64,000 nt of DNA, taken from the NCBI RefSeq assembly GCF_900185725.1, contig NZ_FYAU01000014.1, positions 124,001 to 188,000 on the forward strand, given 5' to 3'. This document shows, piece after piece, positions 1 to 64,000 of this stretch. The DNA comes from Stappia sp. TSB10P1A (lineage in GTDB: Bacteria > Pseudomonadota > Alphaproteobacteria > Rhizobiales > Stappiaceae). The first letter of the stretch is position 1; each line of letters starts with the position of its first letter. A model generated the notes under the pieces. That model was not told the origin of the DNA, searched no databases, and saw only the letters and a program-made list of their open reading frames with translations. A program made the position numbers and the translations under genes.

Positions 1-229
1 AACAAGACGCTCCCCGCAAGACGGCTCCCCAAGCCGCTCCCCGCAAGCTGCCCTTCGCCTGCCGCCAGGGGCGGCGGCCCGTCCGGACGGGTGCATTTCC
101 CTTGTTGCGTATCAATAAATATTTTCATCATATAAATGGAACGATCCTGCGAGAAATGACAATACTTAGTTCCTGTGATGAATTTTATGAAATGAAATTT
201 ATACATGAAGAATAGACAGTAATAGCAAG
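1..229. other. left-edge non-coding region with repeat, palindrome and AT-rich tract
   Basis: No gene is supported here. A 13-bp direct repeat (CGCTCCCCGCAAG) sits at 8-20 and 35-47. A perfect 14-bp palindrome (CCCGTCCGGACGGG) sits at 78-91, preceded by a GCCGCC/GGCGGC hairpin at 61-75, and could end a transcript entering from the left. From about 105 to 229 the sequence is strikingly AT-rich compared with everything downstream, which fits a regulatory region for the RiPP operon. Confidence 0.5.
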
Positions 230-257
230 TTGACACCTCGGGGGTTCACTTTAAGAT
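230..257 (+). promoter_or_regulatory. candidate sigma-70 promoter of the RiPP operon
   Basis: A perfect -35 hexamer TTGACA at 230-235 is followed after 16 bp by TAAGAT at 252-257, which matches four of six -10 positions. It lies at the border of the AT-rich tract and directly before the first permease gene. If real, translation cannot begin at the TTG inside the -35 box. Confidence 0.45.
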
Positions 258-424
258 CGCGCCATAGCCAGCCGTTGCGCATGGATCGCAAGCCAGACGA
301 GGGCACGCGGTCCACCTGCCGGCCAGCCAGCGACACGCATTCGGCCGACCCTGCCGGCAGGGTCGCCGGTGCGGTTTTCGGGGCTGTGGCTGTGGATCTA
401 TCCGGATATGTTCCGAGACGGGCT

Positions 425-2821
425 GTGTTTCGCGCTGTCGCCGCGAAGCTCCACCGCCAGTGGGTCAGCTTCCTCCTGCTGTTCGTTGTCCTGTCGCTGG
501 CCGTGGCGGTCTGCATCGTCCTCATCGGGGCGATCCGCTATTATTTCGCGCCGGGCCGTCTCGTCGATGCCGACCTGTGGCGCATCGATACGCTCTGGAG
601 TTCCAGCCATTCCGGCGAGAGCGGGCGCTGGGCGACCTCGCCCGATCCGCTGGCCCGGCTGATCCGCCAGGATCACGGGGCGCTGGCGCTTGCCGGCCGC
701 TTCACGCCGCTGCGCTCGCAGCTTGTGGTCGACGACATGTCGCTGCCCGGCGGCGCCGTCTTCCGCAGCGATCCGCCGTCGCTTGCCGTCTTCGACTGGC
801 GGATCCGCCAGGGGGCGCCCGCCATCGACCGGCTCGGGCCGGGCGAGGCGCTGGTCAGCTCCGCCGAGGCCCGCCGCCTGTTCGGCACCCGCGATCCGGT
901 CGGCCAGCGCATCACCCCGGCCCAGCCGGACCGGCGCGGCCGCCGGACGACCTACACCGTCGCCGCCGTGTTCCAGCCTTTCGCCGAAAACGCCGTCTTC
1001 CGTCCCGACGTGGTGCTTGTCGATGCGGTGCCCGGCGCCATCGACCGGGCGCTGCTGCCGGACAGCCTCCGGCAACTGCCGATGGAGTGGCTGCGCCCGA
1101 GCGCCTACACCTTCCTGCGGTTCCGCGGCGAGGGCGGGCGCGAAAAGGCCGGAGCGATCGCCGCCGCGCTGACCGCCCGCGCCCCCTATCTCGGCGGCTG
1201 GACGCCGGAGTTCCGCGCCCGGCCGGCGGCGGCCATCTGGCTGTCGGACGGCGTCTACGAGGAACTCGTGGCGGCGATCCCGCCGGCCTCGGCGCGTCTG
1301 CTGTGGATCGGCGCCGCGGCGCTGGCCGGCGTCGCGCTGGCGGCCTTCGGCTACGGGGCGGGGCTGGCGCGCCTGCAGGTGGCGGAGCTGATGCGCATCC
1401 TCGCCAGCCTCGCGGTGCCGGCGGCGAACGGGCGGGTGGCCCTGGCAGCGCTCGCAGCCGCCGCTGCCGTCGGCGTCTGCGCTGTCGGTGCGCTCGCCGG
1501 CATCGGCCTGTCGCGGCTGGTCGCCGGGCTGCTGCGGCTCGATCCGTCGGCCTTCGCCCTGACGCCGGCCGAGGGGCTGGCGCTGGTCGCCCTCGCCGCG
1601 CCCGCCTTCGTCCTCGTCGCCCTGGTGCCGCTCGCCCGGCCCGACGCCGCTCCGGGTGCCGTCCGGCGCGCCGTGCCCTTGTGGGCGACCTTCGTCGTCT
1701 GCGGCACGGCGGCCGGCCTGTCGCTGGTGCTGGTGCTGCAGCATCTGCATCTCGCCGGCCGCGACAGCGGCCTGTCGCTGGAGCGCACCCTTGCCCTGGA
1801 GGTCGACCAGGACGACGTGCTCGGCGAGCGTCACGAGGCCTTCCGCCAGGAGCTGCTGGCGCTGCCGGGCGTGCGCGAGGTGGGCTTTGCCAAGACGCTG
1901 CCCGGCGCGCTGCACGATTACAGCTATATGGAGCTGCGCGCCGCCACCGACCGCCGCCAGAGCGAGAAGCGCTACCAGGCGCTGGCGGCCGATGCCGGCT
2001 TCCTGCGCTCCATCGGGGTGGAGCCGATTGCCGGCGCGCTGCCCGACAGCAGCAGGCAGGCCCGCGACCAGGTGGTGCTGAACCGCGGCGCGGCGGCCCT
2101 TCTCGGCTTCGCCTCGCCGGACGAGGCCGTCGGCCAGCAGGTGCTCAGCTTCGACGGCGGACCGCAGATCAGCCTGCGGGTGGCGGCGGTGGTGGAGGAT
2201 TTCCGCCTCAACGGGCGCCATATGCCGAGCCCGCCGCTGGTCGTCTATCACGATCCCCGGCTGTTCCGCGTCGCCACGGTGCGCTTCGACGGCGCCGCCG
2301 CGCCGTCCCGCCTTGCCGGCATCCTTCCCGTGTGGTGGCGCCTGTGGCCGCAGGCGACGCCCTCGCGCATCGAGGTCGACGCCTTCTACCGGGCGGCGAA
2401 CCGGCCGGCCGAGGGCGCGGCGCTGCTCGGCCTCGGCGCCTGGCTCGCCACCCTTGCGGTGGTCGGCGGCGCCCTCTTCGCGGTGATCCGCTTCCGCTCG
2501 GTGACCTGCCGCCGCGAACTGGGGCTGCGCCGGCTGCTGGGCGCGACGGCGGTGCAACTCGCTCCGGTCCTCGCCAGCCGGCAGGTCGCGCCGCTGCTGC
2601 TCGCCATGCCGGTGGCCGCCGCCGCCACCGTGCTGCTCGGCGAGGCCTGGCTCTCCGGCCAGGCGGAGCGGATCGCGGTCGCCTCGCCGGCGGTGCTGGC
2701 GACCCTCGGCCTCGGCCTGGTGCTGTCGTCGGCGCTGGCCCTTGCCGCCTGCATCGCCGTCGAACTCCTGCTGATCTCGCGGGGGACCGATCTTGTCGCC
2801 ACAGCCACGGGAGGAACCTGA
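425..2821 (+). CDS. MacB/FtsX-type ABC transporter permease
   Basis: Inner-membrane permease of the MacB/FtsX superfamily, about 798 residues from a GTG at 425. One membrane segment near the N-terminus precedes a large extracytoplasmic domain. Clusters of hydrophobic helices follow near residues 275-440, a second extracytoplasmic domain comes next, and a C-terminal helix group (about 670-790) ends the protein, so this is the duplicated full-length architecture of about 800 residues. It has no ATPase domain; the MacB-class ATPase at 13848 and the HlyD adaptor at 12454 in the same locus are the likely partners, together exporting the peptide. The start is uncertain: the frame is open from 230, ATG 281 is possible, and an ATG at 408 in another frame reads like the usual family N-terminus for a few residues, so a small frameshift near 410-430 cannot be excluded. 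Confidence 0.8.
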   Translation: MFRAVAAKLHRQWVSFLLLFVVLSLAVAVCIVLIGAIRYYFAPGRLVDADLWRIDTLWSSSHSGESGRWATSPDPLARLIRQDHGALALAGRFTPLRSQLVVDDMSLPGGAVFRSDPPSLAVFDWRIRQGAPAIDRLGPGEALVSSAEARRLFGTRDPVGQRITPAQPDRRGRRTTYTVAAVFQPFAENAVFRPDVVLVDAVPGAIDRALLPDSLRQLPMEWLRPSAYTFLRFRGEGGREKAGAIAAALTARAPYLGGWTPEFRARPAAAIWLSDGVYEELVAAIPPASARLLWIGAAALAGVALAAFGYGAGLARLQVAELMRILASLAVPAANGRVALAALAAAAAVGVCAVGALAGIGLSRLVAGLLRLDPSAFALTPAEGLALVALAAPAFVLVALVPLARPDAAPGAVRRAVPLWATFVVCGTAAGLSLVLVLQHLHLAGRDSGLSLERTLALEVDQDDVLGERHEAFRQELLALPGVREVGFAKTLPGALHDYSYMELRAATDRRQSEKRYQALAADAGFLRSIGVEPIAGALPDSSRQARDQVVLNRGAAALLGFASPDEAVGQQVLSFDGGPQISLRVAAVVEDFRLNGRHMPSPPLVVYHDPRLFRVATVRFDGAAAPSRLAGILPVWWRLWPQATPSRIEVDAFYRAANRPAEGAALLGLGAWLATLAVVGGALFAVIRFRSVTCRRELGLRRLLGATAVQLAPVLASRQVAPLLLAMPVAAAATVLLGEAWLSGQAERIAVASPAVLATLGLGLVLSSALALAACIAVELLLISRGTDLVATATGGT

Positions 2822-2890
2822 CGGGGACGGGCCGTCCCCGACCACTGATCTGCGATGAAAGCCGTCCGGCCGGGAGAGCGGGCCGGCCGG
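2822..2890 (+). other. two hairpins between permease and precursor gene
   Basis: A hairpin with 7-bp stem CGGGGAC/GTCCCCG at 2822-2840 starts at the permease stop codon. A second, with 8-bp arms CCGGCCGG at 2866-2873 and 2883-2890, lies 48 bp before the precursor start. Neither has a U-tract. They may be mRNA stabilisers or processing sites that raise the precursor-to-enzyme ratio, or partial terminators. Confidence 0.45.
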
Positions 2891-2938
2891 CGCGAGGGAG
2901 TTTCCCGCATCGACACCAGGATACGGAAGGAGACTGGA

Positions 2939-3166
2939 ATGCAGCATGTACTCGACATCGCGGCCACGTCCGCGCACGCGGCCGTCTACGAAAGCTATAT
3001 CGAGGAGACCGAGCCGATGCTGGCCCGGGCGACCACCAGCGACTGTCTGTCGACCGGCACGACGATCAGCAGCGGCGCCGGCTCCACGGTCGGGTCCTTC
3101 TTCTGCATCGGCTGCATAACCGGCACCGGTGGCTACAACACCGGCTGCAGTAGCTGTCACGAATAG
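2939..3166 (+). CDS. RiPP precursor peptide (thiopeptide/azole-peptide type)
   Basis: This gene encodes a 75-residue substrate peptide. The ATG at 2939 is chosen because a strong ribosome site AAGGAG lies at 2927-2932, six bases upstream; the same frame is open from 2855. Residues 1-31 form an acidic, helical-looking leader containing YESYIEETEPMLARA. Residues 32-75 are the presumed core: 5 Cys (36, 56, 59, 70, 73), 8 Ser and 9 Thr, so half of 44 residues are heterocyclisable or dehydratable, with many Gly and two CxxC pairs, ending in CSSCHE. Such a core suits the neighbouring YcaO, dehydrogenase and LanB enzymes. The leader/core boundary is inferred; cleavage after ARA (31) is one option. 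I know of no close homologue. A small metal-binding protein is the alternative, but the context argues against it. Confidence 0.85.
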   Translation: MQHVLDIAATSAHAAVYESYIEETEPMLARATTSDCLSTGTTISSGAGSTVGSFFCIGCITGTGGYNTGCSSCHE

Positions 3167-3190
3167 GCTGGCGGAGCGGGTCCGGGGACG

Positions 3191-4231
3191 ATGAAGACGA
3201 TGACCGATACCGGCGGTGCCGCGGCCTTTCGCGAAAGAGCCGCTGTCGCGGAGGAGGGCAGCCGGCTGCGCGTCTCCGGGCCTTCCGCCGCGTCCGGGTT
3301 GGCCGTGGAGGGGCTGCGCAAGCGCTATGGCGATCACCAGGCGCTGGACGGGGTCAGCCTCGACTGCCGGCCCGGCACGCTGACCTCGCTGCTCGGGCCG
3401 AACGGCGCCGGCAAGACGACCCTGCTGGAGATCCTCGTCGGGCTGCGCAAGCCCGATGCCGGACGGGCGGAGATCCTCGGCGCGCCCTTTGCCGGCCTGC
3501 CGCTGGAGCATCGGCGCCGGGTCGGCATCGTGCTGCAGACCCAGAGCCTGCCGCCGCTGCTGCGCACCGACGAATATCTGGCGATGGTCCGCAAGGCCTA
3601 TCGCAGCCGCGACCTGCCGTCGGGGCTGATCGAGGCGTTCTCCCTGGATGCGGCATGGAAGAAGCGCATCGGCCAGCTTTCCGGCGGCCAGCAGCGCAAG
3701 CTGGCGCTGGTCGCCGCGCTGGTCGGCGAGCCGGCCGTGCTGATCCTCGACGAACCGACGGCCAGCCTCGATCCCTTCAGCCGGCTGGCCTTCTGGACGG
3801 AGCTGCGGCGGCTCTGCGACCGCAAGACATCACCCTCCGCCATCCTGCTCGCCACCCACGACATGGCCGAGGCGACGGAACTCAGCAGCAATGTGGTGAT
3901 CCTGGAAAACGGCCGCGTGCGCGAAAGCGGCACGCCCGACGAGCTGATTGCCCGCAACGGCGCGCCGCCGCGCCTTGCCGTCGCCGTCACCGATGCCCTG
4001 GCCGCCGAACGGATCCTTGCCGCGCATCCGGCCATGGGCGAGGGCCTGACGCTGGAGCGGGAGCGGGGCGGCGGGACGCGGGCCGTGTTCGACGCGGGTC
4101 TGCTCGACGCGGTGCTCGTCTCTCCCTTGCGCCCGCATCTCGATCTGGCGCGGCTGAGTCAGCGCCGCTCGACGCTGGAGGATGTCTTCGTCGCCCTGCT
4201 CGGGCCGGGCCTGAGGGAGGCGGGACGATGA
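3191..4231 (+). CDS. ABC-2 exporter ATP-binding protein
   Basis: Cytoplasmic ATPase of a drug- or peptide-type ABC-2 exporter, 346 residues. A non-conserved N-terminus of about 35 residues precedes the nucleotide-binding domain, with Walker A GPNGAGKTT, signature LSGGQQRK, Walker B LILDEPT and the switch histidine in LLATHD. The last 90 residues are an accessory C-terminal domain, as in CcmA/NodI-type ATPases. The gene starts 24 bp after the precursor stop and overlaps the permease gene by ATGA, so the pair is translationally coupled. Its likely role is export of, or immunity to, the mature peptide. Export versus immunity cannot be settled from sequence. Confidence 0.9.
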   Translation: MKTMTDTGGAAAFRERAAVAEEGSRLRVSGPSAASGLAVEGLRKRYGDHQALDGVSLDCRPGTLTSLLGPNGAGKTTLLEILVGLRKPDAGRAEILGAPFAGLPLEHRRRVGIVLQTQSLPPLLRTDEYLAMVRKAYRSRDLPSGLIEAFSLDAAWKKRIGQLSGGQQRKLALVAALVGEPAVLILDEPTASLDPFSRLAFWTELRRLCDRKTSPSAILLATHDMAEATELSSNVVILENGRVRESGTPDELIARNGAPPRLAVAVTDALAAERILAAHPAMGEGLTLERERGGGTRAVFDAGLLDAVLVSPLRPHLDLARLSQRRSTLEDVFVALLGPGLREAGR

Positions 4232-5256
4232 ACGCACCGCTGCTCGCCGTGCTGGTGCTGAACAATTTCCGCGAATACCTGCGGGACTTCACCTCCAGCT
4301 TCTTCACCTTCGTGTTCCCGCTGATCTTCGTGGTGATCTTCTTCATGAGCAGTTCCGGCGGCGGGGCGCCGGGGCCGCTGCCGCTGGCGCTTGAGGGCGA
4401 TGTCGGCGCGCCGCAGGCACAGGCGCTGGTCGAGGCGCTGGCGGGCGTTCCCGGCCTGCGCCTGCTGCCGGCGGGACACAAGGCGGCAGGCGTCGTCTCG
4501 GTCGCGGTCGGCGCCGACGACCGTATCCGGCTGGAGGTTTCGGCCGATCCGGCGCTGGCGACCCTGCTGCACACGGCGGTGCTGGCGGCGGCGGGCCGGC
4601 AGGCCGGGCCCTTGCCGTTCGACTACCGGTTCGAGCCGGTGCGCCGCTCCTCCGAACTGGTGCAACTGCTGCCGGCCTTCTTCGCCATGTCGCTGCTGCA
4701 ACTCGGCCTGTTCGGCACCTCGACGCCGCTGTTGCAGCAGCGCGCGCGCGGCGTCTTCCGCCACATGAAGACCCTGCCGATCACTGTCATGCAGATCGTC
4801 GCGGCGCTGCTGGCGACGCGGCTGGCGATCGCCCTGGTGCAGATGGTCGGGCTCTATGCGATCGCGGCCGGTCTCTTCGGGTTCCGCATCGAGGGCAGCG
4901 GCGTGCTCTTCGCCGCGTTGCTGGCGCTCGGCACCGGCTGCTTCGTCGCCATGGGCTTCGCGCTCGGCGGCATCGTCGGCAACCAGCAGGTCGGCGTGCT
5001 GCTGACGCTCGCCATCAACTTCCTGATGCTGAGCTTCGGCAACGTCTTCTTTCAGGTGCCGGGCGACAGCGCCCTGGCGCTGATCTCGAACGCGCTGCCG
5101 ATCACCTATCTGGTCGACGGATTGCGGCTGGCCGCGACCGGCGAGCCGCAGGCCCTGCCGATCGGGCTGATCCTGGCGGTGCTGGCGGGCGCGACGGTGC
5201 TGCTGACGGCGGTGTCCGTCCGTTTCTTCCGGTTCGACATGGGGAGCAGGGCATGA
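4228..5256 (+). CDS. ABC-2 type transporter permease
   Basis: Inner-membrane permease, 342 residues, partner of the preceding ATPase. One N-terminal membrane helix (about 25-45) is followed by an extracytoplasmic region of about 110 residues and then five or six helices from about 155 to the end, the usual ABC2_membrane layout. The ATG at 4228 overlaps the ATPase stop (ATGA). The 3' end lies in a short tandem repeat that creates alternative in-frame ATG and stop combinations. It presumably moves the modified peptide, or clears it from the membrane as self-protection. Confidence 0.88.
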   Translation: MNAPLLAVLVLNNFREYLRDFTSSFFTFVFPLIFVVIFFMSSSGGGAPGPLPLALEGDVGAPQAQALVEALAGVPGLRLLPAGHKAAGVVSVAVGADDRIRLEVSADPALATLLHTAVLAAAGRQAGPLPFDYRFEPVRRSSELVQLLPAFFAMSLLQLGLFGTSTPLLQQRARGVFRHMKTLPITVMQIVAALLATRLAIALVQMVGLYAIAAGLFGFRIEGSGVLFAALLALGTGCFVAMGFALGGIVGNQQVGVLLTLAINFLMLSFGNVFFQVPGDSALALISNALPITYLVDGLRLAATGEPQALPIGLILAVLAGATVLLTAVSVRFFRFDMGSRA

Positions 5257-5286
5257 GGGGGAGCAGGGCATGAGGGAGAGCAAGCC
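5239..5286 (+). repeat. three-copy imperfect 14-17-bp tandem repeat at a gene junction
   Basis: Copies ATGGGGAGCAGGGC (5239), ATGAGGGGGAGCAGGGC (5253) and ATGAGGGAGAGCAAGCC (5270) run directly into the ATG of the next gene at 5287. Each copy carries ATG and purine-rich ribosome-site-like sequence. The array contains the permease stop and supplies the ribosome site of the SpaB_C gene, so copy-number slippage could alter coupling between the two. Confidence 0.7.
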
Positions 5287-6219
5287 ATGACGGGAGCGAA
5301 CGACGCCGCGGCGGCGCATGGCGCGCGCTGGATCTATTTCAAGCTCTATCCCGGCCTGTTCGGCGCCGGTCTCGACCATGTCGTCGCCCATGATCTGGCG
5401 CCGCTCGCCGGGCGCGGCGATGTCGCCAAATGGCATTTCCTGCGCATGATCGACGATGGCGGCCCGCATCTGCGCGTGCGCTTCCTGCCGGCCGATCCGC
5501 ACGCGCGGGAGCCGCTCGCCGCACGCATCGAGCGGGAGCTGCGCACCCTTGCCGATGAACTGCCCTTCACGCCGGAGAGCCCGTTCACGCCGCTGGTCGC
5601 CACCCGCCGGACGGACGGCGCGGCGGCGGCAATGGTGCCGGCTCCCCGCGCCCCCCGTGCTCATGTCCAGCGCGACGCCTACGAGCCGGAGACCGGCAAA
5701 TATGGCCTTGGCGAGATGCTGGAGGCCTGCGAAACCCATTTCCAGGTGTCGAGCGAGATCGCCGCCGCCGCGATTGCCGTGGAGCTGCTGGAGGGCCGCT
5801 CGCGCAAGGGGATCGCGCCGCTGCTGATGGCGCGCTGCGTCCATCTGTTCGAGCTGCCGAGACCCTCGCGCCAGTTCCTCGCCGACTATTGCGACTACTG
5901 GCTGCGCGGCGCCGACCCGGCCGAGGACCATCGCGGCCGCTTCGCCGAACGGATCGCGGATCTGCGCATCCTCCCCTTCGATCCGCTGGATGCGGATGCG
6001 CTGCTCGTCGCTGGCGAACAGGATCTGCTCGCCCGCTGGGAGGCGTCGATCCGCCAGGTGTCGCGCGCCGCCGGGCGGCACTTTGCGCGCAACGACAATT
6101 TCCGCGACCAACTGGCCTTCAACCTCTGCCACCTGATGATGAACCGGCTCGGCTTCCCGGCCACCGACGAAGCCTATCTCGCCTGCCTCGTCGCGGCCTT
6201 CGACCGGGTGCCGGCATGA
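5287..6219 (+). CDS. SpaB_C / thiopeptide-type bacteriocin biosynthesis protein
   Basis: A 310-residue stand-alone SpaB_C domain. The N-terminal block (WIYFKLYPG..., then HFLRMIDDGGPHLRVRF at about 46-62) is the family hallmark. In split LanB systems this domain removes glutamate from glutamylated Ser/Thr to form dehydroalanine/dehydrobutyrine; in thiopeptides a paralogue performs the [4+2] pyridine-forming cycloaddition. Only one such protein is encoded here, and a glutamylating LanB protein (14579) needs an eliminase, so elimination is the simpler assignment. A dual or cycloaddition role remains open. It overlaps the YcaO gene by ATGA. Ribosome-site-like purines come from the preceding tandem repeat. 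Confidence 0.85.
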   Translation: MTGANDAAAAHGARWIYFKLYPGLFGAGLDHVVAHDLAPLAGRGDVAKWHFLRMIDDGGPHLRVRFLPADPHAREPLAARIERELRTLADELPFTPESPFTPLVATRRTDGAAAAMVPAPRAPRAHVQRDAYEPETGKYGLGEMLEACETHFQVSSEIAAAAIAVELLEGRSRKGIAPLLMARCVHLFELPRPSRQFLADYCDYWLRGADPAEDHRGRFAERIADLRILPFDPLDADALLVAGEQDLLARWEASIRQVSRAAGRHFARNDNFRDQLAFNLCHLMMNRLGFPATDEAYLACLVAAFDRVPA

Positions 6220-7556
6220 TCGACGTGTTCGACAAGAGCGCGTTTTCCGCCCGCGTTCCCTGGTCCTCCATCCTCAGCCCCTCCTGCGGCATCGTCCAGA
6301 GCGTGGCGGGTATCGACGACGAGGAACTGGGCGTGCCGGACTTCCGCCGGCGCACCGCGCGCCTGTGCAACGTCTCGCTGGCCTATCCCTGGATCCGCGC
6401 CGGCGACGGCACCAGCACGGCCGAGACCCTGACCGCCGGCAATGGCGGCGACCTGCGCGCCGATCTCGCCTATGTGCGGGCGGTGGCGGAGGCGGCCGAG
6501 CGCTATGCCAGCTCGGTCTTCGACGAGACCGACTACATCCTCGCCAGCGCCCGCGAGCTGGGCTCGGCCGCCCTCGACCATCGCCGCTGGCCGAAATGCA
6601 GTGCTGCGGAGCTCGCCGATCCGCGCTGCCAGCTCCATGCCTTCGATCCCGACCGGCCGATCCGCTGGGTCGAGGGCCACTCGGTGACGCGAGGGCGCAA
6701 GGTCTGGCTGCCGCTGGTGATGTCGCATCTGGTGTTCGAGCTGCTGCCGGGCGAGGCGTTCTGGGCGCCGATCACCACCGGCATCGCGCTGCATGACTGT
6801 CCCTATCGCGCGGCGGTCGCGGCGATCTGCGAGAGCATCGAGCGCGACGCCATCGCGCTCACCTGGATCTGCCGTCTGCCGCTGCCCCGGCTCGTCCTCG
6901 ACGCCGCGCCGCCGCACGAGGTCGGCGAGGCGCTCGCCCGCACCGCGGGCCTGCCGCTGCAGCACCAGTTTTTCGACGCGACCACCGATCTCGGCGTGCC
7001 GACGGTCTATCTGCTGCAGACATACGAGGGCCATCCGCAGCTTGCCAGCTTCGTCGGCTGCAGCACCGAGTTCGACCCCTGGACGGCCTGCGGCAAGGTG
7101 GTGCGCGAGGCCTGCGTCGCGCGCACGGCGATCCCCTATTTCCAGGAGATCCCGGACGATCCGCTGCGCTTCACCCGCCTCGAATTCGGCGCCAGCTACA
7201 TGGGCCGGCCGGAGCAGGCCGGCGCCTTCGACTTTCTCGCCGGTCACGGCCGGGAGAGCCCGATCTCGCGGCTCGCGCCCGGCAGCCAGGTGGATGCGCG
7301 CGAAGAGTTCGACTGGCTCGTCGCCCGGTTCCGGGCGCTCGATTTCGAGCTGACGCTGGTCGACCTCACCACCGACGATCTGCGCGAGCAGGGCTTGAGC
7401 GTCATCCGTGCCGTCACGCCGGACCTGATGCCGCTCGATTTCCTGCCCTCGGCCCGCTACCTCGGCCATGCGCGGCTGCACGACTATCCGCTCAAGGCCG
7501 GCTACGGCCGTTTCGAGCGCGCCGCCGCCAATCCCTATCCCCAGCCCTTCGCGTGA
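6216..7556 (+). CDS. YcaO azoline-forming cyclodehydratase
   Basis: ATP-dependent cyclodehydratase of the TOMM/thiopeptide type, 446 residues, converting Cys (and possibly Ser/Thr) of the precursor to azolines. ATP/Mg-binding glutamate motifs are visible: AEAAERY at about 91-97, ESIERDA at about 206-212, and the later block around CGKVVREA. The C-terminus ends NPYPQPFA, which carries the PxPxP motif typical of azoline-forming YcaO enzymes. It lacks its own leader-binding domain; the E1-like protein encoded immediately downstream should deliver the substrate. The start overlaps the SpaB_C stop by ATGA; the frame is open far upstream but only this start fits. Confidence 0.93.
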   Translation: MIDVFDKSAFSARVPWSSILSPSCGIVQSVAGIDDEELGVPDFRRRTARLCNVSLAYPWIRAGDGTSTAETLTAGNGGDLRADLAYVRAVAEAAERYASSVFDETDYILASARELGSAALDHRRWPKCSAAELADPRCQLHAFDPDRPIRWVEGHSVTRGRKVWLPLVMSHLVFELLPGEAFWAPITTGIALHDCPYRAAVAAICESIERDAIALTWICRLPLPRLVLDAAPPHEVGEALARTAGLPLQHQFFDATTDLGVPTVYLLQTYEGHPQLASFVGCSTEFDPWTACGKVVREACVARTAIPYFQEIPDDPLRFTRLEFGASYMGRPEQAGAFDFLAGHGRESPISRLAPGSQVDAREEFDWLVARFRALDFELTLVDLTTDDLREQGLSVIRAVTPDLMPLDFLPSARYLGHARLHDYPLKAGYGRFERAAANPYPQPFA

Positions 7557-7570
7557 GAGGAACCGACGAG

Positions 7571-8299
7571 ATGGCCGATTTCCTGGCGCCCGCCTCCCCG
7601 ATCTCCGCCCCGGCCGCCGCGCCGGTCCTGCAATGCGTCATCTCCGGCGCCTTCGGGCGCCGGGTACTCGAGGCGCTGCGCGCGGAAGGGGTGGCGATTG
7701 CCGCGGCCGTCGATCTCGACGGCGCGGCCGACCCGGTCGAAGCCCTCTCGGGGCTGCCGGCCGCCGACACCTTGGTGATCCTCGACGTCGACCGGCCGGA
7801 GGTCCTGACGCGGCTGTGGGACCGGCTCGTCGGCAGCGGCTGCCGGCTGCATCTGATCGGCCTCCTGGACGACGGGCTGACCATCGGGCCGCAGTTCCGC
7901 GCAGGCCGGCCGGGCTGTCCGGAGTGTTTCGCCCGCCGCCGCCTTGCCGTGTCGAGCCAGGACGACGCCGGCCGGCTCGACAAGCTGAGCCGCACCTGTC
8001 TGGCGCGCCTGCCGGAGGCGCGGCCGGGCTTTCCGCCCTATCTGCCGGCGCTGGCCGCCAGCGCCCTTGCCGCGCGGCTGCGCCGCCCGCTGGAGGAGAG
8101 CGACGGGCGCTTCCTGCGCTTCCTCACTGACGGCAGCTTCCTGGAAGAGGGGCACCTGCTGGCGCTGCATGGCTGCCGCTGTCGCGGCACTGTCCCCGGC
8201 GGCCGGCGCACCACCCGCCATCTTGCCGCGATGCTCGGCCTGCCCGCCGCGGAGGACGCCGCGCCCGAACCGGAGACCCGGGAGGCGCCGGCATGGTAG
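7571..8299 (+). CDS. E1/ThiF-like YcaO partner (ocin-ThiF-like)
   Basis: A 242-residue protein resembling the E1-like partner of TOMM cyclodehydratases, which presents the leader-bound precursor to YcaO. The N-terminal half has a degenerate Rossmann pattern (CVISGAFGRRVLEAL, then TLVILDVD). A PGCPECFARRR motif in the middle and a CRC near residues 207-209 give a likely structural zinc site, as in many TOMM E1-like proteins. No nucleotide-binding glycine motif is obvious, so it is probably non-catalytic. The start at ATG 7571 is preceded by AGAGG about 10 bases upstream. The end overlaps the next gene by 7 bp. Identification rests on pattern and context. Confidence 0.75.
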   Translation: MADFLAPASPISAPAAAPVLQCVISGAFGRRVLEALRAEGVAIAAAVDLDGAADPVEALSGLPAADTLVILDVDRPEVLTRLWDRLVGSGCRLHLIGLLDDGLTIGPQFRAGRPGCPECFARRRLAVSSQDDAGRLDKLSRTCLARLPEARPGFPPYLPALAASALAARLRRPLEESDGRFLRFLTDGSFLEEGHLLALHGCRCRGTVPGGRRTTRHLAAMLGLPAAEDAAPEPETREAPAW

Positions 8300-10620
8300 T
8301 AGTCGAGCGCGCCCATGCCCGCGAACTCGCCGCCCAGCGGGCGCATGATCCCGAACTGCTGCGGCTGTCGCTGCAAAGGCCGTATTTTCCCCCAAGCGTT
8401 CCGGTCCTGCCGTTCGGGCCGTCGCGGCTGGCGATCCTGTGCGGCGGCCGGCGCGAGGTCCTGCGCAGCACCGTTCCGCACGCGCTGGTCAGGCGGCTGC
8501 TCGGCCTGTGCGACGGCACGCGGGCACCTAGCGAGATCGCGGAGGCTCTTGCCCCCGACTTCGGCGGCGCCGGGGAGGCGCTGCGCAATGTCGACGAACT
8601 GGTGACCCTGCTGGACCGGCGCGGGCTGATGCAGGACGGCGTGCCGGATGCGGCGGACGGCGTGCCGCTGCGCGAGGCGGAGACCGAGCGGTTCTGGGAG
8701 CAGGTCGTCGCCGCCGACAGCGTCCACCGCTCGCGCGCCGCCTTGCGCGCGGCGGTCGACCGGTTCCGGGTGCGCGTCCTTGGCCCGGCCTCCCTTCGCG
8801 GCGAAGCGGAAGCGGCGATCCGCGCCGCCGGCCTGCGCCTCGCCCATGCCGGCGCGCCGGATGTCGCCCTGGTGCTGTATGGCGATCCGGCGGATCTGTG
8901 CCCGTCGCCGGAGCCCCTGTCGCCCTTGCCCCTGCAACCGGGCACGCTGGTGCTGTTCGCCGGCGGTGGGCCTGAGAGCTTCCGGCTCGGGCCGCTGGTG
9001 CCGGCCGAGGCGGCGGCGACCGTCGCCGGCTGGCTTGCCGGTCCCTGGCTGGAGACGCCAAGCCATGACCGGTCCGCGCCGGTGCTGGAGGGTCTGCGTG
9101 CCAGCCTTTCCGCCGCGCGGCTGTTCCGCCTTGCCTGCGGCCTGGAGCGCGGCCGCAAGTTCAACAGCGTCGAAGTGTTCGCGCGCCGCGCGCCGGGTGC
9201 ACCAATCACCCGCGAGATCGCTCTCGTCTCGCCCTATGTCGCGGCGTCGGCGGACCTGCCCGACCCGGCGATGCTGGTGGCCGCCGCCCAGTCGGGCATC
9301 GAGGAGCTGTTCAGCCGGCACCTCAGCCCGCGCACCTATCTGATGCATTATGCCAGCAAGAACCGGAAGCTGGCGGCCGGCCCGGCGCCGGCCTTCCACG
9401 GCGTGCCGACGCTGGCCTTGCCCACCGCTGATCCCGATGCCGATCCCGGAGCCGATCCCGGCACTGCGGCGACCATGGCTTCTCGCCTGTCGCTGCTGTG
9501 CGGATGGGCCTTCGGCGAGGACGAGGGCCGGCGCCTCACGCCGTCCGGCGGCGATCTGCGCTCGGCCGCGCTCATCGTCAACCTGCCGCAGGACACCGAC
9601 CTTCCGGCGGGCCTCTATCGCTATCGCGACGCCGATCATCTGCTTGAGCGTGTTGGCGCGCCGCTGGTGGGCGCCGAAACCGGCCTGCCGGACAACGGCC
9701 CTGCCTTCCTTGTCGTCTCGCGGCTGCGGCGGGTGGCGCGCAAGTACCAGGACGCGGCCTACAAGATCTGCGGCCTCGACGCCGGCGTCTCCAGTGCCGT
9801 GCTGATGGAGACGGCAGCGCGGCTCGGCCTCGACCTTGTCGTGCGCAGCGACCTCGACATGGGTGCCATCGAGCGCCGCCTGCCGCTCCCTTTCCTCGAC
9901 GACCGCCACATGCTGTCGCTCTGCCTCGCGGCCCCGGACGACAGTGCCGACCCGCCGCACGAGCCGGAGCACGACCCGCTGGACGACCCGCAGGCCCTTC
10001 ACGAACCGCGCCTGCCGCACTGGATCGTCGCGCTCGGCAAGGCACCGCTGCGGGATCGCCAGCTCCCCGCGCCGGCCGAGCCGCAGCCCTCGCTGGGGGA
10101 TCTGGCGCGCATGGGCGAGGTGCTGCGCGCGCGCCGGGCGGTGCGCCTGCTGCCGCCCGCGCCCCTGTCGCCGGAGACGATCCTTGCGCTTCTCGCCGAG
10201 GCGCGGGCCGGCGCCGCTCGCCATGCGCCGAGCCTTGCGCCCCATCTGCGCTTCGTCGCGGTCGACCGTGCCCGCGGCCTGGTGGTGGAGGGCTGCGACG
10301 GCCAGCCGCGCTGGTCGCCCGGCATCGGCGACACCCGCGTCTTCTGGCAGTCCGTGCCCGACATGGCTCCGGCCCTGCTGGTCGCCGGGCTGGAGATGGC
10401 GCCGCTGGCGCGGGGCACTGGCGCGCCGGGCTATCGCTACGCGCTGCAGGCGCTCGGCGCCGGGCTGCATCTCGCCTGGCTCGGCGCCTGCGCACGGGGG
10501 CTGCAGGGCACGCTGCTCGGCGGCGTCTTCAACGAGGGGCTGAATGCCTGCCTGCCGGGCGAAAGCTGGCGGATCGCGCCGATTGCCGGGCTGGCGGTCG
10601 GGGAGGGGGCGCGCTCATGA
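8293..10620 (+). CDS. SagB-type azoline dehydrogenase with E1-like/RRE-like N-terminus
   Basis: A 775-residue multidomain protein expected to oxidise azolines to azoles with FMN. Residues about 40-115 look like a PqqD-like leader-recognition fold. About 155-260 resemble a reduced E1-like domain. About 270-560 form a first nitroreductase-like (SagB) domain, including YLMHYASKNRKL and YKICGLDAGVSSAVL. About 600-775 form a second, starting ARRAVRLL and ending with the glycine-rich LGACARGLQGTLLGGVF. Doubled nitroreductase cores are known in TOMM dehydrogenases. A short Asp-Pro repeat lies near residues 378-392. It overlaps its neighbours by 7 and 4 bp, in the middle of the enzyme block. Confidence 0.85.
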   Translation: MVVVERAHARELAAQRAHDPELLRLSLQRPYFPPSVPVLPFGPSRLAILCGGRREVLRSTVPHALVRRLLGLCDGTRAPSEIAEALAPDFGGAGEALRNVDELVTLLDRRGLMQDGVPDAADGVPLREAETERFWEQVVAADSVHRSRAALRAAVDRFRVRVLGPASLRGEAEAAIRAAGLRLAHAGAPDVALVLYGDPADLCPSPEPLSPLPLQPGTLVLFAGGGPESFRLGPLVPAEAAATVAGWLAGPWLETPSHDRSAPVLEGLRASLSAARLFRLACGLERGRKFNSVEVFARRAPGAPITREIALVSPYVAASADLPDPAMLVAAAQSGIEELFSRHLSPRTYLMHYASKNRKLAAGPAPAFHGVPTLALPTADPDADPGADPGTAATMASRLSLLCGWAFGEDEGRRLTPSGGDLRSAALIVNLPQDTDLPAGLYRYRDADHLLERVGAPLVGAETGLPDNGPAFLVVSRLRRVARKYQDAAYKICGLDAGVSSAVLMETAARLGLDLVVRSDLDMGAIERRLPLPFLDDRHMLSLCLAAPDDSADPPHEPEHDPLDDPQALHEPRLPHWIVALGKAPLRDRQLPAPAEPQPSLGDLARMGEVLRARRAVRLLPPAPLSPETILALLAEARAGAARHAPSLAPHLRFVAVDRARGLVVEGCDGQPRWSPGIGDTRVFWQSVPDMAPALLVAGLEMAPLARGTGAPGYRYALQALGAGLHLAWLGACARGLQGTLLGGVFNEGLNACLPGESWRIAPIAGLAVGEGARS

Positions 10621-11546
10621 GCCGGCCCGCCGCACCCGGCATGATGGAGGCCGCCCCGATGCTGCTGGCGGCCGGCGGCCGTCTCTTCCTCATCCCGCGC
10701 GGCACCGCGCCCTATCTCAGGGTCGGCGGCCCGCTGTCGCGCGCCGTGCTGGCGCTGCTCGGCGGGCGCGATCGCGGCGCGGTGCTGGCGGATCTGGCGG
10801 CGGCGGGCGAGCCTTCGGCGGGGGCGCTGCTCTCCGCCGCCGAGGCGCTGATCGCCCGCCATGCGCTGGCGGGCCTGCCGGAGTGCCGCCCGCCCCGCCG
10901 CAGCGGCGCCGTGCTGCTCGTCGCCGGCAGCGTCCTGGCGCTGGCTGCCATCCTCCTGTGTGCCGGCTTCCTCATTGCCCAAGTCGCAGCACCGATGGAG
11001 GCCGGCTTGCCGCTCTCGCTGGCAACGCTCGGCTGGCTGGCGCTCGCCGTGCCGTGCCTCGTTCTGGCGCACGAGGCGGCGCATCTTCTGGTCGCGCGCC
11101 TCTTCGCCGTCAGGCCCTCGGCCATCGGCGTCCATCGCGGGCGCGCCGGCCTGCCGATGCCCTGGCTCGACCTGCGCGAGGCCTGGGGTCTGGCGCCGCG
11201 CGACCACGCGCTGGTGCATCTCGCCGGACCGTTCTGCGACCTGCTGCTGACCGCGCTTGCGGTGCTGCTGCTGTGGGTCGGGGCCGCGCCGGTCGCCCCG
11301 CTGCAGGCGCTCGCGCTCGCCGGCACCGCCTTGCTGCTGGCCAATCTCACGCCCTTCGGCCGCAGCGATCTGGTCGGCGCCTGCCGCGCCACCCGTGCCG
11401 ACCCCGATTACGGTCCCTGCCGCCTGCAGCGGGGCCGGCTCGCCGGTCCGCCCGGCCTGATGCGGTTCGCCCGCCTCTATCTCGCGGTGCTGGCGCTGCT
11501 GCCGGCGCTCCTGTGTCTTGCCGCTCTTTCAAGGATCCTGCGATGA
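10617..11546 (+). CDS. M50-family membrane zinc protease with PqqD-like N-terminus
   Basis: A 309-residue polytopic inner-membrane protein of the site-2-protease family. The zinc motif HEAAH is at about 152-156, followed by AGPFCDLLL and NLTPFGRSD, a version of the N-P-D third-ligand motif. Four or five membrane helices are visible. The first 90 residues are soluble and resemble PqqD-like leader-binding domains of peptide-maturation proteases. Its position between dehydrogenase and secreted VOC protein, with ATGA overlaps at both ends, suggests it removes the precursor leader, coupled to export. It could instead be a regulator-cleaving or immunity protease. Confidence 0.8.
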   Translation: MSRPAAPGMMEAAPMLLAAGGRLFLIPRGTAPYLRVGGPLSRAVLALLGGRDRGAVLADLAAAGEPSAGALLSAAEALIARHALAGLPECRPPRRSGAVLLVAGSVLALAAILLCAGFLIAQVAAPMEAGLPLSLATLGWLALAVPCLVLAHEAAHLLVARLFAVRPSAIGVHRGRAGLPMPWLDLREAWGLAPRDHALVHLAGPFCDLLLTALAVLLLWVGAAPVAPLQALALAGTALLLANLTPFGRSDLVGACRATRADPDYGPCRLQRGRLAGPPGLMRFARLYLAVLALLPALLCLAALSRILR

Positions 11547-12457
11547 AAGCTCTCGTTTCCGTCCTGCTCGGCCTGCTCCTTGCCGTGCCGCCGGCCGCGG
11601 CGCAGCACGCGGTCGTCCCGCCGGGCCTCAGCGGCCCCTCCGCCGGGCCGGTCGCCGGCGCGCGGGAGAATGTCGAGACCCTCGGTTTCGTTCGCATCGC
11701 GGTGGAGGACGTGGCCGCGACCAGCCGCTGGCTGCGCGAGGAGATGGGCTTCACCCCCTGGGAGATCGGCGCGCGCGCCAGCGGCGAAGAGAGCGTCATG
11801 GTGATGCTGTCCTCCGGGCAGAGCGTCGAGTTCTTCAGCCGCCGCCCGTTCTACGAGCGGCTGGAGATGAGCGGCGCGCGCACCGTCGCGCTGGCGCTCT
11901 ATGTGCGCGACATCGGCGCCGCGATGATGGCGCTGGCCGCGAGCGGCGTGCCGACCACCGACATCATTCCGCTGCATGCGGGCGGCGAGACGAGCTACCC
12001 GAAGATGTTCGACCTGCTCTTCATCCGTTCCTTCGACTTTCCCTTGTGGAACTTCAGCTTCGCGCAGCGCGACAACGCGGGCATCGCGGCGGTGCGGGCC
12101 GGCTATCCCGAATATGACGACCGCAAGTGGCAGGAGCACGGCAACGGCGCCGATGGTCTGTCCGAGGTCTGGTTCGGCGTCCGTGACCTCGCGGCGAGCG
12201 AGCGGCACCTCGCCGAACTGGCCCTGGTCGCAAGCGAGGAGCAGGGTAACGAGAAGGGCGAGCGCGTCTATACGCTCAGCGGCATGGTCCTGCGCCTCGT
12301 CTCGCCGGACCATCCCGAGCGCGGCGCGGAGATCGCCCGCCGGATCGAGGCCGGCGGCGAGGGCGCCTTTCACATCGTCTTCCGCTCCGATGCGGGGCGG
12401 GCCTCGCTCGGCGCGCAGGCGATCCCCGGCAGCGAACTCCTGCTGGAGGTGCGATGA
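11543..12457 (+). CDS. secreted VOC (glyoxalase/bleomycin-resistance fold) protein
   Basis: A 304-residue protein with a clear signal peptide (hydrophobic stretch 4-16, AAA-Q cleavage near residue 21), so it is periplasmic. The mature part holds two VOC-type half-domains, the first at about 35-170 (ETLGFVRIAVEDVAATSRWL) and the second at about 185-300 (LSEVWFGVRDLAASERHL). VOC proteins include metal-dependent enzymes and drug-sequestering resistance proteins. A periplasmic copy buried in a RiPP operon suggests peptide binding or immunity, or a metal-dependent modification after export. Function is inferred from context only. Confidence 0.78.
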   Translation: MKALVSVLLGLLLAVPPAAAQHAVVPPGLSGPSAGPVAGARENVETLGFVRIAVEDVAATSRWLREEMGFTPWEIGARASGEESVMVMLSSGQSVEFFSRRPFYERLEMSGARTVALALYVRDIGAAMMALAASGVPTTDIIPLHAGGETSYPKMFDLLFIRSFDFPLWNFSFAQRDNAGIAAVRAGYPEYDDRKWQEHGNGADGLSEVWFGVRDLAASERHLAELALVASEEQGNEKGERVYTLSGMVLRLVSPDHPERGAEIARRIEAGGEGAFHIVFRSDAGRASLGAQAIPGSELLLEVR

Positions 12458-13836
12458 CCCTGCACGAGGCGCCGCGTCCACATCCTGTCGTGCGGCCCGG
12501 GCCGGGAGCCGGGGCCGGGCGCCGCCCTGGAGCCGAGGGCGGTGCGCCGGCGGCCGCCCAGCAGCGGCTGGAGGCGATGGACCGGCCGTTGAAACGGCCC
12601 GTGTGGAAGGGCGCCGCCGCCTGGACCGGCCTGGCCGCGCTCTGCGCCGCGGTGATCGTGCTGGCGGCGACGCGGTTCGACTGGTCCGACGACCGGGTGA
12701 TCCAGGTGGCGCGCGCGGATGTGGTTCTCGACCGGGTCCGCCTCGGTCCCTTCCAGCCGGTGCTGCATGCCACCGGCCAGGTCAAGCCGCGCACCTCCGT
12801 CGCGTTGCAGAACAGCATTTCGGGCCGTGTCGATGCCGTCCATGTCAAGCCGGGCGACCGGGTCAGCGCCGGCAAGCTGCTGTTCGAACTCTCCAATCCG
12901 GAGACGGAGATGAGCTTCTTCACGCTCGAGGTGCAGGTCGCCGAACAGCTCAACGCGCTGACCCAGCGCGAGCAGAGCCTGGAGCGCGGCCGCCAGGAGG
13001 ACGAGCTGGAAGTGCTGCGGCTGACCAACGAGATCGCCGAGCTCCGCATCCAGCTCGAGCGCCGCCGCCAACTGCTGACGCGGGGCCACGACAAGCCCTT
13101 CGAGGTCGACGCGCTGATGCGCCAGCAAACCCATCTGGGTGCCGTTCTGGAAATGCGCGTGGGCATGCTGAAGTCGCGGATCCAGTGGCAGGGCGACCAG
13201 GCGCAGCAGGCAAGGACCCTGTCCGGCAACCTGATGCGCAATCTGGAGACGGCGCGCGCCTCGCTCGACGCGCTGAACATCCGCGCCACCATGGACGGCA
13301 CGCTCTCCGACTTCAGCGTCAAGCGCGGCGAGGTGGTGGAGCGCGGCGCCAACCTCGTCACCCTGTTCGAGCTCGGCACGCCGATCATCGAGGCGGAGGT
13401 CGACGAGATCTATCTCGACCGCCTGTCGATCGGCGACGAGGCGAGCTGGCGCGACGGCGGGGGCGGCTGGCGGGGGCTCAGGGTGCGGCGGATCCTGCCG
13501 GAGGTGATCGACGGCAAGATCACGCTGGAGATGGATTTCGTCGACGCGCCGCCGGACGGGCTCGTCCACGGCCAGCGCCTCGACATCCAGATCCGCACCC
13601 GCGCGCTTGCCGAGGACGTGCTGATCCTCGCCAATGGCGGCTTCCTCGCCCAGACCGGCGGCAACTGGGTCTTCGTGCTGGACGAGGCGAGCGGCCGGGC
13701 GACGCGGGTGCCCGTCGAGATCCTCGCCACCACCCGCGACGAGGTCGCGCTGAAGACCGGCCCCGCGCCGGGCAGCGCGGTCGTCGTCTCCTCCTATCTC
13801 GGCCTTGCCGAGGCCGATTATCTCAGGATCGAGTGA
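12454..13836 (+). CDS. HlyD/MacA-type periplasmic adaptor subunit
   Basis: A 460-residue membrane-fusion protein. A proline-rich cytoplasmic N-terminus (1-48) precedes a single membrane helix (about 55-70), then a lipoyl-type half motif (GRVDAVHVKPGDRVSAGKLL) near 125-145 and a long coiled coil (about 150-275). The second lipoyl half and beta-barrel end near 420. It would bridge the MacB-type permease at 425 and ATPase at 13848 to an outer-membrane channel. No TolC-like protein is encoded here, so a chromosomal TolC is presumably used. The ATG overlaps the VOC stop. Confidence 0.9.
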   Translation: MTLHEAPRPHPVVRPGPGAGAGRRPGAEGGAPAAAQQRLEAMDRPLKRPVWKGAAAWTGLAALCAAVIVLAATRFDWSDDRVIQVARADVVLDRVRLGPFQPVLHATGQVKPRTSVALQNSISGRVDAVHVKPGDRVSAGKLLFELSNPETEMSFFTLEVQVAEQLNALTQREQSLERGRQEDELEVLRLTNEIAELRIQLERRRQLLTRGHDKPFEVDALMRQQTHLGAVLEMRVGMLKSRIQWQGDQAQQARTLSGNLMRNLETARASLDALNIRATMDGTLSDFSVKRGEVVERGANLVTLFELGTPIIEAEVDEIYLDRLSIGDEASWRDGGGGWRGLRVRRILPEVIDGKITLEMDFVDAPPDGLVHGQRLDIQIRTRALAEDVLILANGGFLAQTGGNWVFVLDEASGRATRVPVEILATTRDEVALKTGPAPGSAVVVSSYLGLAEADYLRIE

Positions 13837-13847
13837 GCAGGACGGCC

Positions 13848-14582
13848 ATGCAGATCGAGCTCCATGGGGTTACCAGGCGTTTCCGCAGCCGCAATGTCGA
13901 GACCACGGCGCTGAACGGGTTGTCGCTGGAGATCCCTTCGGGTCAGCTCACCACGGTGATCGGTCCGTCCGGCTGCGGCAAGACGACGATGCTGGCGATC
14001 ATGGGCCTGCTGGAGGCGCCCGACGAGGGCGAGGTGCGCTTCGACGGCGCGCCGGTCTCGCGCCTCGGCCGCCGCCGCCGGCTGGTGCTGCGCCGGGAGC
14101 GGGTGTCCTTCGTCTTCCAGTCGCTGAACCTGATCGAGGAGATCTCGGTTCTGGAGAACGTGGCGCTGCCGGCCCGCTACATGTCGCTGCCGGCGCGCGA
14201 ATGCCGGGCGCGGGCGGAGCAGGCGCTGGAGGAGATGGGCCTCGGCTTTCGCGCGCAGCATTTCCCCTTCCAGCTTTCGGGCGGCCAGCGCCAGCGGGTT
14301 GCCATCGCCCGGGCGCTGGCGATGCGCTCCGACCTGATCCTGGCGGACGAGCCGACCGGCAATCTCGACCGCGACAGCAGCGCCGGCGTGCTGGAGGCGC
14401 TGCTGGCCTGCCGGGCGCGCGGCACCACCGTCGTGCTGGTCACCCACGATCCCGATATCGCCGAACTGGGGGACTTCGTCGTCGAGATGCAGGGCGGCCA
14501 TGTGGTGAACGGGCGGGCCGGGGAGTTGAGCGAGCGCCGCCCCGCCCCGTCCGGGCGCTGGGTCGAGGCGATCGCCACATGA
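13848..14582 (+). CDS. MacB/LolD-class ABC ATP-binding protein
   Basis: A 244-residue stand-alone nucleotide-binding domain. Walker A GPSGCGKTT, signature LSGGQRQR, Walker B LILADEPTGNLD and the switch region LVTHD are intact; the DEPTGNLD form is typical of MacB/LolD ATPases. The partner permease is almost certainly the FtsX-type protein at 425, with the HlyD adaptor at 12454 completing a tripartite exporter whose parts are split to opposite ends of the operon. It starts 11 bp after the adaptor stop and overlaps the LanB gene by ATGA. Confidence 0.92.
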   Translation: MQIELHGVTRRFRSRNVETTALNGLSLEIPSGQLTTVIGPSGCGKTTMLAIMGLLEAPDEGEVRFDGAPVSRLGRRRRLVLRRERVSFVFQSLNLIEEISVLENVALPARYMSLPARECRARAEQALEEMGLGFRAQHFPFQLSGGQRQRVAIARALAMRSDLILADEPTGNLDRDSSAGVLEALLACRARGTTVVLVTHDPDIAELGDFVVEMQGGHVVNGRAGELSERRPAPSGRWVEAIAT

Positions 14583-16750
14583 CGGGGCTCGCCGAGCCAC
14601 GGACAGAGACCGCCGTCGCCGCAGGATGGACGGGGCCGCGCGCTGCCTCCGCCGACATGCTGGTGCTGCGGCTGGCGCCGCTGCCGGCCGAAATCCTCGA
14701 GGACCTCGTCTCGCCCGCCTTCCGCCGGGCACTTGCCGAGGCGGGCAAGGACGATGCGCCGCCTTCCGCCGGCCTTGCCGGCCTCTGGCCTTGCGAACTT
14801 GAGCGGATCTTCGAGGCGCTGCGCGCTCTCGCGCTGGACGCGCGCACGCTCTGGGTGCTGGACGAGGTGCGCGAGCGGCTTGCCCGGCTCGCCGCCACGC
14901 TCGGCAACCCGACCGAGAAGCCCGGCCGCCGGTTCCGCGCGGCGATGCGGCTCTTTCGCTATCTTGCCCGCGTTGCCCACAAGACCAGCCCGTACCAGCG
15001 CTACATGGGCATCGGCATCTGCGGCGGTGAGGGCCGGGCGCGGACGCGGTCGCCCCTGCGCTTCGACCTTTCGAGCCGGGACAGCCTGTCGCAGGAATGG
15101 ATCGCCGTGCTGCGGCACAATCATGCCGATGCGCTCGGCCAAGGCGAGCGGTTCGAACTCGCCGGCGCCCTGTCCCCGGATGGCGACCGGCTGGACGCGG
15201 AGCTGACCAGCCTCGGCCTGACGCGCGGCGCCCTGTGGCAGACCGCCCGGCACCGCAGCTTTCGCCTGCGCCCGCCGATCGACCGGGTGTTTCGCGCCCT
15301 TGCCGGGCGCAGCTTCTCCCTGGCCGAGCTGACGGCGGCATGCCGGGCGCATGGCATCGCCGAGGCGCAAGCTGGCGATCTCGTGCACGGCCTCGTCGAC
15401 CGGGGGCTGGTGCGGCGCTCTCCGGCGACGCCCGGCACGGCGGAGGCGGCGCTTGGCCGAGCCCCCGCTCCGGCGCTGCTGGCCCGTCTTGCCGCCGATC
15501 CGCTGCTGCAGGACGCGCCGAGGCTGCATCGCGACTGCTGGGTCCGGCTGCACGACCAACCGGACTACGACCTTGCCGGCCTCCGCGACCGGGTCTGCCG
15601 GGCGGTGGCGGACCTGTCGATGCCCTCGCCCGAGCACCGGCTGCTGCGCGACCTGTTCCAGGCGCTCGCCCCGCCCGGCGGCGGGGCGATGCTGCTGTCG
15701 CGCTTTGCCGAGGAGATCCAGCAGGTCGGGCCGCAGCTTCTTGCCCGCCTCTGCGATCCGGCGCTGGCCCGCCGCCTTGCCGCCGAAGGGCTCGGCCCCG
15801 GCAGCGGCCATCATCCCTTCTGCGCCCATGTCCAGCCGTTCCGCGAGGACGGCGCGCTGCGGCTGGTGCTCAACGGCACGTTCGACGAGCCGGTCTGGCT
15901 GCTCGCCCGCTACACCCAGGGCGAGGGCGAGGAAGCGGAGGCGATGCGCGGCCATCTGCGCGGCTGGCTGGCGCGGCAGAGCGCGCTGACGGGCGAACGG
16001 TTCGTCGGCCTGTCGCGCGGCAGCGAGGTGAGCAGCCTGCAGCGCCATCGCGGCCTCGTCGACCGCTACCTTGCCGGCTTCGCGCCGCCCGGCGCGGCGG
16101 TGCCGCTGCTGTCGCCGGCGGATTGCCGGGTGTCGCTGGCGCCGGGCGGGCGGCGCCTGCAAGTGGAAGACGGCGAGGGAGGGCTGCTGCGCTTCGTCAA
16201 TCTCGGCAGCGTGCTGCCGTCGCCGGCCTGGGGCCTGCACCACTGGCTGATCCATCTGACCGCCCCCGTCGCGGTCATGCGGCCCGGCCTCGACAAGGGC
16301 TTCGTCGGCGACGAGACGCTGCCCGCGCGCCACCGGCCGCGCGAATATCATGGCGACTGCGTGCTCTTCCGCGAGACCTGGTACGAGACCTCGCAGGATC
16401 TGCTGGACGCGGTCTGGCGCGGGGAGGGCGAGGCGCATCTGCCGACGGTCGGCGCCATGGCGGCGCTCGCCCGCTATTTCCGCGCCCGCGGCATGCCGGC
16501 GCAGGTCTTCGTCGCCCGCAAGCCGGGCATGGACTGGCATGCCAGCAACTCGATGGCCAACCGCCACCGCAAGCCGCAATGGATCGACATCGCCAACCCG
16601 GTCTGCGTCGCCCTGTTGCGCCGGATCCTGCGCGAAAGCCGCACCGTCATGTTCCAGGAGGTGCTTCCCGGCCCGGCCGACCGGCTCGCCCGTGCCGGCG
16701 GCGGCACGCATGCGGCCGAGCTGCATCTGGAGGCGAGCCTGACATGGTAG
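14579..16750 (+). CDS. split LanB: lantibiotic dehydratase N-terminal (glutamylation) protein
   Basis: A 723-residue protein resembling the glutamylation domain of class I lanthipeptide dehydratases and thiopeptide TbtB-like proteins, which transfer Glu from glutamyl-tRNA to Ser/Thr side chains. Visible family-like blocks are HKTSPYQRYMG (134-144, equivalent to the usual TPFG region), a central region with LRDLFQ and GLSRGSEVSSLQRHRG, and a C-terminal block (VFVARKPGMDWHASNSMANR) resembling the lantibiotic dehydratase end. The SpaB_C elimination domain is absent and encoded separately at 5287, which is the thiopeptide/goadsporin arrangement. Overlaps of 4 and 7 bp keep it within the operon. 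Sequence similarity is moderate; genomic context raises confidence. Confidence 0.82.
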   Translation: MTGLAEPRTETAVAAGWTGPRAASADMLVLRLAPLPAEILEDLVSPAFRRALAEAGKDDAPPSAGLAGLWPCELERIFEALRALALDARTLWVLDEVRERLARLAATLGNPTEKPGRRFRAAMRLFRYLARVAHKTSPYQRYMGIGICGGEGRARTRSPLRFDLSSRDSLSQEWIAVLRHNHADALGQGERFELAGALSPDGDRLDAELTSLGLTRGALWQTARHRSFRLRPPIDRVFRALAGRSFSLAELTAACRAHGIAEAQAGDLVHGLVDRGLVRRSPATPGTAEAALGRAPAPALLARLAADPLLQDAPRLHRDCWVRLHDQPDYDLAGLRDRVCRAVADLSMPSPEHRLLRDLFQALAPPGGGAMLLSRFAEEIQQVGPQLLARLCDPALARRLAAEGLGPGSGHHPFCAHVQPFREDGALRLVLNGTFDEPVWLLARYTQGEGEEAEAMRGHLRGWLARQSALTGERFVGLSRGSEVSSLQRHRGLVDRYLAGFAPPGAAVPLLSPADCRVSLAPGGRRLQVEDGEGGLLRFVNLGSVLPSPAWGLHHWLIHLTAPVAVMRPGLDKGFVGDETLPARHRPREYHGDCVLFRETWYETSQDLLDAVWRGEGEAHLPTVGAMAALARYFRARGMPAQVFVARKPGMDWHASNSMANRHRKPQWIDIANPVCVALLRRILRESRTVMFQEVLPGPADRLARAGGGTHAAELHLEASLTW

Positions 16751-17559
16751 GCGCGGCGCGGTGCCTTGCCGCCGGTCTTCTCCTGGCGCTCGCCCAGCCC
16801 CTGCCGGCCCGCTCCGCGTCCGCCGACATCGTCATCCTCGGCGAGGTGCACGACAACCGCGCGACCCATCTGGCGCAGGCCCGCCGCATCGAGGCGCTTC
16901 GCCCGGCCGCGGTGGTGTTCGAGATGCTGACGCCGCAGGCGGCCGAGCGCGTCATGGCCGCCGACCGGGCCGATCCGGCGGCGATCGCCGAGGCCGCGCG
17001 CTGGCACGAGACGCGCTGGCCGCCGTTCGAGCTCTACGCGCCGGTGTTTCTCGCCGCGCGCGAGGCGGCGATCCTCGGCATGGCGGTGACGCGCGAGGAC
17101 GCCCGCAAGGCGATGTTCCTCGGCGCGAACAGGGTGTTCGGGGTGGTGTTCGGGGCGGACGGCGCCCGCTTCGGCCTCGACCTTGCGCTGCCGCCGGACG
17201 AGCAGGGCGCGCGCGAGGCGCTGAAGGCGCGGACCCATTGCGGCGCGCTGCCGCCGGTGCTGCTGCGCGGCTTCGTCGAGGCGCAGCGCCTGCGCGACGC
17301 GGCGCTGGCGCTCTCGGCGCTCTCGGCCTTGGCGACGCATGGTCCGCCGGTGGTGGTGATCGCCGGCCACGGCCATGCCCGCACGGACTGGGGCGTCCCG
17401 CGCCTGATCGCATTTGCCGATCCGCACGTCACCGTCCACTCGGTCGGCTATGTCGAGACGCCGGACGACGCCTCCTTCGACGAAACCGTTCTGGTGCCCG
17501 CGACCCCGCGCGGCGACCCTTGCGGATCGCCTCCGGGCCGCCCTGCAACAGGCCCTTGA
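16744..17559 (+). CDS. ChaN/Tiki-like secreted protein
   Basis: A 271-residue protein with an N-terminal signal peptide (about 1-25) followed by LGEVHDNRATHLAQ and AAVVFEMLTP, the start of the ChaN/haem-binding-uptake fold, and ending with VVIAGHGHARTD near 210-221. The fold is shared by iron-regulated ChaN proteins and by TraB/Tiki-type metalloproteases; the E-x-H and GHGH residues could bind haem or metal. It is the last gene of the RiPP operon, overlapping LanB by 7 bp. Possible roles are immunity, metal capture or proteolysis. The C-terminal 20 residues are low-complexity Pro/Gly. Confidence 0.7.
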   Translation: MVGAARCLAAGLLLALAQPLPARSASADIVILGEVHDNRATHLAQARRIEALRPAAVVFEMLTPQAAERVMAADRADPAAIAEAARWHETRWPPFELYAPVFLAAREAAILGMAVTREDARKAMFLGANRVFGVVFGADGARFGLDLALPPDEQGAREALKARTHCGALPPVLLRGFVEAQRLRDAALALSALSALATHGPPVVVIAGHGHARTDWGVPRLIAFADPHVTVHSVGYVETPDDASFDETVLVPATPRGDPCGSPPGRPATGP

Positions 17560-17988
17560 TCCGGTCGATCGTCTTCGGGACCTAAGCGGTTGGGCGCCCC
17601 GCCCCGCCCCCGGCCCGCCGCTTGGGGCGAAGCAGTGCCTCTGCATCCGAAAGATGTGGACCGTCGCCCCTCAACTAAAAAGAGCGCCCCTCAAGCCTCC
17701 AGCCGTCATTGTCGGTCGACGGCTGCCCCGGCCGCTCGCCGTTTCCTGCGGAAATACCTTGTTTTGGACGTAGCCGTTTCGCGTATTTATGTGGAATACA
17801 TTGGTCTATCGTCGCGTAATGTTCTGTTTATATAAAAATATGATTGTTGTATTTTGTAATATATTTATGAAACGCATTTGTTGAAGCTTGATATGAACCT
17901 GAAAATGGGAAATGCGGTCTATTTATTTGTCTTTATTGATTTGCTTATTTTTTAATTCGACAGCGCAAATATTTTGAGGGTGCCTGGC
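17560..17988. other. 429-bp intergenic region, GC-rich then strongly AT-rich
   Basis: The first part, to about 17640, is GC-rich with possible short hairpins but no U-tract. From about 17760 to 17980 it becomes strongly AT-rich, like the tract at 105-229 at the other end of the operon. No gene is supported. It should hold the promoter of the LuxR-type regulator; I could not pick a convincing -35/-10 pair. Confidence 0.5.
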
Positions 17989-18441
17989 ATGACGGAGCCT
18001 GCAAAATTCAACGTGGTCCTGGAACTGGCGGAACTGTCGCAGGGCGGTCTCGGCATAAGCAGTTCCAGTCTCCTCGCCCTCATTGAAGGCATGAAGACAG
18101 CCTGTCGGCATGGCGAGCACGGCTACGACGTCGACGACCGACCCTGCCTTGACGATCGCATCACCCTGAACTTCCATCTGGTCGTCGATCATTCGCAGGC
18201 GGATGCGGCCTGTCCCGCCCTCGGCCTCGATCTGACGAGGCGCCAGACCGAGATCGCCCATCTGCTGGAGCGCGGACTGACCAACAAGGAGATCGCCAAC
18301 AAGCTGAACATCAGCCCCGCCACGGTCAAGAACCACGTGCATGCGATCCTCGGCAGGCTGCATCTCGACCGGCGGAGCAAGGTTGCGGCCTACCTGCGGG
18401 CCAGGTCGTCGCCGGTGGTCGCGGCGCCTGCGCCCTCGTAA
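17989..18441 (+). CDS. LuxR-family transcriptional regulator
   Basis: A 150-residue regulator with a C-terminal LuxR/GerE helix-turn-helix (about 76-140): LTRRQTEIAHLLERGLTNKE, followed by the recognition helix SPATVKNHVHAIL. The N-terminal 75 residues match neither a receiver nor an autoinducer domain that I recognise. The ATG at 17989 is chosen over a TTG at 17974 because TGAGGG precedes it. It lies 429 bp after the RiPP operon, in the same direction and after an AT-rich region, so it is a plausible pathway regulator. Confidence 0.85.
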   Translation: MTEPAKFNVVLELAELSQGGLGISSSSLLALIEGMKTACRHGEHGYDVDDRPCLDDRITLNFHLVVDHSQADAACPALGLDLTRRQTEIAHLLERGLTNKEIANKLNISPATVKNHVHAILGRLHLDRRSKVAAYLRARSSPVVAAPAPS

Positions 18442-18548
18442 GGCGCGGATGCCGTTGGCGGCACCCTCCGAAGTTGTGACGGCTCGACCGTCTCCTGCAA
18501 CCCATGGTATCCATTCCGGGTTCCGGATCGAAAGGACGTGTGTGCGAC

Positions 18549-19094
18549 ATGGCTGTTGCTGAAAAGCTGAATCAGACGTTGCGGAGCTTCATCGAAGGAT
18601 CCGACCTGTTCTTTGTCGGCACCGCCGCGCCGGAAGGGCGGGTCAACATTTCGCCGAAGGGCCTCGATACCTTGCGCATCCTCGCCGACGACCGGATCGT
18701 GTGGCTCAATCTCTCGGGAAGCGGCAACGAGACGGCCGCTCATCTTCGCGAAGCGGATCGCATGACGCTGATGTTCTGCGCCTTCACCGGCGAGGCGCGC
18801 ATCCTGCGGGTCTATGGCCGGGCACAGGTGCTGCATCCACGCGACGCGGGCTTCGACGCGCTCGCCGGGATGTTCCGCCCGATGGCCGGCACGCGGCAGA
18901 TCTTCGACCTGGCGATCGACATGGTCCAGACCTCCTGCGGCTCCGGCGTTCCGGTCATGACCCTGGAACGCCAGCGCGGCGAGGAGGAGCTGGTGCCGTT
19001 CTATGCCGACATGGGGCCGGAGGGCGTCGAGGCCTATTGGCGGCGCAAGAACGTCCTCAGCATCGACGGCAAGCCGACCGGGATCCTGCCGTGA
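18549..19094 (+). CDS. pyridoxamine 5'-phosphate oxidase-fold protein
   Basis: A 181-residue split-barrel flavin-binding protein. The N-terminal block (FIEGSDLFFVGTAAPEGRVN, then SPKGLDTLRIL) is typical of the stand-alone PPOX subfamily. The internal ATG at 18549 fits the family N-terminus better than the in-frame ATG at 18504, and AAAGGA lies upstream. Substrate unknown. It overlaps the following GNAT gene by GTGA. No link to either neighbouring cluster is evident. Confidence 0.8.
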   Translation: MAVAEKLNQTLRSFIEGSDLFFVGTAAPEGRVNISPKGLDTLRILADDRIVWLNLSGSGNETAAHLREADRMTLMFCAFTGEARILRVYGRAQVLHPRDAGFDALAGMFRPMAGTRQIFDLAIDMVQTSCGSGVPVMTLERQRGEEELVPFYADMGPEGVEAYWRRKNVLSIDGKPTGILP

Positions 19095-19666
19095 ACCTCC
19101 CGGCCGTCGAGACGCACCCGCTGACCCCCGACCGGTTCGGCGACTTCGAGCGGCTGATGGGGCCGAAGGGCGGCTATGGCGGCTGCTGGTGCATGCTCTG
19201 GCGGCTCGGCAAGGCGGCCTATGACGAGGGCCGCGGCGGGGCCAACCGCGCGGCGATGGAGGACGTCGTGCGCGCCGGCCCTCCGCCGGGCGTGCTCGCC
19301 TATGACGGCGACCTGCCGGTCGGCTGGGTCTCGGTCGCCCCGCGCCAGGCGTTTGTGCGCCTGTCGTCCTCGCGGGTGCTGAAGCCGGTCGACGGGCGGC
19401 CGGTCTGGTCGGTGTCCTGCCTGTATGTCGCGCGCGGCCATCGCCGGAAGGGGATTTCCGGGCCCTTGCTCCGGGCCGCGGCCGATCTGGCGCGCAGCCA
19501 CGGCGCCGCGTGCCTCGAGGGCTATCCCGTCGCGCCGGACAAGTCCTCCTATCCCGTCTCCTATGCCTGGACGGGGTTTCACGAGACCTTCCTGCGCGCC
19601 GGCTTCCGGGAGGTGGCGCGCCGCTCGCCGACGCGGCCGATCATGCGCCTCGAGCTTGCCCCCTGA
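19091..19666 (+). CDS. GNAT-family N-acetyltransferase
   Basis: A 191-residue acetyltransferase, starting at a GTG that overlaps the previous stop. The acetyl-CoA loop is RGHRRKGISGPLL (about 115-127), and a GCWCM motif near 35-39 is typical of a GNAT subgroup often next to small flavoproteins. It likely acts on a small molecule. It faces the nitrilase gene convergently, 34 bp away. Confidence 0.82.
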   Translation: MNLPAVETHPLTPDRFGDFERLMGPKGGYGGCWCMLWRLGKAAYDEGRGGANRAAMEDVVRAGPPPGVLAYDGDLPVGWVSVAPRQAFVRLSSSRVLKPVDGRPVWSVSCLYVARGHRRKGISGPLLRAAADLARSHGAACLEGYPVAPDKSSYPVSYAWTGFHETFLRAGFREVARRSPTRPIMRLELAP

Positions 19667-19700
19667 GCTTGTTGCCCCGTAGGCGGCGCCGGTGCGGCCC

Positions 19701-20528
19701 TTACGCGGGGCGTGGCGGCGTGAGGACGAGATGCGTGCGGATGGTCATCGGATAGGCCGCCCTTGCCCGGGCGAGCGCCGCCCTCGACAGCCTCACCGCC
19801 GCCAGCGGCCGCGCCGGGTCCGTCAGCGCCAGCAACTCGCCGCCCGGATCGATGACGAAGCCGCCGCCGCCGAAAGCGGGCTCCCCGCCGCCGGCGCGGT
19901 TGGAGCTGGCGACATAGCACCCGGTCACCAGCGCGGTCGCCCGCGCCACCGTCAGCCAGCGGTCGAACCCCTCGGCGGTGCTGGCCCTCGGCACCAGCAG
20001 CACATCCGCGCCGAGGCGGGCCAGCATGCGCGGCACCTCCGGCACCATCAGCTCCGAGCAGATGGCGAAGGCGAAGCGGAAGCCGCCGTGATCGAAGGTG
20101 CCGAAGGTGCGGCTGCCGGGGCAAAACCAGGTGTCTTCGTGGAACCCCGGCTCTTCCGGCAGGCAGAGCTTGTGATGCAGCGCGTGATAGCGCCGCTCCA
20201 GCCGGACGAAACCCTCGTTGATCAGCTTGCTGCCGGCGGGAAGCGCGGTCGACCCGAACAGGGCGAGGGGCGGGAGGACATCCAGCGCGGCGATGCCGGC
20301 CGCATGGGCGGCGGCGGTCCTGCCGGCGCGGCCGAGCTCGAACGCCGCGCTCGCCGCCGGCCAGCGGCCGAAGGGCAGTTCGTTCAGCAGCAGCGCCTGC
20401 GGCCGTGTCCGCGCGACGCCGTCAAGTAGGTCCCGCCAGGCGGCATCGCCGGGGCTGAGGCCGTCGGGCAGCTCGCAGACCGCCAGGGACAGCGTCTCCC
20501 CGTCCTGCGGCTCATGCATCCGGGTCAT
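19701..20528 (-). CDS. carbon-nitrogen hydrolase (nitrilase superfamily)
   Basis: A 275-residue amidase or nitrilase with the Glu-Lys-Cys triad visible: LLNELPFGRW, HHKLCLPEE and AICSELMVPE. The layout resembles N-carbamoylputrescine amidase and related amidases. It is the last gene of the long - strand operon; the ATG at 20528 overlaps the upstream stop by ATGA. In a cluster with a decarboxylase, aminopropyltransferase-like enzymes and a carbamoyltransferase homologue, it may hydrolyse a carbamoyl or amide group on a polyamine-like intermediate. Confidence 0.85.
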   Translation of the reverse strand: MTRMHEPQDGETLSLAVCELPDGLSPGDAAWRDLLDGVARTRPQALLLNELPFGRWPAASAAFELGRAGRTAAAHAAGIAALDVLPPLALFGSTALPAGSKLINEGFVRLERRYHALHHKLCLPEEPGFHEDTWFCPGSRTFGTFDHGGFRFAFAICSELMVPEVPRMLARLGADVLLVPRASTAEGFDRWLTVARATALVTGCYVASSNRAGGGEPAFGGGGFVIDPGGELLALTDPARPLAAVRLSRAALARARAAYPMTIRTHLVLTPPRPA

Positions 20529-21268
20529 GGCTCGGACCTCATCTTGAACGGGCAGGTGCCGGCCGGCAGCGCGTTGGTTTCCGCAAGCCCGTATTGCCAC
20601 CACTCGATATCGCCGGCCTCGTAGCTGCCGAGCGCCGGGCTGTGCGGCAGCCCGTCATAGGCATGGATGCGGCGGCGCAGCCGCTCGCGTACCGCATGGC
20701 CGCGCGGATTGTCGCCGGCGACGATGTCGAAACGTTCGCGCGGATTGATGATGAAGGCGAGCGACGGTCCGAGATTGCGGCTGCGGCGGATGCGGTGGGC
20801 GGGGTTGCTCATGTTGACGAAGAGCTGCAGTCCGGCAAAGCACATGGTCCAGAACGGGCTCGAGGGCAGGCGCGAGACCTCGCTCGGCCAGGGGGTGCCG
20901 TCCCGGTCGTGCCAGGCCTGCAGTACCCGCCAGCCGATCTCGTGATAGGCCTCGACACTGTCGGCCGCGACGGTTTCGGGGTGGAAGATCATCGCCAGCG
21001 GCTCGGCGGTGGCGATGTCTCCGTCCCAGCTCCGCGACCGCTCGACATAGGCGGACAGCGCCGCGCTGCCGCGGGCAAGGTCCTCGGCCTCCAGCCCGCC
21101 GACGAATGCGAAGAGGATGCGGCCGCGCCGGCAGGCGTTCTGCGAGAAGAAGCAGGGAAAGTTGGTCGGCATCTGCAGCCGCTCCAGCAGCCGCAGGGCC
21201 GCCTCGCGCTCCCATGCCGCCAGCCGGTCCGATCCGGCTTCGATCTCGATCTGGGGAAACAGCGTCAT
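20525..21268 (-). CDS. YqcI/YcgG-family (GntA-like) oxygenase
   Basis: A 247-residue member of the YqcI/YcgG family, recognised from NFPCFFSQNACRRGRILFAF near residues 36-55 and the C-terminal CPFKM. One family member, GntA, is described as a haem-dependent N-hydroxylase acting on a guanidine group in guanitoxin biosynthesis. Others are uncharacterised. With a PLP decarboxylase and aminopropyltransferase-like enzymes alongside, oxidation of an amine or guanidine nitrogen is a reasonable hypothesis. It overlaps both neighbours by 4 bp. Confidence 0.72.
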   Translation of the reverse strand: MTLFPQIEIEAGSDRLAAWEREAALRLLERLQMPTNFPCFFSQNACRRGRILFAFVGGLEAEDLARGSAALSAYVERSRSWDGDIATAEPLAMIFHPETVAADSVEAYHEIGWRVLQAWHDRDGTPWPSEVSRLPSSPFWTMCFAGLQLFVNMSNPAHRIRRSRNLGPSLAFIINPRERFDIVAGDNPRGHAVRERLRRRIHAYDGLPHSPALGSYEAGDIEWWQYGLAETNALPAGTCPFKMRSEP

Positions 21269-22191
21269 GTCGTCGTCTCCATGAAGGTGGGGTGAGTGGG
21301 GACGGGGATGGGGGTTGCCGCGTCGAGCGCCGCCCGCACGATGGCCGGGCGGTGCAGCAGCGCCAGATGGGTTTCCGCGTCGTAGTGGCGGCGCATCGCG
21401 GCGGGCAGGGCGGCGATGCGCCGCGCCATCGCGGCTCTGGCGAAACGGTTGAGGCTGCGGTCGCGGCTGGCGATGGCAAAGCCCCAGGCGACCGCGAGGC
21501 TCGGGATCGGGTGCTCGTAGACGACGACATCGGCGAACAGGCGCCGCAGGCGCGCCACCGTCTCGGCCTGAAACGAGATCGCCGCCGGATGGCAGTGCCC
21601 GACATGGGTGACGAGCAGCCCGCCGGGGGCAAGCAGGTCGGCCGCCGCCGCCAGCGCCTCCATGTCGAAGACGCCCGCCGCATAGGACGTGTCGGCCGCA
21701 TCGGGCAGGTCGAGCAGCACGAGATCCGCCCAGCCGCCGAGATCGCCGCGCTTTCGCGCCAGCCAGGCGCGGGGATCCTCGAACTCCAGCCGGTAGTCGA
21801 AGGAAAACGGCTCCTGCGGCTGCAGGTGCGGCAGGTGATAGCGGCAGAGCCCGGCCAGCGTCGGGTCGAGGTCGACATGGTGGAGCCCGCGCAGCGACGG
21901 CAGGTGCTGCAGGCGGTTGACGATGCCGCCATTGGCGCCGCCGATGACGACGATCCGGCGCGGATGCCCATGCAGGGCGACGGCCGGCGACATCAGCATC
22001 TCGTGATAGAGAGCCTCGTCGAACTCGCAGGACTGGATCAGCCCGTCGATCAGCAGCGCCCGTCCATAGGCGGCGAAGCGGACGATGCGGTAGCGGGTCA
22101 GCCCGGTATCGCCCTGTGCCAGCACCGCGTCGACCGTCAGCAGGCGGGTGTCGCCCGCCTCCAGCAGCGGATGGTGGAGGGGCGGCGTCAC
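21265..22191 (-). CDS. spermidine-synthase-like aminopropyltransferase (copy 1, divergent)
   Basis: A 308-residue protein with the spermidine synthase fold. An N-terminal beta region ends in DGLIQSCEFDEALYHEML, then comes a Rossmann domain with VVIGGANGGIV, where canonical enzymes have GGGxGG, and the ADLVLLDLPDAADTSY stretch that contains the catalytic aspartate region. It may transfer aminopropyl or another carboxyamino-propyl group. The altered glycine loop and coupling to a second homologue (23036) suggest a non-standard acceptor. Overlaps neighbouring genes by 4 bp. Confidence 0.78.
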   Translation of the reverse strand: MTPPLHHPLLEAGDTRLLTVDAVLAQGDTGLTRYRIVRFAAYGRALLIDGLIQSCEFDEALYHEMLMSPAVALHGHPRRIVVIGGANGGIVNRLQHLPSLRGLHHVDLDPTLAGLCRYHLPHLQPQEPFSFDYRLEFEDPRAWLARKRGDLGGWADLVLLDLPDAADTSYAAGVFDMEALAAAADLLAPGGLLVTHVGHCHPAAISFQAETVARLRRLFADVVVYEHPIPSLAVAWGFAIASRDRSLNRFARAAMARRIAALPAAMRRHYDAETHLALLHRPAIVRAALDAATPIPVPTHPTFMETTT

Positions 22192-23039
22192 GGCAGCGCC
22201 TCCGCGATCACCGCCGCATAGCCGAGCAGCCCCTTGCGTGAGACGTCGGCCTCATAGGCGGCAAGCGCCAGCGAGGTCTCGAAATACTCTTGCGAGGTGG
22301 CTGCGACAATCTCCCGCCGCAACTCCCGGCGCACCTCGACGGAGCGCGCCTGCCAGGTGCGGAACCGCTCCGTCGTGTCGAGCACATGCCGGACGCGAAA
22401 CCCCGCGACGGTCAGCAACTCGCCATATTCGGCGGCGGTGTAGACATGCGGGCAGGTCCAGTCGGTGGTGAGCTTGCGCCAGTCGGCGGCGTCGATGTCG
22501 CCGAGGCGCACCCGCTCGAAGATCGCGAGCCGCCCGCCGGGCACCAGCAGCGACCTTGCGCGGGCGAACAGCCGGGCGGCGTCGAAATGGCAGGCGGCCC
22601 CGGTGCTGTAGATGCCGTCGAACCGCTCGGCAAAGGCGTGCTCGTAGACATTGCCGGCGATCAGTTCCACCCCGTGGCCGGCCTTCCGCCCGGCGGCCAG
22701 CGAGGCCAGCGACAGGTCGATGCCGGTGACGGTCCAGCCCATCTCGCGGGCCAGGAACGCCGCGACGAGGCCGCGGCCGCAGCCAAGGTCCAGCACCCTG
22801 GCGCCGGCCGGCACCTGCATCAGGGCCGCCATCAGCCGCAATTCGTCGGCGCTGTTGTCGCTGAACTGGCCGATATACTGGTCGGCTCCGAACACCTTTG
22901 GGTAGATCAGATCGTGCACCTGCGCATTGTCGGCCATCGTCTGGTCGTACAGGGCCTGCACGGCGGCAAAGTCCTCCGGTGCCGGTGCCGGTGCCTTTGC
23001 CTGTGTCGGTGCGGCGGTGCGGGACTGTTCGGCGGTCAT
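22188..23039 (-). CDS. class I SAM-dependent methyltransferase
   Basis: A 283-residue protein. The SAM-binding core begins with VLDLGCGRGLVAAFLA near 97-112, followed by VTGIDLSLASL and the later GGRLAIFERV. A low-complexity Ala/Pro/Thr/Gln stretch occupies about 1-22. It most resembles small-molecule N- or C-methyltransferases. It lies between the two spermidine-synthase-like genes and overlaps both by ATGA, so its substrate is probably the product or precursor of those enzymes. The frame is open further upstream, but ATG 23039 gives the natural junction. Confidence 0.82.
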   Translation of the reverse strand: MTAEQSRTAAPTQAKAPAPAPEDFAAVQALYDQTMADNAQVHDLIYPKVFGADQYIGQFSDNSADELRLMAALMQVPAGARVLDLGCGRGLVAAFLAREMGWTVTGIDLSLASLAAGRKAGHGVELIAGNVYEHAFAERFDGIYSTGAACHFDAARLFARARSLLVPGGRLAIFERVRLGDIDAADWRKLTTDWTCPHVYTAAEYGELLTVAGFRVRHVLDTTERFRTWQARSVEVRRELRREIVAATSQEYFETSLALAAYEADVSRKGLLGYAAVIAEALP

Positions 23040-24007
23040 CTGCGGTCCTCCATTGGCTGGCGGGCGGGCGCGCTGCGGCGGCCGGCCAGGCGCGCGCGCA
23101 GGTCCTTCGGCAGCGACACCATGTGGCGATGGGTGGTGCCGTCGTAATAGGTGAGCGGCCCGTCCAGCCGGGTCGCGACGAGACGGTCGACAAGGCTCGC
23201 CGGCCGTCCCGCGAGATCGAGATCCCGGTGGGCGCCGACGGAAAACAGCCAGGACGTGCCATAGGACTGGGCGTGGCAGACCAGCGCCTCGGCATGGGCG
23301 AAGTGGCCGGCCGTCAGCGCATGGATCATCGCCGCGTCCGCGCCCGCGCAAGGACCGGCGGCTCCCGCCCAGGTGACGAAGGCGCCGGTCGGCGACACCA
23401 CCCTCGCCAGTGCCGCGAAATGCGCGGGGGCGAACAGGAATTCCGCCGGCGAGCCCGGCAGCGGTTCGCTCACGTCATGGATGACGAGGTCGTAGGGCGC
23501 CGGTGCCGAGGCCAGGTGGTCGCGAATGTCGGCGATCACCAGGCGATAGCGCGGGTCGTCGTGGAAGCCTTGCGAGATATGGCTGAAATGGCTGAGGGTG
23601 AGCGCCGCCATGCGGGCGTCGATCTCCACCTGGACGACCTCCTCGACCCCCCGGTGCTTCAACGCCTCGCGCACCGCGCCGCCCGGTCCCCCGCCGACCA
23701 CCAGCACCCGGCGGCAGTCCGCGCCGAGGGCCAGCGCGGCGGGATGCACGATCGCCTCGCTATAGATGTATTCGTCGCCCTCCAGGTGCTGGATGCGGCC
23801 GTCGAGCAGCAGGCCGCGCCCGAAGGCGCGGGTGCGCACCACCTCGATGCGCTGGCCGCCCTCGCCGGCGAGCACCTGCCGCTCGACGATCTCGTGGCAA
23901 TGCGCCTCTCCCGGAGCGACCGCCTCGAAGGTCCATTCCTGCGGCCAGCGCACCGGCCTCGTCGCGGCGGGCGGGCCGGCGACGGCGATCCCGGCTCGCG
24001 CGCTCAC
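23036..24007 (-). CDS. spermidine-synthase-like aminopropyltransferase (copy 2)
   Basis: A 323-residue spermidine synthase homologue closer to the canonical pattern: LLLDGRIQHLEGDEYIYSEA, then VLVVGGGPGGAVREAL with the intact GGGxGG loop, VEIDARM, and VIHDVSEPLPGSPAE in the catalytic aspartate region. It may add an aminopropyl group to a polyamine made by the adjacent decarboxylase, although no AdoMet decarboxylase gene is in the window. It overlaps the methyltransferase by 4 bp and the decarboxylase by 4 bp. Confidence 0.82.
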   Translation of the reverse strand: MSARAGIAVAGPPAATRPVRWPQEWTFEAVAPGEAHCHEIVERQVLAGEGGQRIEVVRTRAFGRGLLLDGRIQHLEGDEYIYSEAIVHPAALALGADCRRVLVVGGGPGGAVREALKHRGVEEVVQVEIDARMAALTLSHFSHISQGFHDDPRYRLVIADIRDHLASAPAPYDLVIHDVSEPLPGSPAEFLFAPAHFAALARVVSPTGAFVTWAGAAGPCAGADAAMIHALTAGHFAHAEALVCHAQSYGTSWLFSVGAHRDLDLAGRPASLVDRLVATRLDGPLTYYDGTTHRHMVSLPKDLRARLAGRRSAPARQPMEDRR

Positions 24008-25185
24008 TGGACCGCCTCCTCGGCAAGGTCGCCCGGCCGGATCAGGGTCAGCGCGCCGGAGCCCTCGGCGAGATACTCGGGCGGAAAGGTCTGCCCGAGG
24101 AAGCGGGTGATCATCGAGTAGCAGTAGGAGCCGGCCTGCGAGAATTCGATCCAGTCGCCGATCTCGACCTGCGGGATCGTCTGGCGCCGGGCCAGGAAGT
24201 CGCGGGAATAGGTGGTGTTGCCGACGATATCGACCGGCTGGTCGAAGTCCGGCCGCGCCCCCTTGCCGTTGGTCATCACCCGGACCGGGTTGTAGTCCTC
24301 GTAGAACATCGCCCTCGGGATCATCGACGCGCTGGCGTCGACGCAGACGAAGTAATGGCCCTCGCGCCGCTTGACGTCGGTGACCTGGGCATAGAAGCGC
24401 GCGGCATTGCCGAACATCGCCCGGCCGGGCTCGATCACCAGCCGGATCGGCCGGCCGCGCCGCCGGGAGAAGTCGGACATCAGCGCGGTGATGCGGGCGT
24501 TGTAGTCGTCGAAGTCGAAGCGCGTCTCGTCGAGCGGAAAGCCGCCGCCGACATCGACATAGGCAAGGTCGGGGAAGCGGTCGGAGAGTTCCAGCGCGCG
24601 CTCGATGCCGGCGACCATCTCGTCGACGCTGACGATGTCCGTGCCGATATAGACATGGCTGCCGGTGGCGGCGAGGCCGAGGCTGCGGCAGGCCTCGAGC
24701 GCCGCGTCCAGCTCGTGGTCCTGGATGCCGATGCGGCTGTCATTGCCGGTGAACGGGCTGATGCGCGAGCGTTCGGACGTGTTCAGCCGCAGGCCCACCT
24801 CGGTCTTGAGGCCGAGCTTGCCGAACTGGCCGATCTGGGTCAGCGAATCCAGATGCAGCCGGATCCCGCGCGCCACCAGATGCCGCATCATCGCGCTGGT
24901 CAGGCCGGTGCTGGCGAAGATGATCCGCTCGGACGGGAAGCCGCAGGCCTCCGCCAGCCGCAGGTGCTTCAGCGAATTGACGAACAGGCCCATGCCCCGC
25001 TCGCGGATCTTGCCGAGCAGCACCGGGTTGTCATTCGCCATCGAGGCGAAGAAGACGCTGGTATGCGGATAAAGAACGCTCTCGAAGCGGGCGAAGTTCT
25101 CCTCGATCTTCTCGTTGTCGTAGAGATAGAAGGCGGAGTTGATCTTCTCGGCTCGCATGTCCATCAGGTAGTCGATCTGGTTCAT
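24004..25185 (-). CDS. fold-III PLP-dependent decarboxylase (ornithine/arginine/DAP type)
   Basis: A 393-residue enzyme of the alanine-racemase-fold decarboxylases. SVFFASMANDNPVLL is where the PLP-lysine region normally lies; a lysine is not at the expected spot here (consensus Y-A-x-K-A-N, here FFASMAN), which is noteworthy. DVGGGFPL, a glycine loop, and EPGRAMFGN are well conserved, and VDASASMIPRAMFYEDYNP resembles the C-terminal catalytic region. Substrate likely a basic or diamino acid. The start at 25185 has GGAGAGA upstream. If the lysine is truly missing, activity would need testing. Confidence 0.75.
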   Translation of the reverse strand: MNQIDYLMDMRAEKINSAFYLYDNEKIEENFARFESVLYPHTSVFFASMANDNPVLLGKIRERGMGLFVNSLKHLRLAEACGFPSERIIFASTGLTSAMMRHLVARGIRLHLDSLTQIGQFGKLGLKTEVGLRLNTSERSRISPFTGNDSRIGIQDHELDAALEACRSLGLAATGSHVYIGTDIVSVDEMVAGIERALELSDRFPDLAYVDVGGGFPLDETRFDFDDYNARITALMSDFSRRRGRPIRLVIEPGRAMFGNAARFYAQVTDVKRREGHYFVCVDASASMIPRAMFYEDYNPVRVMTNGKGARPDFDQPVDIVGNTTYSRDFLARRQTIPQVEIGDWIEFSQAGSYCYSMITRFLGQTFPPEYLAEGSGALTLIRPGDLAEEAVQ

Positions 25186-25294
25186 CTGTCTCTCTCCGGC
25201 GGTTGGCAAGGGGGGGTGAGCGGGTGCGGCGTCGGGTTGACGGTCTCCCATGCGGTCGGGGGTTCGACGGGCTCTGCGGCGATCCGGCGGTCCG

Positions 25295-26404
25295 TCATCG
25301 GAACAGGGCGATCGGCTGGCCGAGCGCGGCCTCGTCGGGAACGATCCCGAGCCCCGCACGGGTGCCCGGCACGGTGACGCCGTCGACGATCTCGAACGCG
25401 CCCTGCGCATAGCTCTCGGTGTTGAACTCGCGGCAGCTCCACAGGCCGAACAGATGCGCGCGCGGCGTCGCGGCGGCGGCGTGCAGCGCCGCCATGTCGG
25501 CGATTTCCGTGCCGCCCGACGACGCCCAACTGAGCGAGAGGCCGGCGATCTCGCAAAAGGCGGTGAAGCGCCGGGCGGCGGCAAGGCCGCCGATGCGGGA
25601 CAGCTTCACATGGACGATGTCGGCGGCATTGTCGCGGGCGAGGCGGGCCAGCACGTCGCCGTCGGTGACGCTCTCGTCCAGCGTCATCGTCGCCCCGGTG
25701 GCGCGGCGGACCCGGAGGCAGGCCTCGTAGGTGGCGCAGGGCTGCTCCAGGTTGAAGCCGAGCGGTTCGATCGCGCGGGCAACGCGCAGCGCGTCGGCCA
25801 GCGTCCACAGCCGGTTGGCATCGGCGATGAAGATCTCGTCCGACCGGCGGATGCCGGCGAGGCGTTCGTAGAGCGCGATGTCGGCGACCGCCTCGCCGCC
25901 CGGCTTGGTGGAGAAGATGCGGTAGCCGGGGCGCTCCCGATAGGCGGCGATCCGCTCGGCCATCTCCTCGAACGGGCCGTGATAGACGGCGCAGTTCATC
26001 GGGATCCGGTCGCTGCCCAGTCCCCCGAGCAGCCGGTAGACCGGCAGCCCGGCGCTCTTGCCGAAGAGGTCGTGGGCGGCGATGTCGAAGCCCGACTTGA
26101 CATAGGCATGGCCGTCGAGATGCCGGTCCATCACCGCGTGCAGCGCCGCGATGTCGGTCGGATCGGCGCCGATCAGCGCCGGGGCGAGCACGTCGATGCC
26201 GGCGCGCGCGCCCTCGGCGAATTCGGGCAGATAGCTGCGGCCCCAGGGGCTGATCTCGCCCCAGCCGACCAGCCCCTCGTCGGTGTCGAGGCGCAGGATC
26301 GTGCCGTCGATGCTCGCCTGCGCCGTGCCGGAGGCGCCGGTCGTGTAGCGGGTCTCGCCGAAGTCGATGGGCAGACGGTACACCGCGATACGGTCGATCT
26401 TCAT
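25295..26404 (-). CDS. enolase-superfamily enzyme (MR/MLE subgroup)
   Basis: A 369-residue racemase/epimerase/dehydratase-type enzyme. Metal and acid-base blocks are recognisable: FSTKPGG (the KxK region, first lysine replaced), FIADANRLW, NLEQPC, MTLDES, VHVKLSRIGG. The layout resembles proline-betaine and hydroxyproline-betaine epimerases and dipeptide epimerases, but substrate cannot be assigned. It starts by ATGA overlap with the EamA gene. A 109-bp gap without a gene separates it from the decarboxylase. With an OpuAC-type binding protein in the same operon, a betaine-like or amino-acid substrate is plausible. Confidence 0.82.
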   Translation of the reverse strand: MKIDRIAVYRLPIDFGETRYTTGASGTAQASIDGTILRLDTDEGLVGWGEISPWGRSYLPEFAEGARAGIDVLAPALIGADPTDIAALHAVMDRHLDGHAYVKSGFDIAAHDLFGKSAGLPVYRLLGGLGSDRIPMNCAVYHGPFEEMAERIAAYRERPGYRIFSTKPGGEAVADIALYERLAGIRRSDEIFIADANRLWTLADALRVARAIEPLGFNLEQPCATYEACLRVRRATGATMTLDESVTDGDVLARLARDNAADIVHVKLSRIGGLAAARRFTAFCEIAGLSLSWASSGGTEIADMAALHAAAATPRAHLFGLWSCREFNTESYAQGAFEIVDGVTVPGTRAGLGIVPDEAALGQPIALFR

Positions 26405-27306
26405 GAGCTTGCCTCCGGTGCGGGGGCCGGTGCCGGTGCGCGCCGGCCCTGCAGGATCGAGAAAATGACGGCGGCCATCACCACCAGGCCGCCGAGGGCG
26501 GTCGTGAGCGGCGGCACGTCGGCGAAGGCGATCCACACCCATAGCGGCGCGAGGGGCACGTCGAGCGTGCTGATCAAGGCCGCCTGGCCCGAGTTGAGAT
26601 GCCGGGCGCCGAGCGTCAGGAACAGGATGCCGAGCCCGAGCTGGGCGATGCCGAACGCCGTGAGCAGGGCGAGGGCGCGGCCGTCGACCTGGCCGAACTC
26701 GGCGAAGGGCAGGGTGATCAGGAACGAGGCGAAGGCCGAGGCGCAGGCCATCGCCACCATGGAGTGCGCCTTGCCCCAGCGCACCGCGACGATCATCAGC
26801 GCCATGAACACGGTCATCGCCATCGCGTAGAGGTCGCCGAGGAGCCCGCCGCCGCCGAGCGATCCGCCGACGATGACGGCGACGCCGGCAAGGGCGACGA
26901 GGCTGGCCCACAGCGTCGCCGGGGCCGCCGGCTCGCGCAGCAGCAGCCAGGAGAAGGCGGCCGCGACGAAGGGGGCGGTCGCGTAGATCAGCACCACATT
27001 GGCGACCGAGGTGTTCAGATAGGCATTCAGGTTGAAGATCATCGCCAGCACGCTGGCGGCGATCGCCACCAGTCCGGGCAGGCTGCGGAACACGGAGAAC
27101 TGCGCCAGCCCGGCGCGCCCCTCGCGCGCCAGCATCACCGCCAGGATGAACAGGCCGGCGACCAGGCCGCGCAGGCACAGCATCGTCCAGACGCTGGTGT
27201 CGATCAGCCGGGTGAACAGGCCGGCGGTGCTGTAGCAGGCGGCGGACAGCACCAGCAGGATCATGCCGATGCGCATCTGCCGGGCGGTGTCGGAGGGATC
27301 GCTCAT
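26401..27306 (-). CDS. EamA/DMT-family transporter
   Basis: A 301-residue inner-membrane protein with ten predicted helices and two EamA repeats, typical of drug/metabolite exporters and amino-acid effluxers. It lies between the binding-protein gene and the enolase-superfamily gene, overlapping the latter by ATGA. It probably exports the product of this operon or a pathway intermediate. Nothing in the sequence gives the substrate. Confidence 0.87.
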   Translation of the reverse strand: MSDPSDTARQMRIGMILLVLSAACYSTAGLFTRLIDTSVWTMLCLRGLVAGLFILAVMLAREGRAGLAQFSVFRSLPGLVAIAASVLAMIFNLNAYLNTSVANVVLIYATAPFVAAAFSWLLLREPAAPATLWASLVALAGVAVIVGGSLGGGGLLGDLYAMAMTVFMALMIVAVRWGKAHSMVAMACASAFASFLITLPFAEFGQVDGRALALLTAFGIAQLGLGILFLTLGARHLNSGQAALISTLDVPLAPLWVWIAFADVPPLTTALGGLVVMAAVIFSILQGRRAPAPAPAPEASS

Positions 27307-27313
27307 GCCGGCC

Positions 27314-28288
27314 TCACTGCGCCTGCGCCGCGCCGAGCCATTCGGCGACGGTGTCGCGATTGGCCGCCAGCCACGCGCCCGCCACCTCGTCCGGCGACTT
27401 GCCGGCGACGCCGGTTTCCGTCACCCAGCCGTTGATCACCGCCGGGTCGAAGGTCACCCGCGTCAGGAAGGCGGCGACCTTCGGGAACCGGGTTTCCAGC
27501 GAGCGGGAATGGAACACATAGACCCGGCTCGTCTCGAAGGCGCAGGGAAAGGAGGAGGCCTCCAGCCAGTCCTCGCGCTCGCTCGGCGAGTAGACCGTGT
27601 CGCAGCCGGGCCGGTAGGCGGGCTCGGCCACCTGGGTCAGCGGATGCACGGAGAACACCCATTCCGGGGTCCAATGGTAGAACAGCAGCGGCCGGTCTTC
27701 CGCCCGCGCGCTCTCCAGCGCCGCCTTGAACTCCTCGTTGCTGGCGATCCACGGCTCCCACAGCTTGTCGAGGCCGTAGGACTTCATCTTGATGCGGTTG
27801 AGCCGCGTTGCGCCCCAGCTCTCCTCGCCGGCCCAGTATTCGCCAAGGCCGTTGCCGTCGGTGTCGAAGCGCCGGGCGATCTCGGGCGACTTCAGGTCCT
27901 CGATGCTGGCGATGCCGAGCGCCTGCGCCGTCGCCGTCGGCAGGAAGAAGCCCTGCACGGCCTCGTAGCCGGCATTGTGGCCGATGGTGGCGCGCTGCTC
28001 GACATGGATTTCCCAGGCCTTCTGCTGGTTCGGCATCCAGATGTCGGGGAAGACGTCGTGCTCGCCGTCGCCGGCATCCATCGAGGCGAGCGAGGTATCG
28101 GTGTCGGCCTCGCGGATCCGCACCGGCGTGCCGAGCTCCTGCTCGATCACCTGCGACAGCACCTCGGCGATCACCTTGGCGGCGTCCCAGTTCAGTCCGG
28201 TGATGGTCACCTGATCGGCGGCGGCGGGGGAGGCAAGGCCAAGCGCGCCGGCGGCGGCGAGGCAGAGGGTCGTCGGGATGCGGGGCAT
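27314..28288 (-). CDS. OpuAC/ProX-type substrate-binding protein
   Basis: A 324-residue periplasmic binding protein with signal peptide (residues 1-23, AAA-D cleavage). The mature part starts with VTITGLNWDAAKVIAEVLSQ and contains the Trp/Tyr-rich pocket region (YHWTPEWVFS, IWMPNQQKAW) of glycine-betaine/choline/proline-betaine binding proteins. No OpuA/ProVW permease or ATPase is nearby, so it either works with a remote transporter or acts as a sensor or carrier. Start at ATG 28288; longer in-frame starts upstream fall in the intergenic repeat and are rejected. Confidence 0.85.
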   Translation of the reverse strand: MPRIPTTLCLAAAGALGLASPAAADQVTITGLNWDAAKVIAEVLSQVIEQELGTPVRIREADTDTSLASMDAGDGEHDVFPDIWMPNQQKAWEIHVEQRATIGHNAGYEAVQGFFLPTATAQALGIASIEDLKSPEIARRFDTDGNGLGEYWAGEESWGATRLNRIKMKSYGLDKLWEPWIASNEEFKAALESARAEDRPLLFYHWTPEWVFSVHPLTQVAEPAYRPGCDTVYSPSEREDWLEASSFPCAFETSRVYVFHSRSLETRFPKVAAFLTRVTFDPAVINGWVTETGVAGKSPDEVAGAWLAANRDTVAEWLGAAQAQ

Positions 28289-28381
28289 GAGTGCGGTCCT
28301 TCTGGGCAAGGCTCTCCCGTGTCCGGTCCGGCGGGCCGGCGGACGGGGCGAGGGCGGTGGCGGTGGCGGTGGTGAAATCTG

Positions 28382-28440
28382 GAGCGGCCCGAGCAATTCC
28401 GGGAAAAGCGGGAACCGGTCTTCCGTCCGGAATTGCGAAA
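28382..28440. repeat. Rhizobiales-type palindromic intergenic repeat (RIME/ABC-motif-like)
   Basis: Inverted arms GCAATTCCGG at 28393-28402 and CCGGAATTGC at 28427-28436 enclose a purine-rich loop with an ACCGGT core. The whole unit resembles the dispersed palindromic repeat seen between genes in rhizobia and relatives. It lies between the carbamoyltransferase homologue and the binding-protein gene, next to a short GGTGGC repeat (28354-28373). It may fold in mRNA and separate expression of the two halves of the operon. Confidence 0.6.
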
Positions 28441-28449
28441 AAGTCGAGG

Positions 28450-29367
28450 CTATTCGCGCTTGGCCGTGAGCAGGTGCTCCATGACGGCGATCCGCACGGG
28501 CACCCCGTTATGGGCCTGTTCGAAGTATCGGGCCTGGGGCATGGCATCGACGTCATGCGCCAGGTCCTCGACCCGCGGCAGCGAATGCAGGACGATCGCC
28601 TCCGGCCGGATGTCGGCGAGCCGGGCGGCGGTCAGCGCGAAATAGCTGTCGACCGGTTCGCCGCGGCGCTCGGTGATGCCGTTGTGATAGATCACGTCGA
28701 CGCTGCGCTTGACGTCGTCGAGATGGGCGATGCGGGTGAAGCGGATGCCGGCGCGGCGATAGTGTTCGGCATCGGCATGGTCCATCCAGAACTTGTCCGG
28801 GCACAGGACGAAGATCTCGGCCTGCGGATAATGCGCCAGCGCCCGGATCTGCGAGCGGAAGGCGCGCAGATGCGTGCCGCCGATGATCAGGATCTTCAGC
28901 CCGTCGATCCGTCCGAACGCCTGCTCGATCGTGTAGAGGTCGATCAGCGCCTGGGTCGGATGTTCGGCGCGCAGGCCCATGCCGTTGCCGGCGTTGATCA
29001 CCGGGATCGTGCTGGCGGCGGCGAAGTCGTAGACCGCGTCGGCCTGCGGATGGCGGATCACCGCGAGATCGGCGAAGCCGGACAGGACACGCGCCGTGTC
29101 GGCAAGGCTCTCGCCCCAGTTGGAGCCGGCCCGCGAGCTTTCCGGCTCGACGGTGATGACCCCGCCGCCGGCCCGCAGCACGCTCGACTGGAAGCCGTAT
29201 TGCGTGCGTGTCGAGGGCGAGAAGAACAGCATGGCGGCAAGGGCTCCGGGAACCCGGCCGGCCGCCCCCGCGGCGATCTCGCGCGACCGCGCGAGGATCG
29301 CCCGGATCGCGTCGCCGCCCAGATCGTCGATGGACAGCAGGTGCCGTGGTTTGGTTGCGGCCGGCAT
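28450..29367 (-). CDS. aspartate/ornithine carbamoyltransferase homologue
   Basis: A 305-residue protein with both carbamoyltransferase domains. The carbamoyl-phosphate loop appears as FSPSTRTQYGF (canonical STRTR), HPTQALIDLYTI is intact, and the C-terminal motif is HSLPRVED instead of HPLPR. The central substrate loop reads SSRAGSNWGESLADT. It is most like catalytic PyrB chains, but the substituted loops and the setting argue for another acceptor, perhaps an amine or amino acid of the pathway. It is encoded 51 bp downstream of the E1-like gene. Confidence 0.8.
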   Translation of the reverse strand: MPAATKPRHLLSIDDLGGDAIRAILARSREIAAGAAGRVPGALAAMLFFSPSTRTQYGFQSSVLRAGGGVITVEPESSRAGSNWGESLADTARVLSGFADLAVIRHPQADAVYDFAAASTIPVINAGNGMGLRAEHPTQALIDLYTIEQAFGRIDGLKILIIGGTHLRAFRSQIRALAHYPQAEIFVLCPDKFWMDHADAEHYRRAGIRFTRIAHLDDVKRSVDVIYHNGITERRGEPVDSYFALTAARLADIRPEAIVLHSLPRVEDLAHDVDAMPQARYFEQAHNGVPVRIAVMEHLLTAKRE

Positions 29368-29418
29368 GGCGGGCTCCCGGAGTTGTGAATGTCTTGAAGG
29401 GAGGCGGGGCGGCTGCGC

Positions 29419-30369
29419 TCAGCTTGCCGCGCGCCAGTCGAAGTCCGGCTTGAAATGGGCCTCGTGCACGCCGTCGTTGGCCCAGGTGCCGTCGAAGGCG
29501 TAGAAGCCGGCATCGAAGGTCGCCGTGTCGACGAGGTAATAGGCCGGGATCGGCGGCAGCGGCTCGCAATAGGGCGCCTTTTCCAGGCCGCACAGGACCA
29601 GCACGGAGCGGGCGGCGACATAGCCGCAGGCGATCGGCGGCACCGCGCCGAGGATCGGGATGTTGCCGACATCGTCCATCCATTCGTAGACGGTGTCGCG
29701 GTCGGGGAAGCGGGGGAAGTAGTTGGCCTGCATCTTGATCAGCCGCTCGACGTCGTCGCGGTCGAGCGTCTTGTCTTCGGCAATGCCGAGCAGCTCCTCA
29801 TAGGTCATGCCGTGCTTGTCGAACTTGTAGACGGTCGACGCCCAGCCCCAGACGCAGGCGCACAGCATGGTGATGGCGCGCGGGCTCGCCCGATAGGCCC
29901 GGTGCAGCGCGTAGCGCTCGGAAATCAGGTAGAAATCCGTCATGTCGAGCAGCAGGTCGCAGCCCTCCACGAAGTCCTCGGCGGTGTGGCGCTGGATGCC
30001 GTCCGGATAGATCTCGACGGTCACGTCGGGCGTCATCTCGTGCACCATCTCGCCGACCACCATCGCCTTGTTGCGGCCGACCGTGTTCTTGCCGGCGCCG
30101 AGCTGGCGGTTGATGTTGGAGGCGTCGAAATGGTCCGGATCGGCGAGCTTGAGATGCCGCACCCCCATGCGCGCCAGTTGCACGGCGAGATAGGAGCCGA
30201 TGCCGCCGCAGCCGGCGACGCCGACCGTCGCATTGGCGAGCTTGTCCTGGGAAAGCTGGCGCTGCTCCTCGTCGAGGCCGAGAAAGCACAGGGAGCGGGA
30301 CACGCGCTCCTTGTAGAAGGCCTCGTCGTGAATGCCTTGCAGCTTGATCTTGCGGGCTTTTTTCAGCAT
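29419..30369 (-). CDS. ThiF/MoeB/HesA-family E1-like enzyme
   Basis: A 316-residue protein with an E1-like adenylation fold: VGVAGCGGIGSYLAVQLARM (ATP-binding Rossmann loop), DPDHFDASNINRQLGAG (the N-x-x-R-Q motif), and GRNKAMVVGEM. Family members adenylate a C-terminal carboxylate of a ubiquitin-like or peptide substrate, or a small molecule. No CxxC zinc pairs are evident. No ubiquitin-like protein is nearby, so the substrate may be small. Start at ATG 30369 with AAAGGA upstream. Second gene of the operon. Confidence 0.85.
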   Translation of the reverse strand: MLKKARKIKLQGIHDEAFYKERVSRSLCFLGLDEEQRQLSQDKLANATVGVAGCGGIGSYLAVQLARMGVRHLKLADPDHFDASNINRQLGAGKNTVGRNKAMVVGEMVHEMTPDVTVEIYPDGIQRHTAEDFVEGCDLLLDMTDFYLISERYALHRAYRASPRAITMLCACVWGWASTVYKFDKHGMTYEELLGIAEDKTLDRDDVERLIKMQANYFPRFPDRDTVYEWMDDVGNIPILGAVPPIACGYVAARSVLVLCGLEKAPYCEPLPPIPAYYLVDTATFDAGFYAFDGTWANDGVHEAHFKPDFDWRAAS

Positions 30370-30398
30370 GGAAGGGTCCTTTCGTCGATGTGGTGCGG

Positions 30399-30851
30399 TC
30401 AGGAGGCGAAGCTGTCGCCGTCCGGGTACTCGTCGAGATTGGTGTAGCGGATGGTGACTTCCGCCCCGGCGGCGATGGCGGTGAGGGCGCGCAGTTGCAG
30501 CCAGAGGCCGTCGGCCTCGAAGCTCCACTGGATCACGGCGTTGTTGTCGGCCGCGTGGTTGCAGTAGGACATGCCGCCATTGATCAGCGCATAGGTGTTG
30601 CCGGGATTGCCGGGCGCGTAGTCGGCCGGGTTGGCGAGCAGATGATCGAAGACGGCGGTGGGCTTGAGCGCAGCGCTTTCATCGGCATCGAAGAAGATGC
30701 CGGGGGCGCGCTGCAGCAGGGTCCCCGCGTCGACCGCCCTGCGCGCATAGACGCCGCGGCCCTTTTTTCCGGCTTCCCGGACGCAGATCAGCTCATATCC
30801 GCTCTCGAAATCTTCGGGAGTGGCTGAATATGGTCTTTCAAGGGATGACAT
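30399..30851 (-). CDS. SET-domain protein
   Basis: A 150-residue protein consisting almost only of a SET domain: GRGVYARRAVDAGTLL near 31-46, INGGMSYCNHAADNNAV near 89-105 (the NHS/CNH cofactor region), and AAGAEVTIRYT near 127-137. SET proteins methylate lysines using SAM. The first gene of the long - strand operon, 29 bp before the E1-like gene. In bacteria such short SET proteins are poorly understood. A peptide or protein lysine target is possible. Confidence 0.75.
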   Translation of the reverse strand: MSSLERPYSATPEDFESGYELICVREAGKKGRGVYARRAVDAGTLLQRAPGIFFDADESAALKPTAVFDHLLANPADYAPGNPGNTYALINGGMSYCNHAADNNAVIQWSFEADGLWLQLRALTAIAAGAEVTIRYTNLDEYPDGDSFAS

Positions 30852-31019
30852 AGTCTCTTTCCTCGCAGCCGACGTCTGTCGTCGAGGACAAGAGTATTGG
30901 GGGAGGCCCCGCGTTGATATGATCCGCAGGGCTCAATTCGGATCTATCCTGGCGTGTATTTCGTCAGGAAAGCGGCTTTTGCGTGTGGCTGCCGGTCGCG
31001 GCCCGAGGACTTGGACACG
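30852..31019 (-). promoter_or_regulatory. presumed promoter region of the polyamine-like operon
   Basis: 168 bp between the 3' end of the maleylpyruvate isomerase homologue and the SET gene, both on the - strand. It should hold the promoter of the operon that starts at 30851. A near-palindromic GACG-ACAGA-CGTC element sits at about 30869-30881. No clear -35/-10 pair was found. Confidence 0.3.
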
Positions 31020-31628
31020 CTACAGATCGAGCAGTGCCGGGCTCGGCGCCGGCCTGTCCCGCGCCAGCGCCTCGGCAAGGCCGGGCGGTGCATCGGCGAG
31101 CCGGCCGCCGGCGCGAAGGTCGAGCCCGTGCCGCCACAGCGCGCGGGCGCGCAGCCACGGCGTCTCGGCAAGCGCGATCCGCCGCCCGGCCGCATCCTCG
31201 ACCGCGCGCTCCCACTGCGGCGCCTCCAGGTCGCGCCATTCCACATCCAGGTGGATCGCGGAATGGGCGAACAGGTGCCGCAGCGCCCGCGCCGGCTGGC
31301 TTGCCTTGCGGCTGACGTCGTCCGGGTCCACCGCCGCGCGTCCCGGCATCGGCCCGGCCGCGCCGCCCCGCGCCCAGGCGGCGATCCCGCTGAGCGCCCG
31401 CGCATGATAGCCGACATGGGCGACGAGCTGCCGGCGCGTCACGCCGGGGATCGCGGAGGGCGCGTCGAGATCGCCGTCGTCCAGCCCGTTCAGCAGCCGG
31501 GCGAAGAAGGCGGTGCCCTGCCGCGCCCAGGCCAGCGTGCGGGCCGGGGCGGTCGCCGCGTCGTAGCGCGCCCCGGCGCCCTGGCGGCGGCGCAGTTCGG
31601 CGCGCGCCGCCTCCAGCGGATCGTTCAT
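31020..31628 (-). CDS. maleylpyruvate isomerase family (mycothiol-type, DinB fold) protein
   Basis: A 202-residue DinB-fold protein strongly resembling actinobacterial mycothiol-dependent maleylpyruvate isomerase: RQLVAHVGYHARAL near 67-80, HSAIHLDVEW near 121-130, and ETPWLRARALWRHGLDL near 153-169. In that last block the metal-binding Glu of the actinobacterial enzyme appears to be Ala, while the His is kept. It is encoded at the end of a gentisate operon that also has a glutathione-type isomerase (32762). It overlaps the dioxygenase gene by 4 bp. Confidence 0.8.
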   Translation of the reverse strand: MNDPLEAARAELRRRQGAGARYDAATAPARTLAWARQGTAFFARLLNGLDDGDLDAPSAIPGVTRRQLVAHVGYHARALSGIAAWARGGAAGPMPGRAAVDPDDVSRKASQPARALRHLFAHSAIHLDVEWRDLEAPQWERAVEDAAGRRIALAETPWLRARALWRHGLDLRAGGRLADAPPGLAEALARDRPAPSPALLDL

Positions 31629-32731
31629 TGCCCGGCCTCCTCCACATGGGCGCGGGCGAAGTGCAGCCGCTCCATGATCGGCGCATCGGAAAAGCGGAAC
31701 AGGTCGAACCGGGTCTCGGCCTGCAGCGACCAGGCGATCCAGGACGGGATGACGAACAGGTCGCCGGTCTCCAGCCGGTGCTCGTGCCCGTCCATGACCA
31801 CCGCGCCGCGCCCGTCGAACACCTGGAACACGCTGGAGCCGACCTCGCGCCGCGTCGGCGTCTGGCAGCCGGCGCGCAGCCGGTGGAACTCGCAGCGGAT
31901 CGTCGGCATCACGTCGCCGCCGGTCGTCGGGTTGACGTAGCGCACCGCCGCGTGGCCGGGCGCTGCCGTCGCCGGCTGGCCCTCCTCCTCCAGCAGCAAC
32001 TGCTCGCTCAAGGCCCGGTCGGTGAACTCCCAGCGATAGGCGCCGATCGGCGAGCTGACGGTCGCCTGCAACCCGGAGAGCGGGCGCAGGCCCGGATGGC
32101 ACCACAGCCGCTCGCCGCGCGAGAAGCGCGGCGTCGCATAGTCGGTCACCCGGTCGGAGCCGAATTCGAAGAAGCCGACATCGTTGTGCTGGGAGAAGGG
32201 GATGTCGAGCCCGTCGATCCAGGCCATCGGCCGGTCGGTGTCGTTGTGGTGGCCGTGGAAGTTCCAGCCCGGCGTCAGCAGCAGGTCGCCCCGGCTCATG
32301 CGCACCGGATCGCCGTTGACGACGGTCCACACGCCCTCGCCCTCGACGACGAAGCGGAAGGCGTTCTGCGAGTGGCGGTGCTCCGGCGCGGTCTCGCGCG
32401 GGCCCAGATACTGGATCGCCGCCCACAGGGTCGGGCTGACATAGGCATGGCCGCCGAGCCCCGGATTGGCGAGGCCGATGGCCCGCCGCTCGCCGCCGCG
32501 CCCGACCGGCACCAGCTTGCCGGAGGCCTCGGCCAGCGGCAGCAGGTCCGCCCATTTCCACACATGCGGGCGGGCGCGCGGCTTGGGGTGGACCGGCATC
32601 AGGTCGCCGATCTGCGTCCAGAGCGGGATCAGGTGATTGTCGGCGAAGCCGCGATACAGCGCGCGCAGCTCGGGGCTGTCCTGCGGCTGCATCGCGTGCT
32701 CGACCGTCTCGTGCGTCAGGGCGTCGTTCAT
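31625..32731 (-). CDS. gentisate 1,2-dioxygenase
   Basis: A 368-residue bicupin ring-cleaving dioxygenase converting gentisate to maleylpyruvate with Fe(II) and O2. The first cupin has PEHRHSQNAFRFVVEGEG (His-x-His iron ligands) and GDLLLTPGWNFHGHHND; a second cupin occupies about 270-350. Length is typical. It is central to the operon: thiol-dependent isomerases on both sides, fumarylpyruvate hydrolase further upstream. Confidence 0.92.
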   Translation of the reverse strand: MNDALTHETVEHAMQPQDSPELRALYRGFADNHLIPLWTQIGDLMPVHPKPRARPHVWKWADLLPLAEASGKLVPVGRGGERRAIGLANPGLGGHAYVSPTLWAAIQYLGPRETAPEHRHSQNAFRFVVEGEGVWTVVNGDPVRMSRGDLLLTPGWNFHGHHNDTDRPMAWIDGLDIPFSQHNDVGFFEFGSDRVTDYATPRFSRGERLWCHPGLRPLSGLQATVSSPIGAYRWEFTDRALSEQLLLEEEGQPATAAPGHAAVRYVNPTTGGDVMPTIRCEFHRLRAGCQTPTRREVGSSVFQVFDGRGAVVMDGHEHRLETGDLFVIPSWIAWSLQAETRFDLFRFSDAPIMERLHFARAHVEEAGQ

Positions 32732-32761
32732 GGCACTCTCCGTTCCGTCTCGGGTGGCGGG

Positions 32762-33409
32762 TCAGGCGGCGTCCGGCTGCCGCGGCGGGGCCGCCTCGGC
32801 AAAGGCCGGGATGGCGTCGAGCCGGCCGAAGATCGCGGCGATGGTCGGCCAGGCGTCAGTGTCGATCTGGAAGCGGCGGTTGTTCCACACCTGCGCGTAG
32901 AGGCAGATGTCGGCAAGGCCCGGCGTGTCGCCGTGGCAGAAGGCGCCGGTCTCGCCGTCCCGCGCCAGCATCGTCTCCAGCGCGTCGAAGGTGGTCGTGA
33001 CCCAATGGGTGAACCAGCGCGCCTGCGCCGCCTCGTCGGCGCCGAACTGCTCGGCCAGATAGCCGAGCACCCGCAGGTTGTTGAGCGGGTGGACCTCGCA
33101 GGCGATCATGTTGGCGAGCGCCCGCACCCGTGCCCGCCCGTCCGGATCGGCCGGCAGCAGCGGCGGCTGCGGCCGGGTCTCCTCCAGCCATTCGATGATC
33201 GCCAGCGACTGGGTCAGCACCCGCCCGTCCTCGCGCTCGAGCGCGGGAACCAGCCCTTGCGGGTTGAGCGCCAGGAACTTCGGTGCGCGCGTCTCGCCCT
33301 TGCGCAGCGCGTAGGAGACATAGCCGTAGTCGAGCCCCTTCAGCTTCAGCGCGGCGCGCAGCCGCGTCGAGGTGGAGGAGCGGAAGAAATTGTGCAGCAC
33401 CAGGGTCAT
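32762..33409 (-). CDS. nagL: glutathione-dependent maleylpyruvate isomerase (zeta GST)
   Basis: A 215-residue zeta-class glutathione transferase. The N-terminal SSTSTRLRAALKLKG matches the SSxSxRxR glutathione motif of maleylpyruvate and maleylacetoacetate isomerases, and LTQSLAIIEWLEE carries the conserved glutathione-binding QS. It isomerises maleylpyruvate to fumarylpyruvate. It starts 4 bp after the stop of the hydrolase gene. The pathway context favours maleylpyruvate over maleylacetoacetate. Confidence 0.87.
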   Translation of the reverse strand: MTLVLHNFFRSSTSTRLRAALKLKGLDYGYVSYALRKGETRAPKFLALNPQGLVPALEREDGRVLTQSLAIIEWLEETRPQPPLLPADPDGRARVRALANMIACEVHPLNNLRVLGYLAEQFGADEAAQARWFTHWVTTTFDALETMLARDGETGAFCHGDTPGLADICLYAQVWNNRRFQIDTDAWPTIAAIFGRLDAIPAFAEAAPPRQPDAA

Positions 33410-33413
33410 GGGA

Positions 33414-34109
33414 TCACTCGCGCGGGCCGATGGGGGTGACGATCTCGCCGAGCCCCTCGATGGCGACGGTGCAGGTGTCGCCGGGGGCGAGCGGGCCGAC
33501 GCCGGCCGGCGTGCCGGTCATGATCAGGTCGCCCGGCCGCAGCGCGATCGAGTGCGACAGGCTCGAGACGATCTCCGGCACCGACCAGATCAGCTCGCTG
33601 AGATCCGCGTCCTGGCGGATCTCGCCATTGACGGCAAGGCGGATGAAGCCCCTGTCGGGATGGCCGATCCGCTCGGCCGGATGCACCGGGCCGATCACCG
33701 CCGAGCGGTCGAAGGCCTTGCCGAAGTCCCAGGGCCGGCCCTTGTCGCGCGCGGCGAGCTGCAGGTCGCGCCGGGTCAGGTCGTTGCCGACCGCGTAGCC
33801 GAACACATGCGACAGGGCGGTGTCGCGGGCGATGTCGCGCCCCGCCCGGCCGATCGCCACCACCAGCTCGGCCTCGTAGTGGAAGTTCTCGGTCTCCGGC
33901 GGATAGGCGACGCTCTCGCCGCTCGCCACCACCGCGTCGGCCGGCTTGGTGAAGAAGAACGGCGGCTCGCGCTCCGGGTCCTTGCCCATTTCCCGGGCAT
34001 GGGCGGCATAGTTGCGCCCGACGCAGAAGATGCGGCGCACCGGCAGCAGGGCCTCGCTGCCGGCGACAGCCACCGTCGGCACGGGGAGCGGCGGGAAAAT
34101 ATACGACAT
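33414..34109 (-). CDS. fumarylpyruvate hydrolase (FAH family)
   Basis: A 231-residue FAH-fold hydrolase that would split fumarylpyruvate to fumarate and pyruvate. Characteristic blocks are FCVGRNYAAHAREMG, FHYEAELVVAIGR (metal-binding E-x-E region), GNDLTRRDLQ and PGDLIMTGTPAGVGP. Length fits NagK-type enzymes. Tightly packed between the TRAP permease (15 bp) and the isomerase gene (4 bp). Confidence 0.9.
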   Translation of the reverse strand: MSYIFPPLPVPTVAVAGSEALLPVRRIFCVGRNYAAHAREMGKDPEREPPFFFTKPADAVVASGESVAYPPETENFHYEAELVVAIGRAGRDIARDTALSHVFGYAVGNDLTRRDLQLAARDKGRPWDFGKAFDRSAVIGPVHPAERIGHPDRGFIRLAVNGEIRQDADLSELIWSVPEIVSSLSHSIALRPGDLIMTGTPAGVGPLAPGDTCTVAIEGLGEIVTPIGPRE

Positions 34110-34124
34110 CGATCGGTCCTTCCT

Positions 34125-36116
34125 TCAGTCGCGTGTCAGGGGAGAGGCGGTCGCCGGCGCCGGGGCGCTTCCGGCCCGCCACAGCAGGGCGAGGGCGACA
34201 AGGCCCGCGCCGTTGATCCACAGCGTCGCCTCGCCGCCGATCCCCGGCGGCAGCAGCAGGGCGAGGCCGGCGGCGGCGGTGGCGAGCCGGCGGGCCGGGC
34301 CGGCCGGTCCGTGCAGCCAGCCGACAAAGGCGGCGGAGATCGCGTAGACGCCGAGCGCTGCGGTGACCACCGCCACCAGACTGTCGAGCGGGTCGCCGAT
34401 CAGCAGCAGGGCCGGCGAGAACACGAACAGGAACGGGACGATATAGGCGGTCCAGCCGAAGCGCATGGACTCCATGGCGGTCGCCATCGGCGGCGCCTTG
34501 GCGATGGAGGCGGCGAAGAAGGCGCCGATGCCCACCGGCGGCGTCACCATCGACATCATGCCGAGATAGAAGATGAACAGATGCGCGGCGATCGGCTCGA
34601 CGCCGGACTCGATCAGCGACGGGGCGACCAGAACGGCGAGCAGCAGATAGACCCCGACCGTCGGCATGCCCATGCCCAGCACCAGGCAGACGGCGGCGGA
34701 AATCAGCAGCAGCAGGAACAGGTTGCCCTGGCCGAGATCGACCAGCGCATAGGTCACGGCGAAGCCGAGGCCGGTGACGTTGAGCACGCCGATGATGAAG
34801 CCGGCGGCGGCGGAGATCATGATGATGTCGGTGATCGCGACGCCGGTCTCGACCAGGCAGTCCCACAGGTTGCGCAGGCCCATGCGCAGCGTGCCGTAGC
34901 CGCAGCTCAGGCCGATGCCGAGGGCGGCCAGCGCCCCCCACAGCGCCGCCGTCTCGGCCCGCTGGTTGAACCAGAACAGCGCCGCGACGATCGCCGCGAA
35001 GGGAAGGGCGAACACCCAGCCGCGCGCCAGCACCTGCGCCGCCCGCGGGATCTCCTCGCCCTCGACCGGGCGGATGTCCTGCTTGGCCGCCAGCAGGTCG
35101 GCCTGCGCGAACAGCGACACGTAGTAGAGCAGGGCCGGGACGATGGCGGCGACGACGATCTCCGAATAGGGCTTCTGCAGGATGTCGGCCATCAGGAAGG
35201 CGACCGCGCCCATCACCGGCGGGGCGATCTGGCCGCCGGTGGAGGCGACCGCCTCGACGGCGGCGGCGGTGGTGCGGCGGAAGCCGGACTTGATCATCAG
35301 GCGGATGGTGACGACGCCGGTCGCCACGATGTTGGAGACGACGACGCCGGAGATCGAGCCGAACAGGCCGGAGGCGACGATGGAGATCTTGGCGGCGCCG
35401 CCCCGGCGGCGGCCCATGGTCGCCATGGCGATGTCGTTGAAGAAGCCGGCGCCGCCCGAATGCAGCAGCACCTGGCCGAAGAACACGAAGGCGATCACCA
35501 CGGTCGCCGCGACGTTGAGCGTCAGGCCGAGCAGGCCGTTGGGATCGAAGGCGAGATAGACCGCGAGCCGCACCGGCGCGACTTCCCGCGTCTGCAGGAT
35601 GCCCGGCACCAGATGGCCGATCAGGCCATAGCCGCAGATCGTCAGCACGACGATCACCAGCACCCAGCCGACGCAGCGGCGCAGCGCCTCCAGCACCAGC
35701 GCGAACAGCGCGATGCCGGCCACCAGGGCGTCCCAGGGCAGCATCATCGCCCGCCCGACCAGCGAGGGATAGGCGGCCGCGACATAGAGCGACAGCCCCA
35801 GTCCGGCGAGGCCGAGCACCGGGTCGGCGAGGCGCTGCAGCCGGCTCATGTGGTGGCGGCCGATCGCCGTCGGATCGCCGAGAAAGACCAGCGCCAGCGC
35901 CAGTCCGAGGACCGCGGCGAGGAACTGCTCCGTATAATAGGAGTAGCCGAGCCGCGAGCCGAGATCGGCCGCCTGGGCAAGGGAAAGCAGCGTCAGCGTG
36001 CCGCCGAGCGCCGCGCGCAGCCGGCGCGTCGCGGCGACGCCGCCGCCATGGTCGCGGCCATGGTCGCCGCCATGGTTGCTGCCATGGGCGCCTTCCGGTG
36101 TCTGGGTGGGTGCCAT
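34125..36116 (-). CDS. TRAP transporter fused permease (DctQM type, TAXI system)
   Basis: A 663-residue inner-membrane permease of the fused 4TM+12TM class used by TAXI-TRAP transporters. The N-terminal 28 residues are a His/Gly/Asp-rich low-complexity tract encoded by a short CATGGTCGC-like DNA repeat (36048-36090). The rest is almost continuous hydrophobic helices with typical DctM blocks (TGGQIAPPVMGAVAFLMAD, GMGMPTVGVYLLLAVLVAP). It works with the TAXI binding protein encoded 76 bp upstream. Likely cargo is salicylate or a related aromatic acid, inferred from the operon. Confidence 0.9.
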   Translation of the reverse strand: MAPTQTPEGAHGSNHGGDHGRDHGGGVAATRRLRAALGGTLTLLSLAQAADLGSRLGYSYYTEQFLAAVLGLALALVFLGDPTAIGRHHMSRLQRLADPVLGLAGLGLSLYVAAAYPSLVGRAMMLPWDALVAGIALFALVLEALRRCVGWVLVIVVLTICGYGLIGHLVPGILQTREVAPVRLAVYLAFDPNGLLGLTLNVAATVVIAFVFFGQVLLHSGGAGFFNDIAMATMGRRRGGAAKISIVASGLFGSISGVVVSNIVATGVVTIRLMIKSGFRRTTAAAVEAVASTGGQIAPPVMGAVAFLMADILQKPYSEIVVAAIVPALLYYVSLFAQADLLAAKQDIRPVEGEEIPRAAQVLARGWVFALPFAAIVAALFWFNQRAETAALWGALAALGIGLSCGYGTLRMGLRNLWDCLVETGVAITDIIMISAAAGFIIGVLNVTGLGFAVTYALVDLGQGNLFLLLLISAAVCLVLGMGMPTVGVYLLLAVLVAPSLIESGVEPIAAHLFIFYLGMMSMVTPPVGIGAFFAASIAKAPPMATAMESMRFGWTAYIVPFLFVFSPALLLIGDPLDSLVAVVTAALGVYAISAAFVGWLHGPAGPARRLATAAAGLALLLPPGIGGEATLWINGAGLVALALLWRAGSAPAPATASPLTRD

Positions 36117-36149
36117 TGTCTGTCCTGACGAGGTTCGATCGCGCGTGCC

Positions 36150-36180
36150 GGACGGACGGCGGAGTGCCGCCCGCCCGTCC
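36150..36180 (-). other. hairpin between TAXI binding-protein and permease genes
   Basis: Near-complementary arms at 36150-36162 and 36167-36180 (GGACGGACGGCGG and CCGCCCGCCCGTCC) form a strong GC hairpin in the 76-bp spacer, with no U-tract. It probably protects the upstream binding-protein mRNA or attenuates permease expression, a usual way to make more binding protein than permease. Confidence 0.45.
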
Positions 36181-36192
36181 ACGACCTGAGGA

Positions 36193-37173
36193 TCATTCGA
36201 CCGGCGTCTGCGCGATGCCGCGCTTGGCGAAGAAGGCGACCGCCCCCGGATGGTAGTCGAGCCCCGGATAGGCCTTGTAGGCGCTCGCCAGGTCCAGCGC
36301 CCGCAGCGGCGGATAGGCGGTGCCGATCGCCTCGGCCTCGTCGAACAGCACGCCGAGCAGCGCCTCGACCTGCGCGTCGCTGACATGCGCGCCGGCGACC
36401 AGGATGTTGTCCCAGGTGACGAAGGCCATCGGCTCGTGCACGCCGACGCGGGGCGGCGCCGGGGTCACTTGCGAGAAGTAGAAGGCCGGGCGCACCGCGC
36501 GGATGCGGGCCAGCGTGTCGTCATTGGCCTCGATGGTCAGGAAGCGCACCCCGCCGACCGAGGCGTCGACCTCGGCCACCTTCGGGCCGCCAAGGGCGAA
36601 GAAGGCGCTGTCGACCCGGCCCGAGGCCATGTCGTCGGAGCCGCGGATCAGCTCCGGCACCGGCACCTGCCGCACGTCGTCCCAGGTCAGCCCGCCGGCC
36701 GCCAGGATCGCCGAGATATGGGAGCGGGCGATCGGAAAGGCGTCCCAGCCGGAGGGCACGCTGCGCCCCTTCAGCTCGGCCACCGCCTTCAGCCCGGAGC
36801 TTTCCTTGACATAGAGGCCGACCGGGAACGGGTTGACGCGGGCCACCACCCGCAGGTTCGGCATCGCCGCCGTGTATTCGCCGCTGCCCTCAACGGCGGA
36901 GATCACGTCGTTGACGTCGTTGAGCGAGAATTCCGCCAGCCCCTCGTTCACCGACTGCATCATCTGGGCATTGCCGCCATAGGGCTGCACCACCATGCGC
37001 ATGCCGGCGCTGGTGCGGGCCTGGCCGGCGATCACCGAGGCCATGGTGTTCCATACCGAGCCCTGCGGCGGCGTCGAGATCGAGGCCACCTGGGCCAGCG
37101 CGGTTGCGGCGCCGCCGATCAGCACGGCGGCGGCCAGGGCGCAGTTCGCAAGTCGTTGTCCAATGCGTGTCAT
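36193..37173 (-). CDS. TAXI-family TRAP solute-binding protein
   Basis: A 326-residue periplasmic receptor with signal peptide (1-28, ALA-Q cleavage). The mature sequence has TAXI-type blocks: GSVWNTMASVIAGQ near 39-52, LNDVNDVISAVEG, and the late YHPGAVAFFAKRG. The start at 37173 has GGAGGAAG upstream. It captures substrate for the fused permease. Substrate is inferred to be an aromatic carboxylate feeding the operon. Confidence 0.88.
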   Translation of the reverse strand: MTRIGQRLANCALAAAVLIGGAATALAQVASISTPPQGSVWNTMASVIAGQARTSAGMRMVVQPYGGNAQMMQSVNEGLAEFSLNDVNDVISAVEGSGEYTAAMPNLRVVARVNPFPVGLYVKESSGLKAVAELKGRSVPSGWDAFPIARSHISAILAAGGLTWDDVRQVPVPELIRGSDDMASGRVDSAFFALGGPKVAEVDASVGGVRFLTIEANDDTLARIRAVRPAFYFSQVTPAPPRVGVHEPMAFVTWDNILVAGAHVSDAQVEALLGVLFDEAEAIGTAYPPLRALDLASAYKAYPGLDYHPGAVAFFAKRGIAQTPVE

Positions 37174-37271
37174 GTCTTCCTCCCCTTCAAAAACCTGTCG
37201 TTTTGGCTTTGGCGGCCCGCTCCGTCCCTGGTGCGCGAGGCTGCCTCGGTCCTCCCGGCGTGCCGGCCCGG

Positions 37272-40055
37272 TCACGCCCGCTGCAGCAGCGCCTGGCGGT
37301 CGATCTTTCCGGTGCCGGTTTTCGGAAGCTCGTCGATGTAGTCGATGAGGCGCGGATACTTGAACGGCTGCAGCCGCGACTTGACGTAGTCGCGCAGCCG
37401 CTCGCTCTGCTCGTCGCCCTGGCGCGAGCCCTCGCGCAGCCGGACGATCGCCCGCAGCGTCATCCGCCGGTCGGGCAGTTCGTGCGCCAGCACGGCGCAT
37501 TCGTGCACGTCCGGATGCTCGTTGAGACAGCGCTCCACCTCCAGCGGCCAGACCCACTGGCCGGACACCTTGATCAGGTCGTCGGAGCGGCCCTGGAAGT
37601 AATAATGTCCGTCCCGCTCGACGAAGCGGTCGCCGGTATGGATCCAGCCGCCGCGCATCGTGTCGCGGGTCTTGTCGGGCCGGTTCCAGTAGCAGGGCGC
37701 GGAGGAATGGCCGCGCACCAGCATCACGCCTTCCTCGCCCGGTTGCGCCGGCCGTCCGTCCGCCGTCTCCAGCCGGATCTCGTAGCCGGGCACGCGCCGG
37801 CCGGCCGCGCCGATCCGGTGGTCGTCCAGCGCGTTGGACAGGTAGATGTGCAGCAGTTCGGTGGAGCCGAGCCCCTCCGTCGGGCCGTGGCCGGTGCGTG
37901 TCTTCCAGGCGTCGTAGACCTCCTGCGACAGGATCTCGGCCGCCGACATCGACTGGCGCAGCGACGACAGGTCCCGCGCCGCCAGCGACGGCGCCCGCGC
38001 CAGCGCGGTGTAGAGCGTCGGCAGGCCGAAAAGCACGCTCGGCCGCCATCTCTCGATCAGCGCCAGCACGTCGTCCGGGCGCGGCTGGCCCGGCATCAGC
38101 AGCGTCGTCGCGCCGACCGAGAAGGGAAAGGTAAGGGCATTGCCGAAGCCATAGGCGAAATAGATCTTCGGCACCGAGAAGCAGATGTCGTCCGGCGACA
38201 GCTTCAGCACATGGCTGCCGAAGGAGGCCTGCGTATAGGCCATGTCGTGATGCAGATGCACGACGCCCTTCGGCCGGCCGGTCGAGCCGGACGAATACAT
38301 CCAGAAGGCCATGTCGTCCGGGCCGGTCTCGGCGCAGGCAAGCTCCGTGGCCTGTCCGGCAAGGAAGGCCTCCGCCGCCATCTGCCGGTCGCCGCCCGCC
38401 GGTTCTGAGGCCGGTTCTGGCGCCGATCCCGCGACCGATCCTGAGGCCGGGCCGTTGACCAGGATCACCCGCTCCAGCGCGCTGCCGGCCAGCGTGTCGC
38501 CGGCGAACCGGTCGGCAAGCGCCGCCTCGCACAGCGCCAGCCGTGCGCCGGTGTCCTTCAGGAAGAAGTTCAGCACCTCGGGCGTCGTCTGGATGTTCAG
38601 CAGCACCGGCACCAGCCCGGCGCGCACCGCGCCGAAGAAGGCGGCCGGGTAGGCCGGCGTGTCGTCCAGGAAGAACGGGATGCGCTCGCCGCGCCGCAGC
38701 CCGGCGGCAAGGAAGGCATTGCCCCAGCGCGCCGCTTCGCCGACCAGGTCCCGATAGGTCAGCGTGCCGGCGGGGCCGGTCACCGCCGGCTTGTCCGGGT
38801 TGCGGGCGAGATTGTCCCACAGGATCGCCGAACAATTGGCGTGGTTGGCCTTGTCGAAACCGATCTCGGCCGCTCCCGGCGTGTCGTCGCCGACCGGATC
38901 GACGATGGCCGGCGCCGGCGCATTGGCCTTGGCGGCCTCGTAGCGAGCCATGAATTGCGGGGCGATGGAGCGCAGCCGGTCCATGTCGACCCGGCCCGAG
39001 CGGGTCATGTAGTCGAAGGCGAAGTCGAGCGGCGGCAGGTCCATCTTCGCCGCGAAGCTCTCGTACCAGCCGGCCGAGGTGTTGGCGGCGTCGACGATCT
39101 TGCGGGCGATCGGCTGGCGGTCGCGCTGATAGGCGGCCAGCGCCGCGTCGACATCGTCCTGCGCTGCGAGCGCGCGCACCAGGGCGATGGCGTCCTCCAT
39201 GGCAAGGCGGGTGCCCGAGCCGATGGAGAAATGCGCCGTGTGGACCGCGTCGCCGAGCAGCACGTGGCGCCCGGCCACCCAGTTGCGGCACCACAGCCGG
39301 GGAAACTGCCGCCACATCGAGCGGTTGGTGATCAGCGGCGCGCCCTCCAGCACCTCGGCGAAGATCTCGCCGCAGACCCGGGCGCTCTCCTCCTCGTCCA
39401 TCTCGGCGAAGCCATGGGCGCGGAAGGTCGCCGCGTCGCATTCGACGATGAAGGTGCTGCGGTCGGGCGCGAACCGGTAGTGATGGGCGTTGAGCGAGCC
39501 CTTGGCGCTGCGCACGAAGCTCTGCGTCAGCGTGTCGAAGGGGCGCGGCGTGCCGAACCAGGCGAAGTGATTGTCGAAATGCTCGAGCCTCGGCTCGAAG
39601 GCGTCGGCCAGGCTGGCGCGAACCAGCGAGTTCAGCCCGTCCGCGCCGACGATCAGGTCCGCGTCCAGCTCGTCCAGCGCGTCGACGCGGTGGGAGTAGC
39701 GCATCTCGACGCCGAGCGAGGCGGCATGCCGGCGCAGGATCTCGATCAGCTCCAGCCGGCCGATGGCCGAGAAGCCGACCCCGTCGAGCAGCACCTGCCC
39801 GCCCGGCAGGTTCAGCGTCATGTTGCGCCACCGCTCCATATGCGGCGTGACCAGGTCGTGAATGTCCGGATCGTCCGCCTTCAGGAAGTCCAGCGCCTGG
39901 TCGGAAAACACCACTCCGAACCCGAATGTCGCCCCTTCCGGGTTCTGTTCGCTGACCCGCACCCGCACATGCGGCAGCAGGCGGCGAAACAGGATCGCCG
40001 TGTACAGCCCGGCCGGGCCGCCGCCCAGCACCTCGACCTTGGAAAGCCCGCGCAT
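37272..40055 (-). CDS. fused FAD monooxygenase / aryl-CoA ligase (salicylyl-CoA 5-hydroxylase type)
   Basis: A 927-residue bifunctional enzyme in one frame. Residues about 1-395 are an FAD-dependent aromatic hydroxylase: VEVLGGGPAGLYTAILFRRL near 7-26, a DG motif (DLIVGADGLNSLVRASL), and LLGDAVHTAHFSIGSGTR; they resemble salicylyl-CoA 5-hydroxylase. About 425-927 are an AMP-forming acyl-CoA ligase of the benzoate-CoA ligase type: YSSGSTGRPKGVVHLHH near 583, GSTELLHIYLSN, GRSDDLIKVSGQWVWPLEVE and the catalytic lysine in PKTGTGKIDR. A Pro/Ala/Glu/Ser linker repeat interrupts the ligase near 545-560. Known salicylate routes use separate proteins for CoA activation and hydroxylation. Start at 40055 with GGGAGGAG upstream. 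Substrate (salicylate versus another hydroxybenzoate or anthranilate) is inferred from the downstream gentisate genes. Confidence 0.88.
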   Translation of the reverse strand: MRGLSKVEVLGGGPAGLYTAILFRRLLPHVRVRVSEQNPEGATFGFGVVFSDQALDFLKADDPDIHDLVTPHMERWRNMTLNLPGGQVLLDGVGFSAIGRLELIEILRRHAASLGVEMRYSHRVDALDELDADLIVGADGLNSLVRASLADAFEPRLEHFDNHFAWFGTPRPFDTLTQSFVRSAKGSLNAHHYRFAPDRSTFIVECDAATFRAHGFAEMDEEESARVCGEIFAEVLEGAPLITNRSMWRQFPRLWCRNWVAGRHVLLGDAVHTAHFSIGSGTRLAMEDAIALVRALAAQDDVDAALAAYQRDRQPIARKIVDAANTSAGWYESFAAKMDLPPLDFAFDYMTRSGRVDMDRLRSIAPQFMARYEAAKANAPAPAIVDPVGDDTPGAAEIGFDKANHANCSAILWDNLARNPDKPAVTGPAGTLTYRDLVGEAARWGNAFLAAGLRRGERIPFFLDDTPAYPAAFFGAVRAGLVPVLLNIQTTPEVLNFFLKDTGARLALCEAALADRFAGDTLAGSALERVILVNGPASGSVAGSAPEPASEPAGGDRQMAAEAFLAGQATELACAETGPDDMAFWMYSSGSTGRPKGVVHLHHDMAYTQASFGSHVLKLSPDDICFSVPKIYFAYGFGNALTFPFSVGATTLLMPGQPRPDDVLALIERWRPSVLFGLPTLYTALARAPSLAARDLSSLRQSMSAAEILSQEVYDAWKTRTGHGPTEGLGSTELLHIYLSNALDDHRIGAAGRRVPGYEIRLETADGRPAQPGEEGVMLVRGHSSAPCYWNRPDKTRDTMRGGWIHTGDRFVERDGHYYFQGRSDDLIKVSGQWVWPLEVERCLNEHPDVHECAVLAHELPDRRMTLRAIVRLREGSRQGDEQSERLRDYVKSRLQPFKYPRLIDYIDELPKTGTGKIDRQALLQRA

Positions 40056-40102
40056 GCTCCTCCCTTTCCCTCTCGACAAGCGTGGGAGGGGAAGATACAA
40101 AC

Positions 40103-40140
40103 AATTCCACAATATGCAACATCTTTCATATGGTGGAATT
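40103..40140. promoter_or_regulatory. inverted-repeat operator between divergent catabolic genes
   Basis: Arms AATTCCACAATATG (40103-40116) and CATATGGTGGAATT (40127-40140) are complementary at 13 of 14 positions around a 10-bp spacer. The right arm ends on the base before the thioesterase ATG and includes its GGTGGA ribosome site. The left arm is 48 bp from the start of the divergent fused gene. Form and place fit an IclR-type operator, and the iclR gene is encoded just downstream. Confidence 0.75.
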
Positions 40141-40566
40141 ATGAGCCGGCCAGCCCACAGTTTCTCGACCCGCGCCAGCTTCGGCGACTGCGATCCGGCG
40201 GGGATCGCCTTCTATCCGAACATTCTCGGCTGGCTGGACCGGACCTTTCACGACTGGCTCTGGGAGTTCGGCGGTCATGCCGCCCTGTGCGCGCGGCTCG
40301 GCGCGCGCGGCATCGGCGTCATGGAGGTTTCGGCCCGCTTCCTGGCGCCGATCCGCGAGGGCGACCGGCTGACGGTCGAGCTGGCGGTGGAGGAGTGGAA
40401 GGAGCGGGCGGTGCGGCTCGCCTATCGGATCGGCTCGGGGGACCGGCTGGTGGCGCTCGGCCACGAGACCAGGGGACTGTTCGCGCAAGGCCCGGACGGT
40501 ATGATGGCGGCGCGACTCGATGCGCTGCGCGATGTGCTGGAAGACCATGAAAAACAGGCAGGATGA
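40141..40566 (+). CDS. hotdog-fold acyl-CoA thioesterase (4HBT/YbgC type)
   Basis: A 141-residue single hotdog domain. FGDCDPAGIAFYPNILGWLD near 14-33 is the 4-hydroxybenzoyl-CoA thioesterase motif, with the catalytic Asp at about 18. It is encoded divergently from the fused ligase/hydroxylase and would release gentisate from gentisyl-CoA, linking that enzyme to gentisate dioxygenase. Its start codon directly follows the operator arm, so repressor binding would block transcription close to the start site. It overlaps the IclR gene by 20 bp. Confidence 0.88.
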   Translation: MSRPAHSFSTRASFGDCDPAGIAFYPNILGWLDRTFHDWLWEFGGHAALCARLGARGIGVMEVSARFLAPIREGDRLTVELAVEEWKERAVRLAYRIGSGDRLVALGHETRGLFAQGPDGMMAARLDALRDVLEDHEKQAG

Positions 40567-41341
40567 GACGGAAGAGGGCGAGCCCTCCGGCGGCATACAG
40601 TCGCTCGACGCGGCGCTGCGGCTGCTCCGGGTGATGACCGGCTACAGCCGCCCCATGGCCCTGTCGGAGATCGCCCGCGATTGCGGCATGCCGCTCAGCA
40701 AGGCGCATCGCTACCTTGCCTCGTTCCTGCATGCCGGGCTGGTCGAGCAGGCCGGCCGCTCCGGCAAATACGATCTCGGCGCCGGCGCCGTGCGTCTCGG
40801 CCTTGCCGCCCTGGCCCGGCACGACTTCGTCAACCGCACGGCGGAGGAGCTGCCGGACCTGTGCGGCGAGACCGGCCTCACCGGCCTGCTGTCGGTCTGG
40901 GGCAACCAGGGCGCCACGGTCATCCGCTGGGAGCGCACGGCCTCGCCGGTGATAACCTCGATGGGGCTCGGCACGACGCTGCCGCTGCTCAACTCGGCGA
41001 CCGGTCGCGCCTTCCTCGCCTGGGCGCCGCAGGGCGCGATCCAGCAGGCGCTGGAGGTCGAGTTGCAGCACGCGCGCCACAACCCGAACCTCATCTCCGA
41101 CCTGACCGCCACAACCGACGGCGTCGCCGATCTGCGCCAGGCGACCCGCGCCGCCGGTTATGCCACCGTCGACGGCCGGTTTATCCCCGGTCTCGTGGCC
41201 ATTGCCGCGCCGATCCTCGACTGGCAGGGCGAGGCGCAGGCGGTCGTGACCCTGATCGGCACCGATCCGGCCGCGACCCGGCCGGGCTCCGATCCGGTCG
41301 CGCGGCTGCGCGCCTTCGCGCAGCGCCTGTCGCTGACGTGA
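40547..41341 (+). CDS. IclR-family transcriptional regulator
   Basis: A 264-residue regulator. The N-terminal winged helix (about 15-75) contains LSEIARDCGMPLSKAHRYLA; the C-terminal effector domain (about 85-260) follows. The ATG at 40547, with GGAAG upstream, lies inside the thioesterase gene. It likely binds the inverted repeat at 40103-40140 and controls both its own operon and the divergent catabolic operon in response to an aromatic acid or CoA ester. Confidence 0.92.
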   Translation: MKNRQDETEEGEPSGGIQSLDAALRLLRVMTGYSRPMALSEIARDCGMPLSKAHRYLASFLHAGLVEQAGRSGKYDLGAGAVRLGLAALARHDFVNRTAEELPDLCGETGLTGLLSVWGNQGATVIRWERTASPVITSMGLGTTLPLLNSATGRAFLAWAPQGAIQQALEVELQHARHNPNLISDLTATTDGVADLRQATRAAGYATVDGRFIPGLVAIAAPILDWQGEAQAVVTLIGTDPAATRPGSDPVARLRAFAQRLSLT

Positions 41342-41349
41342 CCTGATTA

Positions 41350-41365
41350 GACGTTACGTAACGTC
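41350..41365. promoter_or_regulatory. perfect 16-bp palindrome downstream of iclR-like gene
   Basis: GACGTTACGTAACGTC is fully self-complementary and lies 8 bp after the regulator stop codon, in the convergent gap before the HMG-CoA lyase gene. It resembles a dimeric transcription-factor site more than a terminator, yet there is no obvious promoter beside it. Confidence 0.45.
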
Positions 41366-41482
41366 ATATGAGCCGTCCCGGCCGACGCGCGGCCGATCCG
41401 CTCCGGCGCCTTGCGGGCGGATTTCGCGAGGCTTGCCGCCTTTGCCGATTTCGAGACGAGATTCTCAATTTCGAGCGATTTC

Positions 41483-41509
41483 GAGACGGAATTTTGCAAA
41501 ATCCGTCTC
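41483..41509. terminator. likely bidirectional terminator between convergent operons
   Basis: A 27-bp near-palindrome with arms GAGACGGA and (A)TCCGTCTC around an ATTTTGCAAAAT centre is followed by AATTTT on the + strand. It lies between the + strand regulator gene and the 3' end of the - strand HMG-CoA lyase gene. The surrounding sequence repeats (G)ATTTCGAGACG at 41447, 41478 and, as ATTTTCGAGACG, at 41511. Confidence 0.5.
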
Positions 41510-41544
41510 AATTTTCGAGACGGCCGTCGCGCCGGTTTTGCGCC

Positions 41545-42444
41545 TCAGCCGGTGCCGCCGCGCAGCGCCTTGTAGACCCGGCTGGTCGGGCGGATGCCCA
41601 TCTCGCGCTCGATGAAGGCGACCGCATCGAGCAGCGGTTCCATCGAAATTTCGCAGTCGTAACAATCACCTAGAAGCAGATAGAGCACGTCCTCGGTGGC
41701 GACGTTGCCGGCCGCGCCCGGCGCGAAGGGGCAGCCGCCGAGCCCGCCGGCCGCCGCATCGACGGTCCGAATTCCGAGCCGCAGCGCCTCGGCGACATTG
41801 GCGATGCCCATTCCGTAGGTGTCGTGAAAATGCGCGGCAAGCTCTGCGACCGGAACGTGTTCGGCGACCGCCTCGACGACCGCCGCGATGCGCGCCGGCG
41901 TTGCTTTTCCGAGCGTTTCGCCCAGCGAAATCTCGCCGCAGCCCATGTCCTTCAGCGCCCGCGACACCTCCGCGACCGCCGCCGGCGCGACCCGCCCGGC
42001 ATAGGGACAATCGGTGATCGTCGACACGTAGCCGCGCACGAAGATCTTGTAATCTTTCGCTTTTTCAACGAGTGGCCGGAAGCGGGCGAGCGACTCGGTG
42101 ACGGTACAACCGATGTTCTTTTCGGCGAACGCATCGCTCGCGGCGGTGAACACGGCGACCGCGCGGGCGCCGTGTTCGATGGCCTGGTCGAGGCCGCGCT
42201 CGTTGGCGACCAGCACCATGTCGCCGTTCCGCTGGCGCGAGCCCGTCGCGGCCATCACCTCGGCGGTATCGGCCATCCGCGGAACGGCTTTTGGCGAGAC
42301 GAACGAGCCGACCTCGATCCGCCTTATCCCCGCCCGCCGCAGGTGCTCGACAAGGCCGATGCGCGCCGCCGTCGCGATCGGTTCCTTGCGCGCCTGCAGC
42401 CCGTCGCGCGGGCCGACTTCGACGATGGTGACGCGCTCGCTCAT
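41545..42444 (-). CDS. mvaB: hydroxymethylglutaryl-CoA lyase
   Basis: A 299-residue TIM-barrel lyase splitting HMG-CoA to acetyl-CoA and acetoacetate. Diagnostic blocks: VEVGPRDGLQ near 8-17, FHDTYGMGIANV, and GGLGGCPFAPGAAGNVATED near 234-253 with the catalytic Cys. It is encoded 10 bp after HMG-CoA reductase, as in mvaAB operons of mevalonate-using bacteria, so it forms the last step of mevalonate breakdown. Confidence 0.93.
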   Translation of the reverse strand: MSERVTIVEVGPRDGLQARKEPIATAARIGLVEHLRRAGIRRIEVGSFVSPKAVPRMADTAEVMAATGSRQRNGDMVLVANERGLDQAIEHGARAVAVFTAASDAFAEKNIGCTVTESLARFRPLVEKAKDYKIFVRGYVSTITDCPYAGRVAPAAVAEVSRALKDMGCGEISLGETLGKATPARIAAVVEAVAEHVPVAELAAHFHDTYGMGIANVAEALRLGIRTVDAAAGGLGGCPFAPGAAGNVATEDVLYLLLGDCYDCEISMEPLLDAVAFIEREMGIRPTSRVYKALRGGTG

Positions 42445-42454
42445 CCGGTCCGGC

Positions 42455-43732
42455 CTATTTTCCGGCGCGCAGGGCGGCGAGGATTTCCTCGGCGATATCC
42501 TGGCGAACCTTGCCGCGCGCCTTGAGTTCGCGCGCCACCTGGTCGATTTCATCCCCGACCGCGCCGACCAGCAGGGCGACGTTCTGGGCATGCAGCGCCA
42601 TGTGGCCCTTCTGGATGCCGGTGGTCGCCAGCGCCCGCATCGCCGCGAAGTTCTGCGCAAGGCCGATGGCGACGATGATCCGCGCCAGTTGGTCGGCGCT
42701 ATCCACGCCGAGCAGCTTGAGGCAGGCCTGCGCGGTCGGGTGGATCTTGGTGGCGCCGCCGATCAGGCCGACGGCCATCGGCATCTCCAGGATGCCGACC
42801 AGATTGCCGTCCGCGTCCTCCTCCCAGCGCGACATCGAGCCATAGTGGCCCTTGCGCGCGGCGAAGGCGTGGGCGCCGGCCTCGATGGCGCGGGTATCGT
42901 TGCCGGTGGCCAGCACTACCGCACTGACACCATTCATGATTCCCTTGTTGTGGGTGGCGGCGCGATAGGGGTCCGCATCGGCGAAATGATAGGCCGAGAT
43001 CATGTCGTCGCGCACCTCTTCGCCGCCGATCTCAGCCAGCGGCCACACCGCGCGGGCCCGCACCACGCGGCGGTCGGCGAGGTTCGTCAGGATCCGCAGC
43101 AGGCTGCGGGCGCCGGTCCATTCCACCAGCCGCGGCGCCAGCGCCTCGGCCATGCTGTTGACCGCGTTGGCGCCCATGGCGTCGCGCGTGTCGACGATGA
43201 TGTGGACGATGGTCATCGGCCCTTCGGCCGTCTCGATCACCCGCACCTCGATGTCGCGGAAACCGCCGCCGAGCTTGACCAGCAGCGGATCGGTCTCGTC
43301 GCAGATCGCACGAATTTCCTCAATGCGTTCATAGACTTTGAGGCGCACCTGCTCGGGATCGCTGGCGCCGAGCAACTGGATCTGTGCCGCCATCACCGGC
43401 CCCGACGAGGAGGTGAAGAAGCCCCCCGTCGGCCGGCAGCGCTTGGCCGCGTTGCAGACGGCGGCGATGACGGAGGACTCCTCCGTCGCCATCGGCACCA
43501 GGACCTCGCGGCCGTCGACGATCATGTTGGTGGCGACGCCGATCGGAATGGCGATGCTGGAAATCGCGTTCTCGACCAGCCGGTCGGCCAGCTCGATCCG
43601 GCCTTCCGCGGCGGCCGCGAAATTGGCGATCGCCTCGTTGCCAAGGCCGGCCTTGGCGGCCACCGCCTGAAGGCGCTCGGCCGGCGTCATCTTGTGGAGA
43701 CCTTCGATACGGGAAGATCGCGCGTCGCTCAT
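42455..43732 (-). CDS. mvaA: class II (degradative) HMG-CoA reductase
   Basis: A 425-residue enzyme of the Pseudomonas mevalonii type, working in the oxidative direction (mevalonate + CoA to HMG-CoA). Recognisable blocks are ENAISSIAIPIGVATNMI near 57-74, LVPMATEESSVIAAV near 82-96, and HNKGIMNGVSAVVLATGND near 260-278 with a catalytic-site Lys. Coupling to HMG-CoA lyase and a TRAP transporter, rather than to isoprenoid genes, supports catabolism. Confidence 0.93.
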   Translation of the reverse strand: MSDARSSRIEGLHKMTPAERLQAVAAKAGLGNEAIANFAAAAEGRIELADRLVENAISSIAIPIGVATNMIVDGREVLVPMATEESSVIAAVCNAAKRCRPTGGFFTSSSGPVMAAQIQLLGASDPEQVRLKVYERIEEIRAICDETDPLLVKLGGGFRDIEVRVIETAEGPMTIVHIIVDTRDAMGANAVNSMAEALAPRLVEWTGARSLLRILTNLADRRVVRARAVWPLAEIGGEEVRDDMISAYHFADADPYRAATHNKGIMNGVSAVVLATGNDTRAIEAGAHAFAARKGHYGSMSRWEEDADGNLVGILEMPMAVGLIGGATKIHPTAQACLKLLGVDSADQLARIIVAIGLAQNFAAMRALATTGIQKGHMALHAQNVALLVGAVGDEIDQVARELKARGKVRQDIAEEILAALRAGK

Positions 43733-43757
43733 GGTCAGTCCTGTCCTGGGTAAAGTC

Positions 43758-45071
43758 TTACTGGATCATGGATTTCGGCAGCCACAGCACCAGTTCGGGG
43801 AACATGGCGCAGATCAGGATGCCGAGGGCCTGGAGAAGCATGAAAGGGATGATGGCGCGGTAGACCGTGCCCATGCCGATGCCGGCGGGCAGCACCCCCT
43901 TCATGTAGAAAAGCGTGTAGCCGAAGGGCGGCGAGATATAGGCCATCTGCGCCGAGACGAGGAACAGGATGCCGAACCACAGCCGGTCGAAGCCAAGGAA
44001 GTCGATGACGGGCAGGAACACCGGCACGCACAGCAGGATGATGCCGATCTCGTCCAGGAACATGCCCAGAAAGAACAGGATCGCCAGCATCACAGCCAGC
44101 ACCAGCCAGCGGTTGGTGTCGAGGTCCTGGATGAAGCCGAGCAGGAAGTCGGCGCCGCCCGTGCCGGTGAAGATCGCCACGAAGGCGCGCGCGCCGATGG
44201 TGATCCACAGGATCATCGTCGTCACCTTGACCACGTCGAGCGCGACGCCGGTGATCAGCTCGCCGTTGAAGCGGCGCTCGATCAGCGCCGAGACGAAGGC
44301 GAGCGCGACGCCGACGGCCGCCGCCTCGGTCGGGGTGGCGATGCCCATGTAGATCGTGCCGAGCACGCCGACGATGATCAGCATCGGCAGGATCAGCGAC
44401 TTCAGCGCGCCGAGCCGCATGGCCCAGGTGATCTCGTCGTCGTCCGTCGGGCGCGGGGCGATCGACGGGTTCAGCGCCGAACGCAGCACGATATAGCCGA
44501 TATAGAGCGAGGCCAGCAGCAGCCCCGGCACCACGCCGGCAATGAACATCTGGCCGATGGAGGCCTGCGCCGTCACCGCGTAGACGATGGTGATCACCGA
44601 AGGCGGAATGAGAATGCCGAGCGTGCCGCCGGCGCAGATCGTGCCGATGGCCAGCTCCGGCTGGTAGCCGCGCCTCAGCATCGATGGCAGCGCCAGCATG
44701 CCCATGGCCGCGACGGCGGCGCCGACGATGCCGGTCATGGCGGCGATGATCGTGCAGATCGCCACGGTGCCGACGGCAAGGCCGCCCGGCAGGCGCCGCG
44801 ACCAGATCTCCATCGCGTTGTAAAGGCTTTCGATCACGCCGGAGCGCTGCAGCACGCTGGCCATCATCACATAGAGCGGGATCGCCAGCAGCGATTCCGA
44901 GCGCATCGTGTCGTAGAGGTTCAGCACGGTGACGGTCAGCGCCGCCGGCCCCCACAGGACGACGGTGAAGAACAGCGCCAGCGAGCCGAGAACGAAGGCG
45001 AGGGGCAGGCCGGTGAGCAGCAGGCCGACAAGACCGCTGAACATCACCAGGAGAACGAGTTCGGAACTCAC
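43758..45071 (-). CDS. dctM: TRAP transporter large permease DctM
   Basis: A 437-residue polytopic permease with DctM signatures (GGTLGILIPPSVITIVYAV, FLDEIGIILLCVPVFLPV). The start is a GTG at 45071 that overlaps the DctQ stop (GTGA); the frame is open further upstream but not coding. With DctQ and DctP it should import mevalonate, inferred from the downstream mvaAB genes. Confidence 0.92.
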   Translation of the reverse strand: MSSELVLLVMFSGLVGLLLTGLPLAFVLGSLALFFTVVLWGPAALTVTVLNLYDTMRSESLLAIPLYVMMASVLQRSGVIESLYNAMEIWSRRLPGGLAVGTVAICTIIAAMTGIVGAAVAAMGMLALPSMLRRGYQPELAIGTICAGGTLGILIPPSVITIVYAVTAQASIGQMFIAGVVPGLLLASLYIGYIVLRSALNPSIAPRPTDDDEITWAMRLGALKSLILPMLIIVGVLGTIYMGIATPTEAAAVGVALAFVSALIERRFNGELITGVALDVVKVTTMILWITIGARAFVAIFTGTGGADFLLGFIQDLDTNRWLVLAVMLAILFFLGMFLDEIGIILLCVPVFLPVIDFLGFDRLWFGILFLVSAQMAYISPPFGYTLFYMKGVLPAGIGMGTVYRAIIPFMLLQALGILICAMFPELVLWLPKSMIQ

Positions 45072-45580
45072 GGGCGGGCCTCCTTGGCGGCGGCCGCTGG
45101 CGGCGTGCGCAGTGCCATGCCAGCTTCGACGAGCGCCTGGGCGAAAAGCATCAGGAAGGCGAAGGGAACGATGAACTTGACCCACCAGATCGGCGGGTTC
45201 CAGGCGGAGAAACTGGTCTCGCCGAACTGGAAGGCATTGACCGCGAGCGGCCAGCTCACCCAGCCGAACACGGCAGCGAAGATCGCGATCACCAGAAAGC
45301 TGAATATTTCCAGCGCCTTGCGCGTGCGGCCCGAGCTGCGTTCGCTAAAGATGTCGACAGCGACATGCCCGCGCAGATGCAGCAGATAGGGGCCGGCCAG
45401 CATGAAATGCGGACCGAACAGGAGCGTGCTCGCCTCCATCGCCCAGACGGTTGGCGCCTGGAAGGCATAGCGGGCGACGACCTCGTAGAGCAGCATCGGC
45501 ACCACGGCGAAGATCGCAAGGGCGGCAATGCCGAAGAGGATCCGGTTGAGGCCGGTGACGAAATTGAAAACTGGGGTCAT
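45068..45580 (-). CDS. dctQ: TRAP transporter small permease DctQ
   Basis: A 170-residue four-helix membrane protein: helices near 10-30, 50-70, 88-112 and 130-152, with the DctQ-typical VDIFSERSSGRTRKALEIFS after helix two. Small subunit of the same TRAP system. It ends overlapping DctM, and starts 98 bp after the DctP stop. Confidence 0.9.
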   Translation of the reverse strand: MTPVFNFVTGLNRILFGIAALAIFAVVPMLLYEVVARYAFQAPTVWAMEASTLLFGPHFMLAGPYLLHLRGHVAVDIFSERSSGRTRKALEIFSFLVIAIFAAVFGWVSWPLAVNAFQFGETSFSAWNPPIWWVKFIVPFAFLMLFAQALVEAGMALRTPPAAAAKEARP

Positions 45581-45678
45581 GAAGAAAGCCTGCTGTCGGT
45601 GACCGTCTGCTGTGGGTCAGGCAGGACGCAGCAAAACGGCGGGCGACGCAAGCGCGCCGCCCGCCGGGGAGGAAGGGC

Positions 45679-46710
45679 TCAGAGAAGCCCGAGCGACTGC
45701 ATGAACGCGGTCTGGCTCTCGACGATCCGGGTGGCGAGCGCGTCGCCCTTGGTTGCCGTGGTCCAGGAGGCGACCGCCTTGACGCGCGCCTCGGCGATGT
45801 CGGCCGGATCGAGATGGATCACCTCGACGCCCTGCGCGCGATACTTGTCGAGCACGAGCGTGTCCTGCACCAGGATGCGCTGGCGCAGCGAGCCGGAAAT
45901 CTCGCGCGCGGCAACCGCCAGCGCCGCCTTGAAGGAGGCCGGCAGGGCCTCAAAGGCGGCCGTGTTGGCGACATAGCTGGTGGCGGTGGTCGGCTGATGC
46001 ACGCCCGGCAGGATGATGAACTTCGCCACCTCGCCGAGACCGGCCTCGAAATTGGCGGTCAGGTCGCCGCGGTCGGCGAAGTCGATCAGGCCCTTTTCCA
46101 GGCCGGAATAGACGTCGGCGGTCGCCATCGGCGTCACCGCGACACCGAGATCGCCCATCACCGCGGAAGCGAGGCCGACGAAGCGGCCCTTCTTGCCGGC
46201 CATCTCGGCAATGCTCTCGATCTTGACGGTCGAGTGCATCGGCTCCTCGCCGTAGACGGTCGGGGCGATGTAGGAGAGGCCGGCCTTGCCATAGGCCTCG
46301 CGCGCCATGTCGAGGCCGCCGAGCTCGTAGAACCACGCCTCGTACTGGTCGGCTTCCGGGAAACCGAAGGGAATCGTCGAGGTGAAGGCGAAGGCCGGGA
46401 TCTTGCCCGCCTCATAGCCGTCGAAGGTCTTCATCATCTGGAAGGCGCCGCTGCGCACGGCATCGAAGGCCTGCGCTGCCGGCACGAGCTGTCCGGCGGA
46501 GAACAGCTTGATGTCGAACTTGCCGTCGGTCAGTTCCGCGACACGGGCGACGAAGGCCTTCTCGAACTCGAACGGCGTCGTGCCACCGTCCCACAGCGCC
46601 TGCATGCGCCACTCGACGGCCTCCTGCGCGCGGGCGACCGCGGGCATGGCAAGCACACCGCCGCCAATGGCGGAAGCGGCGAGAAAACGGCGTCTGGAAA
46701 CATCCTTCAT
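45679..46710 (-). CDS. dctP: TRAP solute-binding protein DctP (Tat signal)
   Basis: A 343-residue periplasmic receptor with a twin-arginine signal (SRRRFLAASAIGGG near residues 5-18, ARA-Q cleavage). It shows the DctP fold blocks AFDAVRSGAFQMMKTF and SAVMGDLGVAVTPMATADVYSGLEKGLIDF (in part) with the conserved ligand-binding region. Of two in-frame ATGs (46716, 46710), 46710 has GGGAGG at the right distance. Likely ligand mevalonate, from linkage to mvaAB. Confidence 0.9.
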   Translation of the reverse strand: MKDVSRRRFLAASAIGGGVLAMPAVARAQEAVEWRMQALWDGGTTPFEFEKAFVARVAELTDGKFDIKLFSAGQLVPAAQAFDAVRSGAFQMMKTFDGYEAGKIPAFAFTSTIPFGFPEADQYEAWFYELGGLDMAREAYGKAGLSYIAPTVYGEEPMHSTVKIESIAEMAGKKGRFVGLASAVMGDLGVAVTPMATADVYSGLEKGLIDFADRGDLTANFEAGLGEVAKFIILPGVHQPTTATSYVANTAAFEALPASFKAALAVAAREISGSLRQRILVQDTLVLDKYRAQGVEVIHLDPADIAEARVKAVASWTTATKGDALATRIVESQTAFMQSLGLL

Positions 46711-46747
46711 GTGCATCCTCCCGGATAGTCGGTTTGTTATGTCCGCG

Positions 46748-46832
46748 AACTGTCCTAAGAATGACTGGGACAATCAAGGGACAGTTCCTGTCAAATTTGC
46801 GATGACTGTCCCAGTTCCATCATTGGGACAGT
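46748..46832. promoter_or_regulatory. cluster of ACTGTCC(C) operator boxes between dctP and mocR-type gene
   Basis: Five copies of an ACTGTCCC-like box, in both orientations, lie in the divergent intergenic region: AACTGTCCT (46748), ACTGGGACA (46764), AGGGACAGT (46778), ACTGTCCCAGT (46805) and TTGGGACAGT (46823). The spacings are about one to four helical turns. They are likely sites for the adjacent MocR regulator, controlling both directions. Confidence 0.7.
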
Positions 46833-46848
46833 GAGCGGGAAACGAGGC

Positions 46849-48246
46849 ATGCCAAGGCGTTCCAGGGCGGATACGATCGTCAGCCATGTCAGCGGGTTGC
46901 TGTCCGCCGGCGCCTACAAGGCGGGCGAGCGGCTGCCCTCCGTGCGCCAGGCGGCGCGCGAACACGGCGTTTCCAAGAACACCATGGCCGAGGCCTATGA
47001 CCGGCTGGTGGCGCGCGGGTTGCTGGAAGCGCGCGCGGGCTCGGGATACTACGTCGCCCAGTTCCAGCCGCCCCGTTCCGTGCCGCCGGCGCCGCATGTG
47101 GCGGCCGCCGTCGACGTGGTTTCCTTGCTGCGCGAACAACTCGACCAGCATTACGAGGTGCGCCCCGGCGACGGCCGTCCACCGCCCTTCTGGATGGAGG
47201 GCTCCGAGCTCAAGCGCTACTTCTCGGTGTTCAAGACGGCGGGCCCGTCCTCCGTCGATTTCGGCTATGGCAGTTCCTGGGGCTATGCGCCGCTGCGCCA
47301 GCGGCTGCGGGTGCTGCTGATGGAGCGGGCGATCGCGGTGCAGCCGGACGGGCTGCTGCTGACCCATGGGGTCAATCACGGCTTCGACCTGATCATCCGG
47401 CACCTGATCGAGCCCGGCGACACGGTGTTTGTCGACGATCCCGGCTACTATCCGCTGTTCGGCAAGCTGACGCTGGCCAAGGCGAGAATGGTCGGCATCC
47501 GCCGCGCCCAGGATGGGCCGGATCTGGAAGACCTTGCCGCCAAGCTTGCGATCCACCGGCCGAAGATCTTCTTCACCCAGTCGCTCGCCCACAATCCGAC
47601 CGGCGGCTCGCTGTCGCCGGCGGTGGCCTTCGGGCTGATGCGGCTCGCCGAGCGCTGGGGTTTCCTTCTGGTGGAGAACGACGTGCTCGGCGACATCCTG
47701 CCGGCGACGCTGCCGCGCCTTGCCGCGCTCGACCAGCTCAACCGGGTGCTCTATGTCGGCACCTTCTCCAAGACCCTGTCGGCGAGCCTGCGCTGCGGCT
47801 TCGTCGCCGGGCACCCGTCGATCATCGCCTCGCTCGGCAATCTCAAGATGCTGACGAGCGTGGCGACGGCCGACTATGTCGAGAGATTCGTCTTCAAGCT
47901 GATCCAGGACGGCCACTATCTGCGCCATCTGCGGCGACTGCGGGCGCGCGTCGAGGACGCGCACAAGGCCTCGCTGGCGCAACTGGAGGCGCTGGGGCTG
48001 ACGGTGCGCGCCAGCGTGACGCCGGGCTTCTACCTGTGGGCGGAGTTTCCCGAAGGCATCGACGAGATGGAGCTGTGCCGCAAGGCGGCGGAACGCAGCA
48101 TCTTCCTGGCACCGGGCAGCGTGTTCACGCCGGATCGTACGGCGGCTGAGCGGGCAGGGCGCGGCCGCGCGGCGATCCGCGTCAACGTCGCCTATGGCAC
48201 CAATCCGCGCTTCATCGACTTCCTGCGCGACATCATGGAGGGCTGA
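46849..48246 (+). CDS. MocR/PdxR-type GntR regulator with aminotransferase domain
   Basis: A 465-residue regulator: an N-terminal GntR winged helix (about 5-75, with ERLPSVRQAAREHGVSKNTM), then a fold-I aminotransferase-like domain (about 110-460) in which the PLP lysine appears in YVGTFSKTLSASLRCGF. ATG 46849 is preferred over a GTG at 46831. Divergent from the mevalonate TRAP operon and flanked by repeated ACTGTCC boxes, it probably regulates that operon. A PLP-binding regulator for a pathway without amino acids is unusual. Confidence 0.9.
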   Translation: MPRRSRADTIVSHVSGLLSAGAYKAGERLPSVRQAAREHGVSKNTMAEAYDRLVARGLLEARAGSGYYVAQFQPPRSVPPAPHVAAAVDVVSLLREQLDQHYEVRPGDGRPPPFWMEGSELKRYFSVFKTAGPSSVDFGYGSSWGYAPLRQRLRVLLMERAIAVQPDGLLLTHGVNHGFDLIIRHLIEPGDTVFVDDPGYYPLFGKLTLAKARMVGIRRAQDGPDLEDLAAKLAIHRPKIFFTQSLAHNPTGGSLSPAVAFGLMRLAERWGFLLVENDVLGDILPATLPRLAALDQLNRVLYVGTFSKTLSASLRCGFVAGHPSIIASLGNLKMLTSVATADYVERFVFKLIQDGHYLRHLRRLRARVEDAHKASLAQLEALGLTVRASVTPGFYLWAEFPEGIDEMELCRKAAERSIFLAPGSVFTPDRTAAERAGRGRAAIRVNVAYGTNPRFIDFLRDIMEG

Positions 48247-48255
48247 CCTCAGGGG

Positions 48256-49221
48256 TCAGGCCGTCTCCAGCAGCTTGGCGAGGCGCCGCAGGTTGCCGCC
48301 GAAGGGTGACAGCACTGCGCTGATGCGCGATCGCGAGGCCTCGCCGAGATCCTGCCGAATGATCGCCGCGAGGCTGCCTGTGGCGCTGAGATCGATGTAA
48401 TGGGCGCCGCCCTGCGCCTCGATCGCCGCCACTGTTGCGCCAAGGCGCATCGGCTCGCGGACGATCCGCCAGGCGAGATCCGCAACGCCGGGCTGCACCG
48501 GCGCACTGAGGCAGGCCGACCAGACCGGCCAGAACGGGCTTTCCAGCCGCTCGCTCGCCGCATCGGCGACAACGCCCGTGCGCGCCGGCTCGATCCAGCG
48601 CGAGTGAAAGGCGAAGGGCACCGGCAGCCGCTGGAACGGCGCGTCGAGCCGGGTGAGGATCGCCTCGACCTCCGCGACATTCTCGCCCGGCATCGCCAGG
48701 ACATGGTGGCGTTCGGCATTGATGCCGGCAAGCTCGCTCAAGGTGCCGAGCCGTGGCTCGCTCTCGCGCAGGGACGGAGGGCCGAGCACGGCGATCAGCG
48801 CGCCGGGCGCGCAGCTTTCCAGGAACAGGCGCGGCTGGCGCGCGACGGCGGCAAGGGCCGTCTCGAACGGCACCATCCCGGCAACGCTCATGGCGGCGAA
48901 CTCACCGAGGCTGACGCCGAGCAGCATGTCGGGGCGCAGCCCCTTGTGCTGCAGCAGCTTGGCCATGGCGAACTGGGTCATGAAGATCGCCGGATGGGTG
49001 TGCTCCAGCCGGTCGAAGGGCTCGCTGGCGCGCCGTCCGCTTGCATGGATCTCGGCGAGCGGCGAGAAGGCGTGCCTGTCGCGGACGATGGCATCGCCAA
49101 TGTCCATCCATTGCCTGAACACCGGTTCTTCGGCAAGAAGGTCGGCGGCCATGTGGTAATACTGCGAGCCCTGGCCGGCGAAGCAGAAGACGAGCGGCAG
49201 GGACTTGGGAGCAGGCGGCAT
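48256..49221 (-). CDS. free-standing acyltransferase (trans-AT or acyl hydrolase)
   Basis: A 321-residue AT-fold protein of the trans-AT PKS type. The nucleophile motif reads GVSLGEF (Ser at 104), where His of GHSxGE is Val; FAGQGSQ near 14-20 and FAFHSR near 214-219 (catalytic His, malonyl-type) are present. It may load malonyl onto PKS carrier domains, or act as the proofreading hydrolase found in many trans-AT clusters; the altered motif and the second AT at 62584 make the hydrolase role possible. Divergent from the PPTase gene with overlapping start codons. Confidence 0.88.
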   Translation of the reverse strand: MPPAPKSLPLVFCFAGQGSQYYHMAADLLAEEPVFRQWMDIGDAIVRDRHAFSPLAEIHASGRRASEPFDRLEHTHPAIFMTQFAMAKLLQHKGLRPDMLLGVSLGEFAAMSVAGMVPFETALAAVARQPRLFLESCAPGALIAVLGPPSLRESEPRLGTLSELAGINAERHHVLAMPGENVAEVEAILTRLDAPFQRLPVPFAFHSRWIEPARTGVVADAASERLESPFWPVWSACLSAPVQPGVADLAWRIVREPMRLGATVAAIEAQGGAHYIDLSATGSLAAIIRQDLGEASRSRISAVLSPFGGNLRRLAKLLETA

Positions 49222-50044
49222 GCAGGAATCCTGGCAGGGCGGCGCGAAGCAGGAGCAGCCTATCTCGCACGGCTCGCCCTTTTGCGACAAGCTCGAGGCG
49301 GGCGTCGATCACGTCACCGTCTGGTGGCTGGACCTGAAGAGCATCCGCGAGGACGACTGGGGCCTGCTGGAAAGCCTGCTGGAAGACAGCGAGTTGGAGC
49401 GCTCCACCCGCTTCCACTTCGACCGCGACCGGGACGTCTATATCGCCGCCCATGCGCTGACGCGCGGCCTCCTGACCTGGTGGACCGGCCTGCCGGCCCG
49501 CGACTGGCGCTTCACCCCCGGCGATCACGGCAAGCCGGAGGTGACGCCGCCCGCCGGCCTGCCGCGCCTGCGGGTGAACCTCTCCCATACGCGTGAGCTG
49601 GCGGCCGTGGCGCTCACGGTCGACAACGATGTCGGCGTCGATGTGGAGTGGCTGGAGCGGGTCAACGACGTCGACCAGCTTGCCAAGCGCGTCTTCGCCG
49701 CCGACGAGCGCGCGCTGCTTGCCGCGACACCGAGCGAGCGCAAGACCGAGATCTTCCTCACCTTCTGGACGCTGAAGGAGGCCTATGTGAAGGCCATCGG
49801 CAAGGGGCTGTCGCAGCCGCTCGATGCCTTCGCCTTCACCCTGGAGCCGCCGCTGATCCGCTTCGACAACATCGCGGCGGACGATGCGGCGCTCTGGCGC
49901 TTCCGCCACCTGAAGCCGACCGACCGCCACAAGCTGGCGGTCGGCGTGCGCCATCCGCATCCAGAGCGCCTGTCGATGGAGATCGGCGCCGCGCCGCTCG
50001 ACTACTTGCGGAACCTCGGCGCGGCGAGCTCGTCCTCCGGCTGA
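49220..50044 (+). CDS. Sfp-type 4'-phosphopantetheinyl transferase
   Basis: A 274-residue PPTase that activates the carrier domains of the cluster. VGVDVEWLERVNDVDQLAKRVF (in part) has the magnesium-binding D-x-E, and FWTLKEAYVKAIGKGL carries the W-x-x-K-E-A signature. Start ATG at 49220 is one base offset from the divergent AT start on the other strand. The 3' end overlaps the convergent metallophosphoesterase gene by 43 bp. Confidence 0.92.
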   Translation: MQESWQGGAKQEQPISHGSPFCDKLEAGVDHVTVWWLDLKSIREDDWGLLESLLEDSELERSTRFHFDRDRDVYIAAHALTRGLLTWWTGLPARDWRFTPGDHGKPEVTPPAGLPRLRVNLSHTRELAAVALTVDNDVGVDVEWLERVNDVDQLAKRVFAADERALLAATPSERKTEIFLTFWTLKEAYVKAIGKGLSQPLDAFAFTLEPPLIRFDNIAADDAALWRFRHLKPTDRHKLAVGVRHPHPERLSMEIGAAPLDYLRNLGAASSSSG

Positions 50045-50868
50045 TCGGGGCCGGGCAGCACCTCGCGGATATAGGCGGCCATGCCGCGCGCCTGGTCCCA
50101 CTGGCGCGGATAGCCGAGCGAGACCTCCTCGAAGCGGGTGCCGTCGCGCCAGTCGGTGCGCCGCACATGCAGATGGCCGGAGACCACGGCCCGTGCGTTG
50201 AACCGCCGGTGCCAGTCGAAGGTTGCGCGCGTGCCGCACCAGGGAGTGAAGCGCGGTGCGCGCGGAATGTGGATCAGGTCCTCGCGCAGCGGAAAGTGGT
50301 TGATCAGCACGGTCGGCATGTCGGCGGGCAGGGCGGCCAGCCGCGCCTCCGTGTGCCGCAGGCGCTCGGCGCACCAGGCCTCGCGCGAGGCGAAGGGCGA
50401 GGGATTGAGGAACATCTCGTCGGCGCAGACCGAGCCCGTCTCGCGCGCCCAGCCGACGACGCCGTCGCGGCTGACATGGGCCGGGCGGAAACTGTAATCA
50501 TAGAGCAGGAACAGCGGCGCGATGGCGCAGGGGCCGCCGTCGCCGGTCCAGATCTGGTAGGGGTCCTCCGGCGTGACGACGCTATGCGCGCGCGCCGTCT
50601 CGACCAGGCGGCAGTAGCGCTCCTCGCCCACCAGAGCCGGTAGGCCGGCCTCCTCCGGGATCGCCCACAGGTCGTGGTTCCCCGGCACCCAGAACACCCG
50701 CGCGAAGCGCTTCGTCAGTTCGGTGAAGGCAAGCCGCATGTGGTCGAACCGCTCGCCGACATCGCCGGCGAGAATCAGCCAGTCGTCGCGATAGTCCGGC
50801 AGCGCCAGCAGCGCGTCGCGGTTGGCCGGGCTGGCGAGATGCAGGTCGCTGATGGCGCGCAGTTTCAT
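50002..50868 (-). CDS. calcineurin-like metallophosphoesterase
   Basis: A 288-residue phosphoesterase with all metal motifs: ISDLHL near 6-11, LAGDVGE near 33-39, VPGNHD near 61-66, INHFPL, and SGHLHVRR. Substrate unknown. It lies inside the PKS cluster between PPTase and FkbM genes. It could remove a phosphate from an inactive product, as some self-resistance enzymes do, or be an unrelated passenger. Confidence 0.85.
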   Translation of the reverse strand: MKLRAISDLHLASPANRDALLALPDYRDDWLILAGDVGERFDHMRLAFTELTKRFARVFWVPGNHDLWAIPEEAGLPALVGEERYCRLVETARAHSVVTPEDPYQIWTGDGGPCAIAPLFLLYDYSFRPAHVSRDGVVGWARETGSVCADEMFLNPSPFASREAWCAERLRHTEARLAALPADMPTVLINHFPLREDLIHIPRAPRFTPWCGTRATFDWHRRFNARAVVSGHLHVRRTDWRDGTRFEEVSLGYPRQWDQARGMAAYIREVLPGPDQPEDELAAPRFRK

Positions 50869-50983
50869 GAGGAGCCTTGGCGGGAACCATGTCCGGGATC
50901 GTTCCTTGACCCCTGTTTTCACATGGGGAACACTCGCTGCCGACGTCAACCCTCAAGGGGCGTCGCGATTCTTCCCGACCCGG

Positions 50984-51802
50984 ATGGACGGCCCCGTGAC
51001 CTTGAAGAAAGCCCTGCTGCCCGACGGCCGGGAAATCGCCTGCATCAACCCCTACGAGGTTGATTTCGCGGTACACGAGATCTTTTCGCAGGATCTTGCA
51101 GCCCATGGCCTGACATTGCAGCCGGACGGAGCGGTCTTCGATGTCGGCGCGAATATCGGCCTGTTCTCGCTGCATCTGCGCCAGCAGGCGCCGTCCGCAC
51201 GCATCTTCGCCTTCGAGCCGGTGCCACAGGTCTTCGCCGCGCTGGAGCACAATATGGCGCTGATCCAGCCGCAGGCCGTTGCCGTGCCGCTGGGACTTGG
51301 CGCCGAGGCCGGCGAGGTGGAGTTCGACTACTTCCCCGGCGTCGCGGCGCTGTCGACCGCGCATAGCGATGTCGGCGCGCGGATGGCCGGCGGCATCCGC
51401 GATCTTCTCAGGGGAAGCGCCGGCGAGGCGGTGCGCGCGGTGATCGAGCGGACCGGCGCGGGCGAACTGGCGCAGACGGACGGCTTTCTCGACGACCTGC
51501 TCCGGGTGGAGCGGGTGCGGGCCCGCATCGACACGCTGTCGTCGCAGATGGCCGCCTACGGTGTCGAGACGATCGACCTTCTGAAGATCGATACGGAAGG
51601 GGCCGAGGAGGAGGTGCTTGCCGGCATCACCGAGGCCGACTGGCCGCGCATTCGCCAATTGATGGTCGAGGTGCATCTGGGCTGGCCGAAGCTGGAGGAG
51701 ATCGCCTCCGGGCTGACGGCGCGCGGTTACCGGGTGACGACCGACACGCATCCGCTCGCCGAGGGCGGGGCGGCGGTTTTTCATCTCTACGCGGCACGAT
51801 AG
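50984..51802 (+). CDS. FkbM-family SAM methyltransferase
   Basis: A 272-residue O-methyltransferase of the FkbM family: VFDVGANIGLFSLHL near 43-57 (SAM loop), FAFEPVPQVFAAL near 70-82, and IDLLKIDTEGAEEEVLAGI near 195-213. It probably methylates a hydroxyl of the polyketide; with the adjacent P450 (11 bp downstream) it could set up a methylenedioxy bridge. ATG 50984 is preferred; the open frame upstream crosses the divergent gene. Confidence 0.88.
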   Translation: MDGPVTLKKALLPDGREIACINPYEVDFAVHEIFSQDLAAHGLTLQPDGAVFDVGANIGLFSLHLRQQAPSARIFAFEPVPQVFAALEHNMALIQPQAVAVPLGLGAEAGEVEFDYFPGVAALSTAHSDVGARMAGGIRDLLRGSAGEAVRAVIERTGAGELAQTDGFLDDLLRVERVRARIDTLSSQMAAYGVETIDLLKIDTEGAEEEVLAGITEADWPRIRQLMVEVHLGWPKLEEIASGLTARGYRVTTDTHPLAEGGAAVFHLYAAR

Positions 51803-51813
51803 GGGACGGGCAC

Positions 51814-53070
51814 ATGAGCGAGCGCGGCGCGGAAACGCAGGGCGAGCGGATCGACTGGTGGGGCATCCTCACCGACCGGGCCTTCCTGGAGAACCCTTAC
51901 AGCGAGTTGAAGCGGCTGCAGGCGCTCGGCCCCGTCCATCTCGACGAGGCCTCCGGCGTCTATTTCGTGCTCGGGCACCGCGCCTTCCTGAAGGTCGCGA
52001 AGTCCTCGGAGATGGGCCGCGACACCCGCCACTGGAAGAACGGCTGGACCGCGCCGGATTACCGGGTGCACGACCCCGTCGGCTACCGGCTGTTCAGCGA
52101 GTTCCAGCCGCAGATGATCAATTGCGACGGCGCCGAGCACGCCCGCATGCGCAAGGTCTACGAGCCCGCCTTCCGCTCGCAGGCCGTGCGCGACGTCGGG
52201 GCGCTTGTGGAGGCCGAGGCGGCGCAACTGCTGGAGGCGATGCCGCGCGAGGGCACCGTCGACATCATCGAGGCCTTTGCCGGCCCCCTGCCGCTGCGGG
52301 TCCTGTGCAAGCTCTTCGACATTCCGCAGAGCCTCGACGAGACGGTCGCGCGCTGGAGCGCCTCGCTGATCCGCATCGGCGACATCCTGATGACGCCGGA
52401 CCAGAAGAGCGAAGCGCTGGAGGCGCTGACCGAGTTCAAGGCCTTCCTGCGCGAGCACATCGCCGCCCGCCGCGCCCGGCCGGGCGACAGTCTGATGGAC
52501 CTTGCGATTCGCGCCCAGGACGAAGGCACGCTCGACGAGGAGGAGACGCTGACCAATCTCGTCTCCATGCTGGTCGCGGGCCACGAGACCACGGTGACGC
52601 TGATCGGCAACGGCCTGCTGCTGCTGCTCCGCCATCCCGGCGAGATGGCGCGGCTGCGAGCGGACCGCAGCCTGCTGCGCACCGCCATCGAGGAGTTCCT
52701 GCGCATGGAGCCGGGCGGCAACATGATCCTGCGGGTGGCGCGCGAGGACGTCGAGGTCGAAGGCACGCTGATCCCGGCCGGCGCCCCGGTGCTCGGCCTC
52801 ATCGGTGCGATCAACCGCGATCCGGCCCGCTTCGAGCGCGCCGACGAGGTCGATATCGGCCGCCCCGCCAATGCCCAGCTCACCTTCGGATCCGGCCCGC
52901 ATGTGTGCATCGGCGCTCCGCTGGCGCGGCTGGAGGCGCAGATCGCCTTTTCCGCCCTGCTTGACCGCTACGGCTCCATCGAACTGGCGGGCGAGCCCGA
53001 ATGGCGGCTCGACCGGCTGAACGCCCGAGGGCTCGGCCGCCTTCCGGTCCGCGTTGGAGGTGCTGCATGA
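51814..53070 (+). CDS. cytochrome P450
   Basis: A 418-residue soluble bacterial P450. The I-helix oxygen motif is MLVAGHETTVTL near 250-261, the K-helix ExxR lies in EEFLRMEP, and the haem loop FGSGPHVCIGAPLAR has Cys at 365. Likely a tailoring oxidase of the polyketide; methoxyl-to-methylenedioxy closure is one candidate given the FkbM neighbour. Overlaps the HCS gene by ATGA. Electron-transfer partners are not encoded nearby. Confidence 0.92.
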   Translation: MSERGAETQGERIDWWGILTDRAFLENPYSELKRLQALGPVHLDEASGVYFVLGHRAFLKVAKSSEMGRDTRHWKNGWTAPDYRVHDPVGYRLFSEFQPQMINCDGAEHARMRKVYEPAFRSQAVRDVGALVEAEAAQLLEAMPREGTVDIIEAFAGPLPLRVLCKLFDIPQSLDETVARWSASLIRIGDILMTPDQKSEALEALTEFKAFLREHIAARRARPGDSLMDLAIRAQDEGTLDEEETLTNLVSMLVAGHETTVTLIGNGLLLLLRHPGEMARLRADRSLLRTAIEEFLRMEPGGNMILRVAREDVEVEGTLIPAGAPVLGLIGAINRDPARFERADEVDIGRPANAQLTFGSGPHVCIGAPLARLEAQIAFSALLDRYGSIELAGEPEWRLDRLNARGLGRLPVRVGGAA

Positions 53071-54344
53071 CCCGTGCCGTCGGCATCGAGGCCCGCGCCG
53101 CCGGCATCGAGGCGATGAACGTCTATGGCGGCATGGCCTGTCTCGACGTCAAGGAGCTGTGCCTGCATCGCGGCCTCGACATGCCCCGCTTCGAGAACCT
53201 GCTGATGCAGGAAAAGACGGTGGCGCTTCCTTACGAGGACCCGGTGACCTTCGCGGTCAATGCGGCCCGACCGCTGATCGACGCGCTGGCGCCGGAGGAG
53301 CGCGCCCGCATCGAGATGGTGGTGACCTGCACCGAGTCCGGCATCGACTTCGGCAAGTCGCTCAGCACCTATGTGCATGCGCATCTGGACCTGCCGTCCA
53401 ACTGCCGGCTCTTCGAGATCAAGCAGGCCTGCTATTCCGGGACCGCCGGCTTGCAGATGGCGGTGAATTTCGTGCTGGCGCAGACCTCGCCCGGCGCCAA
53501 GGCCCTGGTGGTGGCGACCGACATTTCCCGCTTCGCGCTCGCCGATGCCGGCGCTATCGAGGAATGGGCCTATTCGGAGCCGAGTTCCGGTGCCGGCGCG
53601 GTGGCGATGCTGGTCTCCGACACGCCGCATGTCCTGCGCATCGATCCAGGCGCCTATGGCAACCATGGCTTCGAGGTGATGGACACCTGCCGCCCCGGCC
53701 CGGATACGGAGGCGGGCGACGCGGACCTGTCGCTGATGGCCTATCTCGACTGCTGCGAGGGCGCGTTCCGCGACTACAGTCGCCGGGTGGAGAAGGCTGA
53801 CTTTCGCGAAAGCTTCGGCCAGCTGTGCTTCCACACGCCGTTCGGCGGCATGGTCAAGGGCGCCCACCGGCACCTGATGCGCCGGCTCTACAAGACGCCG
53901 CCCAAGGAGATCGAGGCCGACTTCCAGTCGCGCCTCGCGCCGAGCCTTGCCTTCGGCAAGCGGGTCGGCAACACCGCCGGCGGCTCGGTCTTCGTGGCGC
54001 TGGCCGGCATGCTGGAGACGGCAGAAATCAATGCGCCGATGCGGGTCGGCCTGTTCTCCTACGGCTCGGGCTGCTGCTCGGAATTCTACAGCGGCGTGGT
54101 GACGCCGGAGAGCCAGGCGCGGCTGCGCGCGATGCGGATTTCGGCCGCACTGGACCGCCGCCATCGCCTCACCATCGCGGACTACGAGACCCTGCTGCGC
54201 GGCGAGAGCGTCGTTCGCTTCGGCACCAGGGACGCGGAACTGAACCACCAGATCGTGCCGGATGCCTGGCCGGTTGATGCGGCAGGCGACCGGCTTGTGC
54301 TGGATGCGGTCGTCGGCTACCACCGCAAGTATATCTGGATCTGA
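53067..54344 (+). CDS. HMG-CoA synthase-like beta-branching enzyme (HCS)
   Basis: A 425-residue HCS of PKS beta-branching cassettes. Catalytic Cys is at 122 in EIKQACYSGTAGLQ, His in FHTPFGGMVKGAHR, and Glu near the N-terminus in CTESGIDFGKSL. It condenses acetyl-ACP carbanion with the beta-keto group on the PKS. It is followed by donor ACP, decarboxylating KS and ECH, in the order usual for such cassettes. It should not be confused with the catabolic HMG-CoA genes of region D. Confidence 0.92.
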   Translation: MTRAVGIEARAAGIEAMNVYGGMACLDVKELCLHRGLDMPRFENLLMQEKTVALPYEDPVTFAVNAARPLIDALAPEERARIEMVVTCTESGIDFGKSLSTYVHAHLDLPSNCRLFEIKQACYSGTAGLQMAVNFVLAQTSPGAKALVVATDISRFALADAGAIEEWAYSEPSSGAGAVAMLVSDTPHVLRIDPGAYGNHGFEVMDTCRPGPDTEAGDADLSLMAYLDCCEGAFRDYSRRVEKADFRESFGQLCFHTPFGGMVKGAHRHLMRRLYKTPPKEIEADFQSRLAPSLAFGKRVGNTAGGSVFVALAGMLETAEINAPMRVGLFSYGSGCCSEFYSGVVTPESQARLRAMRISAALDRRHRLTIADYETLLRGESVVRFGTRDAELNHQIVPDAWPVDAAGDRLVLDAVVGYHRKYIWI

Positions 54345-54387
54345 GCCGGGCTGCCGCGACAGCGACGGAGCCGGAAAAGGGGGCGAG

Positions 54388-54633
54388 TTGGACAGCGACC
54401 GGATTGCCGAGATCATCATTGCCGAGATCCGCAGCACCGTGCCGGAGCTGGAGGCGCAGCCGATCACCCGCGCCGATTCCATGGCCGATCTCGGGGTCGA
54501 TTCCATCGAGCGCAGCGAGGTCATCCTGGCAACGCTGGAAGCCATCGGCCTGAAAGTGCCGATGGTCCAGTTGCACGGCCCCCGCAACATCGGCGAACTG
54601 GCCGATCTGCTGCATGCCAAGTCCAAGGCCTGA
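54388..54633 (+). CDS. acyl carrier protein, HCS-cassette donor ACP
   Basis: An 81-residue carrier protein starting at TTG 54388 with AAGGGGG upstream. The phosphopantetheine site is GVDSIERSE (Ser39), a form common in beta-branching donor ACPs. It carries malonyl/acetyl made by the AT and the adjacent KS and hands it to HCS. It overlaps the KS gene by 20 bp. Confidence 0.88.
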   Translation: MDSDRIAEIIIAEIRSTVPELEAQPITRADSMADLGVDSIERSEVILATLEAIGLKVPMVQLHGPRNIGELADLLHAKSKA

Positions 54634-55834
54634 CGTCCATCCGCCCGTCGTCACCGGCATCGGGGTCGCCAGCGGCCTCGGCCACGGCAAGGACGCGTTC
54701 CGGCAGGGGTTGTTCGAGGGGCGGAGCGTCTTCGCGCTGCTTGCCCGTCCCGGCCGACAACGCGGCGACGGCAGCCCGCCGTTCTTCGGCGTCGAGATGC
54801 CCGATCCGCCCTCGATCCTGCCGCCCCGGGTCGAGCGCACCGCCGGCCTCAGCGGCCGCGCGGCGGTCGCCGTCCTCGACGAGGCCTGGCGCGAGGCAGG
54901 GCTGGATCGCGTGGCGCCCGAGCGGATCGGCCTGATCGTCGGCGGAACCAACCTGATGGCGCGCGAGCAGTTTCTGAGCCTGCGCGACTATGCCGAGCGG
55001 CTGGACTTTCTGCCGCCGCGCCATGGCCACGTCTTCCTTGATACCGATATTTGCGGCCTGTGCGCCTCGCAGTTTCCCATCCGCGGCTTTGCCCACACGA
55101 TCGGCGCGGCCTCGGCGAGCGGCGCGGCTGCGATCGTCGCGGCAGCCGAGGCCGTGTCGAGCGGCAGGGTCGATGCCTGTATCGCCCTCGGCGCCTTGCA
55201 GGACGTTTCCGCGTTGGACCTGCAGGGCTTCCGGGCGCTCGGCGCGCTGGGCGCGGGGCCGGTCTGCCGGCCGATGGACAGGGGCCATGACGGTTTCCTC
55301 TATGGCGAGGCCTGCGCCGCGCTGGTCGTCACCCGGCCGGAGCTTGCCGGGGGCACGATCTATGGCCGCGTGCTGGGAGCGGGCTTTTGCGCCGATGGCT
55401 GCCGAGGGCCGGAGCCGAACTCCGACGGGCAAGTTCGCGCCGCGCAAGACGCGCTGGCCGACGCCGGATTGGCGGCCGCCGACATCGACTATGTCAATGC
55501 CCATGCTACCGGAACGCCGTCCGGCGACGACGCCGAGCTTGAGACCCTGCGCCGGCTCAATCTCGGCCACGCGCGGGTCAACGCCACCAAGTCGATCATC
55601 GGGCACGGGTTGAGCGCGGCCGGCGCTGTCGAGGCCGCCGCCGTGCTGATCCAGATGCGCGAGGGGCTGCTGCACCCGGTGCTGCATCTCGAGACGCCGC
55701 TGGACGAGGGTTTCGGCTGGGTGCGGGGCGGGATGGCGGAGCACCGCATCCGCCACGCGCTCAAATTCTCCTTCGGCTTCGGCGGCAGCAATATCGCGCT
55801 GGTCTTCGGGGCGCCGGAAGGAGCGGCGGCATGA
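54614..55834 (+). CDS. decarboxylating ketosynthase (KS-S) of HCS cassette
   Basis: A 406-residue ketosynthase homologue in which the nucleophilic Cys is Ser167 (GAASASGAA where condensing enzymes have T-A-C-x-S/T-G). The two His motifs remain: NAHATGTPSGDD and KSIIGHGLSAAG. Such variants decarboxylate malonyl-ACP to acetyl-ACP for the HCS reaction. Position and overlap with the ACP and ECH genes support this. Confidence 0.9.
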   Translation: MPSPRPDVHPPVVTGIGVASGLGHGKDAFRQGLFEGRSVFALLARPGRQRGDGSPPFFGVEMPDPPSILPPRVERTAGLSGRAAVAVLDEAWREAGLDRVAPERIGLIVGGTNLMAREQFLSLRDYAERLDFLPPRHGHVFLDTDICGLCASQFPIRGFAHTIGAASASGAAAIVAAAEAVSSGRVDACIALGALQDVSALDLQGFRALGALGAGPVCRPMDRGHDGFLYGEACAALVVTRPELAGGTIYGRVLGAGFCADGCRGPEPNSDGQVRAAQDALADAGLAAADIDYVNAHATGTPSGDDAELETLRRLNLGHARVNATKSIIGHGLSAAGAVEAAAVLIQMREGLLHPVLHLETPLDEGFGWVRGGMAEHRIRHALKFSFGFGGSNIALVFGAPEGAAA

Positions 55835-56604
55835 CAGAGTTCTCGACGATCTCCTGCGACATCGCTCAAGGCATTTGCCGCCTCCGCTTTACCCGGCCGG
55901 AGGCCGGCAACAGCATCACGCCGCAGATGGTGCAAGACCTGCACGCGGCCTTCGATCTCTGCGAGGCGGGCGAGGGGGCGGATGGCCGGCCCGTCACGGT
56001 CGCGGTGCTGGAGGGCAGCGACGACGTCTTCTGCATGGGCGGCGATTTCGACGCGGTCGCCGAGGATGCCGAGCCGATGGACCCGGCGCCGCTCTACGAT
56101 CTGTGGCTGCGCATGGCGCGCGGGCCGTTTGTGACCGTGAGCGTGGTGCGCGGCAGGGCCAATGCCGGGGGCGTCGGACTGGCGGCGGCCGCCGATATCG
56201 TGATCGCGGACGAGACCGCGAGCTTTGCCCTGTCGGAGCTGCTGTTCGGCCTCTATCCGGCCTGCGTGCTGCCGTTCCTGGCGCGCCGCGTGGGGGCGCA
56301 GCGCGCCCGCTACATGACGCTGATGACGCGGCCGGTGGGCGCGCGCGATGCCCTGTCCTTCGGACTGGTCGATGCGCTCGGCGAGCGGGCCGACGAGGTT
56401 CTGCGCCAGCACCTGATGCGGTTGCGGCTGCCGGGACGGGCGGGCATCGCCCGCTTCAAGGCACATGCCGGAGCGGGGCTCGATGACCTTGAGGGGCAGC
56501 GCGAGGCGGCGCTCGCCGCCAATCGCGAGATGTTCGCCGATCCGCGGATCCGGGCCGATATCCGCCGCTACGTGAGGGACGCCAAGTTCCCCTGGGAGGC
56601 GTGA
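55831..56604 (+). CDS. enoyl-CoA hydratase-like ECH of HCS cassette
   Basis: A 257-residue crotonase-fold protein. Oxyanion loops are visible in VFCMGGDFDAV near 65-75 and RGRANAGGVGLAAAADIV near 107-124; an acidic residue is in SELLFGLYP near 135. It probably dehydrates the HMG-like intermediate (ECH1 role). Only one ECH is found in the window although exomethylene/methyl branching usually needs a decarboxylating ECH2. Overlaps the convergent amidotransferase gene by 37 bp. Confidence 0.88.
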   Translation: MTEFSTISCDIAQGICRLRFTRPEAGNSITPQMVQDLHAAFDLCEAGEGADGRPVTVAVLEGSDDVFCMGGDFDAVAEDAEPMDPAPLYDLWLRMARGPFVTVSVVRGRANAGGVGLAAAADIVIADETASFALSELLFGLYPACVLPFLARRVGAQRARYMTLMTRPVGARDALSFGLVDALGERADEVLRQHLMRLRLPGRAGIARFKAHAGAGLDDLEGQREAALAANREMFADPRIRADIRRYVRDAKFPWEA

Positions 56605-58577
56605 GGTGCGGCCTCCTCGCGCAGGTCCACCGCGCGTTGCAGCGGCGGCAGGGCGTTTGAGATCCCTGCCTGTCCGAGGTCGTGCCTGCGCACGAAGAAC
56701 CGGTCGAGCAGCGCGATGGAGAGCAGGAACAGGAAGGTCTGGTTTTCCTTCGTGCTGACCTCTTCGGCCGGCCTGGTCAGCACTTTCGTGGCAAGGCGCT
56801 GGGCGAATTTCGCATTGAGGAAGGGCAGGTTCGCCAGTTCGCTCTCCGACAGGACGAGATCGAGATAGTCCGGCCGGCGCGCGGCGAAGGCGGCCGCGTC
56901 CGGTGCCCGGTACGGGAACTTGCGCTTGTCGGCGACCGCGCCCGGCAGTCGGTCGCGGAAGGCCTCGCGCAGCAGCCGTTTCTCGGTGAACCCGTCGTCG
57001 AAGCGCAGGTTGACGGAGGCGGCGAGCCCGATCACGGACGGATCGAGGAACGGGCAGCGGTTCTCCACCCCGTGGGCAAGGCTCATGCGGTCGCCCTGGG
57101 TCGACAGCAGGTAGCCGGGCAGCAGGGTCTTGTATTCCAGCCACTGCGCCTTTTCGACCGCGCTCATCGAGCCGAACTCGGGGCTGCCGGCAACGAGCGC
57201 CGAAATCTCGGCAAAGGGATCGCTGGGCGCGTTCAGCAGGCGGGCCGAGAACTGGCCGTTCTGGAAGCGCAGCTCATGCGAGAAGAGGCCCGGCATCTTC
57301 TCAGCCGAGAACTGGTGGTAGAGCCCGGTGACGGCGGCAATGTCCTTCGGCCCGTAATGGGCGAGATGCGGGTAGAGCCGCTCCAGCCGGCTGCGCCGCA
57401 CGTCCTCGGGCAGCTCGTTCCACGCGGCGCGCAGCAGCGTTTCCTTGAACAGGTCGTAGCCGAGAAAGGCCTCGTCGGCGCCTTCGCCGCTGAGAATGAC
57501 CTTGATGCCCGCCTCGCGGGTGCGCTGCGACAGCAGGAACATCGGGATGAAGGCGCTGCGGAAGGCCGGCACCTCCGCGTGATAGACCGCATCGGGGCAG
57601 GCCTCGGCGATATCGGCATGGCTGATGCGGCGGGCGTGATGGCGGGTGCCCAGGTGCTCCGCGACGAGGCGCTGCTCGGCGGATTCGTCGAACTCCGTAT
57701 CCTCGAACTCGACCGAAAAGGTGGAGAGCGGATGCGGGGTCAGCTCACGGGCGAGCGCGGCGACGATGGCCGAGTCCACTCCGCCGCTGAGATAGACGCC
57801 GACCTCCACATCGCTGCGCAGGCGCAAGGACACGGCATCGGTCATCCGCTCGCGGATCCGCTCGATGGCGTCCCCTTCGCTGGCAACAGTCTCGGTCGGC
57901 GCAAAGGACAGCGTGTCATAGGCGAAGCGCTCGATCCGCCCCTGGCGAACCCTTGCCCATTCTCCCATCGGCAGGCTCTCGATGCCCCGGAAGCCGGACT
58001 GGTGCGGCAGCGGTGTCCACTGGCCGAGGATCGCGGCGAGTTGCTGCGGGTCCTGCTCGAACCGGAACCCCGGAACGGCGAGAAAGGCCTTCATCTCGGA
58101 AGCGAAGAGGATGGTCTCGCCATGCCGGGCGAGAAAGAGCGGGCGCTTGCCGTATTTGTCGCGGGCCAGGAACAGCTCCTGCCGCTCGTGGTCGTAGAGC
58201 GCGAAGGCGAAACCGCCGTTAAAGCGCGTCAGGCAGTCCGGTCCCCAGGCGATCCAGGCGCGCAGCACGACTTCCGTGTCGCAGCCGGTGCGGAAGACAT
58301 GGCCGAGACTGACAAGCGTCTCGCGCAGCTCCCGGTAGTTGTAGACTTCGCCATTGTAGCAGAGCCAGTAGCGCCCGCTTTCGTCGCTGACCGGTTGCAG
58401 CCCGGCCGCCGGATCGAGAATGGCGAGGCGCACGGTGCCCATGGCGAAACCGTCGTCCACCACATAGCCGGCGCCGTCCGGTCCGCGATGGGCGATTGCC
58501 GCGAGCATGGCGCGGATCCGGGCGCCTTGATCCCCTGAGATGGGGGTGGCACTGAGGAAACCGGCGATGCCGCACAT
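56568..58577 (-). CDS. AsnB-type glutamine-dependent amidotransferase
   Basis: A 669-residue asparagine synthase family enzyme. The N-terminal glutaminase starts MCGIAGF (nucleophile Cys2 after Met removal), and the synthase domain has the ATP loop VGVYLSGGVDSAIVAAL near 256-272 and SGEGADEAFLGYD. In glutarimide polyketides such an enzyme converts the malonyl starter on a dedicated ACP to malonamyl. The companion ACP is encoded 52 bp upstream. This supports a glutarimide product. Slightly longer than housekeeping AsnB. Confidence 0.9.
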   Translation of the reverse strand: MCGIAGFLSATPISGDQGARIRAMLAAIAHRGPDGAGYVVDDGFAMGTVRLAILDPAAGLQPVSDESGRYWLCYNGEVYNYRELRETLVSLGHVFRTGCDTEVVLRAWIAWGPDCLTRFNGGFAFALYDHERQELFLARDKYGKRPLFLARHGETILFASEMKAFLAVPGFRFEQDPQQLAAILGQWTPLPHQSGFRGIESLPMGEWARVRQGRIERFAYDTLSFAPTETVASEGDAIERIRERMTDAVSLRLRSDVEVGVYLSGGVDSAIVAALARELTPHPLSTFSVEFEDTEFDESAEQRLVAEHLGTRHHARRISHADIAEACPDAVYHAEVPAFRSAFIPMFLLSQRTREAGIKVILSGEGADEAFLGYDLFKETLLRAAWNELPEDVRRSRLERLYPHLAHYGPKDIAAVTGLYHQFSAEKMPGLFSHELRFQNGQFSARLLNAPSDPFAEISALVAGSPEFGSMSAVEKAQWLEYKTLLPGYLLSTQGDRMSLAHGVENRCPFLDPSVIGLAASVNLRFDDGFTEKRLLREAFRDRLPGAVADKRKFPYRAPDAAAFAARRPDYLDLVLSESELANLPFLNAKFAQRLATKVLTRPAEEVSTKENQTFLFLLSIALLDRFFVRRHDLGQAGISNALPPLQRAVDLREEAAPHASQGNLASLT

Positions 58578-58629
58578 GAAGTCGCTTGCCCCCTGGATCG
58601 GTTCCGGCCGGCTCTCCGGCCGCTTGCGT

Positions 58630-58878
58630 TCAGCCCGCCGCGCGGGCCGCGACCTTGCGGGCCACGGTTTCGCGGATCTGGACGAGGCTGACCAGCACGT
58701 CGCCGGTCATTTCCTGCTCGGTGAAGCGGATGTCGAACTCCTGCTCCAGAAAGCGGATCAACTGCACATAGCCGAAGGAGTCCATCACGCCCTCCTTGAA
58801 CAGGTCGGAGTCCTCGGGAAACGAGTCGTCGAACTCGATCAGAAACTGATTCTCGATGAAATCCCGAATTTTATCCAT
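58630..58878 (-). CDS. acyl carrier protein paired with amidotransferase
   Basis: An 82-residue free ACP. The carrier serine is Ser34 in GVMDSFGYVQLIRFLE. Start at 58878 with GGAG upstream. It is co-transcribed with the amidotransferase and most probably carries the malonyl group that becomes the amide starter of a glutarimide ring. The two-gene - strand unit faces the exporters across a 419-bp regulatory gap. Confidence 0.88.
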   Translation of the reverse strand: MDKIRDFIENQFLIEFDDSFPEDSDLFKEGVMDSFGYVQLIRFLEQEFDIRFTEQEMTGDVLVSLVQIRETVARKVAARAAG

Positions 58879-59297
58879 ACGCTCCGATCGCTTGCAGCAG
58901 GGGCTGGAAACCCGGTGGAGTCTGAGGGAGGACAGGCCGGCGGGAGGCCGCCACGCGACATCCCGTTTCCCCCCCCGATGCACCGCGCGAGGCGGAACGA
59001 CCCTACGGTATCGAATAAGTGTGCGCCGCAACAGCCCTTCCGCTACATGTTGATGAGCGAACCGTGAAAGGGATGGGGATGCATGCAAGGGGGACAATCC
59101 CGGACGCCACGACAAGGCGCACACTTGCAACCGGAAGGCTCGCTGAATAGCATTTCGGGAGGTGGCCGTTGCCACCCGACGATAGCGAAAGACCAGCGAA
59201 ATCAGACCGGTGAACAAGTTGCCGCCGGAGCGCCGGGGGCGCCGGGGCGCGGATCGCACGGCATTGGCACAGGGGCATTCACCGTGGTTCGGTCAGT
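58879..59297. promoter_or_regulatory. 419-bp divergent intergenic region with inverted repeat
   Basis: No gene is supported. Exact 11-bp arms AAGTGTGCGCC (59017-59027) and GGCGCACACTT (59116-59126) are separated by 88 bp, and a small hairpin GGTGGC-CGTT-GCCACC is at 59161-59176. As the only large divergent gap in the polyketide locus it should hold promoters for the ACP/amidotransferase unit and for the exporter/AT-ER operon. Confidence 0.5.
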
Positions 59298-60935
59298 ATG
59301 AACATCTTGCGGCTGCTCAGAACCGGCCCGCCGGTGAACCGCCGGTCGATCCTGCTGATCACCAGCCTGGCCGGGCTCGGCAATGCCGGCCTGGTCGGGC
59401 TGATCAACGAGGCGGCGGAAAAGGCCGTGCTCGCCGAGCCGATCGGCACCCAACTGCTGCTGATCTATCTGGCGACGCTTGCCTTCGTGCTGCTGTCGAG
59501 CCGGGCCTCGCTGCATGAGGCCAACCGTTTCGTGCAATCGCGGCTGGAAGCGACCCGCCGGCGCATCGTCAGCAAGATCCGTCGCGTCGACTTGCGGACG
59601 CTGGAACGGCTGGGCCACGGCGACGTCTTCGTCACCGTATCGCAGGAGACCGACCATCTGTCGCAGACCCTGCCGCTGCTGATCGGCGCGGGGCAGAATG
59701 CCTTCCTGCTCGCCTTCCTGCTGCTCTATGTGGCGCTGCTGTCGCCGATTTCCTTTCTGGTGGTGACGGTCTTCCTCGCCGGCGGCCTCTATCTCTTCTG
59801 GCGGCGGCAGAGCGCGCTGACCGGAGCGCTGGCCGAGGTGCATCACCGGGAAGCCGAGATGCTCGACAGCCTGTCGCATTTCACGCTGGGCTTTCAGGAA
59901 ATCCGGCTCAACGCCGACAAGAACGACGCCCTGCAGGCGCATTTCGCGGACGTCACCGCGCGGCTGCGGCAGGTGGTTGTCGGGCTCGGCGACCGCTGGG
60001 TCAGCCTGCTGCAATTCGCCAATGCCTTCATTTTCCTGCTGGTCGGCGTCGTCGTGCTGGTGCTGCCGGTGTTCTTCCAGGGCTACACGGACACGATCTA
60101 CAAGATCACCGCCGCGACCGTCTTCGCCCTCGGGCCGATCGCGGCGATCACCTCCGTTGCGCGCCTGATCGCCCGTGCCGAGGCGGGCCTTGCCCATGTC
60201 TACGCCCTCGAACGGCGCCTCGATGCGGGCCTGACGCCGGAGCCGCGCGGAGCGGTGCGGGCGCCCTCGCGCTATCGCTCGTTCCGGACCATCGAGATGC
60301 GCGGCGTCACCTTCAGCTACCGGGATGCGGAAGGGGCCGCCCTGTTCGCCGCCGGACCCTGGGACCTGACGCTGAAGCGCGGCGAGATCCTGTTCCTCAC
60401 CGGCGGCAATGGCAGCGGCAAGTCGACGGCGCTCAAGCTCCTGTGCGGGCTCTATGCGCCGGAGGGCGGCGAGATCGCCTGCGACGGCGCGCCGGTGACG
60501 GCGGAGACCCGGCGCGACTACCGGGAGCTCTTCTCTGCCATCTTCACCGATTTCCATCTCTTCGACCGGCTCTACGGGCTGGAGACCATCAAGCCGCGCG
60601 AGGTGGAGCGGCTGATCGCCCGCATGGAACTCGGCGACAAGGTGCGCTTCGAGGACGGGCGCTTTTCCACCACGGATCTGTCGACCGGCCAGCGCAAGCG
60701 GCTGGCGATGATCGTGGCGTTGCTGGAAGACCGCGAGGTCTATCTGTTCGACGAATGGGCGGCCGACCAGGACGGGCATTTCCGGGAGGTGTTCTACACC
60801 GAACTGCTGCCCGATCTGAAAGCGCGCGGCAAGACCGTGGTGGCAGTGACCCATGACGACCGCTTCTGGTCCTGCTGCGACCGGCGGCTGGAACTCGATC
60901 TCGGCCGCCTTGCCGAACCGGCAGGGGAGGCATGA
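59298..60935 (+). CDS. PvdE/SyrD-type ABC exporter, copy 1
   Basis: A 545-residue cyclic-peptide-type exporter with six membrane helices in the first 320 residues and a nucleotide-binding domain: Walker A GGNGSGKSTALK near 371-382, signature LSTGQRKRLA, Walker B VYLFDEWAADQD and the switch VTHDDR. Proteins of this family usually carry siderophores or lipopeptides to the periplasm. Here it is paired with a homologue, overlapping by ATGA, and likely exports or stages the polyketide. Confidence 0.9.
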   Translation: MNILRLLRTGPPVNRRSILLITSLAGLGNAGLVGLINEAAEKAVLAEPIGTQLLLIYLATLAFVLLSSRASLHEANRFVQSRLEATRRRIVSKIRRVDLRTLERLGHGDVFVTVSQETDHLSQTLPLLIGAGQNAFLLAFLLLYVALLSPISFLVVTVFLAGGLYLFWRRQSALTGALAEVHHREAEMLDSLSHFTLGFQEIRLNADKNDALQAHFADVTARLRQVVVGLGDRWVSLLQFANAFIFLLVGVVVLVLPVFFQGYTDTIYKITAATVFALGPIAAITSVARLIARAEAGLAHVYALERRLDAGLTPEPRGAVRAPSRYRSFRTIEMRGVTFSYRDAEGAALFAAGPWDLTLKRGEILFLTGGNGSGKSTALKLLCGLYAPEGGEIACDGAPVTAETRRDYRELFSAIFTDFHLFDRLYGLETIKPREVERLIARMELGDKVRFEDGRFSTTDLSTGQRKRLAMIVALLEDREVYLFDEWAADQDGHFREVFYTELLPDLKARGKTVVAVTHDDRFWSCCDRRLELDLGRLAEPAGEA

Positions 60936-62587
60936 GCATGGAACTCGTCGCCTTTGTCCGCGGCGCCGGCCGCCGCAAGCTTCAGATGATGTTCGCCCTC
61001 AGCCTGCTGGCCGGCATCGCCAACGCGGTGCTGGTCGTGGTGATCACCACGGTGGCGGAGCGGGTCGCCCGGGCGGAGCACCCCGGCCTGATCGCCTGGG
61101 CGGCCTTCGGCGTCGCGTTCCTGGTCTACTACCTCGCCAACCAGTTGGCGCTGGTGCGGGCGACGACGCTGATCGAGGAGCGCCTCAACGATCTGCGGCT
61201 GCAACTGGCGGAAAAGCTGCGCCAGTCGGAACTGCTCGCCGTCGATCGCATCGGCCGCGGGCGGCTCTACGGGCTTGTCGCCAAGGAGACGAACCACCTC
61301 TCGGTGACCTTCCCGCTGGTGATGGACGCGGTCCAGCAGGTGGTGCTGCTGGCGGTGGCGCTGCTCTACCTGCTCTACCTGTCGCCGGCAGCCTTCCTGT
61401 GTTTCGCGCTGGCGGTCATGGGCGGCGTCTACGGCTACAAGGCGATCAACAACCGCTTCCGCCGGATTCTCGGCCTTGTCGAGACGCTGCAGGCGCAGAT
61501 GCTCGACGCCATTGCCGACATCATCCACGGCAGCAAGGAACTGCGCCTCAACGCCCGCCGCAGCGAGGCGGTGTCCAACGCCTATCGCAAGCGGTCGAAC
61601 GTGCTCGAGGTGATGCTGGTGCGCACCATAGACCACTGGGTATCGCTGATCCTGCTCGGCAGCCTGGTCACCTTCGCGCTGCTCGGCGTCGTCGCCTTCG
61701 GCTTTCCCGCCTTCGTGTCGGGGCATACGGTGATCGTGTTCCAGCTCGTGCCGGTGCTGCTGTTCTGCCTCGGCACGCTGACCAAGACGGTGGCGCAATC
61801 GCCGATGTTCGTGCGCGCCGAATTCGGCCTGCAGTCGATCCTGGCGGTGGAGCGCGAACTCGCCGCCGCCAAGGGCATTTCGACCGATGAGGCGCGGCAA
61901 CACGCCCACGCCTTCCGGTCTTTCAAGGCGATCGACTTCCGCGAGATCGGCTTCAGCTATCCGGCGCAGCAGGGCGTCGGCTATCATGTCGGGCCGCTGT
62001 CGCTCACCCTGTCGCGGGGCGAGGTCGTGTTCCTGGTCGGCGGCAATGGCAGCGGCAAGTCGACGGCGCTGAGGATGATGTGCGGCCTGTATCCGCTGGC
62101 GAGCGGGCGCATCGACGTGGACGGGCATGCGGTCGAGGGCGCCGAGCTTGGCGGCTATCGGGAGCTGTTTTCGGCGATCTTCGTCGATTTCCACCTGTTC
62201 GACCGGCTGTATGGGCTGGAGCGGGTCGATCCGGACCGGGTCAACGCGCTGATCGACGAGATGGGGCTTGCCGGCAAGGTCCGCTTCACCGACGGCCGCT
62301 TCTCGCAGCTTCACCTGTCGACGGGCCAGCGCAAGCGTCTGGCGCTGATTGCCGCTGTTCTGGAGGACCGGCCGATCTATGTCTTCGACGAGTGGTCGGC
62401 GGAACAGGATGTTCATTTTCGCGAATATTTTTACGAGACGTTTATCCCGAAACTCAAAGCGGCAGGAAAACTTGTCATCGCGGCAACACACGATGAGCGA
62501 TATTGGGGCGTGGCCGACCGGGTCATCCGGATGGACCTTGGTCAGATCGAGTGGGTGAAGGACAAGGCCGAGTTGGAGGAGCAATGA
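60932..62587 (+). CDS. PvdE/SyrD-type ABC exporter, copy 2
   Basis: A 551-residue homologue of the preceding exporter with the same layout: six helices up to about 310, Walker A GGNGSGKSTALR near 370-381, signature LSTGQRKRLA, Walker B YVFDEWSAEQD and ATHDER. The two were probably created by duplication and may form a heterodimer. It overlaps copy 1 and the AT-ER gene by ATGA. Confidence 0.9.
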   Translation: MSMELVAFVRGAGRRKLQMMFALSLLAGIANAVLVVVITTVAERVARAEHPGLIAWAAFGVAFLVYYLANQLALVRATTLIEERLNDLRLQLAEKLRQSELLAVDRIGRGRLYGLVAKETNHLSVTFPLVMDAVQQVVLLAVALLYLLYLSPAAFLCFALAVMGGVYGYKAINNRFRRILGLVETLQAQMLDAIADIIHGSKELRLNARRSEAVSNAYRKRSNVLEVMLVRTIDHWVSLILLGSLVTFALLGVVAFGFPAFVSGHTVIVFQLVPVLLFCLGTLTKTVAQSPMFVRAEFGLQSILAVERELAAAKGISTDEARQHAHAFRSFKAIDFREIGFSYPAQQGVGYHVGPLSLTLSRGEVVFLVGGNGSGKSTALRMMCGLYPLASGRIDVDGHAVEGAELGGYRELFSAIFVDFHLFDRLYGLERVDPDRVNALIDEMGLAGKVRFTDGRFSQLHLSTGQRKRLALIAAVLEDRPIYVFDEWSAEQDVHFREYFYETFIPKLKAAGKLVIAATHDERYWGVADRVIRMDLGQIEWVKDKAELEEQ

Positions 62588-64000
62588 AGGCCTTCATGTT
62601 TCCAGGGCAGGGCGCGCAGCGCGTCGGCATGGGCGAGGGCCTGTTTGCGGCCTTCCCGCAGCTCGTTGCCGAGGCGGACGCCGTCCTTGGATACTCGGTC
62701 GCACAACTCTGTCTGGAGGGGCCGATGGAGCGGCTGACCCGGACCGAGTTCACCCAGCCGGCGCTCTATGTGGTCAATGCGTTGACCTATCTTCGCCATG
62801 TCCGCGAGAGCGGCGAGCGGCCGGACTATGTCCTCGGCCATAGCGTGTCCGAATATGTCGCCCTGTTCGCCGCAGGCGCTGTGGACTTCGCCAGCGGCCT
62901 GAAGATGGTGGCGCGGCGCGGCGCGCTGATGGGCGAGGCGCGCGGCGGCGGCATGGCCGCCGTCATCGGCCTCGATGCCGACGGCATCGCGGCGGTGATC
63001 GAGCGCCACGGCCTGAGCGACGTCTTTGCCGCCAATTACAACACGCCCCGGCAAATCGTGGTGTCGGGCCGGCGGGACGCGGTGGTTGCCGCCGAGCCGC
63101 TGTTCCGCGAGGCCGGCGCCAGCCATTATGTCGTGCTGCCGGTGAGCGGCGCCTTCCACACGCCCTATATGGAGGCCGCGCGTACAGCGTTCGCCGAGCA
63201 CATCGCGGGTCTGACCTTCAACACGCCCGAAATCCCGGTCATCTCCAACGTGACGGCACGACCGCACGAGGCGGGCCGGCTGCGCGAGCGGATGGTCGAG
63301 CAGATCACTGCGCCGGTGCGCTGGGCCGAGAGCATCCGCTATCTGCTGGCCAAGGGCGTCACCTTCGCCGATGTCACCGAACTCGGGCCGGCCGGCAGCG
63401 CCGTCGTCAAGCCGATGGTGAAGCGCACGGAACTGGAGGCCGGGCCGCTCGATGCAGGCCTGCTGGCGCGCGAGGAGGCGGAGGCCGCCGCAGCCGCGAG
63501 GATCGCCGAGCCGGAGCCGGAGACCGTCCGCAAGGCGCGGGACGAGAGCGAGCCGCCCCGGCTCAACGGCCATGCGTCCTTCCGCTTTCGCCCTGAAAAT
63601 CTCGGCTCGCGCGCCTTCTGCGAGGCCTTCGGGCTCGACTATCCTTACATCGCCGGCGCGATGTATCAGGGCATTGCCTCGGTCGAACTGGTCAAGCGCA
63701 TGGCCCGCGCCGGGTTGCTCGGCTTCTTCGGGGCGGGCGGCCTGCCGATGGCCGAGGTGGAACGCGCGATCCTGCGCCTGCGCGACGAGCTTCCCGAAGG
63801 GGCGCCCTACGGCATCAACTTCATCGCCCATGTGAACCGGCCGCATCTGGAGGACGAGCTCACCGATCTGCTGATCCGGCACGGCGTCGGCATCATCGAG
63901 GCCTCTGCCTTCATGGAAGTGACGCCGGCGCTGGTGCGCTACCGCGCCGCCGGGCTCAAGGACGAGCGCGGCGGGCGGATCGCCGTGCGCAACCGCATCA
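62584..64000 (+). CDS. AT-ER fusion of trans-AT PKS (partial, runs off the window)
   Basis: The first 472 codons of a trans-acting acyltransferase fused to a PfaD-type enoylreductase. AT: FPGQGAQRVGMG near 6-17, nucleophile Ser87 in VLGHSVSEY, SGAFHTPYM near 190-198. A Glu/Ala/Pro-rich linker occupies about 300-330. The FMN-dependent ER starts with ENLGSRAFCEAFGLDYPYIA and GGLPMAEVERAI, then INFIAHVNRP. It supplies malonyl to the modules (beyond 64000) and reduces enoyl intermediates. The stop codon is outside the window. Confidence 0.93.
   Translation, partial: MKAFMFPGQGAQRVGMGEGLFAAFPQLVAEADAVLGYSVAQLCLEGPMERLTRTEFTQPALYVVNALTYLRHVRESGERPDYVLGHSVSEYVALFAAGAVDFASGLKMVARRGALMGEARGGGMAAVIGLDADGIAAVIERHGLSDVFAANYNTPRQIVVSGRRDAVVAAEPLFREAGASHYVVLPVSGAFHTPYMEAARTAFAEHIAGLTFNTPEIPVISNVTARPHEAGRLRERMVEQITAPVRWAESIRYLLAKGVTFADVTELGPAGSAVVKPMVKRTELEAGPLDAGLLAREEAEAAAAARIAEPEPETVRKARDESEPPRLNGHASFRFRPENLGSRAFCEAFGLDYPYIAGAMYQGIASVELVKRMARAGLLGFFGAGGLPMAEVERAILRLRDELPEGAPYGINFIAHVNRPHLEDELTDLLIRHGVGIIEASAFMEVTPALVRYRAAGLKDERGGRIAVRNRI

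Follow-up and report, generated by a model that had tools for sequence, protein, structure and literature searches.

Peptides that combine azoles with dehydroamino acids, such as thiopeptides and goadsporin, are potent, mostly Gram-positive and often poor at entering Gram-negative cells. Goadsporin (Streptomyces; godA-I) resembles the locus described here in that azoles are installed by a YcaO protein and a dehydrogenase, and Dha by a split LanB (GodF) together with a SpaB_C protein (GodG). Its cyclodehydratase is a fusion, as reported in PMC4603692, and roles in its biosynthesis are given to GodB and GodH in PMC5303826. Carnazolamide, an azole- and Dha-containing peptide involving a LanM-type enzyme, has been characterized from Chryseobacterium according to PMC10676384, and proteobacterial thioamide clusters, as well as thioamide clusters with split dehydratases, were already noted in PMC8120280.

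In the window, the whole 64,000-nucleotide stretch of DNA analysed here, 14 plus-strand genes form one cluster (425-17559), each open from start to stop without an internal stop, that very likely turns the Cys, Ser and Thr residues of a small peptide into rings and double bonds. An earlier note had claimed an azole plus dehydroamino-acid RiPP locus over this span, and the genes it named are present on the plus strand and match their families. Ahead of the operon, on the same strand, lies a sigma-70 promoter predicted by consensus only (TTGACA-16-TAAGAT, 230..257; 10 of 12 positions match), both hexamers of which are kept in a same-genus genome, G008. That genome holds all 14 genes in synteny within a different neighbourhood, with Ka/Ks of 0.19-0.46 in the 13 genes compared (the MacB ATPase was left out), and we therefore consider the cluster real and more than a product of chance. 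Of 14 genomes of the genus, two carry it, inside a variable stretch. Elsewhere in the window, the DNA at 37-61 kb is covered best by Nitratireductor (80% over 27%), Tistrella and other plasmids, many of them alphaproteobacterial; three further records match it at 90-95%. The host is thus probably Gram-negative and probably an alphaproteobacterium.

Both the YcaO protein and the FMN dehydrogenase of goadsporin-type peptides are present by sequence and by fold. The YcaO cyclodehydratase (6216..7556), predicted to be azoline-forming and of the SagD/TOMM type, matches PF02624 (E 1.6e-55) and TIGR03604 (7.3e-73, above cut-off), and the PxPxP end ascribed to it is seen in its terminus, NPYPQPFA. Its E1-like partner is encoded by a separate gene (7553..8299) with a TIGR03882 match below cut-off (7.1e-7), and its model (pLDDT 74) matches TruD, LynD and the McbBCD synthetase in predicted fold; C122, C125, C208 and C210 are invariant in 12 sequences, pairs from which we infer a Zn site. 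The adjoining SagB-type dehydrogenase (8293..10620) gives a nitroreductase match (PF00881, E 1.2e-12) as well as matches below cut-off to TIGR03605 (1.1e-10) and PqqD (0.0048). Its model, of modest quality (mean pLDDT 66), matches the folds of 3eo7, TruD and ThcOx and suggests a fusion of PqqD/RRE-like, ThiF/E1-like and tandem-nitroreductase domains.

A split LanB, with separate glutamylation and elimination proteins, is likewise present, by profiles. In the HMM search that the earlier note had proposed, YcaO and SpaB_C lie above cut-off, and the LanB N-terminal protein (14579..16750; putative Ser/Thr glutamylation, GodF/TbtB type) matches PF04738 at 5.2e-5, 22 bits against a Pfam cut-off of 28 bits; yet held-out profiles recover it at 1e-68 (12 homologues, the window's genus excluded) and 4.7e-10. 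As a single sequence it has no match in the PDB; the family profile finds GodF (9jhq) best (E 4.9e-113, aligned over 1-797 of 819 positions), ahead of TbtB (6ec7, E 5.1e-55), which upholds the goadsporin-like label. The stand-alone SpaB_C protein (5287..6219; PF14028 E 3.4e-32, held-out profile E 5.8e-58) appears to be of the glutamate eliminase type: its HxRxR and YxPE motifs align with the elimination domains of NisB and 5ehk, HxxxNRLG aligns with them only weakly, and it is matched (5.8e-13) by a profile built on the SpaB_C protein that comes first in each of two thiopeptide loci.

The core order ABC-2 permease, SpaB_C, YcaO, E1, SagB, M50, LanB is also found in 11 other loci. Ten of these belong to Pseudomonadota, including Pseudomonas viridiflava, Rosenbergiella, Roseivivax, Paracoccus and Pseudoalteromonas, so that the enzyme set had been overstated as nearly exclusive to Gram-positives; in Bacillus and actinomycetes the genes are found in a rearranged form. 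Relative to the 11 loci, the window has VOC, HlyD and MacB ATPase genes inserted between M50 and LanB, its LanB forms a long branch in the tree, and it is best read as a divergent branch of the core-order family. A second YcaO, of the thioamide type, accompanies 7 of the 11 loci, with TfuA seen in L014 only. Searching the genome contigs with the single LanB sequence gave no match; weak LanB matches in G028, G043, G611, G724, G814, G882 and G108 cover short parts of the query only, and G028 and G043 were rejected as family loci, no other cluster protein matching beside LanB at 1e-3. Distinctive features are the fusion of a putative leader-binding scaffold to the dehydrogenase, the M50 protease and the MacAB-type exporter. 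No description of such a family was found in open-licence papers without their supplements, although a subscription journal or a supplement may hold one, and no mention of the leader sequence letters was found in open-licence papers. Because LanB scores below the Pfam cut-off, cluster finders that work by rules may class these loci as ordinary azole peptides.

The precursor gene (2939..3166) encodes 75 aa, adjoins the ABC-2 genes and is 91% identical to its G008 copy (Ka/Ks 0.24); 5 Cys, 8 Ser and 9 Thr fall within its last 44 residues. The start at 2939, as read earlier, is favoured over 2855 because the frame upstream is disrupted in G008 by gaps of 4 and 2 bases, whereas GGAAGGAGA...ATG is retained there. 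A leader pattern, H.[LFV]D[IL]..EE..DC[LA]S, composed post hoc from the precursors it then matched, picks out 10 of 23,983 short ORFs, every one a precursor ahead of such clusters, and nothing in 50 shuffles. The window precursor has this leader and the SDCLS motif in common with relatives, and matches a profile of their precursors weakly (E 0.49), with a score that 2 shuffles reach or exceed among 2000 of the whole peptide, and 35 among 2000 made leader/core-wise. Precursors were located in 8 of the 11 core-order loci, a count that leaves out an L029 match at E 3.7; weak candidates were seen in L021 (E 0.001) and L064 (E 0.004), and none in L023, whose contig starts within the cluster, or L026. 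Among nine precursors scanned with NF033482 (thiocillin family RiPP), three score above cut-off (L017, 8.3e-9; L024, 3.1e-12; L027, 7.7e-8) and four more below; the window precursor does not match this model, and its sole NCBIfam match is to HetR at chance level (E 0.15).

The Gram-negative export traits pointed out earlier hold for the HlyD/MacA-type periplasmic adaptor (12454..13836; PF16576 1.8e-11), which is DarC-like (NF038010 1.1e-28, below cut-off), and for the MacB/LolD-type ABC ATPase (13833..14582; PF00005 2.3e-34; 90% identical in G008), which is DarD-like (NF038007 7.4e-63, below cut-off). The third part of such a tripartite MacAB/DarBCD-type exporter would be a putative MacB/FtsX-type permease (425..2821; 80% identical in G008), which has no Pfam match and is assigned by topology, with eight predicted TM arranged 1+3 twice as two fused 4-TM units. 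An ABC-2 transporter ATPase (3191..4231; PF00005 3.4e-28) and permease (4228..5256; PF12698 2.1e-20) are also encoded. The M50-type intramembrane metalloprotease (10617..11546), a candidate leader peptidase recognized as an M50 protein before, carries HEAAH and four TM, and matches NF041824 below cut-off (6.8e-8) and PF02163 only weakly (E 0.012). Family matches confirm the VOC (glyoxalase-like) protein (11543..12457; PF13468 2e-5 and PF00903 6.2e-5, both above cut-off), which has a hydrophobic, signal-like N-terminus, and the possibly exported ChaN-like (Cofac_haem_bdg) protein (16744..17559; PF04187 1.7e-35, scanned from 16747), although the ATG of the latter is at 16744 and not at 16747, as had been given. 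In the comparison with the core-order loci, both were matched solely in the window's genus; that VOC is a candidate product-binding immunity protein, and ChaN another immunity protein, is a guess.

On the basis of its gene content, we consider it likely that the cluster makes a linear azol(in)e and dehydroalanine/dehydrobutyrine peptide by goadsporin-type logic, probably an antibacterial or a signal. A true thiopeptide, with a pyridine-type macrocycle closed by an unrecognized [4+2] enzyme encoded here or elsewhere, would fit the relatives' precursors above the NF033482 cut-off and a LanB that is also TbtB-like, but is unlikely: a TbtD-type profile (second SpaB_C, built from L071 and L074, the latter's protein hitting TbtD 5wa3 with E 6.9e-81) has no match in the window, L009, L003 or L010, and the genome's sole PF14028 protein is eliminase-like. 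No [4+2] pyridine synthase being found here, the proposed thiopeptide membership is not supported; by its genes, the cluster is not a thiopeptide cluster. PEARLs are kin to LanB proteins. They add an amino acid, in a tRNA-dependent manner, to the C-terminus of a scaffold peptide (described in PMC10979984), and if LanB and SpaB_C performed such other chemistry the product would carry azoles only; this is improbable, as a separate SpaB_C with eliminase motifs is kept beside LanB in 11 of 11 core-order loci, and among structures GodF comes closest.

LanB and SpaB_C also make up a class I dehydratase and the core has five Cys, so that free thiols might close onto dehydrated residues to give a hybrid lanthipeptide. 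We regard this as the least credible reading: the matches listed for the cluster's 14 genes include no LanC-type cyclase, for which the lanthipeptide reading was rejected, and the azole enzymes would use up the Cys. Nor is it at all probable that the cluster is decaying or silent, hitch-hiking in an accessory region; its sparse distribution in the genus, the variable stretch around it and the long LanB branch would suit this, but the 14 uninterrupted genes, the Ka/Ks values against G008 and the conserved promoter hexamers argue against it.

For a linear azole and dehydroamino-acid peptide, the RRE-like domain that opens the SagB fusion would bind the leader, YcaO and the E1-like protein would cyclize some Cys, Ser and Thr to azolines, and the fused dehydrogenase would oxidize these. 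LanB would then glutamylate remaining Ser and Thr with Glu-tRNA as donor, and SpaB_C would eliminate the glutamate. Leader removal at the membrane would fall to the M50 protease, the product would be carried out through the envelope by the ABC-2 pair, by the MacAB-type set (HlyD adaptor, ATPase and fused permease) or by both, and VOC and ChaN may shield the producer in the periplasm.

More broadly, we see about even chances that these loci form an unnamed, cross-phylum azole plus dehydroamino-acid RiPP family, spanning Pseudomonadota and Gram-positives, with a fused scaffold-dehydrogenase, an M50 leader protease, a Gram-negative export module and no pyridine synthase, in which one branch adds backbone thioamides and the window stands for another, long and Gram-negative, that has periplasmic immunity proteins of its own. 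If true, peptides of this kind that Gram-negatives themselves make and export would offer compounds adapted from the outset to the Gram-negative envelope, and would allow one to study how a producer with two membranes shields itself.

Several described systems share parts of this scheme. The darobactin exporter DarBCD resembles the window in its HlyD adaptor, and adaptor and ATPase score best against the DarC and DarD models, but the scores are far below the equivalog cut-offs and the window permease is unmatched. The peptide chemistry of darobactin is unrelated to that of the window. The Paracoccus aminophilus pAMI4 cluster (NC_022049) shares the core order (YcaO 43%, SpaB_C 31% and LanB 27% identical) and a precursor with the leader pattern and SDCLS; it has two separate 4-TM permeases where the window has a fused one, it adds a YcaO-TfuA pair (thioamide type) and MoaD/MoeB, and VOC and ChaN match nothing there. 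Dehydrazoles such as carnazolamide also pair azoles with Dha in a Gram-negative producer, but, as PMC10676384 describes them, use LanM-type DUF4135 dehydration and an NHLP leader, whereas the window has a split LanB and another leader, with no DUF4135 protein among the listed matches of its 14 cluster genes. Thiopeptides (micrococcin, thiomuracin) share the azole and split-LanB chemistry, and NF033482 matches to some relatives' precursors; they differ in their pyridine synthase, and in trees LanB and SpaB_C sit apart from the thiopeptide rows. The micrococcin scaffold TclI is a separate protein, proposed to leave the dehydrogenase (PMC10634744), whereas the window scaffold is fused to it, an arrangement that would allow one to ask if azolines are still formed and oxidized in turn once the scaffold is tied to that enzyme. 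Set against goadsporin itself, the window encodes YcaO and E1-like proteins separately rather than as a fused GodD, has an M50 protein where goadsporin has GodB, an ABC protein that bears a peptidase, and shows neither a GodB-type protein nor a GNAT acetyltransferase such as GodH among the listed matches of its 14 genes; it further stands apart from goadsporin in its scaffold fused to the dehydrogenase and its MacAB-type exporter.

Fourteen genes, the precursor included, run on the plus strand from 425 to 17559 of the window, which lies at C63:124001-188000 of the strain's own genome (G000; 5.13 Mb, 64 contigs) and has a G+C content of about 70%. Their ends mostly overlap or lie close together, no internal stops were found in any of the 14, and a promoter-like site ahead of them (230-257) is kept in G008, the congener that carries the whole cluster. 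Family searches placed the YcaO protein (6216-7556) in TIGR03604, above the TOMM cut-off, and the SpaB_C protein (5287-6219) in PF14028 and TIGR03891, above cut-off, and also matched nitroreductase/SagB (8293-10620), an ABC-2 ATPase and permease, VOC (11543-12457), an HlyD adaptor (12454-13836), a MacB-type ATPase (13833-14582) and ChaN (16744-17559). Four proteins were weak by single-family search: LanB (14579-16750; PF04738, 22 bits against a cut-off of 28), the E1-like protein (7553-8299; TIGR03882, below cut-off), the M50 protein (10617-11546; PF02163 at E 0.012, motif HEAAH present) and the permease at 425-2821, which had zero Pfam matches even at E 10. Of the domains named in the earlier note, YcaO, SpaB_C and nitroreductase/SagB were recovered; LanB stayed under its Pfam cut-off.

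The claim of a split LanB was borne out by profiles built without this genus and run over the 845 frames of the window and loci L009, L003 and L010: 12 homologues found the window LanB at 1e-68, three Gram-positive relatives plus two thiopeptide LanBs at 9.5e-19, and the two thiopeptide LanBs alone at 4.7e-10. Among solved structures, a family profile of 14 LanBs matched 9jhq ('Goadsporin biosynthetic protein'; E 4.9e-113), which we take to be GodF of goadsporin, and 6ec7 ('Lantibiotic dehydratase domain protein'; E 5.1e-55), presumably a TbtB-type dehydratase; because the window LanB as a single query matched no solved structure, its link to GodF and TbtB goes via the family. The predicted E1 model (mean pLDDT 74) matches TruD, McbBCD chain 2 and LynD, with E values between 2.2e-7 and 6.6e-7. 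For the permease, a single gene, eight membrane spans are predicted, arranged 1+3, 1+3; this is double the layout of the four-span FtsX/MacB permeases that Paracoccus carries as two genes, and from these spans it is likely a fused pair of such permeases.

Judged by its genes, the cluster is not a thiopeptide cluster, and the thiopeptide half of the class suggested earlier is not supported. Two actinomycete thiopeptide-type loci (L071 and L074) each encode two SpaB_C proteins; in L074 the second is a TbtD homologue (5wa3, 6.9e-81) and the first a distant one (best match TsrE at 3.3e-5, TbtD at 1.7e-4). A profile of the first proteins of both loci found the window SpaB_C, the one PF14028 match in the whole genome, at 5.8e-13, whereas a profile of the second, TbtD-type proteins found nothing at E 1 in the window, L009, L003 and L010. 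The invariant family motifs HxRxR and YxPE align to the elimination domains of NisB and 5ehk; the alignment of HxxxNRLG to them is below significance.

The precursor frame (2939-3166; 75 residues) is the only one within the first 22.5 kb with a Ser/Thr/Cys-rich tail. It is 91% identical in G008 with all five Cys conserved (pS 11.0/56.3, pN 9.0/168.7, Ka/Ks 0.24), and the precursors of L015 and L016 share its position immediately upstream of the ABC-2 ATPase. Kinship with other precursors is supported by this position and by the pattern H.[LFV]D[IL], EE, DC[LA]S, which, drawn up after the sequences were seen, occurs in 10 of 23,983 short frames and in 0 of 50 set shuffles. Each of the 10 is a precursor belonging to one of these clusters; the pattern is absent from the second L017 precursor and from those of Bacillus and Sphaerimonospora. 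Scores count against kinship: a profile of 12 other precursors matched the window precursor weakly (E 0.49 among the 23,983 frames), and shuffled versions scored at least as well in 2 of 2000 whole and 35 of 2000 block shuffles. The leader sequence letters were not found in the open-licence literature searched. Separately, a Nonomuraea frame beside YcaO, LanB and SpaB_C (L029, 12780-13094; profile E 3.7) has CLST and TGCSSC in its tail, like the window precursor.

Relatives were taken as the best 80 of 235 from a YcaO-alignment search of genome contigs, with the Paracoccus aminophilus pAMI4 locus (L014) from a separate search, so all family counts are minimum values. Using profiles built for this analysis, the order ABC-2 permease, SpaB_C, YcaO, E1, SagB, M50, LanB was found in at least 11 loci other than those of the window and G008: P. 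aminophilus, P. onubensis (two records), Pseudomonas viridiflava, Rosenbergiella collisarenosi, two Roseivivax, Pseudoalteromonas rubra, and betaproteobacterial, Lysobacterales and Dehalococcoidia MAGs. The window differs in having VOC, HlyD and the MacB ATPase inserted between M50 and LanB. All 11 loci carry the M50 protein and six carry MoeB; a precursor was found in eight. Seven (L014, L018, L020, L021, L022, L023, L035) show a second YcaO resembling the one that partners TfuA in L014; in six of the seven only its first 62-105 residues are present before the locus ends, 55-64% identical. The other four loci end too early to exclude one. TfuA itself was seen in L014 alone, with no match in the window or G008, and the second-YcaO loci may make thioamides. 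The L014 cluster (3842-22719), with YcaO-TfuA and MoaD/MoeB, is predicted to yield a single Gram-negative peptide that bears azoles, dehydroamino acids and a thioamide; Roseivivax, P. onubensis and the betaproteobacterial MAG have near-identical cores.

Within the best 80, two Bacillus loci, one Sphaerimonospora and one Kitasatospora share the enzymes but arrange their genes differently. Each of the Bacillus loci (Bacillus sp. N13C7 and B. atrophaeus; L024 14457-15420, L025 14456-15429) holds a tandem run of five precursor-like frames, their leaders resembling LELFAEELPEQ, upstream of M50, LanB and SpaB_C. Three Paenibacillus loci (L028, L033, L043; 14251-14744) have two leader-family frames each plus YcaO, E1, SagB and M50, with no LanB or SpaB_C matched within 21 kb, and are possibly an azole-only branch. 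In trees of LanB (24 rows) and SpaB_C (28 rows), the window and G008 sit on a long branch, separate from thiopeptide rows, and group with Pseudomonadota/Dehalococcoidia rows (13 rows each; support 100/99 for LanB and 91/88, below the starred level, for SpaB_C); for LanB, they are joined to Pseudomonas and Rosenbergiella with support of 91/87.

The LanB profile matched 2 of 14 genus genomes, G000 included. In searches of limited sensitivity, with at most two candidates per genome scored among the matches listed, it matched G000 alone across most of its length in 385 class genomes (four others in short parts), and G000 plus one short match in 398 phylum genomes; a single SpaB_C query found 1 of those 398, G000 itself. 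In three cluster-free congeners (G002, G005, G012) DNA matching the left flank stops at window 10-14 and picks up again at 41,442 (41,544 in G012), with gaps of 5.2, 0.35 and 6.2 kb, respectively; this marks the stretch from window 14 to about 41,442 as accessory. No tRNA was found in the window, and no integrase among the part of the stretch's genes that was scanned. DNA searches of G008 with the G000 flanks gave no long match, which means that the cluster sits among different neighbours in these two congeners. The same stretch holds a possible second small-molecule cluster (19701-30528, minus strand) encoding a CN-hydrolase, two spermidine-synthase-like proteins, an Orn/Arg-type decarboxylase, EamA, an OpuAC binding protein, a carbamoyltransferase, ThiF and a YqcI/YcgG protein resembling, below cut-off, the guanitoxin N-hydroxylase GntA. 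The sole other YcaO match in the genome (C49:749041-750069; L002, L004) is only distantly similar to the cluster YcaO, at 31% identity over 125 residues.

In the SagB protein (775 residues), positions 68-112 are PqqD/RRE-like (E 0.0048, under the cut-off) and are modelled as three strands then three helices, followed by a ThiF-like part and two nitroreductase-like units (mean pLDDT 66); the whole model matches the double nitroreductase 3eo7, TruD/LynD, MccB and the cyanobactin oxidase ThcOx. The relatives in Bacillus, Sphaerimonospora and Kitasatospora have a nitroreductase-sized part (about 250-280 residues) as a separate protein. Goadsporin, in which azolines and azoles precede glutamylation and elimination according to the part of PMC5303826 consulted, serves as the template for the proposed pathway. 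The RRE-like domain would bind the leader, YcaO and E1 would form azolines, and the dehydrogenase part of the fusion would oxidize them; LanB would then glutamylate, SpaB_C eliminate glutamate and the M50 protein remove the leader, with export probably through the ABC-2 and MacAB-type systems. We would guess that VOC and ChaN give the producer periplasmic self-protection.

PMC8120280, in the part available, describes many proteobacterial TfuA clusters, thiopeptide-like precursors in Rhizobium and Herbaspirillum, and TfuA clusters that have split dehydratases; its main text makes no mention of Paracoccus. Excerpts of PMC4603692 list goadsporin and coryneazolisin as families that have LanB-like dehydratases but lack a [4+2] enzyme, and those of PMC10676384 report LanM-based dehydrazoles from Chryseobacterium. 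In micrococcin biosynthesis, as covered in part of PMC10634744, TclI is a separate RRE-bearing scaffold that binds the cyclodehydratase and the dehydrogenase in turn, whereas the window cluster carries its predicted scaffold and dehydrogenase on one chain.
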